Source: Desulfosarcina sp. BuS5 (GTDB lineage Bacteria > Desulfobacterota > Desulfobacteria > Desulfobacterales > BuS5). From it: 64,000 nt of DNA. The position numbers and the translations under genes are program-made. Each line of letters begins with the position of its first letter. Positions within the stretch are counted from its first letter, which is position 1. Location of the stretch: positions 3,408,501 to 3,472,500 of the forward strand of contig NZ_CP087952.1 of the NCBI RefSeq assembly GCF_028752835.1, in the 5' to 3' direction. Under the pieces are notes generated by a model, which had not been told where the DNA came from, did no database searches, and was given only the letters and a program-made list of their open reading frames with translations. Shown one piece after another: positions 1-64,000 of this stretch.

Positions 1-1
1 T

Positions 2-988
2 CTACAAGAACATGAATCAGCTCGTGATCTTATTCAACACCTTAAAGAAGACGATTTTGCCAAAGAATGTGTCGCTCCAGATGGAGGGATCAGTCGTAGC
101 AGTTTTTCCGAAATTATCAATTCTCGAGGGCTTGAACAGCTTGAATATGTTTTTCAAGCTCTTTGCAGCCAGGCACAAAATGCTTTACCATCAAATTATT
201 CAGATCTCGGTGAACTCGTTTCCATTGATGGATCTTTAATTGATGCAGTTCTGTCCATGTACTGGGCTGATTACAGAAAAGGCGCTAAAAAAGCAAAAGG
301 CCATTTCGGCTTTGATGTCAATCGCAAGATTCCTATAAAAATTCATCTGACAAATGGAAATGGCGCTGAACGCCCCTTTGTCAGGTCTATCCTTACAAAA
401 GGCCAAACAGGAATCATGGATCGGGGGTATCAATCACATAAGGATTTTGATCTTCTTCAGGATGAAAAAAAACATTTTGTTTGCCGCATCAAAGCGAAAA
501 CAACAAGAACTATTATCAAAGAGCAGCCTGTTGATCCCGACAGCTATATTTTTTATGATGCTGTGGTTCTTCTTGGCACTCCTGGGGTAAACCAGACCAG
601 AAAGCCGGTTCGACTGGTTGGTTATAAAATTGCCGGTGTCAAATATTTTGTGGCAACTGATCGTTATGATCTTACAGCCGAGCAGGTTGCAACCGTTTAT
701 AAGCTTAGATGGGATATCGAAACTTTTTTCAAATGGTGGAAGAAACATTTAAAAGTGTACCACTTGATTGCTCACAGTAGATATGGCCTGATGGTTCAAA
801 TCCTTGCGGGGTTAATAACCTACCTGCTTATGGCCATATACTGCCATGAACAGTTTAATGAACCTGTATCAATAAAGAGGATTCGTCAGCTTAGAAATAC
901 CATCCAGAACGAATTACGTACTGACGAAAAAAACGTATGGTCTAATAATCTGATTATCAAAGAGCAAATGCTATATGCAAAAACTTAA
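2..988 (+). CDS. IS4-family DDE transposase, 5' end outside window
   Basis: The frame is open from the first complete codon of the window to the stop at 988, so this is the C-terminal ~328 residues of a transposase whose start lies to the left. The catalytic pattern is visible: first Asp in VSIDGSLIDA, second Asp in IMDRGYQSHKDFD, and a YREK signature YKLRWDIETFFKWWKK with the exact Y-(2)-R-(3)-E-(6)-K spacing typical of the IS4 family. The catalytic residues present are intact, so it may be functional. The right inverted repeat should lie shortly after 988 but cannot be defined without the left end. It sits beside a truncated ABC-F gene, which suggests that IS activity shaped this end of the window. 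Confidence 0.9.
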   Translation, partial: LQEHESARDLIQHLKEDDFAKECVAPDGGISRSSFSEIINSRGLEQLEYVFQALCSQAQNALPSNYSDLGELVSIDGSLIDAVLSMYWADYRKGAKKAKGHFGFDVNRKIPIKIHLTNGNGAERPFVRSILTKGQTGIMDRGYQSHKDFDLLQDEKKHFVCRIKAKTTRTIIKEQPVDPDSYIFYDAVVLLGTPGVNQTRKPVRLVGYKIAGVKYFVATDRYDLTAEQVATVYKLRWDIETFFKWWKKHLKVYHLIAHSRYGLMVQILAGLITYLLMAIYCHEQFNEPVSIKRIRQLRNTIQNELRTDEKNVWSNNLIIKEQMLYAKT

Positions 989-1227
989 CCGGACACTACT
1001 GATAAATATTGTATGTCGCATACATTTTATACTATTGATATGTTCATTTCCCGGCAAAATATCAAAATAGACTTGTTATTTTAATTATTTTTTACTAAAA
1101 AATATATCCCTCTTAACATTCCTTAACATTCCTAAAGTTCTCTCAAAAAGTTTGTGTCAGGCTGATACCTCTGAACCTTCAACCTACTTGGGAAAAATGG
1201 CAACCAAGAGTTGCGCAATCCGTACCT
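989..1227. other. Intergenic stretch between IS and ABC-F leader
   Basis: No gene is visible. It should hold the right end of the IS element just after the transposase stop. A perfect tandem duplication of CTTAACATTC occupies 1112-1131. The downstream part is the leader region of the ABC-F gene. Confidence 0.5.
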
Positions 1228-1299
1228 ATGTTTTTTGAGCCACAGGATCCGTTCCTGTGGTTTTTAATATTTAACGAAAAGGAAACAAAACAACAATGA
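1228..1299 (+). CDS. Possible 23-codon leader peptide of the ABC-F gene
   Basis: ATG at 1228 opens a 23-codon frame beginning MFFEPQDPFLWFLIF. Its stop TGA (1297-1299) overlaps the ABC-F start codon as ATGA. The frame runs straight through a terminator-like hairpin at 1240-1265. Leader ORFs combined with attenuators are known upstream of many ABC-F ribosome-protection genes, where ribosome behaviour on the leader controls read-through. No good Shine-Dalgarno sequence precedes this ATG, so translation is an inference. The overlap with the next start would allow translational coupling. Confidence 0.35.
   Translation: MFFEPQDPFLWFLIFNEKETKQQ
1240..1265 (+). terminator. Attenuator-like hairpin upstream of ABC-F gene
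   Basis: Perfect 8-bp stem CCACAGGA/TCCTGTGG with a 5-nt loop, followed immediately by TTTTT. It ends only 30 nt before the ABC-F start, so it would prematurely terminate that mRNA. This fits transcription attenuation rather than the end of an upstream gene. Confidence 0.6.
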
Positions 1300-2240
1300 T
1301 TTGCACCACCAATGTTACCCTCGCCTACGGCAAGAGGGTTCTGTTCAAAGACGTTAATATCAAATTTGCACCAGGCAACTGTTACGGACTCATCGGCGCC
1401 AACGGAGCAGGAAAATCCACATTTTTGAAAATTCTTTCTGGGGATATAGAACCGGACTCGGGAACCGTCTCCGTGGGATCCAGGGAGAGAATCGCGGTTT
1501 TAAAACAGGAGCACTTTGCCTTTGACGAGGAGATTGTTTTAAACACTGTAATAATGGGCCATGAAAAGCTGTACAGAATTATGACAGATAGGGAAGCTCT
1601 TTATAATAAACCAGATTTTTCCGAAGAGGACGGAATCAGAGCAGGTGAGCTTGAGATTGAATTCGCAGAGATGGGCGGCTATGAGGCAGAGTCTGAAGCG
1701 GCGGTTTTCTTAAACAATCTGAGCATTATCGAAGAGATGCATCAGAAAAAGATGAAGGAACTCGAGGGCGGGGAAAAGGTGCGAGTGCTTCTTGCCCAGG
1801 CCCTGTTCGGAAACCCGGACGTCCTCCTTCTGGACGAACCCACCAACAACCTGGGCATAAAGTCCATTGCCTGGCTTGAGGAGTTTCTCTACAGGTTCCA
1901 GAACACGGTAATCGTAGTGTCACATGACCGTCATTTCATGAACCAGGTCTGCACACACATTGCAGATATCGATTTTGGTAAGATCTCGGTGTACATGGGG
2001 AACTACGATTTCTGGTACCAGGCCAGCCAACTAAATCTGAAACAGAAACAGGAGGGAAACAAGAAAACCACTGACCGGGCCAATGAACTGAAGGCTTTTA
2101 TACAGCGGTTCAGTTTCAACGCCTCCAAGTCGAAGCAGGCCACCTCCCGAAAAAAACTTTTAGAAAAACTCACCATTAAGGACATGCCGGTGTCGTCAAG
2201 AAAATACCCGTTTATTTGCTTCAAGCCGGAACGACCCTAA
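1296..2240 (+). pseudogene. Truncated ABC-F ATPase (YbiT-like), first ATPase domain only
   Basis: The 314-residue product matches the first half of an ABC-F protein, which normally has about 530 residues and two ATPase domains. Walker A GANGAGKST, signature LEGGEKV, Walker B LLLDEPTNN and the SHDRHF switch His are present, followed by the interdomain linker up to SSRKYPFICFKPER. The frame then stops and directly abuts the 3' end of ald on the other strand, so the second ATPase domain is missing. In the Walker B region NNLGIKS replaces the usual N(H/N)LDI, so the Asp is lost. Codon choice is GC-richer than the neighbours, suggesting acquisition followed by truncation. ABC-F proteins need both domains, so this is probably a relic. 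Confidence 0.8.
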
Positions 2241-3365
2241 TTAAAGACTGCTTTCAATCATGCTTTCAAAGTAAATATATTCCAGGCCAAAAGCATCGGA
2301 AACTCCCCTGCATGTAACCTTTCCGTCAACCACGTTTAGGCCTGAACCTATCGAAGGATTTTCCCGCGCCGCCCTTTTCCAGCCCTTGTCGGCGATCTCA
2401 ACTACATATGGCAGCGTTGCGTTGGTCAAAGCGATTGTAGATGTTATGGGAACGGCACCGGGTATGTTGGCGACACAGTAATGCAGCACACCGTTGATAG
2501 TATAAACAGGATCTATATGGGTGGTGGGCTTTGAAGTTTCAAAGCAGCCGCCCTGGTCAATAGCGATATCAACTATTACCGAGCCTTTTTTCATTGTTTT
2601 AAGCATCGGCCGAGTGACCAGCAGGGGGGACTTGGCTCCCGGGCTAAGCACAGCGCCAACCACAAGATCGGCTTTTTTGACAAACTTGCGAATAGCTGCC
2701 GGACCGGACATTATAAGAAAACAATTTTTCGGCATTACATCGCTTAAGTAGCGAAGCCTGGCCAGGTTGATTTCAAGCAGATATACTTTGGCACCCAAAC
2801 CGCAGGCCATTTTGGCTGCATTGATGCCGGCTGTCCCGCCGCCTATAACAACAACTGTGCCCGGATTAACTCCGGGCACGCCCCCTAGAAGCACGCCGCG
2901 ACCGCCATGAGTCATTTCCAGAAATCCGGCTCCCTGCTGAACTGCAAGCCGGCCGGCGATTTCACTCATGGGGGTCAGAAGCGGCAGAGACCCGTCCGGT
3001 TTCTGAATTGTTTCATAGGCGATACATACCGACCGGCTCTTTATCAGCGCCCGGGTCAATTTTTCATTGGCTGCAAGATGAAGAAAAGTGAATATAATCT
3101 GATCTTTTCTGATAAGATCATATTCCGAAGGCAAAGGTTCCTTGACATGCATAACCATATCCGCCCGCTTATAGATTTCCCCGGGAGAAGCTACAATTTC
3201 TCCGCCGACTTTAACGTAATCGTTATCGGTAAAACCGGTGCCTTTGCCGGCGTCTTTTTCCACAAGAACCGCATGGCTGTTTTGAACAAGCGTCTCAACT
3301 CCCGCAGGAGTCATGGAAACACGATTCTCCGCCGACTTTATCTCCTTAAGTATGCCGACAATCAT
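2241..3365 (-). CDS. ald: Alanine dehydrogenase
   Basis: NAD-dependent alanine dehydrogenase (L-alanine + NAD+ to pyruvate + NH4+ + NADH), cytoplasmic, of normal length (~374 residues). The N-terminal MIVGILKEIKSAENRVSMTP, the substrate region with the AYETIQ and LLTPMSEIAGR motifs, and the Rossmann motif VVIGGGTAGINAA are all present. I chose ATG at 3365 because GGGAGG lies 6 nt upstream; the GTG at 3368 would sit too close. The stop codon lies next to the truncation point of the ABC-F gene, so the DNA that originally followed ald has been replaced. It is transcribed alone, with a structured repeat on its upstream side. Confidence 0.93.
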   Translation of the reverse strand: MIVGILKEIKSAENRVSMTPAGVETLVQNSHAVLVEKDAGKGTGFTDNDYVKVGGEIVASPGEIYKRADMVMHVKEPLPSEYDLIRKDQIIFTFLHLAANEKLTRALIKSRSVCIAYETIQKPDGSLPLLTPMSEIAGRLAVQQGAGFLEMTHGGRGVLLGGVPGVNPGTVVVIGGGTAGINAAKMACGLGAKVYLLEINLARLRYLSDVMPKNCFLIMSGPAAIRKFVKKADLVVGAVLSPGAKSPLLVTRPMLKTMKKGSVIVDIAIDQGGCFETSKPTTHIDPVYTINGVLHYCVANIPGAVPITSTIALTNATLPYVVEIADKGWKRAARENPSIGSGLNVVDGKVTCRGVSDAFGLEYIYFESMIESSL

Positions 3366-3424
3366 CACACACCTCCCTAATTTGCATGTTTTTTAAGCTA
3401 TCCCTATCTTGATCATTCAGGCGC

Positions 3425-3538
3425 TATATGCTTTAAGATAATGGTTTTGGGAAGGCCAGAGGGGGTAGGGGTTCAAAATTTTGAACCCCTACCCCGACGA
3501 CCGATAACGCAGTGAAATTATTTATGTGGAAATCTATA
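3425..3538 (-). repeat. Structured intergenic repeat, family A (copy a)
   Basis: Sense strand is minus. It starts just after the CGGC gene stop with TATAGATTTCCACATAA, carries the core AATTTCACTGCGTTATCGG, then a perfect 34-bp palindrome (3462-3495), then a GGCCTT segment and a decayed distal arm. Compare the copies at 4256, 6506, 15604, 20507, 44056, 51353, 51435 and 58980. Confidence 0.85.
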
Positions 3539-3541
3539 TAT

Positions 3542-3907
3542 CTATGCAAAAATATCATTCGGCTTGTAGGGATGCGCACCTATAATCACCTCCACGCCTG
3601 ATTTAGCTTTTATCTTGTTTATAATCATCTCATTATAAGGACAGTGGTCTTCTATACAAGCGGCAACATGTATTTTGGTTATTTTTTCTCCCATCGGTTT
3701 ATTCCAAAGATTGATTTGAGCTAATCTTGTTACGATTGTCGCGCCTGGGCAATCGCCACAATTCAGCAGGCCGACAAGTTCGACGTCATCATCTTTATAA
3801 CGGCTGAACTCACCCTCTCTTCGATTAAAAGCGACCAGACACCTTGAACATGCGATACAAACATTATCCATAGCTTTTTTACAGCCAACGATCAAAATTT
3901 TTTCCAT
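3542..3907 (-). CDS. CGGC-domain protein (putative metal-binding)
   Basis: A 121-residue protein with cysteine clusters CIACSRC, LLNCGDCPG and ACIEDHCPY, the hallmark of the CGGC domain family of presumed metal-binding proteins in anaerobes; the biochemical role is unknown. I chose ATG at 3907 because AAGGAG lies just upstream. A longer frame to 4000 exists, but it would read through the asnA remnant in another frame. The stop codon TAG falls 4 nt before the terminal TATAG of repeat copy a. The region upstream is degraded DNA, so the gene is probably transcribed alone. Confidence 0.8.
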   Translation of the reverse strand: MEKILIVGCKKAMDNVCIACSRCLVAFNRREGEFSRYKDDDVELVGLLNCGDCPGATIVTRLAQINLWNKPMGEKITKIHVAACIEDHCPYNEMIINKIKAKSGVEVIIGAHPYKPNDIFA

Positions 3908-3942
3908 TGTAAATCTCCTTTCATATGTATAATTTTTTAGCC

Positions 3943-4098
3943 TTATTCCAACACATGTATGTTTTTCTTCGCGCACATATCCTTTAGGACCTTTGGCCAT
4001 ACAGAGACGCTAACCTCTCCGATATGAGCCGCGCGTAACAGATACATAAAAGTTCTGGACTGTCCGATACCTCCTCCGATACTGATCAGCTCCTGCCA
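3943..4098 (-). pseudogene. asnA: C-terminal remnant of asparagine synthetase A
   Basis: Reading the minus strand from about 4098 to the TAA at 3943 gives [13 protein letters not shown], then [16 protein letters not shown], then a short tail ending NIHVLE. This matches the C-terminal ~45 residues of aspartate-ammonia ligase (AsnA), including the IGGGIGQSR active-site loop. Nothing upstream resembles the rest of AsnA. In another frame the preceding bases (about 4075-4141) encode a short pentapeptide-repeat-like stretch ([12 protein letters not shown]). The fragment is therefore a deletion relic, with no start codon or ribosome site of its own. Confidence 0.7.
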
Positions 4099-4255
4099 AA
4101 TTTGATCCGGTCAAATCTGCTTTTTTGTCCGCCATATTGTTCTGCTCCATTTTTTTGGTTATTAGGATACGGCTCACATCCCTGACGCATGAGTTTTGTT
4201 AAAAGGGGCTGCCACCACCCTTGCTTCCAACTCCGAATCATTATTATGCACCGTT

Positions 4256-4382
4256 TATAGGTTTTCACATAAATAATTTCACTGCGTTATCGGTCGTCTA
4301 AGTAGGGGTTCAAAATTTTGAACCCCTACCCCCCTGGCCTTGTGCCCAATTTTAAAATCTGGTAATTATCTGAAAATCTATA
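4256..4382 (+). repeat. Structured intergenic repeat, family A (copy b)
   Basis: A full 127-bp copy. The terminal arms TATAGGTTTTCACATAA (4256-4272) and the complement of TTATCTGAAAATCTATA (4366-4382) match at 15 of 17 positions. The core AATTTCACTGCGTTATCGG is followed by a perfect 28-bp palindrome (4302-4329) and CTGGCCTTGTG. The sense strand is plus, antisense to kdsB, whose stop lies 12 nt beyond the right arm. Confidence 0.88.
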
Positions 4383-4393
4383 TTTCAGTTCCT

Positions 4394-5131
4394 TCATAAA
4401 GAAACGGCTTTTATGACCTTTTTAATATCTTCCGGCCGGTCCACCCCGATACTTTGATAATCTGTAACAACAATGTGGATCGGTATATTGTTCTCCAGTA
4501 AACGCAATTGCTCCAGCTTTTCCGTATTTTCAAGCCTGCCGGCTGGCATAGAAACAAATCTTTTAAGAGTTTTCATACGAAAAGCATATAATCCTATATG
4601 TCCGTAAAGCTCAGGCTTTTCGTCATCCCGTGCATAAGGAATAATCGATCTGGAAAAATAAAGCGCTCTGTTATTCTCTCCGAAAACAACTTTAACCTGA
4701 TCAGGGTTTTCAGCATCCTCTGCGCGTATTTTTTTTGCCATTGTTGTTACAAGTATCTCGGAATCTACAAAAGGCTCAACAAGCTCCGTCAACATTTTCG
4801 GTTTCATCGCAGGTTCGTCTCCCTGTATGTTTACAACAACGGCATCCCCAGGAAGATCAAGAATATCAGCCGCCTCCATTACCCTATCGGTGCCGCTGGG
4901 ATGATCCGGCCTGGTCATTACAACGGGCACATCAAGTTCTTCCGCAGCAGAATATATCCTTGTGTCATCTGTTGCCAGAACTGTTTTTAACAGCTCGGGA
5001 CATTGGGCGGCGCGTTTAAAAACATGCCAGAACATCGGTTTGCCGAGAATGTCGGCCAGAGGCTTGGCAGGAAATCTTGTAGAAGCGTATCGGGCTGGTA
5101 TGATCCCATAGCATTCCGGAATATTTTTCAA
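4394..5131 (-). CDS. kdsB: 3-deoxy-manno-octulosonate cytidylyltransferase
   Basis: Makes CMP-Kdo from CTP and Kdo for lipopolysaccharide inner-core synthesis in the cytoplasm. The N-terminal nucleotide-binding motif [21 protein letters not shown], the HPSGTDR segment and NIQGDEP are all present, and the length (~245 residues) is normal. I chose the TTG start at 5131: it overlaps the waaA stop as TTGA and has GGAG 7 nt upstream. The frame also extends to an ATG at 5170 inside waaA, but that adds residues absent from the family. Co-transcribed with waaA, the enzyme that uses its product. Confidence 0.92.
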
Positions 5132-6444
5132 AAATTTTTCTCCTTCAAAAATTTTTCTACATAAGAACATACAATTTCAGTTCCACCTTGACGCTCTTTA
5201 ATATATTTGCCTATCGAGTCGCGCACTTTATCGCGCTGTTCCGGTTTATTAATATTTTTTTCTAACATATCGATGACATTAATCGGGTTAGCTGCGCTTG
5301 TAACAAGCCCCTGCTCAAAAATCTCGTCACCGATCCAGGCAAAATTATCCCAATAAGGGCCTACTACAGGAACCACACCGGATACAACCGCTTCCAGAAA
5401 ATTTTGCCCGCCAAGGGGGGCAAGACTACCGCCGACAAATGCTGCCGTTGATATTCCATATGCCGCCCCCAGTTCTCCGAAAACGTCCCATAAAATTACC
5501 GTGCCGGAAGATACTGTTTTATCTATTTTAGATCGCAGTACCGATGTTGCAGATATATGATTCAACCTTTCCTCCCAGGTTCCGATTCTATGCATATGCC
5601 TGGGAAAGAGCCCGATAATTATATCCGGCCGTCTTTTGAGCAGATGCAGGATAATTTCCTGAACCTGATCTTCTTCCTCGCTTCTTACTGAACCAAGTAC
5701 AATAAAAGGAGTGTTTGATGGCAATAAATTATTTAAATCCCTGTTTTCATCATCGGATAATGGGCTGTTAAGCCGGTCGAATTTCATATTCGGCATAGTT
5801 GCGACAAGCTCTTTGCCGAACAGCAGGGTGAACCGTTCTGCATCAGGAGCAGAAACGGCAAAAATTTTGTCCGGGCTCAATCTGCTGAATAGAGAATGCC
5901 AAAGTATATACCTGTTAAAACTTTTCAAGGTTATCCTGCCGTTTATGATAACAATCCTGCAGCCTGTCTTTTTTAAAGCCATCATAAGGCCCGGCCAGAT
6001 TTCCGTCTCCAGCAGGATCATTAATTTCGGACGAACCTCCTTAACGGCCTTTTTCATTATGGCAGGCTTGTCAAAGGGAAAATAAGATATAAATATTTTT
6101 TTCCCTTTTTCAGATCGCATAATATCATCAGCCGCCCGGGCAAGTATTTCAATCCCCTGCCTGGTATTGGATGTTATCAATATTCTTAAATAAGGGACGA
6201 ATCTCAAATTTTTTACAAAATTCCAGGCAAGATAGGCCTCCCCGGCCGACGCAGCCTGTATCCATAGATCTACCCCAGGCAATCCTTTTTTTAGAATCCG
6301 CTGCTCAAATCCGTCTTTAATCCTGCTGTTTATCCGGAGTAAAGGTATGGCCAAATTCCACCCCATATTATAAAGCAGGAAGGCGAATTTTTCAGCCGCA
6401 GAAATTGCAGGTATCTTTTTTGGGTTTAATTTGCGCACATCCAT
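5128..6444 (-). CDS. waaA: Kdo transferase (3-deoxy-D-manno-octulosonic acid transferase)
   Basis: A GT30-family membrane-anchored enzyme that adds Kdo from CMP-Kdo to lipid A precursors. The 438-residue length is normal. Visible marks are [13 protein letters not shown] near residue 65 (acceptor/catalytic region), [18 protein letters not shown], the FPRHMHR segment, and the C-terminal [15 protein letters not shown] that binds the CMP-sugar. Its 3' end overlaps kdsB by four bases, so the pair forms a Kdo-activation and transfer operon. The downstream boundary is repeat copy b. Confidence 0.93.
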
Positions 6445-7271
6445 CCGGATAACAGATTATTTTTTATTGGTCCCGCTGTAACCTTATATCCCTTCAGAAA
6501 TTATATATAGATTATCACATAAATAATTTCACTGCGTTATCGGTCATCGGAGTAGGGGTTCAAGATTTTGAACTCCTACCTTCCCATATTATTGTGCCCA
6601 ATTTTAAAATCGGGTAATTATCTGACAATCTATATTTCTAAAAAGAGATTACATCTATATCGATTTCAGTTCAAGAATGTTTTTAAGGATTTTCCAGGAA
6701 ATTGTAGCCCAAGCGTACAATTTGCAAAATCAAGGGTACCTTTTCAATAACTAATGGAGCTCACTGGTGATCAAATATAATCTGAAAATATATAAATCAT
6801 GCGAACTCGTCGTATATTAAAGCACACGCTCTAAAATAATTTCATTCCACTTTGCTGCAGTTTGTCAAATACGTTTGCCGGATTAACAATACATTTCAGT
6901 TGACATTTTTATATTTATAATGATAACATTTAAAATTAATTTTGTGATATTGTTTTCAATCTGATACATTATGGGCCAAATAAAATATTGATATTTGGTC
7001 TCTGGATGAGAACTGTTAAGCTTCCCAGCTTCTGCGTCAGTCTCAAATTTTTAACACTTAAAATATTTAATATATTCATATGGTTGAACCTGATTTGAAA
7101 TTTAGTCGCCTTTCTTGAACTTGAAAAAATTTAGAATTTTTATTAGGTCACTTTATTGCACAAAATGGCATAATTTGTTAATATTAAGCAATCTTTCATG
7201 GAACGAACAATGATCTGTCAATAGATTTGAAAGCTATACTTTAGAAAGGGTTATGCTCAATTAGGAGAAAA
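6445..7271. other. Long AT-rich intergenic region upstream of the Hdr operon
   Basis: No gene is supported in 827 bp. It contains repeat copy e (6506-6634). A possible sigma-70 promoter is TTGACA at 6900-6905, then 18 nt, then TAACAT at 6924-6929, which would give a ~340-nt leader before hdrA. Other promoters cannot be excluded. AGGAG at 7263-7267 serves hdrA. Confidence 0.4.
6506..6634 (+). repeat. Structured intergenic repeat, family A (copy e)
   Basis: A full 129-bp copy. Arms TATAGATTATCACATAA and the complement of TTATCTGACAATCTATA match at 15 of 17 positions. The core AATTTCACTGCGTTATCGG, a near-perfect GTAGGGGTTCAAG-type hairpin, and a distal TTGTGCCCAATTTTAAAATC segment shared with copies b and c are present. 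It lies in the waaA/hdrA intergenic region and is not at a stop codon. Confidence 0.87.
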
Positions 7272-10200
7272 ATGATGTCTGAAAATATTATTGGTTCGGT
7301 TTTGGTTGTAGGCGGAGGAATTGCGGGTATGCAATCCGCACTGGATTTGGCTAATTCAGGATACTATGTATATCTTCTGGAAAAGACACCTTCTGTTGGA
7401 GGAGTAATGGCCCAGCTGGACAAGACTTTTCCCACCAATGACTGTGCCATGTGAATTATTTCTCCAGTACTGGTCGAGGTCGGCCGGCATTTAAATATAG
7501 AGCTTATCACATATTCAGATCTTGAATCCATCAAAGGGAGCGCCGGGCATTTCAAGGTAAAAATCAAGCAAAAGGCCCGGTACATAGATATTAACAAGTG
7601 TACAAGCTGCGGTGAATGCGAAACGGTATGCCCTGTTGATATTCCGAATGATTATGATGAAGGGCTTACATCATGGAAAGCAATTTATAAACAATATGCC
7701 CAGGCTATTCCGGGTGCTTATTCCATAAAAAAAGCCGACAAGGCGCCCTGCCGTCTTGCATGCCCGGCCGGTCTGAATGTTCAAGGCTATGTTCAGATGG
7801 TAAAGCAGGGCAAATATGAGGCAGCCTTGAAAATAATAATGGAAGATCTTCCATTGCCGGGAGTGCTTGGACGTATCTGTCCGCACGAATGTGAAGATGC
7901 CTGCCGCAGGTGTGATGTTGATGAACCTGTTGCAATCCGTAATCTTAAAAGGCTGGCAGCCGATCAATTTGATCCGCGCGGGATTGAGATTCAATGCGCC
8001 CCTGCAAGAGATGAAAAAGTAGCCATTATCGGTTCCGGTCCCGCCGGACTTTCCAGTGCTTATCATCTGGCACGCAAAGGTATTCAAGCCACCATTTATG
8101 AAGCCCTGCCGGAAGCGGGCGGCATGTTGCGGGTCGGGATCCCCGATCATCGTCTGCCCAGGCAGATTCTTGATAATGAAATTGAAATCATTACCAATCT
8201 GGGTGTAGAAATTAAAACCAACAGCCCGTTGGGCCCGGATTTGAGTGTAGATGATCTTTTTAACCAGGGTTATAAAGCTGTATATCTTGCTCTTGGCGCG
8301 CATAAGGGTATAAAACTCGGTATCCCCGGAGAAGAAACAAACGGCGTTCGTCAGGGAGTAGATTTTTTAAGAGAAGTAAACCTGACAGGCAAAACTGATA
8401 TCGGGCGAAAAGTTGCCATCATAGGCGGCGGAAATGTTGCCATTGACGTAGCGCGTTGCGCTGTAAGACTTGGCGCGGATGAAGTTCAAATTATTTACCG
8501 TCGTACACGTAATGAAATGCCTGCCTGGGAAGAAGAGATTCAAGCCGCAGAGGATGAGGGCGTAAAGATTGCCTACCTTGCTGCGCCGGAGGAGGCGCTT
8601 GCCAAAGACGGCTTGGTCTGCGGGCTGAAGTGCATCAAAATGGAACTTGGCGAACCTGATGCATCCGGACGGCGCAGGCCGGTGCCCATTAAAGACAGCG
8701 AATATCTAATAGATATCGATCAACTGATTCCTGCCATTGGCCAAAGGCTTGATGACTCCACTATCAAAAATGTTACAGACTTGAATTTTACCAGGTGGGG
8801 TACAATTCAGGTGGATCCGCTTACATTTGCAACAGATCGTGACGGCCTGTTCGCAGGCGGAGACATGCAGACCGGCCCTTCGATTGCCATTGCCGCTATT
8901 GCGGCAGGGCGGGAAGCTGCTGAATCTATTATTCGTTATCTTGACGGTCAGGATCTCTCTGCAGGTCGCAATCCCGTCGGCCCTATTACCATTGAAAATT
9001 CTGATTATCAGGCTATACCTGTAAATGAACCTGTAAATCCAAGAAAACATATGCCTGAACTGGCAATTGAAAAACGAGCCCGGAATTTTGATGAAGTAGA
9101 ACTAGGCTATGATGAAGAATCCGGTAAAGCAGAAGCTGATCGCTGCCTGAATTGTGGTTATTGTTCGGAATGCTTTCAATGCGTGGATGCCTGCCTCGCT
9201 GACGCCATTATACATAATGATCAACCCCATGATAAAGAAATTGATGTCGGTTCCGTTATTCTAAGTCCCGGATTCAAGCCTTTTGATCCTTCAAAGTTTG
9301 ACATTTATGGATACTCAAATTTTGCGAATGTTATTACCTCTATGGAGATGGAGCGGATTCTAAGCGCTACAGGCCCCTACCAGGGGCACCTTCTCCGCCC
9401 GTCAGACCGTAAAGAGCCCAAAAAAATCGCCTGGCTGCAATGTATCGGTTCCAGGGATAATAACCGATGCGACAACGGTTACTGCTCATCGGTCTGCTGC
9501 ATGTATGCGGTTAAAGAAGCGGTAATAGCAAAAGAACATGCTGATTATGAACTGGATGCCGCTATATTTTTTATGGACATGCGCACATTCGGCAAAGAAT
9601 TTGAGCGGTATTATGACAATGCCAGGGAAAAAGAGGGTGTTAGGTTTATACGCTCCAGAATACATACCGTCGAGGAAGATCCTGATACAAATAATCTTTC
9701 CCTTCGTTATACGGATGAAAAGGGAAAAATTATTGTAGAGCGGTTTGACCTGGTTGTCCTATCCGTTGGTCTGGAAATATCACCTGAAGTTGCCGAACTT
9801 GCATCTACTCTTGAGGTAGAGTTAACACCTGGTAATTTTGCAAAAACCTCTCCTTTTGCCCCTGTTTCAACATCAAGAGACGGAATTTTTGTATGTGGGG
9901 CTTTTCAAGGGCCTAAAGATATTCCTCAATCTGTTGTTGATGCAAGTGCGGCCGCATCTGCTGCCGGGGAGATACTGAACGCGTCACGAAACAGTTTGAC
10001 AAAAATCAGAGAAGAAGTTCCTGAAATAAATGTAACCGGCGATCGGCCCAGGATAGGCGTGTTTGTCTGTAAATGCGGTATTAATATAGCCGGAGTTATT
10101 GATGTGCCCGGAGTCAGGGATTATGCGGCTACTTTGCCGTATGTTGAATATGTTGATGACAATCTTTATACATGTTCGCAGGATACCCAGGATGCGATGA

Positions 10201-11732
10201 CCGAAATCATCAAAACTAAAAATCTTAATCGTGTTGTAGTAGCGGCCTGCACACCCAAAACACATGAACCGCTGTTCCAGGAGACCTTGGTCAACGCCGG
10301 TCTTAACAAATATCTCTTTGAAATGACAAACATAAGGAACCAGGCTTCCTGGGTGCATAAAAATTGTCCGGAGCTTGCAACGCAAAAAGCCAAAGATCTT
10401 GTAAGGATGGCAGTTACCAAGGTTGCCCTGATGGAACCCCTGGAAGAAGCCGAGCTTCAGGTCACTCATACAGCTTTGGTTCTGGGCGGAGGTATTGCCG
10501 GAATGAATTCAGCCAAAAGCCTTGCGGATCAGGGATACGAGACTCATCTTGTCGAACAGAGCTCACAACTGGGAGGACAGGCGCTTAATCTTTATAAAAC
10601 AATCAATGAAGAAAATGTGCAGGAAAACCTGTTAGCGCTTATTGATGAAATTAATAATAATGATAAAATAAACCTGCATCTAAATTCCACGCTTACCGAA
10701 GTCGAAGGCTTTGTAGGAAATTTCAAATCCACAATTACAACTAGCGACAGGGACGCACAGGCTCAAATTCTTGATCACGGAATTGCAGTTCTTGCAACCG
10801 GAGCGGTTCCATTTATGCCGGATGAGTATAGTTATGGTAAAGACCCGCGGATTCTCACAAGTCTTGAACTTGATAGAAAATTTATTGATCAGGATCCCTC
10901 CTTAAAAGATATAAATTCTGCTGTATTCATTCAGTGCGTCGGTTCACGTGAGCCCGGCCGGCCATACTGTTCCAGGGTTTGCTGTACCCATTCGATCTCT
11001 AATGCTCTGGAATTGAAAAAAATTAATCCTGATATGAATATATATATACTCTACCGGGATATAAGAACATATGGTGAGCGGGAATATCTTTACAAAAAGG
11101 CTCGTGAAGCCGGAATTATATTTATAAGATATAATATCAATGCGAAGCCTGAAGTTGACGTCCAAGATAATAAAATTTTCCTGAAAGTTACTGATCACGT
11201 GCTTGATATTCCCTTAATAATTGAAGCCGACCTTCTTACTCTTGCTACAGCTATTATTCCGAACAGGGATGAAACTCTGGCTAATTTTTTCAAGGTTGCA
11301 ATGAATGAGGACGGTTTTTTTATTGAAAGACATGCCAAACTCGGTCCATCGGAATTTGCAACCGACGGAGTCTTTCTCTGCGGAATGGCACACTATCCTA
11401 AACCGATAGATGAATCAATAGCGCAGGGCAAGGCTGCTGCATCACGCGCGGTAACCTTACTTTCAAAGGAAATAGTTAATACCAGCGGGACGGTTGCAAA
11501 AACAGAGCCTTTTAAATGCAGCTCCTGCGGGGTCTGTATTTCCATCTGCCCTTATTCAGCGCCTTTAATTACCGAGGCAGGCCCCTTTGCCGGAAAAGCT
11601 GAAATAAATCCGGTTTTATGTAAAGGCTGTGGTCTATGTGTAGCATCTTGCAGATCAGGTGCCATTCATCTGAAAGGCTTTGATAATGATCAGATTTTTG
11701 CGCAGATCTTTGCTCTGAATGAGGCAGCTTAG
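7272..11732 (+). CDS. hdrA: HdrA-like selenoprotein fused with a GltD/NfnB-type domain
   Basis: A 1,486-residue flavin/Fe-S protein read through an in-frame UGA at 7452-7454 (residue 61). The UGA replaces the last Cys of the HdrA motif PTNDCAMC. Order: HdrA FAD-binding start ([14 protein letters not shown]), Sec61, [4Fe-4S] [12 protein letters not shown] near residue 110, an inserted GltD/NfnB-like module (~160-610; [10 protein letters not shown] near 250 and [12 protein letters not shown] near 381, likely NAD(P)H and FAD), a Cys-rich [13 protein letters not shown] near 625, the rest of HdrA, a second HdrA-like FAD domain ([12 protein letters not shown] near 1067), and two C-terminal [4Fe-4S] motifs near 1416 and 1450. 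HdrA is the bifurcating subunit of Hdr complexes. AGGAG precedes ATG 7272/7275. It heads an operon with mvhD and Flx-like genes. No hdrB or hdrC follows, which is unusual. Confidence 0.92.
7455..7490 (+). promoter_or_regulatory. Putative bacterial SECIS element for hdrA
   Basis: Fifteen nt after the UGA, CTGGTC (7470-7475) pairs with GGCCGG (7482-7487), allowing G-U pairs. This leaves a six-base apical loop GAGGTC, close to the AGGUCU loop of the classical formate dehydrogenase SECIS. The distance from UGA to loop (21 nt) fits SelB-dependent decoding. Confidence 0.7.
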
Positions 11733-11762
11733 CAAAGTTTTTTAATAAAAGGAGATATAATA

Positions 11763-12194
11763 ATGTCTGATTGGGAACCAAAAATAGTCAGTTTTCTTTG
11801 TAACTGGTGCAGTTATGGAGCTGCAGACCTGGCAGGTGTCGGGAGGATGCAGTATCCTCCGAACATACGCATAATCAGAATCCCATGCACCGGGAGGATG
11901 AGCCCCAAGTTTGCTCTTGCTGCTTTGCGGGAAGGCGCTGACGGGGTCTGGGTGTCCGGGTGACATCCTGGTGAATGCCATTACCTGGAAGGTAATTACT
12001 ATGCTCGCAGAAAATTTTCACTTTTTACGAATCTGATGGAACATATGGGTATTGAACCCGGTCGCCTACATTTTTCATGGATCTCTTCGGCTGAATCTAC
12101 AAAGTTTGTAGAAGTCGTAAATGAGGTTACCAAAGAGGTTAAGGCTCTGGGACCGAATAAACGTTTTGTAATTGACAATGCCAAGGTAGCTTAA
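11763..12194 (+). CDS. mvhD: MvhD/FlxD-like [2Fe-2S] selenoprotein
   Basis: A 143-residue subunit that in Mvh-Hdr and Flx-Hdr complexes passes electrons to HdrA. The frame continues through UGA at 11961-11963 (residue 67), which stands at the first Cys of the conserved motif usually written GCHPGDCHY; here it reads SG-Sec-HPGECHY. Other conserved cysteines are [12 protein letters not shown] (13 and 16) and IPCTGRM (42). GGAG precedes the ATG, and the stop lies one base before the next gene's ATG. Sec at this position is known from methanococcal VhuD and from some sulfate reducers. Position directly after hdrA supports a stable HdrA-MvhD unit. Confidence 0.93.
11964..11996 (+). promoter_or_regulatory. 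Putative bacterial SECIS element for mvhD
   Basis: A perfect six-bp stem ATTACC/GGTAAT (11980-11985 with 11991-11996) encloses the loop TGGAA, which begins 22 nt after the UGA. The G at loop position 2 and the spacing fit the loose bacterial SECIS consensus. Confidence 0.65.
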
Positions 12195-12195
12195 C

Positions 12196-13143
12196 ATGTC
12201 AGGATATATCGATAAGATACAAAAAATATCGGCTCAGCTTTTAGCAGATAAAAAAGTCGACATGGTTATAGGCTTTAGAAAAGGTACCATGCCGATGATT
12301 AACGAGCCCTGCACCGCAAAAGAACCGGATGATGTCGGCAAATTTGTCTGGGATAGTTTTTGTGTAATGAATCTTGCCAACTACTTGACCAACAGAAAAG
12401 AAAAAATTGGTATAGTGGCCAAGGGTTGTGATTCACGAAATATCGTTAATCATATTATTGAAAATAAAATCGAGCGTGATCAGCTTACAATTATCGGCGT
12501 CCCTTGTACTGGAATGATAGATAAAAATAAGGTGTATTCAACGATCGGTAAGGATATTATCGAGGTTAAAGAGGAAGATGATAATATTCTGGTTAAAGGC
12601 CGGGATTTTGAAAAAACAATTAATAAATCAGACGTGCTGAGAGATAATTGTGCTATTTGCATACATCGCAACCCGGTTATATATGATGAACTTGTTTCAG
12701 ATAAAGTTGAAGAGCAAAAAGATGTGGATAGATACGAGGATGTCCGCAAAATAGAAGCAATGGGTTCTGATGAAAAGTGGAATTTTTTCGACAACCTTTT
12801 AGCTGAATGTATCCGCTGTTATGCCTGTAGAAATGCGTGCCCGCTATGTTATTGCCCCACATGTTTCGTGGATGAGTCAAGGCCCCAGTGGGTAGGCAAA
12901 AGCCAGGACCCAACGGATATAAAGACATTCCATTTATTAAGAGCGTATCATTGCGCCGGCAGATGTACTGATTGCGGCGCATGTGTCAGCGCTTGCCCCA
13001 TGGGTATTGATGTAAGGCAATTCACTAAAAAGCTTGAAAAAGATTGTTTTGATCTATACGGCTGGGAAGCAGGCTTGACCATTGATAAGCGGCCTCCGCT
13101 TGATACCTTTAAACCTGATGATCCGGAAGATTTTATAAAATAA
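12196..13143 (+). CDS. FrhB/HdrC-like iron-sulfur flavoprotein subunit
   Basis: A 315-residue protein resembling the coenzyme F420 hydrogenase/dehydrogenase beta-subunit family, with added ferredoxin motifs. The N-terminal part has VAKGCDSRNIV and GVPCTGMI, typical of FrhB-like domains. Near residue 204 there is a dense cluster CIRCYACRNACPLCYCPTC, and near 258 CTDCGACVSACPMGI. It probably relays electrons between the MvhD/HdrA unit and the Flx-type subunits downstream. Its start lies directly after the mvhD stop and the next gene follows after 11 nt, so it is part of the operon. Which cofactor the FrhB-like half binds is not clear from sequence. Confidence 0.78.
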   Translation: MSGYIDKIQKISAQLLADKKVDMVIGFRKGTMPMINEPCTAKEPDDVGKFVWDSFCVMNLANYLTNRKEKIGIVAKGCDSRNIVNHIIENKIERDQLTIIGVPCTGMIDKNKVYSTIGKDIIEVKEEDDNILVKGRDFEKTINKSDVLRDNCAICIHRNPVIYDELVSDKVEEQKDVDRYEDVRKIEAMGSDEKWNFFDNLLAECIRCYACRNACPLCYCPTCFVDESRPQWVGKSQDPTDIKTFHLLRAYHCAGRCTDCGACVSACPMGIDVRQFTKKLEKDCFDLYGWEAGLTIDKRPPLDTFKPDDPEDFIK

Positions 13144-13154
13144 GGGCAGATATT

Positions 13155-14198
13155 ATGAAGGTCATAAAGATTGACAAAACAGATTGGGCCGAAGGTTTAG
13201 AAAACCTTAGAGACTCCTATAAGTTGACAGGACCGGCCAAAGGGGAAAAATTTTATAGCTTTAAGGAGCTAGATAATGATGAAGTGCCTGATCTGAGTTA
13301 TTCAAACACACGTCTTTCGGCGAAATCAATTGTTTTCCCTCATTCGGAGGTGATGTTAAAATATACAATTGACGAGTCAAAAGATGATCACCACATAATG
13401 AATGAGATTGATACTGATTATTCACCACGGGCTTTAATAGGTTTAAGGCCTTGTGACGCCAAAGCATTAACACTGGTCAAACTAAATTTTGATACTCCCG
13501 ATTATAAAGACCCTTACTGGCTTAAAGCCTATGAGTCCACGACATTTGTTGGTCTGGCATGTGATGATCCCTGCAGCACGTGTTTTTGTACCACTGCCGG
13601 CAGCGGCCCTTATAACGAGGAAGGGCTTGATCTGCTTCTAATCGACTTTGATGATCATTATCTTGCGAAAGTGATAACGGAAAAAGGGGGGGCTCTTTTA
13701 GAATCCGCCGGCTGGAAAACAGAAGCAGGTGATATATCAAATCTTGAATCAAAAAAAAGCGATGCTGAAGCCAAAATTACCTCTAAAATCAGAACTGATA
13801 AACTAAAAGGAAAAGATACCCTTGAAATTTATTCGGCGCCTTTTTGGGAGGATGTTTCTTTTGCATGTTTAAACTGTGGAACATGCACTTTTGTATGCCC
13901 CACATGCTGGTGCTTTGACATACAGGATGAAGTTCACGGCAATGACGGTATTCGCATGCGAAATTGGGACAGTTGCATGTTTCCCTTGTTTACACTTCAT
14001 ACAACCGGACATAACCCGAGGGGTGAAAAGGTTCAGAGAGTACGTCAGCGTTTTATGCACAAGCTGAAATATTTTGTGGATAAATATGAAAAGGGAATAA
14101 TGTGTGTCGGATGCGGAAGGTGTGTTCGCCAATGTCCGGTAAATATTGACATACGCAGCATCTGTGAAAAGATGAACAGTTACGAACCTGCCGTGTAA
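13155..14198 (+). CDS. 4Fe-4S subunit, AsrA/HyhB/FlxB-like
   Basis: A 347-residue iron-sulfur protein. The motif IGLRPCDAKAL (near residue 96) and the two ferredoxin sites CLNCGTCTFVCPTCWC (~237) and CVGCGRCVRQCPVNI (~316) match the anaerobic sulfite reductase A, sulfhydrogenase beta and FlxB/C group. These partner an FAD/NAD subunit to move electrons between NAD(P)H and a larger complex. It is followed after 22 nt by that FAD/NAD subunit, supporting an Flx-type NADH module. An extra CDDPCSTCFC cluster near residue 136 adds cysteines. Cytoplasmic; no signal peptide. Confidence 0.82.
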   Translation: MKVIKIDKTDWAEGLENLRDSYKLTGPAKGEKFYSFKELDNDEVPDLSYSNTRLSAKSIVFPHSEVMLKYTIDESKDDHHIMNEIDTDYSPRALIGLRPCDAKALTLVKLNFDTPDYKDPYWLKAYESTTFVGLACDDPCSTCFCTTAGSGPYNEEGLDLLLIDFDDHYLAKVITEKGGALLESAGWKTEAGDISNLESKKSDAEAKITSKIRTDKLKGKDTLEIYSAPFWEDVSFACLNCGTCTFVCPTCWCFDIQDEVHGNDGIRMRNWDSCMFPLFTLHTTGHNPRGEKVQRVRQRFMHKLKYFVDKYEKGIMCVGCGRCVRQCPVNIDIRSICEKMNSYEPAV

Positions 14199-14220
14199 GC
14201 CGAACAAAAGAGGAAAAACC

Positions 14221-15066
14221 ATGATAAATCCATATCTGCCTTATCCGGTTCGCATTGATGATATTGATATTGCAACTGAAGATAAGAGCCTTAAAACATT
14301 TAGATTTGTTTTTTTAAATAAAGAAGATGAAGAAAAGTTCACGTATGAAGCCGGTCAATTTGCAGAACTTTCCATTCCAGGAAAGGGTGAAATACCTATA
14401 GGAATTGCTTCATCTCCCGTTGAAAAAGGTTTCGTCACATTTACGGTCAACCGGGCCGGCCTGGTAACCACCCATCTTCACAATATGAAAGTGGGAGACA
14501 TTATGGGTATCCGAGGTCCATTAGGAAACTGGTATCCCTGGGACCGACTGGAGGGTAAAAATATTTTAATAATCGGTGGTGGATTTGCATTCACTACTTT
14601 ACGCTCATCAATTATATACCTGCTTCACCCTGATAATAGACATAAATTTGGGGATGTCGATGTTGTTTACGGCGCCAGAAGCCCGGGGATGCTGCTTTAC
14701 AGGGAAGAATTGGCGGAATGGGAGAAACGTGATGATATCAAGATGCATATAACAGTTGACGGCACGGATGATCCTGACTGGAAATATAACGTCGGCTTTG
14801 TTCCCACAATTGTTGAACAAAAAGCTCCGTCCGGCAATGCCGATTCTTATGCCATTATTTGCGGCCCTCCGATTATGATCAAATTTACCCAGCCTGTTCT
14901 GGAAAAACTTGGTTATGAACATGATCATATAATCATGTCCCTTGAAAACCGTATGAAGTGCGGTATAGGGATGTGCGGCAGGTGTAATATCGGAAAAGAG
15001 CTTGTGTGCAAGGATGGGCCTGTCTTTACCCTTGCTCAGATTAATAAAACCCCAAAGGAATATTAG
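14221..15066 (+). CDS. FAD/NAD(P)-binding oxidoreductase, AsrB/FlxA-like
   Basis: A 281-residue ferredoxin-NADP reductase-fold protein. An N-terminal FAD barrel (YEAGQFAELSIPG, then PIGIASSP) is followed by a nucleotide-binding domain with ILIIGGGFAFTTLRS and CGPPIMIKF. Near residue 245 comes a [2Fe-2S] loop, KCGIGMCGRCNIG with a further Cys. This is the layout of AsrB, sulfhydrogenase gamma and FlxA, which exchange electrons with NAD(P)H. AGAGGA precedes the ATG. It is the last gene of the Hdr operon before the dsrC promoter. With hdrA and mvhD it suggests a NADH-linked bifurcating complex rather than a hydrogenase-linked one, since no [NiFe] subunit is present. Confidence 0.85.
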   Translation: MINPYLPYPVRIDDIDIATEDKSLKTFRFVFLNKEDEEKFTYEAGQFAELSIPGKGEIPIGIASSPVEKGFVTFTVNRAGLVTTHLHNMKVGDIMGIRGPLGNWYPWDRLEGKNILIIGGGFAFTTLRSSIIYLLHPDNRHKFGDVDVVYGARSPGMLLYREELAEWEKRDDIKMHITVDGTDDPDWKYNVGFVPTIVEQKAPSGNADSYAIICGPPIMIKFTQPVLEKLGYEHDHIIMSLENRMKCGIGMCGRCNIGKELVCKDGPVFTLAQINKTPKEY

Positions 15067-15115
15067 GAGAAGTGCCTTCAATTTTAAATTTAAAAGATTC
15101 ATTTCAATTTGTAAC

Positions 15116-15144
15116 TTGACAGAAACAACACAATGCTATATTTT
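15116..15144 (+). promoter_or_regulatory. Candidate sigma-70 promoter of dsrC
   Basis: A perfect -35 TTGACA (15116-15121) is followed after 17 nt by TATTTT, or after 15 nt by TATATT, about 70 nt before the dsrC start. It would let dsrC be expressed beyond the level of the Hdr operon, as is usual for this abundant protein. Confidence 0.55.
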
Positions 15145-15215
15145 TATACTTTCATAAAAAAATTAGGCTGTTGGCCAACAATTATTATACTATCATTAAC
15201 AAGGAGGCTATTTAT

Positions 15216-15536
15216 ATGGCACAGGCAGAATTTATGGGTAAAACCTTCACAATAGATGAAGACGGATTCATAGAGAGCTATGAAGAGGGAAAATGTGAAG
15301 AATGGATTCAGTACGTAAAACAGCAGGAAGGAATTGATGAACTGAACGATGAGCATCGTAAAGTAATAAATATGTTGCAGGATTATTATGAAAAAAACGG
15401 AATTGCTCCCATGGTTAGAGTTCTTTCCAAAGTTACCAAATTTAAGCTGAAACATATTTACGAGCTCTTCCCGTCAGGACCCGGTAAAGGGGCATGTAAA
15501 ATGGCTGGTCTGCCAAAACCGACCGGATGTGTATAA
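15216..15536 (+). CDS. dsrC: DsrC sulfur carrier (DsrC/TusE family)
   Basis: A 106-residue protein that carries sulfite-derived sulfur as a trisulfide between its two C-terminal cysteines during dissimilatory sulfite reduction. Both are present in the flexible arm GACKMAGLPKPTGCV (Cys94 and Cys105), so it is a true DsrC rather than a TusE or a one-Cys paralogue. IAPMVRVLSK and LFPSGPGKGAC are typical of the family. I chose ATG 15216, with AAGGAGG upstream, over an in-frame ATG at 15171. An extra Cys27 is not usual. It lies directly behind an Hdr/Flx operon, hinting that DsrC trisulfide could be a partner of that complex. It is bounded by its own promoter and a strong terminator. Confidence 0.95.
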   Translation: MAQAEFMGKTFTIDEDGFIESYEEGKCEEWIQYVKQQEGIDELNDEHRKVINMLQDYYEKNGIAPMVRVLSKVTKFKLKHIYELFPSGPGKGACKMAGLPKPTGCV

Positions 15537-15563
15537 TTTGTAAAATTTTAAGTTTATAATTTT

Positions 15564-15598
15564 AAAAAAGCCCTGTTACTATTAACAGGGCTTTTTTT
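15564..15598 (+). terminator. Intrinsic terminator after dsrC
   Basis: A 15-bp stem (15564-15578 with 15583-15597) made of an A-run plus GCCCTGTTA, a four-base loop CTAT, and a seven-T tail. Confidence 0.92.
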
Positions 15599-15603
15599 GT
15601 ATA

Positions 15604-15710
15604 TATAGAGCGTCACATAAATAATTTCACTGGGTTATCGGTCGGAGATATACTTTTTTGTATTATCTCCTCACTCTATCCTTGTGAAATGAATTATGTT
15701 AAGCTCTATA
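15604..15710 (+). repeat. Structured intergenic repeat, family A (copy f)
   Basis: A 107-bp copy with arms TATAGAGCGTCACATAA and the complement of TTATGTTAAGCTCTATA, 15 of 17 matching. The core is AATTTCACTGGGTTATCGG. The inner hairpin (GGAGATA...TATCTCC) differs in sequence from other copies, and CCTTGTGAAAT can pair with the ATTTCAC of the core. It begins 5 nt after the dsrC terminator. The GGAGGG serving the next gene starts at its last base. Confidence 0.87.
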
Positions 15711-15729
15711 GGAGGGAAAAAAGCGCCTA

Positions 15730-16185
15730 ATGGCCGAATTGGATGATATAGACAGAAAAATCCTCAATCGCATTCAGTCAGATTTTCCTATTACCACACA
15801 GCCCTATCAGGATATTGCCACAGAACTGGATCTTACGGAAGAGCTTGTGCTGAAAAGAATCAGACAAATGATGTCAAACGGAACAATACGGCGCATTGGA
15901 GGCAACTTTGTTCCTGAAAAATTGGGGTTTATTAGTACTTTGTGTGCTGCAAAGGTTCCTGATGAGAGGATAGAATCATTCAGCATGCATGTCAATAAGT
16001 ATCCTGGAGTAACGCACAACTATCAGCGGGATAATGATTATAATATATGGTTTACATTTATAGCCCCAACTATGGATGAAATAAAAAACAAACTTAAGGC
16101 AATATCCAAAGAAACAGGAATTAAGGAAATAATCAACCTGCCTGCTACAAAAGTTTTTAAGATAAAGGCGCATTTTGATTTGTAG
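15730..16185 (+). CDS. ahbA: Siroheme decarboxylase subunit (AhbA/AhbB, Lrp/AsnC type)
   Basis: A 151-residue Lrp/AsnC-fold protein that, with a partner subunit, removes two carboxyl groups from siroheme in the alternative heme pathway of sulfate reducers. The N-terminal helix-turn-helix (IDRKILNRIQSDFPI) is followed by the sensor-like domain with VTHNYQRDNDYNIWFTFIA, the family signature. That motif distinguishes it from true Lrp regulators. Whether it is the A or B subunit cannot be settled here; the short length favours A. The Shine-Dalgarno GGAGGG is 13 nt from the ATG, rather far. The partner subunit is not adjacent, so this is a single-gene unit closed by a bidirectional terminator. Confidence 0.82.
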   Translation: MAELDDIDRKILNRIQSDFPITTQPYQDIATELDLTEELVLKRIRQMMSNGTIRRIGGNFVPEKLGFISTLCAAKVPDERIESFSMHVNKYPGVTHNYQRDNDYNIWFTFIAPTMDEIKNKLKAISKETGIKEIINLPATKVFKIKAHFDL

Positions 16186-16288
16186 CAATCCGATCAGGAT
16201 AACCCGATCCCAGTGAGAAGCTTGTATCTTTAACATAAGACCTGAACTTTGTTAAAAGTTTACAAGCTGTCAATGATTTGCTGTTTCC

Positions 16289-16329
16289 AAAAAAAAGGCC
16301 GGATCTCATAACAAGATCCGGCCTTTTTT
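16289..16329. terminator. Bidirectional terminator between ahbA and PFOR gene
   Basis: Stem GGCCGGATCT/AGATCCGGCC (16297-16306 with 16314-16323) flanked by an A-run on the left and a T-run on the right. It can end transcription from both convergent genes. Confidence 0.92.
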
Positions 16330-16346
16330 GTAAATTTTAACCTAAA

Positions 16347-19916
<3,570 letters not shown>

Positions 19917-19923
19917 TTAAAAT

Positions 19924-20415
19924 TTATTGAACCCGCCTTAAAAGATAAATAATAATATATACTAAGGAAACCTGAACCTCGGGCATTGACATACCGACTT
20001 TTTCTACAAAAAATGTTGCCCCTGCTTTGTAAGCCTTTTCAATCAACTCCTTATCCGGCTTTGCTGTATGGCAAATAACAGGTAGGGAGGGATAAGCAGT
20101 TCGTATTTCCGGAAGAATATTTAACGAGATCTCAGTAGCGCGCAACCTGTCTCCATATTTTTCCATAGCTTGTTCAGGCCAGGAAATATCGAGAATAAGA
20201 ATATCGGGTTTTTCATTTTCAATTATCTCCTGCCATGATTCGATCTTGCCGCTTTTAATAAGTTCAAACGAAATTCCCGTACTCTTCTCTGAAGCGATAA
20301 AGGCATCTTCTATGGATGCCACCCAGTTATCATCCCATACAAGTTGATTGGCCGAAAATTTGTCTCTGAAAAGACTACTGAAAATATCGTCTAATAAAAG
20401 GACTTTGACCTTCAT
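19924..20415 (-). CDS. Stand-alone response-regulator receiver-like protein
   Basis: A 163-residue single-domain protein with receiver features: acidic pocket VLLLDD near residues 9-10, phosphorylatable Asp76 in DILILDISWP, and Thr/Lys positions in ICHTAKP and FFVEKVG. The spacing between the acidic pair and Asp76 is longer than usual (~66 residues against ~45), due to an insertion around residues 20-60, so the domain is atypical. It has no output domain. It precedes nifJ with 34 nt between them, so it may tune PFOR expression or activity; that is inference. No histidine kinase is adjacent. Confidence 0.65.
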   Translation of the reverse strand: MKVKVLLLDDIFSSLFRDKFSANQLVWDDNWVASIEDAFIASEKSTGISFELIKSGKIESWQEIIENEKPDILILDISWPEQAMEKYGDRLRATEISLNILPEIRTAYPSLPVICHTAKPDKELIEKAYKAGATFFVEKVGMSMPEVQVSLVYIIIYLLRRVQ

Positions 20416-20506
20416 GGTTGATTACCTTTTTATTTATTTAATGCCTGAACGCAAACCTTAAAAGTCTAAGTTAACCGGTTTCTGTTCAAACACTACAATT
20501 AGGTTA

Positions 20507-20637
20507 TATAAACCGTCAGATACTTACCCGATTTTAAAATTTGGCACAAGGCCAGAAGGGTAGGGGTTCAAAATCTTGACCCCCTACTCCGACGACCGAT
20601 AACGCAGTGAAATTATTTATGTGACGGTCTATCTATA
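20507..20637 (-). repeat. Structured intergenic repeat, family A (copy c)
   Basis: Sense strand is minus. It starts at the fumarase stop codon (CTA TAG), then GACCGTCACATAA, core AATTTCACTGCGTTATCGG, a GTAGGGG-type hairpin, CTGGCCTTGTG, and a distal arm TCTGACGGTTTATA. The arm bases ACCG are matched by CGGT on the other side, whereas other copies have ATTG/CAAT. Confidence 0.87.
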
Positions 20638-22234
20638 GGGTCTCAAAAAAATCATTACCCTTATCGTCAACAATAATAAATGCAGGAAAATCCTTTACTG
20701 TAATCATATAGATAGCCTCCATTCCAAGTTCGGGATATTCGATAGTTTCTATATGCGTTATGCACTCTTTCCCCAGTCTGGCCGCGGGCCCTCCTATGGA
20801 ACCTAAATAGAACCCCCCGTATTTTTTACACGATTCCGTTACTTCCTTTGAGCGATTACCTTTTGCCAGCATAACCATGGAGCCGCCTTGCGCCTGAAAA
20901 AGGGGCACATAAGGATCCATCCGCCCGGCAGTTGTGGGACCGAATGAACCTGAAGCATATCCAGGGGGTGTTTTTGCGGGACCGGCATAATATATAATGT
21001 GATCTTTCAGATATTGCGGTAACCCCTCTCCTCTGTCCAAACGTTCTTTGAGTTTTGCATGGGCAATATCCCTGCCCACCACTATTTTACCTGAAAGAAG
21101 CAACATGGTTGAAACCGGATATTTAGCAAGGACGGCCCTGATCTCATCCATCGGTTTATTTAAATCAATCCGAATCGCATCATCCGAAGATTCTGTTGCG
21201 GGTAAATATTTTGCAGGATTGGTTTCGAGCTGTTCCAGAAAAATTCCCTCTTTAGTAATTTTGGCCTTTATATTTCTGTCTGCGCTGCAACTTACCCCTA
21301 TTCCTATCGGACATGATGCGCCATGCCTTGGAAGACGTATCACCCTGACGTCAAGGCAAAAATATTTGCCGCCAAACTGGGCCCCAAGCCCAAGCTCCCT
21401 TGATCTTTTTAACAACTGAGCTTCAATCTCCAAATCTCTGAAGGCATGACCTGACTCGCTCCCTTTTGTCGGAAGTTTGTCAAGATAACCTGCTGATGCC
21501 AGTTTTACTGTTTTTAAATTAAACTCTGCCGAGGTCCCGCCGATAGTGACGGCAAGATGATAGGGCGGGCAGGCCGCTGTTCCGAGTGACCTCATTTTTT
21601 CAGTAAGAAAGTCAACCAGCTTGTCAGGGTCAAGAATCGCCTTTGTTTCCTGGTAAAGATAGGTCTTGTTTGCAGAGCCCCCTCCTTTTGCAATAAACAG
21701 GAAATTGTAGGCATCACCTTTTACGGCGTATAATTCAATCTGCGCAGGCAGGTTGCATCCGGTATTCTTTTCATCAAACATGGTAATGGGAGCATTCTGG
21801 GAATAACGGAGGTTATTGTTTAAATAGGCATTGAATATTCCTTTTGATAAAGCTTCTTCATCGGAAGAACCTGTCCAGACCTGCTCACCTTTTTTCCCCA
21901 TTACTACTGCAGTACCTGTATCCTGGCATAACGGAAAAACGCCCTCTGCCGATATAACCGCATTTTTAAGCATTTCGGTTGCAACATATTTGTCATTATC
22001 CGAACTCTCAGGGTCATCCAGAATTTTGGCAACCAGCTTCAGATGGGACGGCCTTAATAAATGAGAAACATCTCTAAAGGCACGCTCCGCAAGAAGTGTG
22101 AGACCTTCACCGGCAATTTTTAATATATCCTTGCCTTCAAATGTGGTTGATGTAACATGTTCTTTAGTCAGGCAATCATAATTCGTATCATCCTGTCCAA
22201 CAGGAAACATTTCCTGATATGTAAAATCTACCAT
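20633..22234 (-). CDS. fumA: Fumarate hydratase, class I (iron-sulfur)
   Basis: A one-chain [4Fe-4S] fumarase (533 residues) interconverting fumarate and malate. The N-terminal alpha part carries [11 protein letters not shown] and [13 protein letters not shown], cluster and active-site regions, with [11 protein letters not shown] following. The C-terminal beta part has [12 protein letters not shown] and [13 protein letters not shown]. Class I enzymes are oxygen-labile and usual in anaerobes. AAGGAG precedes the ATG. The stop codon TAG is inside the terminal TATAG of repeat copy c. There is no partner gene; it is probably monocistronic. Confidence 0.94.
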
Positions 22235-22354
22235 CTATAATCTCCTTTATCCCTACATTATAGCATAATGTGGTGATTGTAAGCAGGCTGGGAAGGGGTT
22301 AAATTTTAAATAAGCTTGTTAAGTAACATAAATTTTGATAAAAAGCAAATTATT

Positions 22355-23635
22355 TCACAGATCGGTTATCCGCTCGTAAGTTTTCATTGCGCATAAGTCA
22401 CCGCACATTGTGCAGACATCCCTCTTCCCGTCCTCACTGCAGACTCGCCTGGCTTTTGCCCTGGCAGGGTCAATCGCAAGTTTAAACATTGTCTCCCAGT
22501 CAAAGCTCTGCCGTGCAGCGGACATGTCCCTGTTTCTTTCCCAGGCTCCGTTGATCCCCTTTTCAATATCTCCGATATGAGCGGCAATTTTTGAAGCTAC
22601 AACACCCTCACGAACATCATCAATTCCAGGCAGGCAGAGATGCTCGGCCGGGGTGACATAACAGAGAAAATCGGCTCCGTTTGCAGCGGCAATGGCGCCT
22701 CCGATAGCCCCGACAATGTGGTCATATCCCGGCGCAACATCAGTAGGCAGGGGACCAAGCACATAATAAGGCGCGCCGCCACACAACCTTTTCTGCATTT
22801 TCATATCCCCGGCAATCCTGTTTAAAGGGACATGCCCCGGGCCTTCTATCATCACCTGCACCCCTGCTTTTCCGGCTCTTTTGGCAAGCTCGCCAAGTAC
22901 TACCAGTTCGGAGGCCTGTGCCCTGTCCTCGGCATCGCAAATTGTTCCCGGCCGCAGGCCGTCACCCAGTGAAAGAGTAACATCAAATTCCCGTGCAATC
23001 TCGAGCAGCCGGTCATACTTTTCATAAAGAGGGTTTTCTTTATGCGTCTTGCTGATCCATTCAGCCATAAGACTCCCGCCTCTTGATACAATACCAATCA
23101 AACGATCACAATTTTCCAACACCTTAAGCGTATTGCGATTTATTCCGCAGTGCACTGTAACAAAATCGACACCGGCTTTTGCGTGTTCTTCTATATCGGC
23201 AAAAATATCTTCAGAGGTTAAATCTGCAGTCTCCTTGCCTACTGAAAAAAGCCTGCCTACTGATTTATATATGGGGACAGTACCCACCATAACAGACGAG
23301 TTTTCGATAATTTTGTTTAAAATAAGCGCAAGGTCTCCACCTGTGGAAAGATCCATAACAGCATCCGCGCCGGCTTCAATAGCTACGGCAAGTTTTTTCA
23401 TCTCTTCATTTATATCAAAATGGCTTGGTGAAGTTCCGATATTGGCATTCACCTTTGTTTTCAATTCGCTGCCGACTCCTTTTACATTAAATTCCCGATT
23501 CTTATTTTTCGGTATTACAACAAAACCACAAGAAACCAGCTCCCTTACCTTCTCGGAAGAGACGTTTTCTTCTTTTGCAACCCACTTCATTGCATCAGTG
23601 ATTTTACCATGTCTTGCATCTTCAAGTTGAGTCAT
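22355..23635 (-). CDS. thiC: ThiC-family radical SAM enzyme (ThiC or BzaF)
   Basis: A 426-residue ThiC-fold protein of the short anaerobe type. ThiC converts aminoimidazole ribotide to the thiamin pyrimidine; the paralogue BzaF turns the same substrate into 5-hydroxybenzimidazole for cobamides. Motifs: NANIGTSPSHFDI, MDLSTGGDL, HCGINRNTL, SRGGSLMAEW, EGPGHVPLN, and the C-terminal cluster site CTMCGDLCAMK. The last Cys spacing is CX2CX3C rather than the CX2CX4C of long ThiC, so spacing does not settle the identity. It starts one base after the stop of a glcF-like gene. No TPP riboswitch is seen upstream of that pair. The neighbours do not favour either pathway. Confidence 0.8.
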   Translation of the reverse strand: MTQLEDARHGKITDAMKWVAKEENVSSEKVRELVSCGFVVIPKNKNREFNVKGVGSELKTKVNANIGTSPSHFDINEEMKKLAVAIEAGADAVMDLSTGGDLALILNKIIENSSVMVGTVPIYKSVGRLFSVGKETADLTSEDIFADIEEHAKAGVDFVTVHCGINRNTLKVLENCDRLIGIVSRGGSLMAEWISKTHKENPLYEKYDRLLEIAREFDVTLSLGDGLRPGTICDAEDRAQASELVVLGELAKRAGKAGVQVMIEGPGHVPLNRIAGDMKMQKRLCGGAPYYVLGPLPTDVAPGYDHIVGAIGGAIAAANGADFLCYVTPAEHLCLPGIDDVREGVVASKIAAHIGDIEKGINGAWERNRDMSAARQSFDWETMFKLAIDPARAKARRVCSEDGKRDVCTMCGDLCAMKTYERITDL

Positions 23636-23636
23636 T

Positions 23637-24947
23637 TTATAATCCTTCTGGCTTGTTACACCATTTTGTTATAGATTCAGCATATATCTCCACAGGGTGT
23701 TTAACAACAACCCCGGATCCTGCTTGTGAAAGCATCGTGGAGAGTTGCAGCATGCACGCCGGACATCCTGAAGTTACCACTGATGCTTCTGAGACTTTAA
23801 TATTTTCAATTTTTCTTTGCCCGATTTTAGCCGAAATTTCGTAATACTGCAAATTAAAACTTCCTCCCAGACCGCAACATCGATCAGGTTCAAGCATTTC
23901 CTTAAAACTGTAATCAGGATTTGCCTGAATCATTATTCTGGGTTCATCTGATATTCCTAAAGATTTTTTCAGATGGCAGGGGTCATGGTAAGTTACTGAA
24001 ACAGCATCGTTCGATTGAGAAACAGATGGTTTAACGCCTGTTTTGGAAACAAGGAACTGGTTGATATCCATAGTTTTTTCAGCAATACTATCAATTTTGG
24101 TTTTGATGTCCGAATCTTCAGGAAACATCATCGGCCATATCCTCTTTATGGCAAAAGTACACGTAGCGCATGCAGTCAGCAGATAATCAAAGTCTTGTTC
24201 ACTGAATTGTTCAATATTATACCTGACAAGCTGAATGAATGTTTTCATGTCACCTGCAGCAATCGCAGGCATCCCGCAACATCCCTGCGATTCAGGTAAA
24301 AATATTCCAACTTCATGATATTTTAAAGAATCTACAGTTGCCCGGGCAATATTCGGGAAAATTTTATCAATCAGGCAACCTGTAAAAAAGGCTGCTCTTA
24401 TGCCCGAACTTCCTGCCGGAGAATTTAAAGAGGACTGAATACTGTGGAAGGGGGCACTGGCTAAAGGGACAAAATGCCTGCTCCTTAGTAAAGGAGAAAA
24501 ATATCTCGCACACGATGTCCCTGAATGCTCTTCGGCCGGTTTGTTAAAAATTTTCTGGGCTGCCGCCATCCACCTGATTTTGCGGTCAAATGAGCCGGGC
24601 CTGGCAAGCATTCCTCGTAAAATAATTTTTTTCCTCCAGGAGAGTCCCATAAAATCGACAAGAATAATGCGGGCTTTAATAAAAATTTCAAGAACATTCA
24701 CACCCCTGGGGCAAATAGCGGCACATGATCCGCACAAAAGGCAGCGATTAAGCCTTTCAAAAACACCCCCAGGATTTGTAAACATCTCATCAACCAGTCC
24801 ATCGAGCAAAGCAAGTTTTCCCCGTGCAACGTCCGCTTCACGACCGGTTTCAGCGAAAACAGGACAAACCGCATGGCACATTCCACATCGTTTGCAGAGC
24901 GCAAGCTGATCACCCAGTTCCCTGATATGTATGGCTAATCTATGCAT
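23637..24947 (-). CDS. GlcF/LutA-like iron-sulfur protein with two CCG domains
   Basis: A 436-residue protein with two N-terminal [4Fe-4S] motifs (CKRCGMCHAVCPVF near residue 18, CLLCGSCAAICPRG near 69) and two Cys-rich CCG domains (GCCGMPA, CATCTF; DRCCGLGGSFNL, SGCPACMLQL). This is the layout of the iron-sulfur subunit of glycolate/lactate oxidases and of HdrD-type proteins. No FAD subunit (GlcD) is adjacent, so the substrate is unknown. It is co-transcribed with thiC, whose start is one base after its stop. It could serve a lactate or glycolate dehydrogenase encoded elsewhere. Confidence 0.82.
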   Translation of the reverse strand: MHRLAIHIRELGDQLALCKRCGMCHAVCPVFAETGREADVARGKLALLDGLVDEMFTNPGGVFERLNRCLLCGSCAAICPRGVNVLEIFIKARIILVDFMGLSWRKKIILRGMLARPGSFDRKIRWMAAAQKIFNKPAEEHSGTSCARYFSPLLRSRHFVPLASAPFHSIQSSLNSPAGSSGIRAAFFTGCLIDKIFPNIARATVDSLKYHEVGIFLPESQGCCGMPAIAAGDMKTFIQLVRYNIEQFSEQDFDYLLTACATCTFAIKRIWPMMFPEDSDIKTKIDSIAEKTMDINQFLVSKTGVKPSVSQSNDAVSVTYHDPCHLKKSLGISDEPRIMIQANPDYSFKEMLEPDRCCGLGGSFNLQYYEISAKIGQRKIENIKVSEASVVTSGCPACMLQLSTMLSQAGSGVVVKHPVEIYAESITKWCNKPEGL

Positions 24948-25010
24948 TCAAAAATCGGCATCCTTCATATCACTTCAAAAGCACTTTACACTTTTTTAAA
25001 AAACAAACCC

Positions 25011-25040
25011 ATCTGTGTTTATCTGCGTACATCTGTGTCC
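25011..25040. repeat. Three tandem 10-bp units ATCTGYGTNY
   Basis: ATCTGTGTTT, ATCTGCGTAC and ATCTGTGTCC follow one another between glcF and comEC. Similar phrases are common in intergenic DNA of related bacteria; no function can be assigned. Confidence 0.6.
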
Positions 25041-25050
25041 CATTGTTGTT

Positions 25051-27546
25051 TCATAAAGGGTGAAACGGAGTAACCGATAAAGATTGCCCATCGGTTACCA
25101 GGGTTACAGCTCCATTTTGCGAGGTTCCAAGGATGCGGCTTCCCAGCAATTTGTACCTTTTAAGAACTTCGGGGGCCGGGAATCCGAAGCGATTGTTGAA
25201 ACCGGATGATATTATAATCAATTCAGGCTGTACGATTTTAAGGAATGCGGGCGTGCTGGAGGATTTGCTGCCGTGATGAGGGGCAACCAACACTGTGCTG
25301 TGCAACCTGCCGCCCTTGATCGTAACAAGCTCCTCTTCCGCGCGGGCTTCAATGTCTCCGGGAAAAAGAAAAGATACAGCGCCATAACTGATTTTTGCGA
25401 CTACCGAGTTATTGTTCAAATCCCTCCACTTCTCTTTATACTTTTTTTTTAAATAATCAGTCGGTGGATAGAGTATTTCAAGGATTGCATTGCTGATATT
25501 CTGTCTGCGCTTTAATGTACTGAATTGAGTCAGCTCTATTTTGTTTTTATTAATTGCCGTAATAAACTCTTTATATCCAAGGGTGTCAGCTCCTTCGCCG
25601 TTGGATAACACGGTTTTGACATTAAAATGTTTGGCGATATATATTAATCCATTAAGATGATCGCTGTTCGGGTGTGAAAGAATAATTGTATTTATTGTCA
25701 GGATTTTATTTTGCCATAAAAAAGGTGCGACAATTTTTGCTCCGACATCAAAAATTGTATTATCCGAGAATCCGCCGCCATCAATAAGCATGCATGAACC
25801 TTTTGGCAGTTCAACCAGCGCAGCGCTGCCCTGCCCCACATCAAGAATGGTTATTCTCAAATCATCATGCAACAGCCTGTGATGCAACCAATATAACACA
25901 TCGCAGGCGCCTGCTACAATAAGAACAGATATAGCCAATATGGAAATTCTGTAATTAATATTTGTTTTTGCCGAGGTCGTACTGTTATTATTAATGATGT
26001 TGTTTATAATTCGCAAAGCCGTCAGAAACATTAAATAATATAAGCATATTTCAAAACAGGAAGGCGTTAAAGTTTTATATGCGGCACATGGCAGGTGAGA
26101 AATAAACTTAACCGCTTCAAGAACGTATCCTAATATATAGCCTGATATATTGATGCATAGTGATGCCAGGTTTACGCTGAAAGGATAAGCCGGCAAAGAA
26201 AAAAGGCCTAAAGGGACAACTATAAAGCCTGTTACAGGGACAGCAAATAAATTTGTTATTATTCCGATAAAAGATACCTGATTAAAATAGTACATTACCA
26301 GAGGAATAGTACCGATAATGGCAAAAACAGAAACAAAAAAAAACGGGTACAATTTTCTCTTGATAATGGCAAAGCTTGTTTTGTTGACCACAAGTTGATT
26401 ATCTGCTTTTTTATGAATCGACGATAGACCGTATATTATCGAAAAGGCAGAGGCAAAGGATAGTTGAAATGAAACCGAATAAATAGAGGGTGGGTGGATA
26501 ATAAGAATAAGCATAGCCGCGATTGCCAGGGTATTGAACGGTTCATGCTGTTTTTCAAAAATAAATGTCATAAGAAAAACAGAAACCATAATAACAGCCC
26601 GCTGGGTGGATGGCGACATACCCGCAATAATACCATATATAACAACAGGAATTATTGACAGGATAGCAGCGCCTTTTTTTGTCCATGCATGCCATAGAAA
26701 AATTTTAAAAAAGGATAAAAACCGCGAAAAAAAGAAAAATGAAACTCCAGCTACAATGCCTATATGAAGTCCTGAGATTGCAAGTAAATGGCTGACCCCA
26801 GCCCGGCTGAAAGCTTCCCTGAGGGCGGGCGATATCTCATGCCGATCTCCTATTATAAGGGCTTTCAATACAGCCTCTTGTTCATTGTCGCCTATCTGTT
26901 CTATCAGAGCTGAAATTTTATGCCGGGTCTTTGCAAGCTCCCCTGTGAAACCTCGGGAATTCAGCTTTTTTATAATCCTGATTCTGTCCCCCCGGGTATA
27001 GGCGCTGCCCCATATACCTTTAGACGACATGTATCTTTTATAGTCGAATCCGCCCGGATTCATGAAATTTCTGAAAGCTCTGATTTTACCGGTAAAAAAT
27101 ATTTTGTCTCCGATACTGAGTTCAGGAGAAGGCCCTGATACTGAAATACGAATTTTCCCTTTTACGGGAAAAGATTTGTGTTTATTCTCAAGATGCTCGG
27201 TTCTCAGGTTAAATTTTAATCTTTTTCCGTAAAAAACCGGTTTTGTATCTATGGTGCCTTGAATGTGCCATTTGTTATTAGCTGTAAACCGGGTAATATG
27301 GTTTGAAGGGAATGCCGGAGCGACAAAAGAATGGATTAAGATATATCCGATAAGAAAAAAAATAAATAAAAGTGGTAAAAAAGGAGGTCTATTTTTTAAA
27401 ATGCCGAAGAATATGAAGATAACACTTATAAAAAAAAGAATATATGCAATTTCAATATAGCCGGAGAATTGTGAGCAAGAGAGTATGCCCGATATCATGG
27501 ATATCAGCAGGGGAATCATGGGACGGACAAAAATTTTGTTCAACAT
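25051..27546 (-). CDS. comEC: ComEC/Rec2 competence-type DNA channel protein
   Basis: An 831-residue polytopic inner-membrane protein for uptake of single-stranded DNA. It has an N-terminal DUF4131-like segment with several membrane spans, the Competence domain with LLAISGLHIGIVAGV (near residue 255) and GMSPSTQRAVIM, and a C-terminal metallo-beta-lactamase-like domain beginning ITILDVGQGSAALVE with SHPNSDHLNGL and VAPHHGSKSSS as metal-binding sites. All parts are intact and the length is normal. It starts two bases after the murA stop, so the two are likely co-transcribed. Whether the organism is naturally competent cannot be told from one gene. Confidence 0.93.
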   Translation of the reverse strand: MLNKIFVRPMIPLLISMISGILSCSQFSGYIEIAYILFFISVIFIFFGILKNRPPFLPLLFIFFLIGYILIHSFVAPAFPSNHITRFTANNKWHIQGTIDTKPVFYGKRLKFNLRTEHLENKHKSFPVKGKIRISVSGPSPELSIGDKIFFTGKIRAFRNFMNPGGFDYKRYMSSKGIWGSAYTRGDRIRIIKKLNSRGFTGELAKTRHKISALIEQIGDNEQEAVLKALIIGDRHEISPALREAFSRAGVSHLLAISGLHIGIVAGVSFFFFSRFLSFFKIFLWHAWTKKGAAILSIIPVVIYGIIAGMSPSTQRAVIMVSVFLMTFIFEKQHEPFNTLAIAAMLILIIHPPSIYSVSFQLSFASAFSIIYGLSSIHKKADNQLVVNKTSFAIIKRKLYPFFFVSVFAIIGTIPLVMYYFNQVSFIGIITNLFAVPVTGFIVVPLGLFSLPAYPFSVNLASLCINISGYILGYVLEAVKFISHLPCAAYKTLTPSCFEICLYYLMFLTALRIINNIINNNSTTSAKTNINYRISILAISVLIVAGACDVLYWLHHRLLHDDLRITILDVGQGSAALVELPKGSCMLIDGGGFSDNTIFDVGAKIVAPFLWQNKILTINTIILSHPNSDHLNGLIYIAKHFNVKTVLSNGEGADTLGYKEFITAINKNKIELTQFSTLKRRQNISNAILEILYPPTDYLKKKYKEKWRDLNNNSVVAKISYGAVSFLFPGDIEARAEEELVTIKGGRLHSTVLVAPHHGSKSSSTPAFLKIVQPELIIISSGFNNRFGFPAPEVLKRYKLLGSRILGTSQNGAVTLVTDGQSLSVTPFHPL

Positions 27547-27547
27547 A

Positions 27548-28801
27548 TCATGATGATACTCTCTTGATTGCCGCTCCTAACAATTTAAATTTTTTCTCAA
27601 TTGATTCATACCCCCTGTCAAGATGGTATATGCGGTTGACTTCTGTTTTGCCTTTTGCCGCAAGACCGGCCAAAATAAGAGAGGCGCTTGCCCTTAAATC
27701 ACTTGCCATAACAGGAGCGCCGAAAAGCATGGGAACGCCTTTCACAATAGCGGAATTACCGGATACTGTTATGTCGGCGCCCATACGCTTTATTTCGCTG
27801 ATATGTATAAAACGATTTTCAAAGATTGTTTCAGATATGGTGCTGACTCCTTTGGCCACCGACATCAACACCATGAATTGAGCCTGCATGTCTGTCGGGA
27901 ATCCTGGATATGTTCTGGTCTTTATATCGACACTTATAATTTCGTCAGGTCCCGTGACATGTATGCTTTTTTTATTGATCTTGATTTTTGCGCCGGCAAG
28001 CCTTAATTTGTTTATTACAGAACCAAGATGATCAGGTTCACAATCGCTAACCCTGACGTCACCACCCGTCAGTGCGGCGGCAGTCATAAACGTGCCGGCC
28101 TCGATTCGGTCGGGTATTATGGAAACAGATGCAGGATTCATGGAGGAAACACCGTTGATTTTGATACAAGAGGTACCGGCCCCTTGTATATCGGCTCCCA
28201 TTCCATTCATGGCATGGGCCAGGGCTTCAATTTCCGGTTCACAGGCAGCATTTTTGATATGGGTAGTTCCTTCAGCCAGGGCCGCGGCCATCATAAGGTT
28301 TTCAGTACCGGTAACAGTAGGTAGATCCAAATATATTTCAGCGCCTTTGAGTTTATCTGCCCTGGCTTCAACATAACCATGTTTCAGCTCTATTGAAGCG
28401 CCAAGGTCTGCCAAACCTTTTAAATGCAGATTGATGGGCCGCGCGCCGATAGCGCAGCCTCCGGGCAGGGAGACCCTTGCCTTTTTTAATCTTGCCAAAA
28501 GAGGTCCAAGCACCAGTATTGAGGCTCTCATTTTTCTCACCAGATCATATGGAGCCTTATAGTTATTGAGGCCGCCTGCATCTATCCTTACAACGTCTCC
28601 CCCAGTATCGATTTCAGCGCCCAATGTTGACAACAAAAGTTTAATGCTGTCAATATCTTTTAAATCAGGAACATTAGAGTAAGTACTCCGGCCATCTGTC
28701 AGCAGGGAGGATACAAGTATCGGTAAGGCGGCATTTTTAGCGCCGCTGATTTTTACTTCACCCTTAAGCTGTATGCCACCTTCTGTTACTATTCTATCCA
28801 T
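27548..28801 (-). CDS. murA: UDP-N-acetylglucosamine 1-carboxyvinyltransferase
   Basis: First committed enzyme of peptidoglycan synthesis, transferring enolpyruvate from PEP to UDP-GlcNAc in the cytoplasm. The 417-residue length is normal. [13 protein letters not shown] lies at the N-terminus, the active-site loop [11 protein letters not shown] holds Cys116 (the fosfomycin target in this family), and [14 protein letters not shown] and ENRFIH are typical. The catalytic Cys is present rather than the resistant Asp form. It is followed after one base by comEC and preceded by the regulator gene at 28854. Confidence 0.96.
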
Positions 28802-28853
28802 ATTAAAATCAACCCATCAAAAGTCGTAATATTTTGGCCATTCGTAAATTGAA

Positions 28854-30203
28854 CTATCTGAAATCCGCAGGTTTCATATCATATTTTTTCAAAAGATCGT
28901 ACAGATCTGCTCTGTATCTTCCTGCCAGTTTTGCAGCCTTGCTTACATTGCCTTGGGTGAATTCAAAAAGCTGGATAATATAATGTTTTTCAAAATCCTC
29001 TTTAGCGGTTTTTAAGGGTTGTGGGCTGTTTGTCTTTATATTTCTAGCCGGCAGGATCAAGTCTTCATGAATAACATTCTTTGTGGAAAGGGCTACAGCA
29101 CACTCAATAGTATTCTCAAGTTCCCTGACATTGCCCGGCCAGGTGTGAAGCAGGAGTTTCTGCATGGCGGATTTTGAAAAACCGTTCATCTCCTTGTTTA
29201 TCTTGGTTGCATATTTTTTCAGGAAATGTTTTGCAAGCAGGGGTATGCTCTCTTTCCTGTCTTTAAGCGGTGGGAGCTTTATCGGAATAACGTGAATACG
29301 GTAGTAAAGATCTTCTCGAAAAGTTTTATTTTCCACCTCTTTGGCCAGATCTTTGTTGGATGCTATTATTATCCTTGCATCGACTTGCACAGTTTTTTCG
29401 CTTCCTAAAGGATAATATTCTCTCTCTTCTATAACCCGAAGAAGCTTTGCCTGCATGGGAAAAGGCATTTCTGATATTTCATCTAAAAAGATCGAGCCTC
29501 CGGCGGCTTGAGTAAAAAAACCTTTTTTACGTTTTGTTGCGCCCGTAAAAGCTCCTTTTTCATACCCGAATAGTTCACTCTCCATCAGATTGTCGGGTAT
29601 GGCGGCACAATTGATGGCCACAAACGGACCGTCCTTTCTGAAACTGGCTGCATGCAGTGTTTTGGCAATAAGCTCCTTGCCGGTTCCGCTTCCTCCTTCA
29701 ATATGAACGATCGAATCTGTGACGGCAGCCTGAGCTACTTTTTCCATTACTTTTTTCATCTTGCCATTCTGGCCTATAATATTATCGAATCCATACTTCT
29801 TCTTTAACACATCCTTCAGATTCTTTACTTCATATGAAGTTCTGGCTTTTTCTAGACACTGATCAATCTGCAGCAAGAGTTCGTTGTCGTCAAATGGTTT
29901 GGTTAAATAACTGTAAGCTCCTTTTCTCATAGCCTCAACAGCAGTATCGATTGCGCCATATGCTGTCAGAATAATAACAGGCAGTTCCGGATTGATATGA
30001 TGAAAATCTCCCATGAGCTCAATACCGTTCTTGCCATTAAGCTTAAGGTCGACCAGGGCTAAATCAAAAATCTCGTCTTTTGCCAGTTTCAGAGCAGCTT
30101 GTGCTGTAAGAGCTGAAGAGACTTGGAAAGCTTCAGATTCAAGCTTCATTTTGATTACTTTAAGTATATTCTTGTCATCATCTACTACTAAAATCTTTTT
30201 CAT
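28854..30203 (-). CDS. NtrC-family sigma-54 response regulator (QseF/GlrR-like)
   Basis: A 449-residue activator of sigma-54 promoters. The receiver domain (VVDDDKN; phospho-Asp in LALVDLKLNG), AAA+ domain with Walker A GGSGTGKE, the GAFTGA loop that contacts sigma-54, and FLDEISEMP, then a Fis-type helix-turn-helix at the C-terminus (NVSKAAKLAGRYR). All motifs are intact. It is the last gene of a kinase-lipoprotein-regulator trio in the same order as qseE-qseG-qseF (glrK-qseG-glrR) of enterobacteria. Its target promoters are unknown; the -24/-12 site at 45827-45841 is a possible but unproven one. Confidence 0.92.
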   Translation of the reverse strand: MKKILVVDDDKNILKVIKMKLESEAFQVSSALTAQAALKLAKDEIFDLALVDLKLNGKNGIELMGDFHHINPELPVIILTAYGAIDTAVEAMRKGAYSYLTKPFDDNELLLQIDQCLEKARTSYEVKNLKDVLKKKYGFDNIIGQNGKMKKVMEKVAQAAVTDSIVHIEGGSGTGKELIAKTLHAASFRKDGPFVAINCAAIPDNLMESELFGYEKGAFTGATKRKKGFFTQAAGGSIFLDEISEMPFPMQAKLLRVIEEREYYPLGSEKTVQVDARIIIASNKDLAKEVENKTFREDLYYRIHVIPIKLPPLKDRKESIPLLAKHFLKKYATKINKEMNGFSKSAMQKLLLHTWPGNVRELENTIECAVALSTKNVIHEDLILPARNIKTNSPQPLKTAKEDFEKHYIIQLFEFTQGNVSKAAKLAGRYRADLYDLLKKYDMKPADFR

Positions 30204-30215
30204 GATTTTACCTGT

Positions 30216-30830
30216 TTACTTATCCAGGGACTCCCTTTTTTTTTCTTCAATGCCCAGATCTATCTCTTTAAAATTTTTAATCTGATTTTGAAGGCCATCT
30301 ATACGGTCTTTAAATTTTATAAGCCTGGTCCGCAATTCGTCCGTATCTTTTTTTCGTGCAATACGTTCTGCATTCAATCCAGACTCAAGCTTTTTGATTT
30401 CTTTGTTTCTATATATAATTTCCTTAAGTAAATTACTATAAAATAATGCTTCGGTTTTTAAACGCCTTTTTACAAATTTCTTATCATCTTCAATTGCTAT
30501 GAAATACTCTAATGCTTTTTTATAATTCCGCTGCTGGTTTTCCGGGTGTATATAGAGTAACCCCAACTGGAACAATGCCTTGTTTTCAAGACTTTTGGGC
30601 AGACTTTTGGGAAAAAGCGATAATGCTTTTTCAGTTTCATCTATAGATGCTTTATAGTCTCCTTTTTCCATTAGTTTCGCTGCATTGGCAAGATATTTTT
30701 CACGCTGGCCCGCCTTATTTGGATAAAAGCTGGAAAAAAGGGCGCATCCGGTAAAAACAAATATTAATATCAGGCAACAGGCAATGTGAAAAAAAACGTG
30801 CTGCCCTTTCCAGGTTCGCTTTGAACCCAT
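30216..30830 (-). CDS. QseG-like lipoprotein with TPR-like repeats
   Basis: A 204-residue predicted outer- or inner-membrane lipoprotein. A signal peptide (hydrophobic run [10 protein letters not shown]) ends in the lipobox FTGC. The mature part has TPR-like helices ([18 protein letters not shown]) and a C-terminal coiled coil rich in K, E and L. It overlaps the kinase gene upstream by 61 nt, since no later start keeps the signal peptide, and it ends 13 nt before the regulator. In the enterobacterial QseE-QseG-QseF system the middle lipoprotein is needed for signalling; the same role is likely here, but sequence identity to QseG could not be judged. Confidence 0.75.
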
Positions 30831-32224
30831 ATTTTTCCTCCATGAGCGGTAATAATATACTTGGTTATTGATAACCCCAGCCCGCTTCCCCTAGCTGTCT
30901 CAATTTTTTCATCAATACGTTTAAATTTTTCGAAAATTAAATTAAGATGTTTTTTATCAATACCTATCCCGGTGTCGGAGACCGATACCTCGACAAATCC
31001 CTTTTTAACTTGTGAAATATTTAAATTAACGATTACAGAATCCCGTTCAGATGTAAATTTTAACGCATTGCCTATAAGATTATCCATAACCTGGGCTATC
31101 ATCTCTTCATCTATAATAACAAGGGGCAAATCAGGATAGGGTTTTAATTCAAGATTTATTCTATTCAGTTCGGCAACAGGAGCTACTTTTAAGATACTTT
31201 TCTGAATTACCGGTATAATGGAGCATTTACTAAAACGATAATCCATCATATCGACCTCCATACGGGACAGATCCAGGATTCGGTTAACGGATTTTATTAA
31301 TCGCGCGCACTCTTCATTGACAATATCTAACAGTTCATCCTGCTTGCCCTTTCTGCCTGCATAAGATCCATCACGAAGCATACTTGTGGCTGTTTTAATG
31401 GCTGTTAAAGGTGTTCTCAATTCATGTGATACATAGCTGATGAAATCTGTTTTCATATTATCCAGTTCTTTCAGCCGCTCACACATACGGTTAAAATGAT
31501 CTGAGAGCTCTTTTATTTCAGGTGGAGAATTGATGTTTGAAATTTTATAAAATTTTCCTCTTGCTATTTCCTCTGTTTGTTTCTGTAAAAGCAGTATGGG
31601 ACGGGTTATACTCTTTGTGTTAAAGAATGATATCAGAACGCCCATAAAAACCGACAAAACTGCTATAAAAGAAGCAACTCTGAAAACATGTGAACTGATC
31701 CTGTTGGACAATTCTATTTTTTTTTCTCCATCAGATCCGGCGATCTTTATGAGCTGCTCCAGCTTTTTGTTAATTTTGTCTCCTAATCGAATATTCTCCT
31801 CAATATATTTTTGGACTGGATAGTCGGAATTTTTTCCCAGTCTCTTTATATCAACCTCGAATTTAGAAAGATAAACGAGATATAAGTTTCTTGCCTTTTC
31901 AAAAGCCCCTTTCTTTTCACTGTTATCTATAAGAGACTCAAGTTTGGTCATCTCTTCCCTGGCATAATCATGGATCTTTTTAAACTCATTTAAAAAATCC
32001 CTGTCCTTTGAAACCAGAAATTTATTGCCAAAGCCCACCTGGGCATAAATAGTCTCCTGCAGATGCTTGGCAATCCTTATGCCGGCCCCATCTATTTCAG
32101 CTATAGAACGAGTAAGATCATTGATCTGCTTAAGCTTAAACGGCAGATATATACCTATAAAAATAATCATCAGCATTATCGCTGCATAGCCGAATGCAAG
32201 TCGTTTAAATATTGTGATTTTCAT
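30770..32224 (-). CDS. Membrane sensor histidine kinase (QseE/GlrK-like)
   Basis: A 484-residue kinase: an N-terminal membrane span, a periplasmic helical sensor (~35-180), a second span, HAMP (~205-255), HisKA with phospho-His in [15 protein letters not shown], and HATPase with N box [16 protein letters not shown] and GSGLGLSI. All catalytic motifs are intact. The long helical periplasmic domain resembles four-helix-bundle sensors. Order kinase-lipoprotein-sigma-54 regulator on one strand with overlaps indicates one operon and a signal relay to the regulator at 28854. The inducing signal is unknown; envelope stress is a guess from the family. Confidence 0.9.
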
Positions 32225-32296
32225 TAAAGCATGCGTATCTATATTGAAAGCGGTGAAACGATTTTAAATTAACACGGATTAATAATATTGCCGATT

Positions 32297-32324
32297 GTAG
32301 GGGCACGATGCATCGTGCCCCTAC
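32297..32324. repeat. Perfect 28-bp palindrome after the HAD gene
   Basis: Arms GTAGGGGCACGATG and CATCGTGCCCCTAC meet with no spacer, directly after the stop codon of the minus-strand HAD gene. It shares the GGCACGATNCATCGTGCC kernel with the inner hairpin of repeat copy g (58980) and the GTAGGGG edge with other copies, but it lacks their core. Confidence 0.8.
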
Positions 32325-32951
32325 TTAAATTTCGATTATGCTTTCCATATCCTTTAAACTTTTAATATGAAAATCAGCGGGTATTGAAGTATTGTCGTAT
32401 GCAACAAAAAATACACCCGCAGCTTTTGCCGCCTGTTCATCCAGGGTTGAATCACCAATATATATCAAATTTTCAGGTTTTAAATTAAAATAATTGAGTA
32501 TGCTTATAAGAGAATCGGGATATGGTTTGGGATGTTCCACGTCAAGCGCTGTAACAACAAGATCGAACAGGTCTTCCAAATTATTTTCCGACAAGACGGC
32601 ATCCATGGTTGTTGTTCTGTTTGTAGCTATAGCAGTTTTGTAATTTTTTCTAAGCTTTTCAAGAAGTATCTTGAGATGCGGCTCGATATCCATGTATTTC
32701 AGAAATGGTATGTAACTTAATTGCTTGCAATAGTTAATGGCCGCTTTGAAACTTTCAGTATCGTCAAAAAGACGGGCTATAGACTTATCTGCAGTATGAA
32801 TATGTACGTATTCCAACTCTTCCAGAGTCATTTCGGGCCTGCCGAAATTTTCAAGAATATGATTATAATAGGCCCGATTTGTATTTATTGTATCGAACAT
32901 GACTCCGTCACAGTCGAAAGCTACCACTTTAATGTTTCTCATTTTTTTCAT
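32325..32951 (-). CDS. HAD-family phosphatase (phosphoglycolate phosphatase-like)
   Basis: A 208-residue HAD hydrolase. The nucleophile motif VVAFDCDGVMFDT (DxD), Thr motif IATNRTT, Lys region with EHPKPYPDS, and metal motif YIGDSTLDEQAA are present. A helical cap lies between motifs I and II. The substrate could be phosphoglycolate or another small phosphate ester; sequence does not decide. The start overlaps the stop of the DUF1573 gene by four bases, so the two are translationally coupled. Confidence 0.85.
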   Translation of the reverse strand: MKKMRNIKVVAFDCDGVMFDTINTNRAYYNHILENFGRPEMTLEELEYVHIHTADKSIARLFDDTESFKAAINYCKQLSYIPFLKYMDIEPHLKILLEKLRKNYKTAIATNRTTTMDAVLSENNLEDLFDLVVTALDVEHPKPYPDSLISILNYFNLKPENLIYIGDSTLDEQAAKAAGVFFVAYDNTSIPADFHIKSLKDMESIIEI

Positions 32952-33679
32952 GCACCGCCTTCCGGGGATTTACTGAGAATATTGCCGTAAACGCCGATTC
33001 TAATCTCCGGCTGTATTTCACTATCTGTTTTTAAATATATGGAATCGTGATAACCGCCTTTGGTCGTTTTCTTGTTCTTGATTTTCAATATATAAAAAGT
33101 CACATCAGATTTCCTGGACTCTTCCAGCCGATACTCAATAAAATCGCCTTTTTCCGCTCTTAACCCGGTTATCTTAAATGGATATTTCTTTTCCGGGGTA
33201 ATTTTTACGCTTCTCTTGATCTCTGTGCCTATTTTACCGCGCAGGTTAACCCGCCTGGGGAAAATGGAGACAAATCTTTCAACTTCTCCCGAAACAACAA
33301 GAGTAACTTTTTTACTCTTTTCATCATTTGTTTGCACTACAATGTTTTTTTTCAGTCTTCTGCCGCCATATCCTTTTGTCTTGATCCTGATTGTAATTTT
33401 ACCCTCTCCGCCCGGAGAGATTTGTCTCGAAAAAGAGACAGCCGTGCACCCTCACCCGGTTTTTACCCTTTTAACTACCAGGGGAGCGTTGCCCCTATTT
33501 AACACTTTGAAATCATGTGTTATTTGCGTTCCATCAACAACTTTGCCAAAATCAAAACTCTCTTCCGGAAAAAAACTGTCCGGCGTCTTTAAATCCTCTT
33601 TTACTTCACCCGAGGATAAAGAAAAAACAAAAAAAACAGAAAAGATTAATAGGGGAAAAACATACAATTTTTTCATCAT
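32948..33679 (-). CDS. DUF1573 secreted protein with in-frame UGA (candidate selenoprotein)
   Basis: Two frames interrupted only by UGA at 33454-33452 are in phase and together make one 243-residue protein. It has a signal peptide (hydrophobic FPLLIFSVFFVFSL) and a DUF1573 domain: SFDFGKVVDGTQITHDFKVL, RGNAPLVVKRVKTG, then the UGA, then GCTAVSF, PGGEGKITIRI, KGYGGRRLKKNI. In this family the position before GCT is a conserved Cys (CGCT), so UGA at residue 76 replaces a Cys. After it, 38 codons remain open before the next Met. AGGAGG lies 7 nt before ATG 33679. Two hairpins follow the UGA, but neither is a textbook SECIS. A nonsense mutation or sequencing error is the alternative. Co-transcribed with the HAD gene and priA. 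Confidence 0.65.
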
Positions 33680-33694
33680 AATTCAACCTCCTGT

Positions 33695-36151
33695 TTACAT
33701 CATAAAAAAAGGATCAATGTCCGATATTACTTTAACATCTCTGCCTCTGACATCAGACTTATTATCAAAAAAAAGTCTCTGGACCATTCTATGAAGAGGC
33801 TTTATTTGCGGACTTTTTAACAAAAGATGCCACCTGTATTTATTTGCGATCTTCGGGACAGGAGCTTCAATCGGTCCCAGCACCTGAACCTGTTTAAAAA
33901 AAGGACTGCCTGTTTTTAGTTTTTTACAGATATTCGTAACTTTAAACGCATGCTCACCGGTTTTCGCCTTGCTCCGGCCGAAAATTTGCAGCCTGATCAT
34001 CCTGGTAAAAGGCGGATAATCAAGTTTGCTGCGAAATTGAATTTCCTGATCATAAAAACTGTTAAAATCATGATTTTGAGCTGCCACTATGCTGAAATGA
34101 TTCGGATTATAAGTTTGCAAAATAACTTTTCCCGGCGCATCACCCCTCCCTGCCCTGCCTGATACCTGGGATATAAGTTGATATGTGTTTTCACAAGCTC
34201 TAAAATCCGGAAAGTTCAACGACAAATCTGCACAAATTATTCCCACAAGAGTAATTTTAGGAAAATCATGGCCTTTAGCAATCATCTGGGTTCCTATCAG
34301 GATATCTATACTCTGTTTTTTTAAACCTTGCAATATTCTTAACAATGATCCTTTTCGGAGAGTTGTGTCGCGATCCATTCTCGATACCCTGGCATCCGGA
34401 AAAAATGTTTTCACACCTTCTTCAACCTTTTCAGTGCCGAACCCAAGCAACTTTATGTCATGGGAACCGCATATATCGCAATGGGACACAGATGGCCGCG
34501 AATATCCACAATAATGACACCTATACGCATTTGTTTTTTTGTGCAGAGTCAAGGTAATTGAACAGTTTTTACACCTTAAAGACTCTCCGCAGGCAGCGCA
34601 TACAGGATGAGTGGCAAAACCCCGCTGATTAAGAAAAAGCAAAATCTGTTCGCCTCGCTCAAGGGTCTCTTTCATTGCAAAGCGCAGTTCAGGTGAAAGG
34701 AATCTCTTTGCACCCCTTGCATCCCTGTTTTTACGTAAATCAACGATGGTAATATCAGGAAGGGAGCTTTTTCCGACACGCCTGGTAAGGGAGGCCTTAA
34801 AATATTTTCCTGTAAAAGTATTATGGTATGAATTCACGGACGGAGTTGCCGAACCTAACAAAGCAATTCCGTTTGAATGTTTTGCCCTTACAACTGCGAG
34901 ATCCCTTGCATTATAACAGAATGTGCCATCCTGTTTGTATGAAGCATCGTGTTCTTCATCAACTACAATCAGGCCAATATCTTTAAAAGGAGCAAAAATT
35001 GCAGACCGGGCGCCTATAGCTATTGAAGCCTCACCGGCTAATATGCGGGTCCACTGATCATATAGTTCACCAGCAGAAAGCCCGCTGTGCAACAGGGCAA
35101 CCGTATCTCCGAAGCGGGAACGGAACCTTTGCTCTATCTGGGTTATCAGGGCTATTTCAGGTACAAGAATAACTACAGAACATCCTTTTTTTATTACTAT
35201 TTCCGTAAGGTGAAGATAGACTTCCGTCTTTCCGCTGCCCGTTACTCCTTTAAGAAGACATGTGGAATATCCTTTTCCGAACAGATTTTGTATAAAGGCA
35301 ACCACATCCATTTGTTCTTTTGTCAACTGCGGTGGGATATCCGGTATTATCGATTCTCCGAAAGGATTCCTGTATATTTTTTTTTTATAAATTGTAACCT
35401 GACCGGCCTTCTGCATGGACCTGACAAGATTAATAGACGGCGGTATAATTTTTTTTAATTCTTTTACAGAGAGGTCGCCTTTAGATTTTAAAAGATTAAT
35501 TATTTTTTTTCTTGGCTCTGATAGTTTTTTTTCTGAATAATCATTATTATGCCGACCTGTTCCCGAATCAATAAATGATACATAACGCTCTAATTTAGGC
35601 TTTGTACGGCCACCACTATTAAATGCCCTTTGTTTGGTGAGCAGCCCTTGCCTTGCCATCCTGTTTATTAAAGAATCTGTAACAGTTATAGTTAATTTGT
35701 TTATGATTTTTTTCTGACTGCAGGATCCATGCCTCAAAAAATGCAGAACAGTTGTCTCCACAGATGTAACTGATTTTTCAATAATAGCTTTTTTCCCTTT
35801 TTCTGTTATAGCAAGGCAAACCGTGTCATATATGTTTAAACCTTTCGGCAGAGCGGATTTGATGACTTCACCCAATGGGTGCATATAATAATCTGCTGTC
35901 CATTTGAAAAAGGGTATCATGGAAGATGGGAAAATTGGGGATTCATCGAGAATATCTATGATGAATTTTATTGAATCATGATAAGTATCTTTAGGACGTC
36001 CGAGTATGTATCCGGTTACTTTGCGCCGACCAAATGGAACAAGTACCCGTTTACCAGGGGAGACTTGATGATAAAAGTGCTCAGGCACTCCATATGTATA
36101 TGTATTAAATACAGGCAGGGCTATAGCTACTTCAATATGAGACCTTTGCAA
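33695..36151 (-). CDS. priA: Primosomal protein N' (replication restart helicase PriA)
   Basis: An 818-residue superfamily 2 helicase that reloads the replisome at stalled forks. It has an N-terminal 3'-DNA-binding domain (YTYGVPEHF ... GKRVLVPFGRRKVTG), winged helix, helicase lobe with LLKGVTGSGKTEVYL, DEEH box and GSATPSVNS, eight zinc-binding cysteines (CAACGESLRCKNC; CHYCGYS; CDICGS), and IGTQMIAKGHDFP with the helicase C-lobe. The length is slightly above average. The start is TTG at 36151, because no ATG lies between it and an upstream in-frame stop 12 codons away; the ribosome site is weak. Located between fabH and the DUF1573 gene on the same strand. Confidence 0.93.
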   Translation of the reverse strand: MQRSHIEVAIALPVFNTYTYGVPEHFYHQVSPGKRVLVPFGRRKVTGYILGRPKDTYHDSIKFIIDILDESPIFPSSMIPFFKWTADYYMHPLGEVIKSALPKGLNIYDTVCLAITEKGKKAIIEKSVTSVETTVLHFLRHGSCSQKKIINKLTITVTDSLINRMARQGLLTKQRAFNSGGRTKPKLERYVSFIDSGTGRHNNDYSEKKLSEPRKKIINLLKSKGDLSVKELKKIIPPSINLVRSMQKAGQVTIYKKKIYRNPFGESIIPDIPPQLTKEQMDVVAFIQNLFGKGYSTCLLKGVTGSGKTEVYLHLTEIVIKKGCSVVILVPEIALITQIEQRFRSRFGDTVALLHSGLSAGELYDQWTRILAGEASIAIGARSAIFAPFKDIGLIVVDEEHDASYKQDGTFCYNARDLAVVRAKHSNGIALLGSATPSVNSYHNTFTGKYFKASLTRRVGKSSLPDITIVDLRKNRDARGAKRFLSPELRFAMKETLERGEQILLFLNQRGFATHPVCAACGESLRCKNCSITLTLHKKTNAYRCHYCGYSRPSVSHCDICGSHDIKLLGFGTEKVEEGVKTFFPDARVSRMDRDTTLRKGSLLRILQGLKKQSIDILIGTQMIAKGHDFPKITLVGIICADLSLNFPDFRACENTYQLISQVSGRAGRGDAPGKVILQTYNPNHFSIVAAQNHDFNSFYDQEIQFRSKLDYPPFTRMIRLQIFGRSKAKTGEHAFKVTNICKKLKTGSPFFKQVQVLGPIEAPVPKIANKYRWHLLLKSPQIKPLHRMVQRLFFDNKSDVRGRDVKVISDIDPFFMM

Positions 36152-36211
36152 AACGTTCCCCTTCGTCCGGTTTTTGCGCCAGGCTCAAATTTGAATGTTC
36201 ATTGGGAAAAA

Positions 36212-37201
36212 TCAGTCCATAGACCATCTAAGCAGCAGACTTCCCCACGCAAAGCCGGTGCCGAATGCAGATAGAATTATCCGGTCGCCTTTTTGCAGTT
36301 TCCCATCCTGATAAACTTCCGACATTGCAATAGGAATTGTGCCAGCTGTGGTATTCCCATATTTTTCAATATTTATAATTGCCTGGTCTTCTGTCAGCCC
36401 AAGCTTTTCCGCTACAGCGGTTATTATTCTGGCATTAGCCTGGTGAGGTATAAAAAATTTTATATCATCTGTTTTGAGATTATTTTTTTCAATTATATCT
36501 CTAAAGGTTTTTGTCATTTCTATTACTGCATTTTTAAATAATGTCCTTCCATCCTGGTGGACAAAATGCATCCCCTTATCGATTGTTTCGTGCGTAGGGG
36601 GATGCAGACTGCCTCCTCCCGGCATATATAGATACTGACCGCCGGAACCATCTATGTGGTTGAGATAGTCTTCAATTCCGTAACCGTCTTCACCGGATGG
36701 CTCAAGGAGCACGGCTCCCGCACCATCGCCAAAAATAATACACGTATTGCGGTCTTTATAATTCATTATTGAGCTCATTTTATCAGCGCCTATAACCATA
36801 ACCTTTTTATGTTTTCCGGTTTCAATAAACTGAGAGGCAGTGGATATAGCAAACAGAAATCCGGAACAACCTGCCACCAGATCATATCCCCAGCAATTTT
36901 TGGCATTGAGTTCATTCTGTACTATTGTAGCCGTGGAAGGAAACATCATATCGAATGTTGTTGTGGCCATTATGATAAGATCAAGTTCATCGGGGTGAGT
37001 ATCTGTCTGTTCAAGGACTTTTTTTGCTGCTTTGACAGCCATGTACGACACACCTTTATCCTTGTCCAGAACTCTTCTCTCTCTAATGCCGGTACGTGTA
37101 TAGATCCATTCATCGTCTGTATCAACCATCTGCTCCAGGTCGTAATTTGTAAGTTTATCCTCAGGTACAAAATGATCTATACCGGTTATTCTTGCGCGCA
37201 T
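36212..37201 (-). CDS. fabH: 3-oxoacyl-ACP synthase III
   Basis: Starts fatty-acid synthesis by condensing acetyl-CoA with malonyl-ACP. The 329-residue length is normal. The catalytic triad is visible: Cys112 in VAGCSGFLFAIS, His in FIPHQANARI, Asn in EKYGNTTAGTIP. I chose ATG 37201, preceded by AAGGAGG, over an in-frame ATG at 37246 that adds 15 unrelated residues. No fab gene cluster surrounds it; priA follows. It could also be a FabH-like enzyme of another pathway, but all FabH features are intact. Confidence 0.94.
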   Translation of the reverse strand: MRARITGIDHFVPEDKLTNYDLEQMVDTDDEWIYTRTGIRERRVLDKDKGVSYMAVKAAKKVLEQTDTHPDELDLIIMATTTFDMMFPSTATIVQNELNAKNCWGYDLVAGCSGFLFAISTASQFIETGKHKKVMVIGADKMSSIMNYKDRNTCIIFGDGAGAVLLEPSGEDGYGIEDYLNHIDGSGGQYLYMPGGGSLHPPTHETIDKGMHFVHQDGRTLFKNAVIEMTKTFRDIIEKNNLKTDDIKFFIPHQANARIITAVAEKLGLTEDQAIINIEKYGNTTAGTIPIAMSEVYQDGKLQKGDRIILSAFGTGFAWGSLLLRWSMD

Positions 37202-37359
37202 TAAAGAACCTCCTTGATAATACATCTGTTTAGAAAAAATGACCAACTACCATAAGGCACCCCTATGTTGCAACATTTTTCATGTTCGGAAGAAAACATT
37301 AAAGGTATACACGACCAGGAACTCCGCCTCGTTTGAATAAGGTGAGACTCTATGAGTCC

Positions 37360-37499
37360 TTAGGGAACTGGGCAGAATTTTTGTTCATCTTCAAGGCGTG
37401 GTAACAGTTGCATAGTGAACTATACAACTGTTACCGCAACGTAGAAGACGGACAAAAGGGCAAGCAGGATGCGTAGATTATTTTCTGTAAGTTCCCTTA
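37360..37499 (-). repeat. Structured intergenic repeat, family B (copy B1)
   Basis: 140 bp bounded by arms TTAGGGAACT and AGTTCCCTTA. Inside, TTGTTCATCTTC pairs with GAAGACGGACAA (11 of 12). Between these arms, in the minus-strand sense, lies TACGTTGCGG, a hairpin of 36 bp (37400-37435) and ACGCCTTGAAG. The conserved phrase CAAGGCG ... GCAGGATG on the plus strand is shared with copy B2. Confidence 0.75.
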
Positions 37500-37681
37500 T
37501 ACACACTTAGGCAGGTTTAAATAAGATAGTTATTTCAAAGGAATGACAGTTAACTGACTGTTGTTGTAGGTTATAATAAGATAGGGGCAAGCGCCTCCAA
37601 GGTGAAGTAAAAAACTTCTAAAGATAACGTACCTTAAAAGCATATGATAGAAATGGACAAGAACCAAGAAACCGGGATGGT

Positions 37682-37960
37682 TCAGGAGTTGAGCCTTTCT
37701 CTTAATTTCCCTGAACACTTGAAAGTAACTACTTGTCTTTCCCTAAGCATCAAATCAGCGCCTGTTGCAGGGTTACGCCCCCTCCTTTTGTTCTTTTTTT
37801 TAACACAAAACTTTCCAAACCCCGAAATCAACACATCATCACCTTTTTCCAGGGTACTCTTTATAAGTTCCAGCAGAATTTCGACAATTTCAACAGATTT
37901 ATTCTTGGTAAAACCAAGTTGATGAACTTTTGTAACAATATCATTTTTTGTCAATGCCAT
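37682..37960 (-). CDS. ihfA: Integration host factor alpha-like DNA-bending protein
   Basis: A 92-residue HU/IHF family protein. MALTKNDIVTKV, the helical body, the flexible-arm region SGFGKFCVKKKNKRRGRNPATG and a C-terminal VVTFKCSGKLRERLN fit the IHF alpha type (R-x-GRNP-x-T). ATG 37960 has GGAGG just upstream; a longer frame to 38005 lacks support. IHF bends DNA at sigma-54 promoters and other sites, and sigma-54 regulators are frequent in this window. Monocistronic, with AT-rich upstream DNA (37961-38204) that shows no gene. Confidence 0.88.
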   Translation of the reverse strand: MALTKNDIVTKVHQLGFTKNKSVEIVEILLELIKSTLEKGDDVLISGFGKFCVKKKNKRRGRNPATGADLMLRERQVVTFKCSGKLRERLNS

Positions 37961-38204
37961 ATTACCTCCTGAAAAAACCTGCTCCCCAAAAAACCGGACA
38001 GCCAAATCCAGACAACCAAATTGAAAAGCTATAATAGAATTTTATGCTTATCGATTAAGTTCAGAATGAAGTCAACATTTTTTATGACTACAATAACTTT
38101 CTGACTTTATATAATATTATTTTAATTCAAAAAATTGATATCTGTCAATAAATATTTAGCGGAAAATGTTGATAAAAAATACCGTTTATTTTAAAGAATA
38201 ATTT

Positions 38205-38951
38205 ATGGGTTACGTATTTGATTTTCATGATGCTGCGTCTTACGATAAATGGCTTCAAAAGCCTGCGAACAAATTTGCCTTTTCCCTGGAAACTAATCTA
38301 ATGATAAATATGCTCAAGCCAGAGCAAGGCAGAATGGTGCTCGACATTGGCTGCGGCACCGGCGCAGGCCTGCTCAAATATCTCGAAATGGGCTTACAGG
38401 TTACAGGAATTGATCCATCTCCATATATGCTTGATATTGCAGCAAGCAAAGTAAAAAACCGTGCAGATTTACATCGAGGCTTTGCTGAGCGGCTTCCCTT
38501 TGATGACAATTCTTTCCATTATGCATCTTTGATCACAACCCTGGAATTCGTCGAAGATCCGGAAAAAGCTCTGGAAGAGGCTTTCAGGGTAACAAAAGAC
38601 AGGGTTTTTATAGGGGTTTTAAACCGATATGCCCTTAAAAGTTTCCATAGGCGGATAAAAGGTATATTCACAAGTACTATTTTTAACCATGCCCAATTCT
38701 TCAGCATATGGGAGCTTAAGCAGATAATAAAAACAATTTTGGGGGATATCCCCCTATCATGGGGTACGGTATGTCAATTTCCGTTTTCATCATACCGTTT
38801 CGTATCCATGCTCGAAAGGAACCGTATAATACAGAAATGTCCATTTGGTACTTTTGTCGGAATGATGGTGGTTCCTGTCCCATTTTATAAAACAACGTTA
38901 CTTTCAGTTAAGTGCTGCGTCAATCATTCAACAGGCGTAGCAAGAGGATAG
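38205..38951 (+). CDS. Class I SAM-dependent methyltransferase
   Basis: A 248-residue Rossmann-fold methyltransferase. Motif I VLDIGCGTGAGLLKYLE near residue 46, acidic motif II GIDPSPYMLDIA, and post-motif RLPFDDNSFHYASLI are clear. The C-terminal ~90 residues are not recognised and may recognise the substrate. It resembles UbiE/MqnP-neighbour methyltransferases only in the common fold, so a role in menaquinone methylation is possible but unproven. It heads a plus-strand run with amrS starting 8 nt after its stop and mqnP-ubiX-ubiD further on, which supports co-transcription. Confidence 0.8.
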   Translation: MGYVFDFHDAASYDKWLQKPANKFAFSLETNLMINMLKPEQGRMVLDIGCGTGAGLLKYLEMGLQVTGIDPSPYMLDIAASKVKNRADLHRGFAERLPFDDNSFHYASLITTLEFVEDPEKALEEAFRVTKDRVFIGVLNRYALKSFHRRIKGIFTSTIFNHAQFFSIWELKQIIKTILGDIPLSWGTVCQFPFSSYRFVSMLERNRIIQKCPFGTFVGMMVVPVPFYKTTLLSVKCCVNHSTGVARG

Positions 38952-38959
38952 TGTGAATA

Positions 38960-39976
38960 ATGAAAGCGATTCTATATGATTCCCTTAAAGACAAAAAGGT
39001 CCTTTGCAATCTTTGCAATCATCGCTGTATTATTAAAAACAGCGAACGCGGAATATGCAATGTTAGAGAAAATAGAGACGGAATCTTGATATCCCTGATT
39101 TACGGGCGGCTTATTGCACAGCATGTTGATCCTATAGAAAAAAAGCCACTTTTTCATTTCATGCCCGGCTCTTTATCTTTTTCCATTGCTACTGTTGGCT
39201 GCAATTTCAAATGTCTTTTCTGCCAGAACGCGGATATAGCGCAGATGCCGTCCGACAGAGATGGGATGATAGCAGGTGAATATTGCAGTCCTGTATCTGT
39301 TGTGGAAAGAGCAAAAAAAACAGGTTGTAAAAGTATTTCATATACATATACTGAGCCGACAGTAAATTTTGAATTTATCCTGGAAACAGCAAAGCTTGCC
39401 CATGCTGAAGGGATTAGTAATATTTTAGTGACAAACGGCTATATGACAGCCCAGGCGCTGGAAATCATCGGGCAGTATATAGATGCAGCTAATATCGATT
39501 TAAAAGCCTTTAATCCGGAATTTTACAAAAGATACTGCGGCGCCAAACTGGAACATGTAAAAGATACTTTGAAATTGATGAAATCAGCAGGTATTTTTGT
39601 TGAGGTAACAACTCTTCTCATACCAGGGCTTAATGATGATATGGATGAAATCTCCAATCTTGCTTCTTTCATAACCGAATCCCTTGGAACGGAAACCCCA
39701 TGGCACGTAAGCAGGTTCCATCCCACATACAGGTTGACAGACCGACCATCCACTCCCCTGGCAACGCTTGTAAAAGCTCGAAAAACCGGTATGGAGGCGG
39801 GGCTCAGATATGTTTATACCGGCAATGTTCCCGGCGAAAATGGAGAGAATACGTTCTGCTATAATTGTGGAAAAATTCTTGTGAAGCGGTGGGGGTTGAA
39901 TATGAAACAAAATCTGATTGTACAAGGGCTGTGCCATGCCTGTGGAGCTGAGATAGATGGTGTTTGGACTGAATAA
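38960..39976 (+). CDS. amrS: AmmeMemoRadiSam system radical SAM enzyme
   Basis: A 338-residue radical SAM protein. The CX3CX2C cluster site is in GCNFKCLFCQN (near residue 85), preceded by the family's Cys-rich N-terminus (VLCNLCNHRC, RGICNVRENRDG) and followed by YTYTEPTVNFE and DLKAFNPEFYKRYCG. The C-terminal zinc-like pairs CYNCG and CHACG are typical. AmrS belongs to a conserved three-protein system (AMMECR1, Memo, radical SAM) whose function is unsettled; the AMMECR1 and Memo partners are not in this window. It overlaps the next gene, mqnP, by 20 nt. Confidence 0.9.
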   Translation: MKAILYDSLKDKKVLCNLCNHRCIIKNSERGICNVRENRDGILISLIYGRLIAQHVDPIEKKPLFHFMPGSLSFSIATVGCNFKCLFCQNADIAQMPSDRDGMIAGEYCSPVSVVERAKKTGCKSISYTYTEPTVNFEFILETAKLAHAEGISNILVTNGYMTAQALEIIGQYIDAANIDLKAFNPEFYKRYCGAKLEHVKDTLKLMKSAGIFVEVTTLLIPGLNDDMDEISNLASFITESLGTETPWHVSRFHPTYRLTDRPSTPLATLVKARKTGMEAGLRYVYTGNVPGENGENTFCYNCGKILVKRWGLNMKQNLIVQGLCHACGAEIDGVWTE

Positions 39977-40832
39977 TATTCTACCATATTTCAGAATGAT
40001 CAAGTTTTCCCATACCATTTTTGCGCTTCCGTTTGCTCTTGCAGCAGCAATACTCGCCTGCAAACAGTATCATGTTGAATTGATTGATATATTCTGGATA
40101 TTGCTTGCCATGACCGGCGCTCGTTCTGCGGCCATGGGTTTTAACAGGATCGCAGATGCTGAATTTGATGCAAAAAATCTTCGTACTGCAAATCGCGCAA
40201 TTCCTGCCAAAACTATTTCACTCGCAGCAGCAGCTCTGTTTGTGTTTGTTTTTGCCCTTATTTTTGTCTTTGCGTCTGCAATGCTGGGCCGAATCTGTTT
40301 TTATCTATCCATTCCTGTTCTAATTATACTTTTTGCCTATTCATACACCAAAAGAATCACTCTCCTTTCACATATATATCTCGGATTTGCAATCTCCATT
40401 GCTCCTATCGGCGCCTGGATCGCCCTGACCGATACTTTTTCACCTGCTATTCTCCTACTCTCCCTTGCTCTTATGTTTTATATTGCAGGTTTTGATATTA
40501 TATATGCATGCCAGGATATTGATTTTGATAAAAAAGAAGGCCTTCATTCTATTCCTGCCGGGGTTGGTATAAAAAAAGCTCTTATGTTCTCTAAAATTAT
40601 TCATTTTTTTTCTTTTTTTTTCTTTTACTTAATCTATCATGCTTTTGATATGCATTCGATTTATCTGATAGCGCTTTGTATTATCGGAATTTTGCTTATC
40701 ATTGAGCACCGGCTTATAAAATCTGATGATCTTAGAAAAATTAATATAGCATTTTTTCATGTAAACAGTATTATTTCCGTAACACTCTTTGCAGGAATCC
40801 TTCTTGATGAACTGGCCCGGCGGTGGATATGA
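39957..40832 (+). CDS. mqnP: UbiA-family prenyltransferase (menaquinone, futalosine type)
   Basis: A 291-residue membrane prenyltransferase with eight or nine predicted spans. First Asp-rich motif: GFNRIADAEFDAKN (NRxxDxxxD), preceded by GARSAAM and followed by LRTANRAIPA. Second motif: CQDIDFDKKEG. This pattern fits MqnP of the futalosine pathway, which attaches the isoprenoid tail to 1,4-dihydroxy-6-naphthoate. The two genes after it are ubiX- and ubiD-like, which act next in that pathway (decarboxylation). Overlaps amrS upstream and ubiX downstream (ATGA). Classical UbiA is the alternative, less likely in an anaerobe lacking ubiquinone. Confidence 0.88.
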   Translation: MVFGLNNILPYFRMIKFSHTIFALPFALAAAILACKQYHVELIDIFWILLAMTGARSAAMGFNRIADAEFDAKNLRTANRAIPAKTISLAAAALFVFVFALIFVFASAMLGRICFYLSIPVLIILFAYSYTKRITLLSHIYLGFAISIAPIGAWIALTDTFSPAILLLSLALMFYIAGFDIIYACQDIDFDKKEGLHSIPAGVGIKKALMFSKIIHFFSFFFFYLIYHAFDMHSIYLIALCIIGILLIIEHRLIKSDDLRKINIAFFHVNSIISVTLFAGILLDELARRWI

Positions 40833-41449
40833 AAAAACGTATTATTGTCGCAATTTGCGGCGCTTCCGGTTCCATCTACGGAATAAGACTTTTAAAGGCT
40901 CTTCTGAAAATCCCTTTAAACATATATCTTGTCATTTCAGCATCAGGCTACAGGGTTCTGGAACATGAGGCCGGTTATAATGCCGGCTGCAACCTTGCCT
41001 CTTTTATCAGTTTTCTTAAAAAAGAAGGGATCTGTTTTCATAAAGATGCCGTGCTTAATGTTTATGAGCAGGAGGATTTTTTCACACCTCCGGCCAGCGG
41101 ATCATTTGTTCATGACGGAATGGTTATAGCTCCCTGTTCCATGGGCACCCTGGGTTCAATAGCATCAGGGATTTCGGATAATCTTATAAAGAGAGCAGCG
41201 GATGTTTGTCTGAAAGAAAAAAGGCCACTGATCCTTTTAACAAGAGAAACACCCTTAAGCCTGATCCATATAAAAAATATGTACAAGGCCGCTGAATCAG
41301 GCGCCATAATAATGCCCCCCTGCCCGGGATTCTATTTCAAACCGGGCAGTGTGGAAGAATTGATAGATTCTGTTATCGCCCGCGTCCTGGATCATTTGAA
41401 TATCAAACAGACTCTTGTTAAAGAGTGGGGGATAAACGATTTTGTATAA
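40829..41449 (+). CDS. ubiX: UbiX-family flavin prenyltransferase
   Basis: A 206-residue enzyme making prenylated FMN, the cofactor needed by UbiD decarboxylases. Motifs: AICGASGSIYGIRLL at the N-terminus (phosphate binding), IAPCSMGTLGSIASG, and LLTRETPLSLIHIKNM near residue 140. ATG 40829 overlaps the mqnP stop as ATGA; a GTG at 40823 is also in frame. The product directly supports the UbiD-like enzyme encoded next, so mqnP-ubiX-ubiD is a functional set (in futalosine nomenclature, mqnM for this gene). Confidence 0.93.
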   Translation: MKKRIIVAICGASGSIYGIRLLKALLKIPLNIYLVISASGYRVLEHEAGYNAGCNLASFISFLKKEGICFHKDAVLNVYEQEDFFTPPASGSFVHDGMVIAPCSMGTLGSIASGISDNLIKRAADVCLKEKRPLILLTRETPLSLIHIKNMYKAAESGAIIMPPCPGFYFKPGSVEELIDSVIARVLDHLNIKQTLVKEWGINDFV

Positions 41450-43208
41450 AAACTTAAAAGGATTTCTTGAAGCTCTCGATAGGGCAGGCGAGATTAATTA
41501 TATTTCCGAACCTGTATCCGTTCGTCTTGAAATAAGCAGATTTACAGACCGGGAATCCAAAAGACCGGAAGGTGGTAAGGCACTTTTTTTTAAGAATGTT
41601 AAAGAATCTCCATTCCCTGTTGTGACTAACATTTTTGGCAGTACCCGCCGAATATGCATGGCGCTGGGTGTGGACAACCTCGACAGCCTGGGTGCAAGAA
41701 TACGGGAATTCACAGAGCTGAACCCGCCCAAAAATTTTAAGGAAGCACTAAATATTATACCTTTGGCAATTAATGCTTCAAATTTTTTTCCACGTGCTTT
41801 TAAAGGCAAAAGTGCTCCATGCCAGGAGATCGTTTTAAGAGGCGCCGAGGTTGATCTTTCAAAACTGCCTGTTTTATGGTGCTGGCCGGGAGATGCCGGA
41901 CCTTTTGTGACCCTTCCTCTTGTTTTTACCAAAAGTCTTGTCACGGGCAGGCGTAACGCAGGGATGTACCGCTTGCAGATATTCGATAAAAATACAACGG
42001 GTATGCACTGGCATATCCACAAAGATGGATCTCATTACTATAATGAATATTGCAAGGCCGCAAAAAGAATGCCTGTGGCAGTTGCCATCGGCGCGGACCC
42101 TGCCGTAACATATGCTGCCACCGCACCCATGCCCAGGGGTATTGATGAGATGATCCTGGCAGGTTTTATAAAAAAAAAACCTGTCAGAATGGTCAGGTGT
42201 TTAACCATTGACATGGAAGTGCCGGCTGAAGCTGAATTTATTTTAGAAGGATATGTGGATCCCGGAGAATTCAGGAGGGAAGGCCCTTTTGGGGATCATA
42301 CCGGATACTATTCATTGGCGGACGATTATCCCGTTTTTCATGTAACTGCAGTTACTCACCGAAAAAATCCTGTATACAATGCAACTCTTGTGGGGCGACC
42401 TCCCATGGAGGATTGTTACCTGGCAAAAGCGACTGAACGTCTTTTTTTGCCTATGCTTCAAACGGTAATGCCTGAAATATGCGATTACTGGTTTCCCTGG
42501 GAGGGAGTATTTCACAACATAGTAATAGTTGCAATTGACAAAGAATTTCCCGGCCACGCCCAGAAAATCATGAGCGGCCTTTGGGGGCAGGGCCAGATGA
42601 GTTTCTGCAAGGCTATTATTATAGTTGATAAAAACATTAATCCCGCTGATCCTGAAATGGTATTGAAAGAGCTATTGACAAAATTTGATATTACCTCTGA
42701 TATAACAATAACAAAAGGCGTACTTGATGTTCTCGACCACTCTTCTCCTTTTACAAATTTCGGCAACAAAATTGGTATAGATCTTACAGAAAGATTCAGT
42801 GGGGAGCCGCCAAGATCCGGCGATGCCTTGTATACCAAAGAACCCGGAATTCCAAACGAACCGGTAGAAATTAATAATTCCAGGCAGTTGTTTCAGGACT
42901 CATTCAAAAATAATACTATTGCAAATCGGATTATTGCTTTTTCAGTTGAAAAAGATGAATATAGAGGAGGAAAACATTTTGCGGATATCCTGCTATCTGC
43001 AACTAATTTGGAGAGTTTCAATATTTTAATTTTGTTTGATAATAGTATCGATTTATCAGATAATTCCACGCTGCTCTGGAAGCTCTTCAATAATGTTGAC
43101 CCAGGTCGGGATTTAATTTTTAAAGGCAAACGGGTGGTAATAGATGCCTGCAAAAAATTGCCTGTTGACGGGCATGCCAGGGAATGGCCTGAAGAGTTGA
43201 TATTATAA
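41442..43208 (+). CDS. ubiD: UbiD-family decarboxylase (menaquinone pathway)
   Basis: A 588-residue prFMN-dependent decarboxylase. The Arg/Glu catalytic region shows REGPFGDHTGYYSLAD and the metal/prFMN site MHWHIHKDGSHYYNEY is present, with MYRLQIFDKNTTG before it. It probably decarboxylates the prenylated dihydroxynaphthoate (MqnL role). The start is TTG at 41442, overlapping the ubiX stop by eight bases; the next ATG lies deep in the domain. The length (588) is longer than E. coli UbiD (~497), with an extra C-terminal part. The stop overlaps the ATG of the following kinase gene. Confidence 0.92.
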   Translation: MYKNLKGFLEALDRAGEINYISEPVSVRLEISRFTDRESKRPEGGKALFFKNVKESPFPVVTNIFGSTRRICMALGVDNLDSLGARIREFTELNPPKNFKEALNIIPLAINASNFFPRAFKGKSAPCQEIVLRGAEVDLSKLPVLWCWPGDAGPFVTLPLVFTKSLVTGRRNAGMYRLQIFDKNTTGMHWHIHKDGSHYYNEYCKAAKRMPVAVAIGADPAVTYAATAPMPRGIDEMILAGFIKKKPVRMVRCLTIDMEVPAEAEFILEGYVDPGEFRREGPFGDHTGYYSLADDYPVFHVTAVTHRKNPVYNATLVGRPPMEDCYLAKATERLFLPMLQTVMPEICDYWFPWEGVFHNIVIVAIDKEFPGHAQKIMSGLWGQGQMSFCKAIIIVDKNINPADPEMVLKELLTKFDITSDITITKGVLDVLDHSSPFTNFGNKIGIDLTERFSGEPPRSGDALYTKEPGIPNEPVEINNSRQLFQDSFKNNTIANRIIAFSVEKDEYRGGKHFADILLSATNLESFNILILFDNSIDLSDNSTLLWKLFNNVDPGRDLIFKGKRVVIDACKKLPVDGHAREWPEELIL

Positions 43209-44056
43209 TGAAAGATATCGAAAAAAACAAAGAACAGTTAATAGCTGAACTGAAAAAACTCCGCACGCGGATGGCAGAGCTGGAATCCTGTAAACCCAGG
43301 GGCGAACAGACAGATTGTAACAGTAAAATAATAGATGACCGACGCCATCAAGCTATGAGGCTGGATGTGGTCAGTACCCTTGCTGGAGGTATTGCGCATG
43401 ATTTTAATAATTTGCTTATGGGGATACAGGGTAATGTTTCATTGATGTATTTAAATACAAAGCCGGATCATCCCAACTATAAGAAATTGCAGAGCATTGA
43501 GGAGAATATCGAAAGCGGGGCCGAGATTACCAGGCAAATTTTAGGTTTTGCAAGAGGTGGTAAATACCATTTCAAACCTGTCAACCTTAATGAAATTGTA
43601 AAAAAAACCGTTATCATGTTTGGAGGTTCAAGGCGCGAAATCAGGATAAAAGACGAATACCAGGAAAATTTATATAGAGTCAGGGCTGATCAGATACAGA
43701 TAGAACAGGTTCTCTTCAGTCTTTTTACAAACGCCTGGGAGGCTATGCCTGATGGAGGTAATATTTACATTAAGACCAGGGATATTGTTCTTAATAACAA
43801 TAACATCAGACCGCTCGGTGTTCCTGCAGGAAGATACGCCCAGATCACAGTAAAAGATAACGGAGCCGGTATGGATAACGCCACAAGGCAGAGAGTATTT
43901 GAACCATATTTCACAACAAAAGAGAGGGGCAGAGGCACCGGACTGGGCCTGGCCGCTGCTTTCGGTATAATAAAAGGGCATGGCGGTATGATTGAGGTGG
44001 AGAGTGAGAAGGCCAAGGGGACTACAGTTGTATTTTGCCTGCCAGCGTTGAAATAG
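43208..44056 (+). CDS. Soluble histidine kinase (NtrB-like catalytic core)
   Basis: A 282-residue kinase without membrane spans. A short coiled-coil N-terminus (KNKEQLIAELKKLRTRMAELE) leads to the H box GGIAHDFNNLL and the HATPase domain with VLFSLFTNAWEAMP, VKDNGAGMD and GRGTGLGLAAA. All catalytic motifs are present. It starts within the ubiD stop (ATGA-type overlap) but has no functional link to menaquinone synthesis. No regulator is adjacent on the same strand. The stop codon TAG is immediately followed by repeat copy i. Confidence 0.85.
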   Translation: MKDIEKNKEQLIAELKKLRTRMAELESCKPRGEQTDCNSKIIDDRRHQAMRLDVVSTLAGGIAHDFNNLLMGIQGNVSLMYLNTKPDHPNYKKLQSIEENIESGAEITRQILGFARGGKYHFKPVNLNEIVKKTVIMFGGSRREIRIKDEYQENLYRVRADQIQIEQVLFSLFTNAWEAMPDGGNIYIKTRDIVLNNNNIRPLGVPAGRYAQITVKDNGAGMDNATRQRVFEPYFTTKERGRGTGLGLAAAFGIIKGHGGMIEVESEKAKGTTVVFCLPALK

Positions 44057-44131
44057 TAGGGGTTCAAGATTTTGAACCCCTACATAGAAACAATTGATAA
44101 CGCATTGAATTTATTTATGTGACGATCGCTA
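44056..44131 (-). repeat. Structured intergenic repeat, family A (copy i, partial)
   Basis: Sense strand is minus. The stop codon TAG of the radical SAM gene is followed by CGATCGTCACATAA, a diverged core AATTCAATGCGTTATC, and the GTAGGGG hairpin (44056-44083). The distal arm is missing; the element ends at the kinase gene's stop. It lies between convergent genes. Confidence 0.8.
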
Positions 44132-45418
44132 ACTGTACTTTATGTCCTGTAACAACATAGTCTCCAGGGCAGCATCAAAAAACTTTTTTTTGCAATCTTT
44201 ATTTTTTACATTCCCATCTTTTAAAAATGTCATGTACCGGCATCCTCCGAAGCATAATGGAAGATACCTGCATTCCAGGCATTCGCTGTCTTTCCATAAG
44301 CCAAGGTTATAAGAATCTGTATAATCCTTGATGCCGTTTTCAAGGTCTCCGACCTCAAACTCCTTTTTACCATTCAAGGTGGGGCATTTATAAATTTTAC
44401 CGTCAAAGTTAACCACATAAGAATCCTTTGATTCGATCATGCAGGCCATGGGAGCAGGCTTGGGGGTAAACCAGCCTCTTTTTAATATCTCCTCCCTTAA
44501 AAAACTGTCGGCATTAATCACCCATGGTTCATTACACGATCCGCATTCATTCTTTAACCCTATCCTCCGGCCGGAATCAGACGGAAGATCCATTATCGGA
44601 TCAAACTTGACGGAATGTATTTTGTCAGGCCCAAGCCCCTCTTCAAGAAGATAGTCTAGGAGCATGACGAATTTTTTATAATTATCCTGGCGGTAATTAC
44701 CACCTATGCTGATTTTTACTATATCACAGGTTTTTTTAATATTATCTATTATTATATCAAAGCTCTTTGCGCCGGATTTAAATGGCCGTGATTTATTGTG
44801 GATTTCCGGGGGTCCGTCTATTGTAATTTTTATATTTTGGAGCCCGAGTTTGACAAGTTCTTCAGCCTTTTTACGGGTAAAAAGAGAACCATTGGTTACC
44901 ATTCCTGAACAAAAGGATACACCCTGTTGTTCAGAATAAGATACCAGAGCTTCTGAAATTGATTTCATCCTGTCAAAACTCAGCATCGGCTCTCCACCGT
45001 AAAAATCTATGAGAAGCCTTTCTTTATTATTGGCAAGTCTTTTTTTAATGAATTCTATGAGAAGCTTTTCGGTACTGTCTAACAGGTATAACTTACCTTT
45101 CATCCCTTCTTCAAAACAGTACGGGCAGGCAAAGTTGCAGTCCAGATTCAAGACAACCGTAAGCTTGAGCAAAGAGTTGTTTTTGTTAATATCATCCATA
45201 TAATGGAGCATGGACTGCTTTTCATCTGCGGCATCAGGTACTATCATGCCTAATTCTTTTAGCAGGGATGCATCAGAATCGGAAATTGTTCCTTTTTCAA
45301 TGGCCTGGAATGTTTCTTCGGATATAAGAATTTTTGAGGCATGTTTGGTGGAAAATAACAGGAGGCTGCCGGGTTGATCTTTGAAAGGATAACTTTTCAG
45401 GTAATGGGAAAGCTGCAT
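44129..45418 (-). CDS. Radical SAM/SPASM peptide maturase, geopeptide type
   Basis: A 429-residue enzyme expected to install a modification on a ribosomal peptide. Residues 1-70 form a leader-binding-like domain; the radical SAM cluster motif CNFACPYC has Cys94, Cys98 and Cys101, with DFYGGEPML after it. The SPASM region has CGSCNEP, MACMIESKDSYVVNF, YKCP, SECLECRYLPLCFGGCRYM and a final Cys, enough for two auxiliary [4Fe-4S] clusters. From memory, the tail (LCFGGCRYM ... QDIKYS) matches the putative geopeptide maturase family first noted in Geobacter. A 43-residue precursor gene lies 215 nt upstream on the same strand. The stop codon is at the end of repeat copy i. Confidence 0.88.
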   Translation of the reverse strand: MQLSHYLKSYPFKDQPGSLLLFSTKHASKILISEETFQAIEKGTISDSDASLLKELGMIVPDAADEKQSMLHYMDDINKNNSLLKLTVVLNLDCNFACPYCFEEGMKGKLYLLDSTEKLLIEFIKKRLANNKERLLIDFYGGEPMLSFDRMKSISEALVSYSEQQGVSFCSGMVTNGSLFTRKKAEELVKLGLQNIKITIDGPPEIHNKSRPFKSGAKSFDIIIDNIKKTCDIVKISIGGNYRQDNYKKFVMLLDYLLEEGLGPDKIHSVKFDPIMDLPSDSGRRIGLKNECGSCNEPWVINADSFLREEILKRGWFTPKPAPMACMIESKDSYVVNFDGKIYKCPTLNGKKEFEVGDLENGIKDYTDSYNLGLWKDSECLECRYLPLCFGGCRYMTFLKDGNVKNKDCKKKFFDAALETMLLQDIKYS

Positions 45419-45633
45419 ATTTATTTGATCCTCATTTCTTGCGATGTTTCATGGATTTAAATCATATCTATGAAATCACCGCAAGAACTAATTGCTATTT
45501 GCAAGTTGCAAGTTGCAATTCAGGAGAGATGGGGTTGAGGCAGTGTAAAAATTAAATAGTTTAAAACTGCCTTAATCAATCAAGCAAAACGGGCAATTTA
45601 TAACAAAAATGCAGCATCAGATTTCGTTTATTA

Positions 45634-45765
45634 CTACCATCCGCCGCTTGACGGCATGTATGGCCCAAAGCAGCAAAATGAAAGCCATCCATCTCCATTT
45701 TTTATACCTTTATCAAAAACAACGATTCCATTTTTTTCTTTACGGTTTCTTTTGTTTTCCTTCAT
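45634..45765 (-). CDS. Small precursor peptide for the radical SAM maturase
   Basis: A 43-residue gene missed by length cut-offs. AAGGAG lies 6 nt before ATG 45765. The peptide has a basic leader (MKENKRNRKEKNG), then IVVFDKGIKNGDGW, LSFCCFGP and YMPSSGGW up to TAG. The CC pair followed by Gly-Pro and the aromatic/Gly-rich tail look like a core region. By recollection, geopeptides share a basic start, an IVV-D-G segment and CC-x-G near the end. Position directly upstream of a SPASM maturase, and a strong -24/-12 promoter ahead of it, support a real RiPP precursor. The nature of the modification cannot be read from sequence. Confidence 0.78.
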   Translation of the reverse strand: MKENKRNRKEKNGIVVFDKGIKNGDGWLSFCCFGPYMPSSGGW

Positions 45766-45826
45766 GATGATCTCCTTAAATAAATTTTATAATTTATGTT
45801 ACTGTAACTTTATGCTACTATAATAA

Positions 45827-45841
45827 GCACTTATTGTGCCA
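45827..45841 (-). promoter_or_regulatory. Sigma-54 (-24/-12) promoter for the peptide/maturase genes
   Basis: On the minus strand TGGCAC (45841-45836) is followed by AATAA and GTGC (45830-45827). This gives the invariant GG and GC with 10 nt between them, as required for sigma-54. The predicted start near 45815 leaves a ~50-nt leader before the precursor's ribosome site. The -12 element lies inside a small palindrome AATAAG-CA-CTTATT. Confidence 0.72.
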
Positions 45842-45885
45842 GCATAAATTAAAAATAACTTATGGAGAAAAAAAGATTGAAAAAA

Positions 45886-47754
45886 TCAAAAATGAATTCT
45901 CAATCCGGCTTCCACCCATCTTTGCGGATTTTCCCTATCCATCTGAACATATTGTGATCCATTGAAGATATTGTGGGCTGTGAAAAATATTTCGGAAGAT
46001 ACTTTTGTTTTAAAATCTAATTTTTTAGTAATATTAAGATCCCAAATAAATGTATTATAGTGTGAATCTAAAGACGCTCTATCCTCAATATTCCACCAGG
46101 TATATTGTCCAAAAAGCTCCGCATGAAATGTTTTTTTATCATCGTATTTTATGCTTAGATCATAAGTATACATATTGGGTGAACCGGATTCTTCAGATGA
46201 ATTGATATGAGCATATGAAAAGCCTGCAAAACAGGTAAAATTATAAAAAGGTATGGTCTGTACCTCAATTTCAATCCCCTGTCGCCTGGTTTTACCATGA
46301 TTAGTAAATCTTGGTTGACCTATAGTGGGTGGCCTTAACTCTTTATGAAGATTATGAAAAAAGTATGTCGTTTTTATCCATAAATATTTGGCAGCCGCAG
46401 TTTCAAAACCTCCCTGGTATGACCAGATCTCTTCGGAATCAAGCGATCTGTTCTGTTCATAAGTTAAGCTGCCACCCGATACATACGGCAAGGGCGGAAT
46501 AGTAAAGCCTCTTGCCACAGATCCTCTTAAAATCGATTCTTTTCCGATTTGATATGTTGCTCCTATGCTCGGACTTATAAACGATCCTGTGAGGCTGTTA
46601 TAATCATATCTAAAGCCGGGTGTGATCGACAAATCTTTTATAATTATGGTATCATTGGCGTAAAGCGCCCATTTTTTGATATCAGGATCCGTTTTGCTGG
46701 TTTGGGAAAAATTTGGCACACTATATTTTTCGGTCTGGCCAAGTTCGCCATGGTCAATATCAAAACCTAATACAGCAGTATGGTACTGGTTTGACCATAC
46801 TATTGTTGCATTGCCTCCTATAGTTTGATCATCATATTTATAACGCGACTCTGTATTGTGGAACGAGAGAACGGATTTCTGCTTAAAATGGTACGCTGCA
46901 ATGCTGAAGTCAAGATTGTCGTTAAGCCTGGCTTCTATTAATGCTTTAGAATGGAATGTTCTGGTATTCATCTTACCTGAAAAATTTTCTCCGAAATCTG
47001 TTTCAGGCTCAGTGTATCCCATACTGATAATTGCATTAATTTTTTTCGATACCGGAATCCTGAACTTGGAAAAAAAACTGTTATTGTCGAAATGCCTCGA
47101 GTTTCTTAAACCGTCAGATTTTTGGCGCGCGCCAAACAAATAACACCCCACCGGCCCTGCCAGCCCTGAAACCTCGGCCCTGTAATCCCGGGTATCACGC
47201 TCTCCGAATGAAGCCTGAACAGTACCTGACGGTATTTTTGTATCTCCGGCGGACTTGGTTATGATATTAACCACCCCCCCGAGGGATGATCCCCAGGCTG
47301 ACGAGGCAGGTCCTTTTATGATTTCTATCCGCCTGACAATTCCTACCGGAATTGAAATTGTTTCAGGGGAGTTGTTTGCAAGCTGGTTCCAGGTTATTCC
47401 ATCCAGCAGAACCCGAATATTTCTTTCATTGGAACCCTGTATTGTCATTAAAGCAGGGCTGCCGAAATCATGATTAAAACCACGTAAAAATATGCCGGGC
47501 ACCCTGTCTAAAACTTCCGAGATTGTATGGGCATTCATCCTTTCAATCTCTTTTGCTGTTATTACGGTTATATTTTCAGCGACTTGTGAAACAGACTTGG
47601 GATGTCTCGTGGCTGAAATTACCAGCTCTTTTTCCTGGTAAAACATCCGGAGAATCTGCATTTCATCTTCGATGGTGGAGAGATTGGCATCACAGATAAA
47701 AGCTGTGGTGATTAAAAAAAATAGGCTTAAAGTATAAACTTTAATATTAAACAA
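45886..47754 (-). CDS. TonB-dependent outer-membrane receptor
   Basis: A 622-residue receptor: a signal peptide (LFFLITTAFI), a TonB-box-like ELVISATRHP near residue 48, a plug domain (ENITVITAKEIERMNAHTI; VLLDGITW; IEIIKGPASSAWGSSLGGVV), and a 22-strand-type barrel ending in an aromatic residue (AGLRIHF), as usual for outer-membrane insertion. The length and plug resemble BtuB/CirA-type receptors for cobamides, siderophores or metal complexes; the ligand is not clear. It is encoded upstream of the precursor peptide on the same strand with 120 nt between, and divergently from a binding protein and a hybrid kinase. Confidence 0.9.
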   Translation of the reverse strand: MFNIKVYTLSLFFLITTAFICDANLSTIEDEMQILRMFYQEKELVISATRHPKSVSQVAENITVITAKEIERMNAHTISEVLDRVPGIFLRGFNHDFGSPALMTIQGSNERNIRVLLDGITWNQLANNSPETISIPVGIVRRIEIIKGPASSAWGSSLGGVVNIITKSAGDTKIPSGTVQASFGERDTRDYRAEVSGLAGPVGCYLFGARQKSDGLRNSRHFDNNSFFSKFRIPVSKKINAIISMGYTEPETDFGENFSGKMNTRTFHSKALIEARLNDNLDFSIAAYHFKQKSVLSFHNTESRYKYDDQTIGGNATIVWSNQYHTAVLGFDIDHGELGQTEKYSVPNFSQTSKTDPDIKKWALYANDTIIIKDLSITPGFRYDYNSLTGSFISPSIGATYQIGKESILRGSVARGFTIPPLPYVSGGSLTYEQNRSLDSEEIWSYQGGFETAAAKYLWIKTTYFFHNLHKELRPPTIGQPRFTNHGKTRRQGIEIEVQTIPFYNFTCFAGFSYAHINSSEESGSPNMYTYDLSIKYDDKKTFHAELFGQYTWWNIEDRASLDSHYNTFIWDLNITKKLDFKTKVSSEIFFTAHNIFNGSQYVQMDRENPQRWVEAGLRIHF

Positions 47755-48063
47755 TTTTAATCTCGTATTTACTAAATAGAGAAATGTTTTTTTTCGCTGA
47801 TTGATAGAGTGGTAAAAAAAAATATTGCGTCTTCTGTTTTTTGAGAAAATTCCTAAAAACTCTTTTAAAAGGAATGGAAAAGAGATATTAGATATATGTA
47901 AGTACTAAATTATTTGTTTATTATATAGAATAGGAATATATTTTGCGACTTGTTAAGTTATTAATAACAATCTTTTAAATTAGTTGCAATATTATTATTT
48001 GCAAATTTATATTTTGAATTTTTATTTAAAAAACCTACAGGGTACTGCAAAATATACATTTAA
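47755..48063. other. AT-rich divergent intergenic region with two inverted repeats
   Basis: No gene is visible. It separates the TonB receptor (minus) from the binding-protein gene (plus). Two operator-like repeats stand near the plus-strand gene: TTGTTA-N9-TAACAA (47950-47970) and TTGCAA-N9-TTGCAA (47984-48004). Clear promoter boxes cannot be chosen in such AT-rich DNA. Confidence 0.4.
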
Positions 48064-48978
48064 ATGAAAAATTACGTGTTCATTGTAACAATGTCAATAC
48101 TTTTTTTTTCTGTGCCTGCTGCTTCAGCCGAAAAAATCCTGGCAGTCCAAAGCATCAGGATCGCCCCTTATGAGCAAGCTTTAAAGGGGTTTGAATCGAT
48201 ATGCAAATTAAATATTCGACGCTTTGTCCTTTCTGATTACAAAGGCGTTGATATTACGCATAAAATAAAATCGCTACGCCCGGATATGATCCTTGCAATA
48301 GGAGCAACTGCACTTTCTAAAGTAAAGCAGACCAGGGACATCCCTGTCGTATATTTCATGGTACTTGATCCAAAATCTGTAATTTCTTCCGATGCAAAGA
48401 ATATTTCCGGTATAAGCATGAATATCCCGCAGAAAGATCAACTTTCTATAATTGTCAAAATTTTTCCTGACGCTAAAGATATTGGAGTTATATATAACCC
48501 TGAAAAAACAGGTTTTATGATTAAAAGAGCCGAAGCGGCAGCCTGGGATGCGGGCATAAATCTGATTAAAAAAACTATTAACGACCCTAAAGACGCAGCT
48601 TCACGAATAATGGAGATGCAGGGAAAAATCGATCTGTTCTGGCTGTTTCCTGATACCTCTGTGCTAATGCCTGAGACAATTAAATTTTTATTCCTTTTTT
48701 CCATGAATAATAAAATACCTGTAATTGCATTTTCTAAAAATTATCTGGGAATGGGAGCCTTGCTGTCAATCGGAATTGATTCTTACGATATCGGACGTCA
48801 GGCCGGTGAATTGGCAAAGAAAATTTTAAAGAGTCATAAAAAATCATTGAATAAACATATTGACGTCAGGAAGCCGGTTATATCGTTGAATAAAAAAATA
48901 GCTGATAAGTTGGAAATAAAGGTTAACAAGCATAATTTTAATGCTTTTTGGGACATAGATGAACCTGAATTTAATTAA
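48064..48978 (+). CDS. Periplasmic ABC substrate-binding-like protein (PF04392 type)
   Basis: A 304-residue secreted protein: a signal peptide ending at about ASA-EKIL, then a two-lobed periplasmic binding fold like the TrpX/YtpP family (ILAIGATALSKVKQTRDIPVVYFMV; GISMNIPQKDQ; IGVIYNPEKTG; AFSKNYLGMGALLSIGIDSYDIGRQAG). No permease or ATPase is adjacent. Instead the gene overlaps by 20 nt with a membrane hybrid kinase, so it probably acts as the periplasmic sensor partner for that kinase rather than as part of a transporter. The ligand is unknown. Confidence 0.82.
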   Translation: MKNYVFIVTMSILFFSVPAASAEKILAVQSIRIAPYEQALKGFESICKLNIRRFVLSDYKGVDITHKIKSLRPDMILAIGATALSKVKQTRDIPVVYFMVLDPKSVISSDAKNISGISMNIPQKDQLSIIVKIFPDAKDIGVIYNPEKTGFMIKRAEAAAWDAGINLIKKTINDPKDAASRIMEMQGKIDLFWLFPDTSVLMPETIKFLFLFSMNNKIPVIAFSKNYLGMGALLSIGIDSYDIGRQAGELAKKILKSHKKSLNKHIDVRKPVISLNKKIADKLEIKVNKHNFNAFWDIDEPEFN

Positions 48979-50950
48979 AACATTTAAGGAAGGCTTCGGT
49001 ATAAGAATTTTTATCCTCTTTACCGTTTTTACATTCCTTGTTTCTATCGGGTTTACCGGATTTTTTATGCATTTCCAGAGCAAAGCCATGGAGCAGGCTT
49101 TGAAAAACAACGGTAAAATACTGGCAAATATTCTTGCGTATAATGCTAAAATAGGGGTTTTTTCGGAAAATATCGACCTTTTAAAAAATCCTGTTGACGG
49201 TATTTTTCAGCAAGAGGAAGTATTCATGGTGACTGTTTATAATAAGGCAGGAGAAATCTTAATAAACAATAAAAAATCCAATTATGACAAGTATAACAAA
49301 ACTATCAATATCTATGAGAATATATCTGATAAAATTTTTAAAAATATAGAGGCGTATAATACTGCATTTTTTTCAGATCATAAGGATAGTGTAGGATTCT
49401 GGTCCAAAGTGGTTTCGGTGGAGACTTCCACAAATGATGAATCCTTGTTTTTTGATCAGGACATGCCTTTGAATAATGTCAGAACCATCGGTTTTGTAAG
49501 GGTTCTGCTTAGCAAGCGAATTCTGCATGGCCGGCTTCTATCTCTTTGCATACGAAGTATCTATATAGCACTTTTCTTTTGGATGGCAGGTTCCATTGTT
49601 GGTTTTTTTATCCTTAAGTCGATTATTAAACCTTTAAACCAGTTAACCAGGGGAGTTAATGCCTTTGGTGAACATGGGGTAATAGACAAAATTCCGATTC
49701 ATACAAAGGATGAAATAGGCAAACTGGCCGATGCTTTTAATAATATGTACGAATCATTAAGGAAAAGAGATTCTGAAAAAAAACAGTTGGAAGAACAACT
49801 TCTGCATTCCCAGAAAATGGAGGCAATAGGCACTTTGGCAGGCGGTATAGCACATGACTTTAATAATATCCTGGGTGTTATTGTGGGCTATACGGAGCTA
49901 TCGTTGCTGGATATGCCAGAGACAGATCCGCTGCGCGGCAAACTTGATCAGGTGCTTAAGGCCAGCGGACGGGCGACCGATCTTGTAAAACAGATTCTCG
50001 CTTTTAGCCGCAAGGATAAACAGAAGCTTACCCTGACCAGAATATACCCAATAGTTAAAGAAGCCCTCAAGATGCTGCGATCATCTCTGCCGACAACCAT
50101 TGAAATTCGTACGGACATAAAAAAGATCAATTCTTCAATTTTATCAGATCCTTCTCAAATACATCAAATCCTGATGAACCTTTGTACAAATGCGGCCCAT
50201 GCCCTGCCTGATAATAAAGGGTTGTTGGAGGTCAGCCTGGCTGAAGTGGATATTGATCAGGATAGAGCGGCGGGACATACCGACCTGCAGGCCGGCCGTT
50301 ATCAAAAACTTACTGTTCGTGATAATGGCGAAGGGATCAAGCCTGAAATCATGGATCGAATTTTTGATCCGTTTTTTACAACAAAGGGCCCGGGGAAAGG
50401 TACGGGCATGGGCCTGGCGGTTATCCACGGGATAGTAAAAAGATGTAAGGGAGCCATAATCTTTGATAGTGAACCTGGCAAAGGAACAATATTTCAGATT
50501 TTTTTTCCCACAGTTGATTCCAACATACATGAAAAACTCGAAATTCATAAAAATATTCCCAATGGTAATGAAAAAATCCTTTACATAGATGATGAAAAAC
50601 AGATAATAGATTTTGGCCAGGAAATCCTGGAAGGATTAGGTTACAAAGTTGTCGCAAAAACCACACCAACGGATGCCCTTGAAATATTCAGGGCGGATCC
50701 TGACAGCTTCGATATAGTTATTACGGATATGACAATGCCCAAGATGACGGGTATAGAGCTTGCAGTGCAGATAAGCATTATAAGACCGGGGATCCCGATT
50801 ATTCTTTGTTCAGGCTATAATGCAAATATCACCAAGGAAAAGGCTCGTGAGGCAGGCATAAGAGAGATTATAATGAAACCATTCGCTATAAATGAAATAG
50901 CCTGTGCTATCAGGGATGTTCTGGATAATAATGAAAAATATGATGCATAA
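48959..50950 (+). CDS. Hybrid sensor histidine kinase with C-terminal receiver
   Basis: A 663-residue membrane kinase: a span near residues 15-35, a ~150-residue periplasmic domain, a second span near 200-222, HAMP (~222-275), H box GGIAHDFNNILGVI, HATPase with LMNLCTNAAHALP, VRDNGEGI and GTGMGLAVI, and a receiver at the C-terminus with phospho-Asp in FDIVITDMTMPKMTG and Lys in IIMKPF. All catalytic residues appear intact. It overlaps the binding-protein gene, forming a likely sensor pair, and is followed by queF. No output regulator is encoded nearby, so an Hpt and a separate regulator are presumably needed. Confidence 0.9.
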   Translation: MNLNLIKTFKEGFGIRIFILFTVFTFLVSIGFTGFFMHFQSKAMEQALKNNGKILANILAYNAKIGVFSENIDLLKNPVDGIFQQEEVFMVTVYNKAGEILINNKKSNYDKYNKTINIYENISDKIFKNIEAYNTAFFSDHKDSVGFWSKVVSVETSTNDESLFFDQDMPLNNVRTIGFVRVLLSKRILHGRLLSLCIRSIYIALFFWMAGSIVGFFILKSIIKPLNQLTRGVNAFGEHGVIDKIPIHTKDEIGKLADAFNNMYESLRKRDSEKKQLEEQLLHSQKMEAIGTLAGGIAHDFNNILGVIVGYTELSLLDMPETDPLRGKLDQVLKASGRATDLVKQILAFSRKDKQKLTLTRIYPIVKEALKMLRSSLPTTIEIRTDIKKINSSILSDPSQIHQILMNLCTNAAHALPDNKGLLEVSLAEVDIDQDRAAGHTDLQAGRYQKLTVRDNGEGIKPEIMDRIFDPFFTTKGPGKGTGMGLAVIHGIVKRCKGAIIFDSEPGKGTIFQIFFPTVDSNIHEKLEIHKNIPNGNEKILYIDDEKQIIDFGQEILEGLGYKVVAKTTPTDALEIFRADPDSFDIVITDMTMPKMTGIELAVQISIIRPGIPIILCSGYNANITKEKAREAGIREIIMKPFAINEIACAIRDVLDNNEKYDA

Positions 50951-51347
50951 TAATTCAAAAAAAAATATTGGCGCCATGGAGAACATCAAAACCGATATCC
51001 TTGAGGTTATAGAATATAAATATCACGGCAAAAGAAATATCGACATTACCATTAAGCAACCGGAATTTACATCTGTTTGTCCCATGACCGGACTCCCGGA
51101 TTTCGGATGCATAACAATCAATTATAAACCTTATGCTAAAATCGTAGAATTGAAATCACTAAAATTTTATCTGCTGCAGTACAGGAATGCAGGAGTTTTT
51201 TACGAACATCTGGTGAATCGTATTCTGGATGATCTGGTTAAGGTCCTTGCACCGTTTGATATGCAGATTGAAGGTGATTTTACAGCCCGGGGCGGAATCA
51301 CAACCAGAGTTAGAGCAGCATACAACCGGGAAGATGAAATTGACTAA
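50940..51347 (+). CDS. queF: PreQ0 reductase (7-cyano-7-deazaguanine reductase)
   Basis: NADPH-dependent reduction of preQ0 to preQ1 in queuosine tRNA modification. It is of the short unimodular type. PEFTSVCPMTGLPDFG holds Cys47 and Asp54 with the same spacing as B. subtilis Cys55/Asp62, and ELKSLKFYLLQYRNAGVFYEH is the QueF signature (NADPH binding). Several in-frame ATGs (50904, 50931, 50940, 50943, 50976) are possible; none has a strong ribosome site, and I chose 50940 by comparison with family length. The gene overlaps the end of the kinase gene, so translation is probably coupled. No preQ1 riboswitch was seen. Confidence 0.9.
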   Translation: MMHNNSKKNIGAMENIKTDILEVIEYKYHGKRNIDITIKQPEFTSVCPMTGLPDFGCITINYKPYAKIVELKSLKFYLLQYRNAGVFYEHLVNRILDDLVKVLAPFDMQIEGDFTARGGITTRVRAAYNREDEID

Positions 51348-51352
51348 TAAGG

Positions 51353-51438
51353 AAAAATCTTAAATATTCGTACCTGTAGTACGTTGATCGAAGATTTTGA
51401 CCGATAACGCATTGAAATTTATTATCTGACAATCTATA
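51353..51438 (-). repeat. Structured intergenic repeat, family A (copy h, partial)
   Basis: Sense strand is minus. Arm TATAGATTGTCAGATAA, then AATTTCAATGCGTTATCGG, then a hairpin with arms AAAATCTT/AAGATTTT (51391-51398 with 51354-51361). The distal outer arm is missing. It overlaps copy d by four bases (TATA), so the two stand in tandem in the same orientation. Confidence 0.75.
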
Positions 51439-51539
51439 GATTGTCAGATAATAAATTTCACAAGGCCAGAGGGAGGAAGGCGTATTGTAATACTCCAACG
51501 ACCGATAACGCAGTGAAATTATTTATGTGACAATCTATA
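51435..51539 (-). repeat. Structured intergenic repeat, family A (copy d)
   Basis: A full 105-bp copy, sense minus. Arms TATAGATTGTCACATAA and the complement of TATAGATTGTCAGATAA. Core AATTTCACTGCGTTATCGG, a short GTATT/AATAC hairpin instead of the GTAGGGG one, then CTGGCCTTGTGAAATTT. The dusB stop codon TAG is part of its terminal TATATAG. Confidence 0.88.
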
Positions 51540-52509
51540 TAGATCGATCATCTTGTAATACCTTCATATAGGATTTAATCAAGCCTAAAGCTTCACCCTC
51601 GGACGATATCCTGTTAATTGATTTGCGAAATCTGCCGCTGCCGGGCAAACCTTTGACAAACCAGCAAAGCCGGCTGCGCATCATGCGGCAGGCATGCTTT
51701 TCTCCAAAATATTCCACTGAATTTTTAAGATATTTTACCATAACTGCAAAGCGGTGGACAAGATTTATATCACACCGGTCTCCCCTTAGCAGCGCCAGGA
51801 TTTGTTTAAAAATTAATGGGTGCCCGATTGCTGCCCTGCCTATCATAACCGCGTCACAGCCAGTCTCTTTAAGCATTTGCAAAGCATCGTCAGGATGAGC
51901 AATATCCCCATTTCCGATTACCGGAATTGAAATATTCTTTTTAACGTCTGCAATAACCTGCCAGTCTGCATTACCTCTGAAACCCTGTGTCGCCATTCGA
52001 GGATGTACGGTAATGGCATCCGCACCCCTTTCCTGAGCTATTTCGGCAATCTTCATAGCATCTTTTCCTGATTTGTTCCACCCTGATCTGATTTTTATGG
52101 TAACAGGGATCTTTACGGCCTGGCGTAGAGCCGTTATAACCGCAGCCGCTTTATCAGGGTCTTTCATCAAGGCTGCGCCTGATCCTGTTTTAAGTACCTT
52201 TTTAACTGAACATCCAAAATTTATGTCAATCATGTCGGCTCCCACGGACTCGACCATGCGGGCTGCTTCAGCCATAATGGCCGGATCAGAGCCGAAGATC
52301 TGAACCGAAAGAGGCTTTTCGGCGGGAAGGCTGTCAAGGAGTTGTTCCGTTTTTTGGGATTTATAGACCAGACCATTAGCGCTGACCATCTCTGAGCAGA
52401 CAAGAGCCGCTCCGGCTTCTTTGGCAAGCAGCCGAAAAGGGAGATTGGTAATTCCTGCCAGAGGAGCCATAATTGTTATATTATCAAGTTTAACGGAACC
52501 GATTTTCAT
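51535..52509 (-). CDS. dusB: tRNA-dihydrouridine synthase
   Basis: A 324-residue FMN enzyme reducing uridine in the tRNA D-loop. Motifs: APLAGITNLPFRLLA at the N-terminus, DINFGCSVKKVLKTGSGAAL with the Cys-containing family loop (here GCSVKKV rather than GCPVKKV), KIRSGWNKSG, HPRMATQGFRG (catalytic region) and VIGNGDI with DAVMIGRAAIG for FMN phosphate. The length is normal for DusB. The stop lies in repeat copy d. The ATG overlaps the stop of the DUF1848 gene by four bases, so the two form an operon. Confidence 0.92.
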   Translation of the reverse strand: MKIGSVKLDNITIMAPLAGITNLPFRLLAKEAGAALVCSEMVSANGLVYKSQKTEQLLDSLPAEKPLSVQIFGSDPAIMAEAARMVESVGADMIDINFGCSVKKVLKTGSGAALMKDPDKAAAVITALRQAVKIPVTIKIRSGWNKSGKDAMKIAEIAQERGADAITVHPRMATQGFRGNADWQVIADVKKNISIPVIGNGDIAHPDDALQMLKETGCDAVMIGRAAIGHPLIFKQILALLRGDRCDINLVHRFAVMVKYLKNSVEYFGEKHACRMMRSRLCWFVKGLPGSGRFRKSINRISSEGEALGLIKSYMKVLQDDRSI

Positions 52510-53408
52510 TCCAGCGCCTCCGATTTACAGTTTTTCCTGGAAGAGGGATTTGCATAACAAAAAAGGCAGTTGTGATAGCACGGATGCATGCTGTATGATC
52601 CTACATCGACTGAAATTTTGCACCCGCAGCCTTGTTTTATTCTTTGTCCTGTATCTTTTCTCAGGGAAAGCCCCCCTCCGTATAATCTCATAAGCAGATC
52701 ATTAGGTATGCATGAACTTGCATTGATGTTTGAATCCTTGGGCAGTCCGTCAAGAAGTTCTTTTTCACAGCAGATGAACAGTCTTATATCAAGTGCTTTA
52801 AGTTCCTGTTCCATATTCAGAAGGATCTTTACCTTCTTGTCAAAATGCGGCTCAACAAATGAAAAGCCCTTTATGGATGCCGCTCTTTTTTTGATTTTTG
52901 TATAATGATCCATGAAGCTGGTGATACATCTTTTTACGCCGCACTCTGAGGCGTATTTTGCGATGCGGTTAAAATCATGCATATTGTTTTCTGTTTCACA
53001 GCTGCCTGTTTTATAAAAGCATATAGGGTCAAACCGCCAGTTTATCGATTCAGGATTAAAATGAGAGCTAAGATATGATAGTTGATCAAGACGATCATTT
53101 AATGGAGGCACGTGAGGTTCAAGTAAGGGAACGCAGGAATTTATAGTAAAGTTAAAAAAAAGGTTATATCCTTTTTTTTGCAGCATTGCGCCGAAACCGC
53201 TTTTAATAAACGGTCTGAAATTCTTTGACCAGAAAACTATCGTATGTACTTTGTCGGGAGTGGCCCGAACTATAGAAATATGCCCGTTGTAGGGATTGGT
53301 TGTTTTGAAAAAACCTTTTTTGATCTGTTCAGCAAACCATTTCAAATAAAAGGCGGGGATATCTGTTCTTCTTGAGGCGGATATTACTATCTTTTTTGCA
53401 GGCTGCAT
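52506..53408 (-). CDS. DUF1848 family protein
   Basis: A 300-residue protein of unknown function. SASRRTDIPAFY at the N-terminus, NPYNGHISIV and TIVFWSKNFRPF are the family marks. The C-terminus is Cys-rich: GCGCKISVDVGSYSMHPC, then YHNCLFCYAN. The last part reads CX3CX2C, the spacing of a radical SAM cluster, but at the wrong end of the protein for a normal radical SAM fold. Overlaps dusB by four bases and follows a small basic protein gene. Fe-S binding is likely; the reaction is unknown. Confidence 0.8.
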   Translation of the reverse strand: MQPAKKIVISASRRTDIPAFYLKWFAEQIKKGFFKTTNPYNGHISIVRATPDKVHTIVFWSKNFRPFIKSGFGAMLQKKGYNLFFNFTINSCVPLLEPHVPPLNDRLDQLSYLSSHFNPESINWRFDPICFYKTGSCETENNMHDFNRIAKYASECGVKRCITSFMDHYTKIKKRAASIKGFSFVEPHFDKKVKILLNMEQELKALDIRLFICCEKELLDGLPKDSNINASSCIPNDLLMRLYGGGLSLRKDTGQRIKQGCGCKISVDVGSYSMHPCYHNCLFCYANPSSRKNCKSEALE

Positions 53409-53423
53409 CTGAATATTTAGGTA

Positions 53424-53786
53424 TTAATGCTTTTTTCTGTTTGGTTTTCTTCTATTTGGCAGGGAAATTACCCTGGAACTACCTGCTTTTGTTGCATTTT
53501 TTTTCATTTTTACCTGGGTTTTTGTTTTTTTGTCCTCTTTTTTTTGGTCCTCTTCAGGAGAGATCACAGGTTTCAGACGCATACTTTTGCCGTTCATTGT
53601 AAATTCTGCGCCGTCAATATAAGCGCTTCGCAAAATCCATGTTACGGTTTGAACCGGTATTTGCAGTATCAGCATCTTAACATGATACCAGTCTTTTTTA
53701 TGATCAGGTAAAATTTCTTCTATTCTGGCGAAGGTCAAAGGCTTATCTTCGCAATATATCAAAACAATATCATTTTCTTGTGACAT
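53424..53786 (-). CDS. Uncharacterised small protein with basic tail
   Basis: A 120-residue protein not assigned to a family. The first ~85 residues are mixed (DIVLIYCEDKPLTFARIEEI; YHVKMLILQIPVQTVTWILR), looking like a small beta-rich domain. The C-terminal ~45 residues are strongly basic and low in complexity (KKEDKKTKTQVKMKKN ... RRKPNRKKH), suggesting nucleic-acid contact. It lies 15 nt before the DUF1848 gene on the same strand and is likely co-transcribed with it and dusB, so a link to tRNA or RNA is possible but only an inference. No ribosome site of note. Confidence 0.6.
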   Translation of the reverse strand: MSQENDIVLIYCEDKPLTFARIEEILPDHKKDWYHVKMLILQIPVQTVTWILRSAYIDGAEFTMNGKSMRLKPVISPEEDQKKEDKKTKTQVKMKKNATKAGSSRVISLPNRRKPNRKKH

Positions 53787-53960
53787 TTATATTAATAGCT
53801 CCCTTAGGAAGGATTTTCATACTTTATATACTTTTAATTTATAACATTTTTAAGATTCAAAATATAGTATTTAAGAGAATAAAAAATTAAAGTTATTTTT
53901 TTATTAGCAGATAATAAGTTGGAAATGACAAATTAATGTATAATTTTTTCAGGAGGACTT

Positions 53961-54284
53961 ATGAAAACTGAAGATTTGGTCGCTAACCTCGGTTTGGATC
54001 TTGAAGATGTAAAAGAGTTGCTGGAATTATATGTAGGCGCAACCTCATCTGATCTTAAGGCTATGCAGGAAGCCATCGATAATAATGATGCGGATATAAT
54101 TCATGAAAGAGCTCATTCCATAAAAGGCGCGTCCGGCAATCTTGGGCTTACTGATTTCTATGAATTGGCTAAAGAGATTGATGATCAGGCGCGTACAAAC
54201 AAGCTGAATGGCCTGGAAACAATATGCAATGAGTTTGCCGGCAAGTTTCAGCAACTGGTTCAGGAGATTGAAAACAGTTGTTGA
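53961..54284 (+). CDS. Histidine phosphotransfer (Hpt) protein
   Basis: A 107-residue Hpt domain relaying phosphate between receiver domains. The phospho-His is in IIHERAHSIKGASGNLG (near residue 52), followed by LAKEIDDQAR, with the usual four-helix pattern. AGGAGG precedes the ATG. It overlaps or abuts the sensor kinase gene that follows, and a sigma-54 regulator comes after that, so the three form a phosphorelay operon. The hybrid kinase at 48959, which ends in a receiver, is another possible partner. Confidence 0.88.
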   Translation: MKTEDLVANLGLDLEDVKELLELYVGATSSDLKAMQEAIDNNDADIIHERAHSIKGASGNLGLTDFYELAKEIDDQARTNKLNGLETICNEFAGKFQQLVQEIENSC

Positions 54285-55908
54285 TTATCTCATTACACCC
54301 AAAGAATATGGGGGGCGGCTCTCCGGCAAGAAGCAAAAGGATGTCAAATTGTTTGCCGGACGATTAAAAACATACTTTACAATCAATACGGCTTTTTTTT
54401 TATTTATCGGAATGCTCCTGATAGATCTGGTTATTGTAAAATTGGATCAAAAAGTTCTTTTAAAATCAGAAATTTTAAAAGGGTTTTTCCTTCTTTCCGC
54501 CTTTGAGAGCAGTCTGCAGCAGTCTGCAGAAGAAGAAAATAGTTTTTTTAGTATTAAAACCAAATGTTTATTCCGTACTTTTTTAAAAGAATCAGGCTTT
54601 AACTTTGCATTGTTTATAGATATGCAAAAAAGAAAATATTTTTTCGGAAAGTGTGAAATCAATCGGAACAAGCTTGTGGTTCTAAGCAAAAAAGCCGGAT
54701 TGACTGAAAAAAGAATAATTTCATTTTCTGATTCAATCCGATCCGGTTCGATTTGGGGTGTTTTATGGAAAGAACAGCGATATCTAATTATTTTCTCTCC
54801 TCTATCCATAAATAAAGATTCATCGGCAAGCGTCAGTATAGTCCTCGATCTTGTTAAAATATATAATCAGACCGGGCAGACCCAAAAGATCATTTTTATC
54901 TACCTGTTAATAAACACAGCCATATTAACATTTATCAGTGTCAAACGAATCTCCCGGGCAACAGTAACGCCACTCAAAAGACTGCTGAACAATGCTGAAG
55001 AATTCAGGGAAGATGGGGACATGTTTTTAATACATGCAAAAGAGAGTGATGAGTTCAGCCGGCTTTCTTCTTCCTTAAACCGCATGTTACAACGGATTGC
55101 CAATGACAAGGAGAAGCTCAGGGTTACTGTAAGGTCTCTTGAAAAAACAAATCTAAAACTCAAGGAGGCTCAAAAGGAACTCGTTAAGGCGGAAAAGCTG
55201 GCTTCCGTAGGCCGCTTGTCAGCCGGTATTGCCCATGAAATCGGGAATCCGATCAGCATAATTATCGGTTATCTGGAACTGCTCAAGCAGCAGAACATCA
55301 GCAATAATGAAAAAAACGATTTTCTACATCGAGCAAAAGATGAAATAAACAGGATTAATACAATAATCCGGCAGCTTCTTGATTTTTCAAGAACTTCAGA
55401 GGAAAATATCAAAAACATTTCCGTGCATGAAATTATAAATGACATATCACAAATCTCTAAGATACAACCATGGTTGTCGGGTATAACAATAGAACTCCGT
55501 TTAGCTGCCGCAAAAGATACTATTAATGCAGATTCAAATCAATTAAGACAGGTCTTTATGAATCTGATTATCAATGCCTCTGATTCCATAGCCTCTTCTC
55601 CTGAAAAGATAAAAGGAAAAATATATATAACCACTGAAAATATTGAAAAAATATTCTTTGGAGCAGCCGAGCCGGTTCAAATGCTGAAAATCATGTTTAC
55701 GGATAATGGCCCGGGAATTTCCGAAGCTGATATTGAAAATATTTTCGATCCCTTTTATACAACTAAAGAGCCTGGCAAAGGAACCGGTTTGGGTCTTTAT
55801 GTTTGTTTTATGATAATCGATAAAATGAGTGGAAAGATAGAAGTTAAAAGCAGCGAATATAATACAACAATATCGATTACCCTGCCTTTATTAAATCATC
55901 ACTTCTGA
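54208..55908 (+). CDS. Membrane sensor histidine kinase of the Hpt operon
   Basis: A kinase of up to 566 residues: a first span (TAFFLFIGMLLIDLVIV), an extracytoplasmic domain (~85-225), a second span (IIFIYLLINTAILTFI), HAMP-like linker, coiled coil, H box ASVGRLSAGIAHEIGNPISI, and HATPase with NLIINASDSIA, FTDNGPGI and GKGTGLGLYV. The start is uncertain: ATG 54208 lies inside the Hpt gene without a ribosome site, and TTG 54268 is an alternative close to the Hpt stop. It pairs with the sigma-54 regulator encoded 9 nt downstream, which is now disrupted. Confidence 0.88.
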   Translation: MAWKQYAMSLPASFSNWFRRLKTVVDYLITPKEYGGRLSGKKQKDVKLFAGRLKTYFTINTAFFLFIGMLLIDLVIVKLDQKVLLKSEILKGFFLLSAFESSLQQSAEEENSFFSIKTKCLFRTFLKESGFNFALFIDMQKRKYFFGKCEINRNKLVVLSKKAGLTEKRIISFSDSIRSGSIWGVLWKEQRYLIIFSPLSINKDSSASVSIVLDLVKIYNQTGQTQKIIFIYLLINTAILTFISVKRISRATVTPLKRLLNNAEEFREDGDMFLIHAKESDEFSRLSSSLNRMLQRIANDKEKLRVTVRSLEKTNLKLKEAQKELVKAEKLASVGRLSAGIAHEIGNPISIIIGYLELLKQQNISNNEKNDFLHRAKDEINRINTIIRQLLDFSRTSEENIKNISVHEIINDISQISKIQPWLSGITIELRLAAAKDTINADSNQLRQVFMNLIINASDSIASSPEKIKGKIYITTENIEKIFFGAAEPVQMLKIMFTDNGPGISEADIENIFDPFYTTKEPGKGTGLGLYVCFMIIDKMSGKIEVKSSEYNTTISITLPLLNHHF

Positions 55909-57022
55909 GGCGACGCCATGAATGAAAAAAAAACCGTAAAGACCAAACCTTTTAAGAAGAAACTATTGGTAATTGATGACGAAAAAAATATGCGTCACAT
56001 GCTCTCTGCTATGCTTGCACGGTCAGGGTATATGGTTGATACCGCTCCCGACGGTCAAGCAGGCTTGCAGAAAGTAAATAACTCCATCCAAAAATTAAAA
56101 CCATACGCCTTTATTCTTTGTGATCTTAAAATGCCCAATATGAGCGGAATGGAATTCCTTGATTCGGTCCGGGACAAAATCAAGGAGACAACCGTTATAA
56201 TGATGTCCGCCTATGGCACAATCGATACCGCCATCAAAGCCATGCAGCAGGGCGCATACGACTATATATCAAAACCGTTTAATATTGATGAGGTTCTGCT
56301 GGCTCTGAAAAAAGCCGAGGAACGGGAAAACCTTAAACATGAAAACTTTAAACTTAAAGAACGGCTCCGGAAGATTGAAGATAGTTATAGCTTCGGCAGC
56401 ATGATTGCCGGAAGCGCCAAAATGGAATCTGTTTTCAGGCTTGCCAAAAAAGCTTCCGAATACGATTCAACCGTTTTAATCCAGGGAGAAAGCGGAACAG
56501 GCAAAGAGCTGATTGCAAAAGCTCTGCATTTCAACGGTATTAGAACAAAGAAAGCTTTTGTTCCTGTTAATTGTGGAGGAATCCCGGATAATCTGCTTGA
56601 GAGTGAATTTTTTGGTTATAAAAAAGGCGCTTTTACCGGCGCGGATAGAGACAAAAAAGGGTTTTTTGAAGAAGCGGGCATGGGCTCTATTTTTCTTGAT
56701 GAAATCGGAGAGCTTTCCTTAAATTTGCAGGTAAAGCTTCTCCGTACTTTACAGGAAAACGAAATTAGACCTTTAGGTGATTCGCAAACAAGGAAAATAG
56801 ATGTCCGTGTTATTGCCGCCACATCAAAAAAACTCGAATATGAAGTAAAAAAAGGAGCCTTCCGTGAGGATCTATTTTACAGGCTTAATGTTTTACCGAT
56901 AAATATTCCTCCATTGAGGGATCGTATTGAAGATATACCGATTTTAAGCAACCATTTCCTTGAAAAGTTCAATAAAAAATTCAACAAAAACATATCGGAA
57001 ATATCGCCCGGAGCATTATCTA

Positions 57023-57028
57023 TACTTA
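57023..57028 (+). repeat. Left 6-bp target-site duplication (TACTTA)
   Basis: TACTTA directly precedes the left IS end and is repeated at 58674-58679. Deleting one copy restores the interrupted reading frame. Confidence 0.92.
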
Positions 57029-58673
57029 GTATCTGCTGAATTTCTTTTTTATGAAAGAAATGCTTTGCTATCCATAGCAGTATATGCCATTTTTTAAATT
57101 GCAGCTAAATGGTATTTTAAGCACTCTAAAAAGGATAGGAGGTATTCTGATGATAAAAAATACTTTTGAAGAAGTTCTTTCTGATGAATGGGTGAAAGCA
57201 AATATAACCAATCCAGTTCAGGAATTGGTTATTATCCGTGGGATAATTCCATGGCAAAAAATGATTACAAAGTTGTGTAAATTTTATAACACCAGTCAGG
57301 GTGCTTTTGGAAAATCTCTCAGGATGATGACAGCGATTTTGATTTGTATAAAATACTATCAATTAAGTGATAGGCAAATGGTTAAGCATATAAAAGAAAA
57401 CCACTATATTCAATATTTTTGTAACATCACAAATGAGGAATTGCAAACATGCCTGGATCCGAGTTCTATATGTGTATTTCGAAAACGTATAGGTGAAGAA
57501 GGTGTTGAAATTATAGAAAAAGAAGTTTTTGAGGTTCTACGCAAAGCTGGGATAATACAGGGTGATAATGCTATGATAGATTCAAGCGTATTGAAAAATA
57601 ACGTTATCTATCCAAATGATGTACATTTAATTTTTAAAGCTTTTGACAAAATGAAACAATTTGCCGTTTTGCATCAAATCTCCTTGTGGTGGGACAATAA
57701 TGAAGTAAAAAAATTATGGCGAGAATTTTTTTTGAACAAAAAACAAAACCGTTTGGAATGGTTACTCAAATTTAATATATTATTTATTCCTGCTCTAAAA
57801 ATATTTGATAAAAAAGTTGAATCATTAAAGACCACAAAGAAAAAACAAATAAAAGCTGACAATATGTTTGCTATTCTTACTATTCTTGAAGCACAAACCT
57901 TAGAAAAACTCGAAGGTAAAAAACAGATAAAAAACCGGATTGTATCCATTGATGAACCGGATGCCCGCCCGATTGTAAAAGGAAAAGAGCATCCGAAGTG
58001 TGAATTCGGCACAACAATGGAAATGACTTTCAATAGGGAAGGATTCATGATTACCATTGAAAATTTTATCGGTAATCCAAATGATAAAACGCTTTTTGCT
58101 GGAACACTCGAACAGTTCAAAAAACGGATGAAAGGCGAACCGGAAAATATTATTACCGACCTTGGTTACAGAAGCAATGGTAATTTTAAAATTGCAGACA
58201 ATATCAGTAACGTTTTTTTGGGGCGTAAAAAAGATGTATCCGAAGAAAAACAGAGTTTTTGCTGTAAAGCCCGTTCAGCAACAGAAGGTTTCATAGCTAT
58301 TGCAAAAAATATTAGAGGTTTTGGATGCAGTCTTTATAGAGGATTTGAAGGAGACCGTATATGGTCATTGCTTTGTCAAACCGCTTATAATCTTAAAAAG
58401 TTTATTCAGCTTCTAATGGGAGAAAAGATTGAAGAAAAAAAACTGATGAAACTCGGGCTGGCATAAGCCGAACAAGGATTTTATCAAAAATAGTTGATTT
58501 TAAAAAATATGCGGATAGGAGAGGTGCGTCTATAGGTGTTAACAATTTGCCGTTTTTTACCAAAATTCAATTAAAATACCACAAATGAGCTTAAAATTTT
58601 AGATTAAAATTCTCTATGATTAATATATGAACAATGCTGATATACTATGTTATTATCGAAATTCAGCGGATAC
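57029..58673 (+). mobile_element. Complete insertion sequence, 1,645 bp
   Basis: Bounded by 16-bp inverted repeats GTATCTGCTGAATTTC (57029-57044) and the complement of GTATCCGCTGAATTTC (58658-58673), one mismatch, flanked by 6-bp target duplications. It carries a single intact transposase. Size, single long DDE gene, inverted repeats and 6-bp duplication resemble the ISDol1-like group (ISNCY) known from related sulfate reducers; the name is from memory. The insertion looks recent, because both ends, the duplication and the split host gene are well preserved. Confidence 0.93.
57150..58466 (+). CDS. DDE transposase of the 1,645-bp IS
   Basis: A 438-residue transposase. ATG 57150 has AGGAGG 7 nt upstream; an upstream in-frame ATG at 57084 is less likely. 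An N-terminal IS5-like helical domain (QGAFGKSLRMMTAILICIKYY; LSDRQMVKHIKEN) is followed by the first Asp in AMIDSSVLKNNVIYPNDVHL, the second in IITDLGYRSNGNFK, and the Glu in SATEGFIAIAKNIRGFG. An insertion of about 90 residues separates the first two. The YPNDVHL phrase is common in IS5/ISNCY transposases. No frameshift is seen, so it should be active. Confidence 0.88.
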   Translation: MIKNTFEEVLSDEWVKANITNPVQELVIIRGIIPWQKMITKLCKFYNTSQGAFGKSLRMMTAILICIKYYQLSDRQMVKHIKENHYIQYFCNITNEELQTCLDPSSICVFRKRIGEEGVEIIEKEVFEVLRKAGIIQGDNAMIDSSVLKNNVIYPNDVHLIFKAFDKMKQFAVLHQISLWWDNNEVKKLWREFFLNKKQNRLEWLLKFNILFIPALKIFDKKVESLKTTKKKQIKADNMFAILTILEAQTLEKLEGKKQIKNRIVSIDEPDARPIVKGKEHPKCEFGTTMEMTFNREGFMITIENFIGNPNDKTLFAGTLEQFKKRMKGEPENIITDLGYRSNGNFKIADNISNVFLGRKKDVSEEKQSFCCKARSATEGFIAIAKNIRGFGCSLYRGFEGDRIWSLLCQTAYNLKKFIQLLMGEKIEEKKLMKLGLA

Positions 58674-58679
58674 TACTTA
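58674..58679 (+). repeat. Right 6-bp target-site duplication (TACTTA)
   Basis: Matches 57023-57028 exactly and directly follows the right inverted repeat of the IS. Confidence 0.92.
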
Positions 58680-58979
58680 TAAAGCACTCGTGGCCTGGAA
58701 ATGTGAGAGAACTTGAAAATATCATTGAACGGGCTGTAATTTTTTCAGAAAAAAAAATTATTCTTCCGGAAAATCTTCCCCGGGAATTTGGTATCAAAGC
58801 AGGCGCCGCCAGAATTGATGATTTTTTTAAGGGTTTCTCGATAAAAAAAGCTCAAAAAATTATGGAAAAAAGGCTTATACTAAGAGCTCTGGAATCTACC
58901 GGCGGCAACCGTACAAAATCAGCCAAACTTCTTGAAATCAGCCACCCTTCTCTGTTAAGTAAAATAAAAACATACAAAA

Positions 58980-59104
58980 TATAGCTTTTCAAATAAATAA
59001 TTTCACTGAGTTATCGGTCAAACCCTGAGTAGTGGCACGATACATCGTGCCACTACTCAGGGTTTCCCTTTATCCTTGTGAGATTAATTGTCTGAAAAGC
59101 TATA
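58980..59104 (+). repeat. Structured intergenic repeat, family A (copy g)
   Basis: A full 125-bp copy. Arms TATAGCTTTTCAAATAA and TTGTCTGAAAAGCTATA pair perfectly over TATAGCTTTTCA. The core AATTTCACTGAGTTATCGG is followed by a perfect long palindrome centred on GATACATC (about 59020-59065) that differs from other copies, then CCTTGTGAGATT. It begins at the regulator's stop codon (ATA TAG). Confidence 0.88.
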
Positions 59105-59139
59105 GAATGTTGGTGATTGATTACGCTTGGGGATTGAAT

Positions 59140-60051
59140 ATGAAAATTCTTGTTTTTTGCGGGTTTATCTTTTTTTTAGCTATATTTCCTTTGTCAGGCG
59201 CTGGGTTTGAACTGAAAACCGTAATCGACCAGGTTAGCCGTCAGGTTGTTGTGCCTGCCGCCCCGCAACGGGTGATTGCCCTTGCACCAAGCATCACGGA
59301 AATTATTTTTGCACTTGAGCAGGAAAATCGCTTAAAGGGCGTAACAGCCTACAGCGATTTTCCCAAAAAAGCCCTTAAACTTCCAAAAGTTGGTTCTTAT
59401 GTATACCTTGATCTGGAAAGGATAGTCTCTCTGAAACCGGATCTCTGCATCGCCATCAAGGACGGCAACCCGAAAGAAGCTGTTGACAAGCTTGAATCTA
59501 TTGGCATACCTGTGTATGCTGTAAATCCGAAAAACATTGAAACAGTAATAAATACAGTTGTTGAAATAGGCGGGTTACTCAATGCCTCCAAAAAAGCGGA
59601 TGCCCTGGCAAAAAATATGCGGCATAGAATAAAAAGGGTTGAAGCTCTAATAGCAAAAACAGATCTTCGACCGGGTATTTTTTTTCAAATAGGAATAGCT
59701 CCCATAGTATCTGTTGGAACCGATACCTTTATTCATGAACTTATTATTAAGGCAGGAGGCAGGAATCTTGCGGAAGGTCCGGTTTCTTATCCGCGTTTCA
59801 GCAGGGAACAGGTTTTGGCTCTGGCTCCCGACATCATAATTATTACATCAATGGCCCGATCAGTTGTTTTTGAACAGGTTAAAGCGGAATGGAACAAATG
59901 GCCGAATATGCCGGCTGTAAAAACCGGAAGGATTTTTCTCGAAGATTCCAACCTGTTTGACCGCCCAACGCCCCGCCTTGTGGACGGCCTTGAACTTCTA
60001 CTCAAGCTGATTCACCCGGAACTTATTAATGAGGCAAACAAGTGCCTGTAA
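59140..60051 (+). CDS. btuF: Periplasmic cobamide/siderophore-type binding protein
   Basis: A 303-residue class III substrate-binding protein. A signal peptide (ILVFCGFIFFLAIFPLSG) is followed by QRVIALAPSITEIIFAL, VGSYVYLDLERIVSLKPDL and the C-terminal RPTPRLVDGLELL, the BtuF/FhuD fold. ATG 59140 was chosen because it starts the signal peptide; upstream in-frame ATGs read through repeat copy g. The permease and ATPase genes follow with an overlap, so this is a complete importer. The similarity is greatest to BtuF (cobalamin), but iron-complex import cannot be excluded. No cobalamin riboswitch is present in the short leader. Confidence 0.85.
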   Translation: MKILVFCGFIFFLAIFPLSGAGFELKTVIDQVSRQVVVPAAPQRVIALAPSITEIIFALEQENRLKGVTAYSDFPKKALKLPKVGSYVYLDLERIVSLKPDLCIAIKDGNPKEAVDKLESIGIPVYAVNPKNIETVINTVVEIGGLLNASKKADALAKNMRHRIKRVEALIAKTDLRPGIFFQIGIAPIVSVGTDTFIHELIIKAGGRNLAEGPVSYPRFSREQVLALAPDIIIITSMARSVVFEQVKAEWNKWPNMPAVKTGRIFLEDSNLFDRPTPRLVDGLELLLKLIHPELINEANKCL

Positions 60052-61052
60052 ACAGATCTTCCATTATAAAACGGATTACGCTTATTTCTTTAATTTTATT
60101 TATAATCCTTCTTATAGTGATCCTGGCGGCGCTTGCAATCGGATCGACAAGCACAGGGATTAAGGCTGTTTACCAGGCATTCTTTGGTCATGAAGATGCT
60201 GATTCCATGACAAGAGCTATAATATTGCACCTTCGTTTACCCAGAGCCGTGCTGGCTGCGCTTGTAGGTGCAGCCCTTTCTTTGGGCGGCCTTGTTTTTC
60301 AGGCTATTTTAAGAAATCCTCTGGCCGAACCGTATATTTTAGGCATTTCAGGAGGTTCCGCCATAGGAGCCATTCTTGGAATATTAATGGGACTGTCGCG
60401 TTTCCCCGGAGTAAGCCTTCTATCCTTTACCGGGAGTATCATCATCCTGTTTTTGATTATCATAATTTCATCCGGCCATTCAATTTTAAAAAAAGATTCC
60501 CTTTTGCTGGCCGGCGTTATGGTTAATTCTTTTTGTTCCGCTGTTATTATGTTTCTAATCTCCATGACCCAGGATTCCAGGCTGCATAACATAATGTTCT
60601 GGCTTATGGGTGATCTTTCACTTGCGGATCTCAATAAGGCCGGCATACTTGCAGCAATACTCTGCCCCTGTTTTATTCTAATATTTCTGCTTTCAAATTC
60701 AATGAATATTCTCCTGCTTGGAAAAGAGATGGCGATTACAATGGGAATAAGTGTAAAGGCGATTACCCTGACACTTTTGATTACAACATCATTAATGGTC
60801 AGCGCAACAGTAAGTAATTGCGGACTGATTGGTTTTGTGGGGCTTGTGATTCCACATATTTTACGCCTCATCCTCGGATCAGATCACAGGGTGCTTGTTC
60901 CCGCCTGCATCCTGGGGGGTGGGACATATATGGTTGTCTGCGATCTAATGGCAAGAACACTTCCTGATCAAGGTGAGATGCCGGCAGGGGTTATTACAGC
61001 CATGATCGGCGCTCCGATCTTTATATTTCTTTTAAAAAAAACTAAAATATAA
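60042..61052 (+). CDS. btuC: FecCD/BtuC-type ABC permease
   Basis: A 336-residue inner-membrane permease with about ten spans. The family motifs are clear: LRLPRAVLAALVGAALSLGGLVFQAILRNPLAEPYILG and GLVIPHILRLILGSDHR in fragments, the latter being the ATPase-coupling region, and ISGGSAIGAILGI. The start is GTG at 60042, overlapping the btuF stop by ten bases. It forms the channel of the importer with btuF and the ATPase gene 20 nt downstream. Typical length. Confidence 0.92.
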   Translation: MPVNRSSIIKRITLISLILFIILLIVILAALAIGSTSTGIKAVYQAFFGHEDADSMTRAIILHLRLPRAVLAALVGAALSLGGLVFQAILRNPLAEPYILGISGGSAIGAILGILMGLSRFPGVSLLSFTGSIIILFLIIIISSGHSILKKDSLLLAGVMVNSFCSAVIMFLISMTQDSRLHNIMFWLMGDLSLADLNKAGILAAILCPCFILIFLLSNSMNILLLGKEMAITMGISVKAITLTLLITTSLMVSATVSNCGLIGFVGLVIPHILRLILGSDHRVLVPACILGGGTYMVVCDLMARTLPDQGEMPAGVITAMIGAPIFIFLLKKTKI

Positions 61053-61072
61053 TCTAAATTATAAACAGGGCT

Positions 61073-61888
61073 ATGACTGCGGCAATAGAAATAAAAAATC
61101 TGAATTATTATTATGACGATTATCAAGTATTGAAGAATATAGATTTTACTGTTCAAAAGGGAGATTTTTTTATTATCATAGGCCCGAATGGATCAGGTAA
61201 AACAACCTTGATCAAGATCATAGCCGGTATTTTTAAACAGCAACAAGGAGAAATAATTGTTTTTGATAAAAAGCTGGAAAAATATTCACGTAAGAAACTG
61301 GCCCAAAAAATCGCCCTTGTTCCGCAAATGGTTACAGCGGATTTCCCTTTTACGGTAATGGAACTGGTTCTAATGGGTCGCTCACCATATCTTGGCCTGC
61401 TGGGACTTGATAAGCAAGAAGATCTTGAAATAGCAAAACAGGCTTTAGATTTTACCGGTGTTGAGGAATTAATTGATCGCAGAATAGAGCATCTGAGCGG
61501 AGGTGAACGGCAGCGCATATTTATTGCCAAGGCAATCTGCCAGGAAACTGAAATAATTCTTTTGGATGAACCTACGGCGGCCCTGGATATCGCTCATCAG
61601 ATCCGAATAATGGATTTAATGGAACAGCTTCAGCACGAAAGAAATGTAACAATAATCATGATATCACACGACCTTAATCTTGCCGCCATGTATGGAAACA
61701 GGTTGCTGCTCCTTAACAACGGAAAAATAGCCGGCCTGGGAAGCCCTGCTGATGTGATTACCTTTAAAAATCTTGAGGAAGCTTATGGATGCAAATTATT
61801 GATTGACAAAAATCCTGTAGGCAAGTACCCACGGGTTAATCTTGTGCCCCAAAGGCTTTTTGATCAAAACAATATTATTAGGAAATAA
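61073..61888 (+). CDS. btuD: ABC transporter ATP-binding protein, BtuD/FepC type
   Basis: A 271-residue ATPase powering the importer. Walker A IGPNGSGKTT, Q-loop region LVPQMVT, signature HLSGGERQR, Walker B EIILLDEPTAALDIA and switch His in MISHDLN are all intact. The last ~30 residues extend beyond the core domain. It follows btuC and its stop is one base before the start of a thioesterase gene, so the four genes are probably one operon. Confidence 0.93.
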   Translation: MTAAIEIKNLNYYYDDYQVLKNIDFTVQKGDFFIIIGPNGSGKTTLIKIIAGIFKQQQGEIIVFDKKLEKYSRKKLAQKIALVPQMVTADFPFTVMELVLMGRSPYLGLLGLDKQEDLEIAKQALDFTGVEELIDRRIEHLSGGERQRIFIAKAICQETEIILLDEPTAALDIAHQIRIMDLMEQLQHERNVTIIMISHDLNLAAMYGNRLLLLNNGKIAGLGSPADVITFKNLEEAYGCKLLIDKNPVGKYPRVNLVPQRLFDQNNIIRK

Positions 61889-61889
61889 A

Positions 61890-62294
61890 ATGGAAAAAAT
61901 TTTTTTATATCAAACAAAGGTACCGCTATATGAAGTAGACTTGGGCGGTGGGGTTTATCACGGCAATTATTATCATTTTTTTGAATCAGCAAGAGAAGCT
62001 ATGCTCGAAGAAATAGGGTTTCCATACACAAAAATGATGGAACTTGGGAATCACCTTGCTGTGGCAGAAGCAAAATGCATATATCGCATTCCGCTGCGAT
62101 ATAATGATCCTATAGAAATTCGCAGCAAATTTACCAAAATTTCAAGCAGAAGTCTCAAAATCAACCAGGAAATATGGAATCTTGATATCGACAAACCGGC
62201 AACTACCATTGGTTTAAGTCTGGTATGCATAAATAATAAAGGCCGGGCGACAACTCTACCTGAGGCTTTTAAACAAGCACTTAATTCAAAATAG
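61890..62294 (+). CDS. Acyl-CoA thioesterase, YbgC/4HBT hotdog family
   Basis: A 134-residue hotdog-fold thioesterase. The catalytic region PLYEVDLGGGVYHGNYYHFF (Asp followed by the Gly-rich turn and His-x-Asn-Tyr), ESAREAMLEEIGFPY and NQEIWNLD fit YbgC-like enzymes. I chose ATG 61890, which lies one base after the btuD stop; an in-frame ATG at 61842 would be inside btuD. The substrate is probably a short acyl-CoA. Why it travels with a cobamide-type importer is not clear. Confidence 0.82.
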   Translation: MEKIFLYQTKVPLYEVDLGGGVYHGNYYHFFESAREAMLEEIGFPYTKMMELGNHLAVAEAKCIYRIPLRYNDPIEIRSKFTKISSRSLKINQEIWNLDIDKPATTIGLSLVCINNKGRATTLPEAFKQALNSK

Positions 62295-62297
62295 CAT

Positions 62298-62801
62298 TTA
62301 CTCTGCTATATGTTTTACAATATGCCCAATTTCAAGAAAAATAAGAGCCTTACAGGCTAATTTACAGGCTTTCAGGCTGCCGGGAATTGCAAAAAGAACA
62401 GACTTACCTGTAATTCCGGCTGTGGCGCGGGATAAAATTGCCGCGGAATCTATCTCTTCAAAACTCAGTTGCGCAAAAACAGCACCAAACCCGGTAAGTT
62501 CTTTTATAAACAAGGGCCGGACAGCCTCGATGGTAACATCCGTGCTGCTTATTCCCGTCCCCCCGGTTACTATTATAACGTCAGGTTTCAGATCCTGGAT
62601 CAGATCCAGGACGGTTTTTGTAATGGTGGCTGATTCATCAGGAATTACCTGATGAAAAACTACAGTATGCCCCTCTTTTTTGGCTTGTTTACTGATCCAG
62701 ACTCCGCTTTTGTCATTGGCAATGGTTCTTGTAGTAGAAACAGTTATTATCCCGATCCTGGTTTTTTTCGGAGCTGTTTTTTTATGTTTCTGTGTACTCA
62801 A
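62298..62801 (-). CDS. moaB: MoaB/MogA-family molybdopterin biosynthesis protein
   Basis: A ~167-residue protein that adenylates molybdopterin in molybdenum cofactor synthesis. TRIGIITVSTTRT near the N-terminus, DVIIVTGGTGISSTDVTIEAV (the nucleotide-binding GGTG loop) and FAIPGSLKACKLA fit MoaB. I chose the TTG start at 62801 (STQKHKKTAPKK), which matches family N-termini and has AAGGA upstream; a GTG at 62825 would lie inside repeat B2. It is the last gene of a minus-strand run after pyrR. Molybdenum or tungsten enzymes such as formate dehydrogenases are expected in such an anaerobe. Confidence 0.88.
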   Translation of the reverse strand: MSTQKHKKTAPKKTRIGIITVSTTRTIANDKSGVWISKQAKKEGHTVVFHQVIPDESATITKTVLDLIQDLKPDVIIVTGGTGISSTDVTIEAVRPLFIKELTGFGAVFAQLSFEEIDSAAILSRATAGITGKSVLFAIPGSLKACKLACKALIFLEIGHIVKHIAE

Positions 62802-62812
62802 AAAAATAATCC

Positions 62813-62975
62813 TTAGGGTTCGCACAAAAATAAGTTAGCAATTTTAAGTGTTGAGGCGCCTGGCTGGCAAGGCGCGAAAGCGTAGGAATATCAAGATATT
62901 TCTACGCTTTCGTAACGCAGCCAGGCAGGATGTATCGACGTTTAAAATGTAAAGTTATTTTTGCGCGAGCCCTTA
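62813..62975 (-). repeat. Structured intergenic repeat, family B (copy B2)
   Basis: 163 bp between pyrR and moaB, sense minus. Outer arms TAAGGGCTCGCGCAAAAATA and the complement of TTAGGGTTCGCACAAAAATA are nearly identical. Inside, CCTGGCTGCGTTACG is followed by a 38-bp hairpin (GAAAGCGTAGAAATATC/GATATTCCTACGCTTTC) and CGCGCCTTGCCAGCCAGG. The pyrR stop codon TAA is the first codon of the element. Confidence 0.85.
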
Positions 62976-63503
62976 CTCAATCAGAACAGCATCTATGTCA
63001 TCATGCTCCTGAAAGAGCACATTAACTGTTTCGTGCTGCCTTGTTTCTATAAACTTACCCACATAATCAGCCTGTATCGGTAATTCCCTGTATCCCCTGT
63101 CCACCAGAACGGCAAGTTCAATACGATCAGGCCTGCCAAAATCGATAACAGCATCCATGGCCGCCCTGACAGTGCGGCCTGTAAAAAGGACATCATCAAC
63201 AAGAATAATATGTTTTCCGTCAACGGAAAATGGTATTTTAGTAGTCTTTACTACCGGATGGTTGCTTATCTTTGTCCAGTCATCACGATACATGGTAATA
63301 TCTATTGTGCCGGACTCGACAACAATCCCCTCAATATCAACAATTCCTTTCCCTATTCTTTGCGCTAAATAAACGCCCCTGGTATGAATGCCGATTAAAA
63401 CCAGATTGCCGACACCTTTGTGTCTTTCAATTATCTCACAGGTAATCCTTGTAAGTATTCTTTTTATATCACCTTTGTCGAGAATTATATTTTTTAAATC
63501 CAT
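62973..63503 (-). CDS. pyrR: PyrR: pyrimidine operon regulator / uracil phosphoribosyltransferase
   Basis: A 176-residue PRT-fold protein. The PRPP loop IILVDDVLFTGRTVRAA, the N-terminal LVLIGIHTRGVYLAQRI and the C-terminal ADYVGKFIETRQHE match PyrR, which can make UMP from uracil and, in many bacteria, binds pyr mRNA leaders. No pyr biosynthetic gene is adjacent here, so the RNA-binding role is uncertain. The stop TAA is in repeat B2. An aminotransferase gene lies 21 nt upstream on the same strand. Confidence 0.93.
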   Translation of the reverse strand: MDLKNIILDKGDIKRILTRITCEIIERHKGVGNLVLIGIHTRGVYLAQRIGKGIVDIEGIVVESGTIDITMYRDDWTKISNHPVVKTTKIPFSVDGKHIILVDDVLFTGRTVRAAMDAVIDFGRPDRIELAVLVDRGYRELPIQADYVGKFIETRQHETVNVLFQEHDDIDAVLIE

Positions 63504-63524
63504 AATTCTTTCCTGATTTAATCT

Positions 63525-64000
63525 TTAAAGACGGCAAAGTATTTCAGCTGCTTTTTCCAATGTTTCATCTTTTTTTGCAAAACAGAATCTCAATACTTTA
63601 TCATCCTGCTTTTTGTTATAAAAAGCGGATGGAGGAATGGCGGCAACTCCGTATTCTGTTGTGATACGTTCTGCAAATGTATAATCAGATTCATCTGAAA
63701 CAGCCGAATAATCCACCATCAGAAAATAGGTTCCGGAACAAGGCAAGACCCTTAATCCGGATGCCTCCAAACATGAAATAAATTTGTCCCGCTTCTTTTG
63801 ATAAAAAATAGCCAGATTATTATAATAACTTTTTTCTTTCATCATGTCTGCATAAGCATACTGCACCGGCGTGTTGGAAGCAAAAGTAAGAAACTGATGG
63901 ATCTTGCGAAACTCAGTTGATAAAATTTCAGGCGCAATACAATAACCAATTTTCCAGCCGGTTGTATGATATGTTTTACCAAAAGAACTGATAACAAAAC
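63525..64000 (-). CDS. PLP-dependent aminotransferase, C-terminal part (window edge)
   Basis: The C-terminal ~158 residues of a fold-type I aminotransferase; the start lies beyond 64000. Reading from the edge gives VISSFGKTYHTTGWKIGY, which includes the PLP-binding Lys, then the conserved SNTPVQYAYADMM region, SGTYFLMVDY and the C-terminal RFCFAKKDETLEKAAEIL with the substrate-binding Arg. FGKTYHTTGWKIG is characteristic of the methionine (YbdL)/kynurenine aminotransferase group. No frameshift is seen in the part present. Likely co-transcribed with pyrR downstream. Confidence 0.88.
   Translation of the reverse strand, partial: FVISSFGKTYHTTGWKIGYCIAPEILSTEFRKIHQFLTFASNTPVQYAYADMMKEKSYYNNLAIFYQKKRDKFISCLEASGLRVLPCSGTYFLMVDYSAVSDESDYTFAERITTEYGVAAIPPSAFYNKKQDDKVLRFCFAKKDETLEKAAEILCRL

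Follow-up and report, generated by a model that had tools for sequence, protein, structure and literature searches.

Nine structured repeats in Desulfosarcina sp. BuS5 as copies of a TA-duplicating, MITE-like element

The repeats in the window

Nine repeats with a common core and paired arms lie scattered over a 64-kb stretch of the Desulfosarcina sp. BuS5 genome (the window, meaning the whole of the DNA analysed). Are they kept for their fold or are they mobile DNA? A first-pass annotation of the sequence had favoured selection on folding, as for an RNA or a protein-bound DNA structure, over a MITE. We found that the element is a MITE-like transposon in the style of Correia, RUP and ERIC, because filled and empty site pairs were recovered and its target is symmetric. 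The nine repeats are very probably copies of one such non-autonomous DNA transposon (MITE), 105-129 bp long, with TATAG...CTATA ends and without coding capacity (Table 1).

Table 1. Element copies, core matches and empty target sites in the window
Feature	Position	Strand	Description
Core matches to ATAAATAATTTCACTGCGTTATCGG	3501(-), 4269(+), 6519(+), 15617(+), 20596(-), 51401(-), 51502(-), 58993(+)		≤3 mismatches
Element copy	3425..3538	-	Arms do not match (tip GATTTCC); GTAGGGGTTC palindrome inside; right end of a rare third form, CTTCCCAAAA
Element copy, long right end	4256..4382	+	Tip GGTTTTC vs GAAAATC, one mismatch; inner GTAGGGGTTC palindrome
Element copy, long right end	6506..6634	+	Tip GATTATC vs GACAATC, one mismatch; inner GTAGGGGTTC palindrome
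Element copy, short right end	15604..15710	+	Tip GAGCGTC, two mismatches; inner GGAGATA hairpin
Element copy, long right end	20507..20633	-	Tip GACCGTC vs GACGGTT, one mismatch; inner GTAGGGGTTC palindrome
Empty target sites	37372..37645	.	Relatives' loci L004 (within 37372-37499) and L229 (about 37495-37645) filled, TA duplicated
Degenerate copy	about 44056..44131	-	Left end, diverged core ATAAATAAATTCAATGCGTTATCAA and GTAGGGGTTC palindrome; right end unrecognisable
Truncated or diverged copy	51321..51438	-	Right end unrecognisable; 51321 is a nominal limit only
Element copy, canonical 105-bp short form	51435..51539	-	Tips GATTGTC/GACAATC, perfect match; inner GTATTACAATAC
Element copy	58980..59104	+	Tips GCTTTTC/GAAAAGC, perfect match; long unique inner hairpin AAACCCTGAGTAGTGGCACGAT...

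The core, said to be shared by all nine copies, was recovered with at most three mismatches at eight of the nine sites, where shuffles expect none; the copy at 44056 is degenerate. Start coordinates had been placed correctly for the copies having both ends. The four arm pairs quoted as matched do exist, but they were selected cases: the 7-nt tip is perfectly matched only in copies 51435 and 58980, the right arm is absent from 51321-51438 and 44056, and the arms of the others are mismatched or unmatched. Copies 51321..51438 and 51435..51539 abut, with CTATAG common to both. The core had also been described as single-stranded, which held for TGCGTTATCGGTC, the only internal loop, but not for AATTTCAC, which in the short form pairs with GTGAAATT of the opposite end.

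In 130 short-form copies from many genomes the terminal inverted repeats (TIRs) were imperfect, about 27 bp long, and followed the pattern TATAG NNNNN CA S ATAAATAATTTCAC ... GTGAAATTTATTAT S TG NNNNN CTATA. The core is conserved on one side only and the central hairpin is swappable: tip, inner module and right end occurred in 34 combinations among 121 copies, and TIR subfamilies include mixed-arm copies. One such module, GTAGGGGTTC...GAACCCCTAC, is a palindrome in its own right and is also present by itself, outside the element. GTAG-type palindrome half-sites gave 128 matches genome-wide, and such palindromes were found outside the element at loci L094, L096, L097, L098 and L105. In about half of the own-genome copies the GTAG palindrome is nested in the TATAG...CTATA palindrome; the element is common there without it as well.

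Insertion at TA and the search for a partner transposase

The element inserts at TA, duplicates the TA and prefers the symmetric target ATMTAKAT. Four pairs of filled and empty sites (L004/window, L229/window, L016/L064 and L250/L096) read TA-[TAGA...TCTA]-TA, that is, N-TA-[element]-TA-N. The target was derived from 143 copies, with A at -3 in 72/143, T at +3 in 74/143, A or C at -1 and G or T at +1. Extending the search to the whole genome and to other Desulfobacterota, as the first-pass annotation had proposed, gave 166 copies in the own genome and patchy core matches in relatives: several families of the order have it and so, within the phylum but beyond the order, do two of the genomes sampled. 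With empty sites, a symmetric target and this copy number, the repeats proved mobile and TA-duplicating, contrary to the view that folding selection should be preferred to a MITE.

Dispersal is almost entirely intergenic and in both orientations. Overlap with an ORF by more than 50 bp was seen in only 5/95 own-genome copies (90/95 otherwise). All gene arrangements and both orientations were represented (tandem same 25, opposite 29, convergent 17, divergent 16), with orientation random. The exact core was not found in viral contigs, leaving phage carriage unsupported.

A transposase encoded elsewhere, with identical ends and TA duplications, had been named as the finding that would explain all copies without selection on folding; the TA duplications were found, the partner was not, in the loci examined. 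DDE_3 (PF13358) had no match in the own genome, from which IS630-type transposases are absent, and matches in 4 of the 12 genomes searched all lacked the element's ends. The IS630 genes of relatives were rejected as partners on account of their other ends, the element adjoining one of them (L251) being a complete separate copy. The sampled PF01609 elements also differ in their ends. In the loci examined we recognised no autonomous long version (a transposase lying between a core and a right end spaced 0.7-4 kb) and no full-length IS with the same TIRs. One IS-flanked candidate for the former, L299, was discarded; judging by the inverted-repeat positions, what lies there is apparently an element copy interrupted by an IS with ends CCCATCTTTTTGA.

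Y1 transposases, with 32 matches in the own genome, were likewise rejected, as the 10 loci examined carry other inverted repeats; GTAG-type palindromes were not found near these 10 loci. The Y1 matches, together with the failure to find a DDE partner, are nonetheless what might be expected of a mobile element needing its folded form, whose hairpin or cruciform shape is recognised (HUH/Y1 or attC-type) while the stems stay paired and the internal-loop core stays fixed. That outer as well as inner stems covary in many lineages while the internal loop stays constant is also consistent with such an element. Y1/IS200 elements are not known to duplicate their target on insertion. Unlike them, the element described here duplicates TA at a two-fold symmetric target, and its common subfamilies keep unpaired tips, which, with the other inverted repeats at the Y1 loci, makes this explanation improbable. 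We give a small chance to a widespread Desulfobacterota MITE that requires the cruciform or hairpin, its transposase reading the fixed internal loop while outer tip and inner stem can change in matched pairs only. Such an element, if real, would transpose as double-stranded DNA, duplicate TA and be recognised by its structure.

Under the preferred MITE explanation, a trans-acting DDE-type transposase would bind the core and the conserved inner TIR and cut at the TATA ends. A stretch of 5-7 bp near the tip would be free to drift, and common recognition, inter-copy exchange or hairpin-templated correction would hold the two ends of each subfamily similar. The middle would behave as a cassette, with central hairpins and right ends exchanged among copies, and an independent GTAG-type palindrome may have settled in it. 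Three points stand against this explanation: the partner was not found, the inner stems covary, which a DDE transposase would not need, and the one-sided core TGCGTTATCGG is conserved beyond the need of a symmetric TIR model.

Paired change in the arms

That the arms change together was borne out in larger sets. In an alignment of 32 copies (A2), 17 pairs had changed on both sides; shuffled controls gave 10.0 (0/500) and slid controls never more than 9. Tip columns 6-11 were Watson-Crick in 77.8% of cases, compared with 61.9% when shuffled overall and 72.8% when shuffling stayed within record groups (0/2000); for own-genome copies the observed and shuffled figures were 85.7% and 70.7% (0/5000). 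Inner stems covary as well, across Desulfobacterota lineages. The covariation, whose absence from a larger alignment would have spoken against the first reading, is thus genuine and spans these lineages. Of the claim that the inner hairpin changes wholly yet stays paired, the pairing stood, but the change is mostly module swapping.

Diverging subfamilies have TIRs that look just like such matched terminal arms, and ends held similar within each subfamily would make the arms change together. The covariation fits co-evolving TIR subfamilies with maintenance of a DNA hairpin, not RNA selection; a protein-bound or folded DNA structure is possible.

A structured RNA family (regulatory or processed 3' fragments), its folding selected and its copies spread by duplication, would agree with the strong folding of the element (z against mononucleotide shuffles averaging about -4.5 for one strand and -5.1 for the other) and with the greater stability of the complement strand in 51/60 copies. 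Long stem-loops are known to form in RNAs transcribed from bacterial MITEs, and an action through RNase III has been proposed for NEMIS RNA (PMC2229807). However, common subfamilies keep fixed non-pairing tips (GATTTCC/GAAAATC, GATGTTC/GAAAATC), private one-sided changes are balanced without a wobble bias (77 G·T vs 81 A·C), orientation relative to genes is random with no gene-end preference, and Rfam gave no match at gathering score; selection as RNA is therefore not supported. The common subfamilies also carry fixed C·A mismatches in their core strand, a further argument against an RNA, which we consider very improbable. Tip columns 6-10 held 109 A·C and 6 G·T cells, from which a minus-strand RNA with G·U selection was considered and rejected: the excess reflects subfamily inheritance, and private changes are balanced.

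Pairing could instead be kept by mutation, if template switching or hairpin-templated repair copies arm onto arm, in which case any long palindrome would covary. The equality of one-sided G·T and A·C changes, with neither strand showing a preferred pairing chemistry, points this way, as do the paired variants of inner palindromes of the standalone type (GTAGGGGTTC and GTAGAGACGC forms). Against it, same-site copies in related genomes decay unpaired instead of showing paired conversion (L021/L133; few such pairs), and we regard mutational pairing as a possible but rather unlikely explanation. It could act jointly with the MITE explanation.

Dispersed palindromes can pass RNA covariation tests when the cause is the inverted-repeat evolution of mobile DNA, which calls for caution. 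With TIR tips and inner stems that drift in matched fashion round a constant internal loop, the element is a tractable system in which to ask whether it is the sequence or the folded DNA of bacterial MITEs that is recognised.

Comparison with known elements

Neither the core nor its complement was found in the literature searched. The MITE family is apparently undescribed, though its kind is already known; in several lineages of Desulfobacterota its copies number from tens to more than a hundred.

GTAG-tagged palindromes (REP) offer a parallel for the nesting: in Anabaena variabilis GTAG-15 dimers lie inside TATAGGA...TCCTATA palindromes, and stems of GTAG families carry alternative complementary residues (PMC3733652). 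The Anabaena outer palindrome always had its GTAG unit, whereas the element here is common without one, and the passage describing that palindrome mentions neither transposition nor TA duplication (PMC3733652). Phylum, outer sequence and core also differ.

ERIC/IRU of enterobacteria (about 127 bp, palindromic, TA termini, target duplication, 7-bp TIR, transposase not known; PMC2229807) resemble the element in size, termini, target duplication and palindromic form. It differs from them in its longer TIR, host group, module exchange and variable tip. RUP of Streptococcus pneumoniae (107 bp, non-coding, TA target, over 100 mostly intergenic copies) has IS630-Spn1, with the same TIR, as its proposed mover (PMC2229807). 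The present element shares size, copy number, mostly intergenic location, TA target and lack of coding capacity with RUP, but its host genome is without an IS630-type transposase and the ISs examined have other ends.

Correia/NEMIS of Neisseria, bacterial MITEs of the TA type, measure about 105-155 bp, with 107- and 155-bp forms, a 24-bp TIR, TA termini, target duplication and a stable hairpin (PMC2229807). The element is likened to them by description and departs from them in host phylum, in its variable but matched tip and in the swapping of the central palindrome. Its size, long TIR (about 27 bp), TA termini, target duplication, hairpin and modular middle are all like those of Correia/NEMIS.

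Insertion of the element into TA

To find empty sites, we joined the flanks of filled sites and compared them with other fetched loci (L001-L299, stretches around core or transposase matches in this genome or relatives). Locus L004 was filled, at 97.7% identity, where the window carries an empty site: GTGAAC-TA-[TAGACC...CAATCTA]-TA-TACAACTG vs GTGAAC-TA-TACAACTG. The same TA duplication was found between L229 (filled) and a second window stretch, between L016 and L064 and, with point changes allowed for, between L250 and L096. Across 143 copies, the target showed two-fold symmetry over three bases on either side, with A at -3 (72/143), T at +3 (74/143), A/C at -1 and G/T at +1, and was roughly flat farther out. 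Double-strand transposition into TA leaves this signature, a symmetric target with TA duplication.

A genome-wide pattern search with the 17-base core (up to one mismatch) gave 166 copies in 4.18 Mb, of which those in the window are a small sample; the reversed control pattern had no match in this genome. The first-pass annotation had favoured selection on folding over a simple decayed MITE; this contrast with a MITE is not upheld, given the duplication in filled/empty pairs, the symmetric target and this copy number. Its nine copies with a common core largely held: eight of the nine positions carry the 25-base core (up to three mismatches), where chance would give none, and the copy at 44056 is degenerate.

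Several arrangements of copies were also observed. In abutting copies that share CTATAG, the end of one appears as if used as TA target by the next. In L001, a full copy is immediately adjoined by TATAGATGTTCACATAAATTATTTATGTGACGAGCTATAGG, in which two left tips meet head to head; this is a minimal or internally deleted element. L027 (this genome) and L225 hold the same site with flanks 92% identical and a left tip of a different subfamily, as if the element had been converted or replaced in place. A second dispersed repeat serves as an insertion site for the element; several loci, and other genomes too, contain similar copies of it.

Coordinates of the element and of associated features
Feature	Location	Position	Sequence
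Copies in the first-pass annotation	window	3425, 4256, 6506, 15604, 20507, 44056, 51353, 51435, 58980	
Canonical element form	window	51435-51539	TATAGATTGTCACATAAATAATTTCACTGCGTTATCGGTCGTTGGAGTATTACAATACGCCTTCCTCCCTCTGGCCTTGTGAAATTTATTATCTGACAATCTATA
Abutting copies	window; also L032, L079	51321-51539	CTATAG
Empty site paired with L004	window	37372-37499	
Empty site paired with L229	window	37495-37645	
Second dispersed repeat with palindrome	window; also L004, L005, L031, L214, L045, L212	37372-37499	GTAACAGTTGCATAGTGAACTATACAACTGTTACC
Head-to-head left tips	L001	near 1590-1640	TATAGATGTTCACATAAATTATTTATGTGACGAGCTATAGG
Three palindromes in ~160 bp, plus partial copies, outside the element	L105	400-600	GTAGGGGTTC
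Element copy apparently interrupted by an IS (630-aa transposase)	L299	1609-3831	ends CCCATCTTTTTGA
PF01609 match	window	about 215-829	
PF01609 match	window	about 57996-58394	
Y1 (HUH) transposase cluster	own genome (G000:C1); L259, L261-L263, L266	3.849-3.894 Mb	21-bp inverted repeat GGGACGTCTATGATATTATGC

Modules and covariation

At its two ends the element has an imperfect inverted repeat ~27 bp long. The core had been described as single-stranded; this applies to TGCGTTATCGGTC, which is an internal loop, but AATTTCAC is paired with GTGAAATT. Among own-genome copies (107 in the first reading, 121 in the final module count), the right end was long in 61, short in 48, of a third form in two and not recognised in ten. 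The inner classes were GTATT (50), GTAGGGGTTC palindrome (49), GTAGAGACGC palindrome (7), GGAGATA (6) and other (9). With at least four tip classes, right end, inner class and tip occurred in 34 combinations among the 121 copies, and therefore the inner-hairpin differences are mostly module exchange, not base-by-base compensation. The inner hairpin does differ wholly among copies, as had been proposed, but mostly through swapped modules. The GTAGGGGTTCAARATTTTGAACCCCTAC module is also free-standing elsewhere in the genome. In one lineage (L149, L224, L239) a small palindrome, CCCGCTGAAAGCGGG, is inserted ahead of the TIR in the right end.

The proposal that the arms change together was borne out. 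Alignment A2 comprises 32 copies that share an inner class and come from many lineages. In it, 17 pairs were changed on both sides, vs 10.0 in shuffles (0/500); cells with such changes numbered 87 vs 36, and slid controls gave no more than 9 pairs and 13 cells. In A1 (21 copies of another inner class), the 32 cells exceeded the 11.7 in shuffles (0/500), and the 8 pairs were reached by 30/500 shuffles. The shuffle and slid controls capture relatedness of copies only in part. Tip columns paired better than shuffles both within this genome and within groups of copies from one source record, the latter comparison being conservative for the many public bins split by contig. Mixed-arm copies exist, and common subfamilies carry fixed tip mismatches (GATTTCC/GAAAATC, GATGTTC/GAAAATC). 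The covariation is real.

RNA or DNA

In a selected transcript, one-sided changes leaving G·U should persist longer than those leaving A·C. No such excess was found in the outer (53 G·U vs 64 A·C, column 13 left out) and inner stems (24 vs 17) together (77 vs 81). Same-site copies in related genomes showed unpaired decay (L021/L133) or near-identity (L201/L246). Simple ORF calling placed copies in every gene arrangement (tandem same 25, opposite 29, convergent 17, divergent 16) and either orientation, and Rfam gave no match at gathering score. The G·U and A·C counts, the mixed gene contexts and the Rfam result speak against selection on folding as an RNA, one of the two options raised earlier. 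The strand complementary to the core had the more stable fold in 51 of 60 own-genome copies sampled. Inherited C·A mismatches in the tip account for most of this, and private mutations do not show the bias; a hint for RNA remains.

Transposases, distribution and known systems

No IS630-type transposase was found in this genome. The IS630 genes of four relatives were rejected as partner, as their ends differ from those of the element; other ends were also found on those PF01609 and Y1 elements that were sampled. Since the review by Delihas (PMC2229807) knew of no partner IS for any bacterial MITE but RUP, a missing partner is usual.

The genome is IS-rich, with 102 PF01609 matches, of which ~40 are near-identical 390-aa transposases with ends CAGTAGTGTCCGGTTA. 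Two of the matches lie in the window, one of them immediately upstream of the 58980 copy. Within ~45 kb lie 13 of 32 Y1 matches, many ~338 aa and between 21-bp inverted repeats ~1.1 kb apart. These resemble the TIRYT kind (PMC3733652), here in unusually high copy number.

With one mismatch allowed, the core was present in 13 of 58 relatives from separate families of the order, from few to ~100 copies each; L118 is a single-copy match without the surrounding element. In a phylum-wide draw of 297 genomes, five had the exact core, this one among them; two of the five are outside the order. Record titles with the exact core comprised Desulfobacterales, Desulfobacteraceae, Desulfococcaceae, Desulfatirhabdium, Candidatus Desulfaltia, unclassified deltaproteobacterial bins and one 'Proteobacteria' bin; viral contigs gave no exact core.

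The element inserts into TA with duplication at a symmetric target, has matched ends, exchanges modules and has spread among lineages. A DDE-type transposase would act on it in trans, and its arms may stay alike through shared recognition, inter-copy exchange or hairpin-templated correction. The inner-stem covariation and the very constant one-sided core leave room for a transposition system that reads structure, though we consider this improbable.

The element resembles bacterial MITEs of the TA type (Correia/NEMIS, RUP, ERIC; PMC2229807) in its size, its TA termini, its duplication and the way it folds, and neither the core nor its complement was found in the papers searched; we therefore call it a new family within this known kind. 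For its nested architecture, the nearest precedent is Anabaena variabilis, where GTAG-15 dimers lie within TATAGGA...TCCTATA palindromes (PMC3733652).

What the first reader, a model, noticed from the sequence alone, without database searches (positions are those of the whole stretch)
45634..45841. Unlisted 43-residue RiPP precursor behind a sigma-54 promoter
The peptide has a strong ribosome site, a basic leader and a core-like tail with FCCFGP and SSGGW, and sits upstream of a SPASM maturase. A GG-N10-GC promoter (TGGCACaataaGTGC) precedes it. The KNGDGW segment also recalls the Lys-Trp crosslink region of streptide (KGDGW), though the spacing differs by one residue. The maturase looks like the geopeptide type, whose products remain, to my knowledge, undefined.
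Basis: partly seen in the sequence, partly recalled or inferred. Interest (0 to 1): 0.78.

Follow-up and report, generated by a model that had tools for sequence, protein, structure and literature searches.

The report
Geopeptide precursor beside its radical-SAM maturase
A 43-residue gene missed by the standard model is the precursor of a poorly understood class of enzyme-modified bacterial peptides (geopeptides), and its relatives almost always sit with the same outer-membrane receptor, binding protein and sensor kinase, which suggests that the finished peptide is taken back up and sensed.

Summary
The small ORF is real. A profile built from 36 relatives, without this sequence, finds it as the best of 837 small ORFs in the window (E 2e-11); the next is 0.4. 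The adjacent radical SAM/SPASM enzyme scores 560 bits against NCBIfam's geopeptide maturase model (cut-off 400). A related small ORF lies beside the maturase in all 40 loci examined. They share a leader strand (IxVLDEGI) and an invariant Cys-Cys core (CC-x-[GAST]-xxx-P-x-R). The curated precursor model TIGR04229 misses the window peptide.

The -24/-12 promoter is better supported than expected: strong sites lie 55-115 bases upstream of 9 of 39 precursors, against 3 of 269 other genes. The streptide comparison fails: KNGDGW lies in the variable spacer and the Lys-Trp spacing is wrong. The SSGGW tail is peculiar to this peptide.

Beyond the finding, the locus is a conserved cassette. A particular TonB-dependent receptor, a PF04392 binding protein without ABC permease, and a membrane histidine kinase accompany the maturase, and the first two co-occur with it across 390 genomes. 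I propose that the peptide, probably with Cys thioether(s), is exported, recaptured and sensed; these steps are inferred. It is a new member of a known, functionally undefined RiPP family.

The parts
45634..45765 (-). geopeptide-type precursor, 43 aa
   Evidence: profile of 36 relatives built without it, E 2.2e-11; homologue beside 40/40 maturases
45703..45726 (-). conserved leader strand IVVFDKGI (residues 14-21), probable RRE-binding segment
   Evidence: aligned in relatives as [IV]xVLDEG[IM]; role inferred from the CteB leader/RRE complex described in PMC8326336
45685..45702 (-). KNGDGW segment (residues 22-27), in the variable spacer
   Evidence: not conserved in any relative
45637..45675 (-). 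core CCFGPYMPSSGGW (residues 31-43); CC invariant, small residue at +3 and Pro at +7 typical, GGW tail peculiar to this peptide
   Evidence: tally over 40 precursors
45772..45777 (-). ribosome-binding site AAGGAG
   Evidence: sequence; similar sites in most relatives
45826..45841 (-). predicted sigma-54 -24/-12 promoter TGGCACAATAAGTGCT
   Evidence: score 8.4; sites of score 7 or more at 9/39 precursors versus 3/269 control genes, Fisher 6e-7; no sigma-70-like site nearby
45436..45487 (-). strong hairpin between precursor and maturase, possible stabiliser or attenuator
   Evidence: 215-nt gap folds with z -3.1; function inferred
44129..45418 (-). geopeptide radical SAM/SPASM maturase with N-terminal RRE-like domain
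   Evidence: TIGR04280 559.6 bits, cut-off 400; CxxxCxxC and seven SPASM Cys invariant; AlphaFold2 pLDDT 93; best PDB match CteB
45886..47754 (-). dedicated TonB-dependent receptor, same strand, directly upstream
   Evidence: PF00593/PF07715, no other Pfam domain; cassette member; co-occurrence
48064..48978 (+). periplasmic binding protein, PF04392 (ABC_sub_bind), no ABC permease nearby
   Evidence: co-occurs with maturase across genomes
48959..50950 (+). membrane hybrid histidine kinase (HAMP-HisKA-HATPase-REC, weak sCache_4), overlapping the binding-protein gene
   Evidence: orthologues at the same place in relatives

Best explanation
The ORF is the precursor of a geopeptide, a RiPP made by a radical SAM/SPASM maturase. 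Shown by computation: the small gene is a conserved family member; its leader strand and Cys-Cys core are the conserved parts; it is probably driven by a sigma-54 promoter; and it belongs to a cassette with a specific TonB-dependent receptor, a PF04392 binding protein and a histidine kinase. Inferred: the leader strand pairs with the maturase's RRE domain, and the enzyme installs one or two thioether links from the Cys-Cys pair to nearby residues of the 10-13-residue tail. General proteases and exporters release the product. The product, perhaps with a bound metal, returns through the TonB-dependent receptor, is caught by the binding protein, and the complex signals through the kinase, which may feed back on the sigma-54 promoter. 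In logic this is a recaptured and sensed peptide (metallophore or autoinducer), comparable to methanobactin. My probabilities: precursor identity 0.97; sigma-54 control here 0.75; thioether chemistry 0.6; dedicated receptor/binding protein/kinase partnership 0.85; recapture and sensing of the peptide itself 0.4.
For: Precursor. Maturase. Promoter. Cassette: a particular TonB-dependent receptor at 39/40 maturase loci by clustering, the fortieth by tblastn; binding protein at 28 and kinase at 26, many others being cut by contig ends. Binding protein in 18 of 20 full-length-maturase genomes and 8 of 370 others (Fisher 6e-23). Receptor in 20 of 20 and 7 of 370 others. The association survives a flip of the receptor gene relative to the maturase (L087-L094). 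Receptor and maturase distances correlate at r 0.875 over 28 loci. NtrC-type activators lie beside the kinase in L088, L090, L091 and L092.
Against: No direct evidence links the mature peptide to the receptor, binding protein or kinase; the cargo could be something else. No dedicated exporter or protease is conserved in the cassette. No sigma-54 activator that pairs with this kinase is identified in the window. Sigma-54 sites are strong at only 9 of 39 precursors, and activators correlate with sites only weakly (p 0.07). Thioether chemistry rests on fold and family similarity alone. The mirror-tree correlation does not correct for the species tree. One genome (G289, 72% complete) has the receptor without the rest on its contig.
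Confidence: 0.62

Rival explanations
1. The peptide is raw material for a small redox cofactor, as PqqA is for PQQ. The Cys-Cys tail is cut out and turned into a cofactor, and the TonB-dependent receptor scavenges it.
For: PQQ precedent (own knowledge); only CC is invariant in the core.
Against: No conserved protease, oxidase or cofactor-dependent enzyme in the cassette; an RRE-SPASM enzyme closest to thioether-forming CteB; a binding protein and kinase point to sensing.
Confidence: 0.2
2. The receptor, binding protein and kinase sense an unrelated nutrient or metal, and the peptide is a secreted effector such as a bacteriocin or metal chelator whose synthesis that module controls.
For: PF04392 relatives of known structure include an ABC solute-binding protein; a kinase plus sigma-54 promoter can be an ordinary nutrient switch.
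Against: The receptor subfamily is almost confined to genomes with the maturase; receptor and maturase are nearly always adjacent; no immunity gene or exporter is conserved.
Confidence: 0.3
3. Streptide-like peptide with a Lys-Trp carbon-carbon crosslink in KNGDGW.
For: Letter similarity only.
Against: Spacer not conserved; wrong spacing; SuiB ranks below CteB among folds.
Confidence: 0.03
4. The GG-N10-GC match is part of a repressor operator (GCAC-N5-GTGC inside TTTATGCT...AGCATAAA), and transcription comes by read-through from the receptor gene.
For: The site is a perfect short inverted repeat inside a longer one; the receptor gene is 120 bases upstream on the same strand.
Against: Sites of the same class recur at other precursors at similar distances, where the receptor gene may point the other way.
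Confidence: 0.2

Closest known systems
NCBIfam geopeptide / geopeptide radical SAM maturase (TIGR04229 / TIGR04280)
   Same: Maturase well above cut-off; precursor beside it with the same leader and CC core; 7 of 21 aligned precursors match TIGR04229.
   Different: The window peptide is not matched by TIGR04229 and carries an extra SSGGW tail.
SCIFF/ranthipeptide maturase CteB and the PapB-type enzymes
   Same: RRE plus radical SAM plus SPASM architecture; CteB is the best solved-structure match.
   Different: About 19% identity in the fold alignment; two adjacent Cys rather than spaced Cys; chemistry unknown.
Methanobactin operons (PMC3621798)
   Same: Small Cys-containing precursor next to a TonB-dependent transporter; re-import logic.
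   Different: Different maturase (MbnB/MbnC), MATE exporter, FecIR-type regulation in one group; here a PF04392 binding protein and a histidine kinase.
Streptide (StrA/StrB, SuiA/SuiB)
   Same: Radical SAM/SPASM RiPP; superficial KNGDGW/KGDGW likeness.
   Different: Lys-Trp spacing, lack of conservation, different regulation.

Membership tests
geopeptide (TIGR04229/TIGR04280) | maturase over the TIGR04280 cut-off next to the small ORF | tested here: met
   559.6 bits, cut-off 400; 215 bp between precursor stop and maturase start
geopeptide (TIGR04229/TIGR04280) | leader IxVLDEGI-like strand and CC core shared with precursors beside other maturases | tested here: met
geopeptide (TIGR04229/TIGR04280) | direct match to the curated precursor model | tested here: inconclusive
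   no hit for the window peptide up to E 10; 7 of 21 aligned precursors hit, best 0.0016. The model is a weak detector of a short family, so this is read as sensitivity, not exclusion
radical SAM/SPASM RiPP maturase with RRE | CxxxCxxC, seven SPASM Cys, N-terminal beta3-alpha3 RRE fold | tested here: met
   C94/98/101; C326, 345, 380, 383, 389, 393, 409 invariant; predicted E7-11 E18-23 E28-33 and three helices
ranthipeptide/sactipeptide | Cys thioether to a peptide carbon | not testable with these tools
   needs mass spectrometry
streptide (KxxxW) | Lys and Trp with three residues between, conserved | tested here: not met
   K22-W27 has four between; absent from relatives
sigma-54 promoter | GG-N10-GC near consensus upstream of the gene, rpoN in the genome, dependence on RpoN | tested here: inconclusive
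   sequence, enrichment and rpoN met; dependence not testable here
methanobactin-like metallophore | metal binding and re-import of the peptide | not testable with these tools
   only a receptor and a binding protein in the cassette

The most novel reading that the evidence does not exclude
Geopeptides are radical-SAM-made peptides that are exported, recaptured by a dedicated TonB-dependent receptor and sensed by a binding-protein/kinase pair that controls their own sigma-54 promoter: a previously undescribed class of peptide signal or metallophore in Desulfobacterota-type bacteria.
Probability: 0.35. Interest if true: 0.8.

Novelty: new member of a known kind. Interest (0 to 1): 0.56.

Why it matters
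Geopeptides exist in databases as a name and two models; I found no paper on them in the open library. The work here fixes the conserved core (Cys-Cys-x-small, then often P-x-R), gives a profile that catches precursors the curated model misses, and names specific partner genes. That turns 'product unknown' into a direct test: does the receptor or binding protein bind the matured peptide, and does the kinase respond to it?

Tried and rejected
Streptide likeness: rejected (spacing, no conservation, fold ranking). Chance ORF: rejected by the held-out profile. General co-location of a common receptor/binding-protein module: tested by searching 390 genomes for the binding protein and the receptor. 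Exceptions without maturase were mostly contigs that end inside or just past the receptor gene; one of them (L107) carries the precursor, apparently frameshifted, at the contig end; one (G289) is an orphan receptor. Link between sigma-54 sites and nearby activators: only p 0.07, not claimed. Rfam: no RNA family in 43000-52000. Literature: no paper on geopeptides of this kind; the hits for the bare string 'geopeptide' look like other compounds and an unrelated program. The genome-contig scan gave only one truncated relative, a close same-genus match cut inside the maturase.

Full report
Observation. The minus-strand ORF 45634-45765 encodes MKENKRNRKEKNGIVVFDKGIKNGDGWLSFCCFGPYMPSSGGW behind AAGGAG, and TGGCACAATAAGTGCT lies 76 bases before its ATG. 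Downstream on the same strand is a 429-aa enzyme that scores 559.6 bits against NCBIfam TIGR04280, the geopeptide radical SAM maturase (cut-off 400). So the description is accurate.

Is the small ORF real? I searched about 390 genomes of the class and 395 of the phylum for the maturase, took out 40 loci and looked for small ORFs nearby. All 40 maturases have a small ORF with the same plan: a charged start, a strand of the type [IV]xVLDEG[IM], a spacer of about 8-13 residues, an invariant Cys-Cys, and usually 8-11 more residues. In one locus (L106) it lies on the strand opposite to the maturase. A profile built from 36 of them, leaving the window peptide out, ranks it first among the window's 837 small ORFs, E 2.2e-11, the next being 0.41. 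Genome-wide there is one significant place (this profile included the window peptide). NCBIfam's own precursor model, TIGR04229 'geopeptide', hits 7 of 21 aligned precursors but not the window peptide, which explains how such a gene could go unlisted.

What is conserved. Over 40 precursors the two Cys are invariant; the residue two after the pair is Gly, Ala, Ser or Thr in 37; Pro is at +7 in 25 and Arg at +9 in 23 (positions counted from the first Cys). The window peptide keeps CC-F-G-P-Y-M-P, then departs with SSGGW. KNGDGW falls in the variable spacer, and its Lys and Trp are one residue further apart than in streptide; no relative has it. The streptide comparison is therefore a coincidence of letters.

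The enzyme. The maturase family keeps the radical SAM motif C94-x3-C98-x2-C101 and all seven SPASM cysteines. The AlphaFold2 model (mean pLDDT 93) begins with three strands and three helices, the RRE arrangement. The best solved match is CteB (E 4.8e-23), the thioether-forming SPASM enzyme; SuiB is weaker. In CteB the leader binds the RRE as a beta strand (review PMC8326336), and the conserved IxVLDEG segment is a natural candidate for the same role. Thioether formation from the CC pair is my inference.

The promoter. I scored GG-N10-GC sites with weights fixed before looking at the results. In upstream regions of 37 precursors, 7 sites reached 7.5 against 0.48 expected. With a real-sequence control, sites of at least 7 placed 55-115 bases before the start occur at 9 of 39 precursors and 3 of 269 other genes of the same loci (Fisher 6e-7, and 2e-5 after removing two of the nine positives, to drop the window and one of a near-identical pair). 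The genome encodes RpoN, and the Geobacter sulfurreducens RpoN consensus TTGGCACGGTTTTTGCT (PMC2725144) agrees with the window's CTGGCACAATAAGTGCT at the GGCAC and TGCT parts but not in the middle. The claim of a sigma-54 promoter is thus supported, though most relatives lack an obvious site and no activator is assigned. The site also forms a short inverted repeat, so an operator remains possible.

The cassette. Directly upstream is a TonB-dependent receptor and, divergent from it, a PF04392 binding protein overlapping a membrane hybrid histidine kinase. Clustering of neighbours over the 40 loci gives the receptor in 39, the binding protein in 28 and the kinase in 26; the fortieth also has all three by tblastn, and many shortfalls are contig ends. 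No ABC permease, exporter or protease is conserved. Gene order is rearranged in part of the set (receptor on the other strand), yet the set stays together. Over 390 genomes the binding-protein subfamily occurs in 18 of 20 genomes with a full-length maturase and in 8 of 370 others (Fisher 6e-23). Of those 8, several hold broken maturase copies, and others end at a contig break beside the receptor gene. The receptor subfamily occurs in 20 of 20 and 7 of 370. Receptor and maturase trees track each other (r 0.875), without correction for species descent. In four loci an NtrC-type activator sits next to the kinase, which would fit a sigma-54 circuit.

Mechanism. I propose that the matured peptide leaves the cell, returns through its own receptor, is caught by the binding protein and reported by the kinase. 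Methanobactin is the nearest working analogy: a Cys peptide beside a TonB-dependent transporter (PMC3621798). It could be a metallophore or a signal; nothing here decides which. Steps shown by computation are the family membership, the conserved residues, the promoter enrichment and the partner set. Chemistry, export, uptake and sensing are inferred.

Novelty. The family is named in NCBIfam, so this is a new member of a known kind. The partner set and the sigma-54 enrichment were not described in any paper I could search, but subscription literature was not available, so priority is unproven.

Noticed in passing
window 55918-58950: An NtrC-type response regulator (55918-57039) is interrupted; a transposase-like ORF lies at 57084-58466 and reading of the regulator's C-terminal part (WPGNVRELEN...) resumes near 58750. 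It is preceded by a histidine kinase at 54208-55908.
   Followed up: partly
window 45419-45633: The gap between precursor and maturase folds into a strong hairpin (z -3.1) just before the maturase start; it may set the precursor-to-maturase ratio.
   Followed up: partly
L085 (G176), upstream of the maturase: Two nearly identical 30- and 32-aa precursors in tandem before one maturase.
   Followed up: no
L091 (G485): Two complete cassettes (kinase, binding protein, receptor, precursor, maturase) in tandem.
   Followed up: no
L107 (G071:C101), last 424 bases past the receptor gene: A precursor whose CC core is out of frame with its leader, at a contig end: decayed gene or assembly error.
   Followed up: partly
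L121 (G289:C170:3856-5763): A receptor of this subfamily without precursor, maturase or binding protein on its contig.
   Followed up: partly
window 43208-44056: A 282-aa histidine kinase without a recognised sensor domain lies convergent to the maturase, also in the nearest relative (L030).
   Followed up: no
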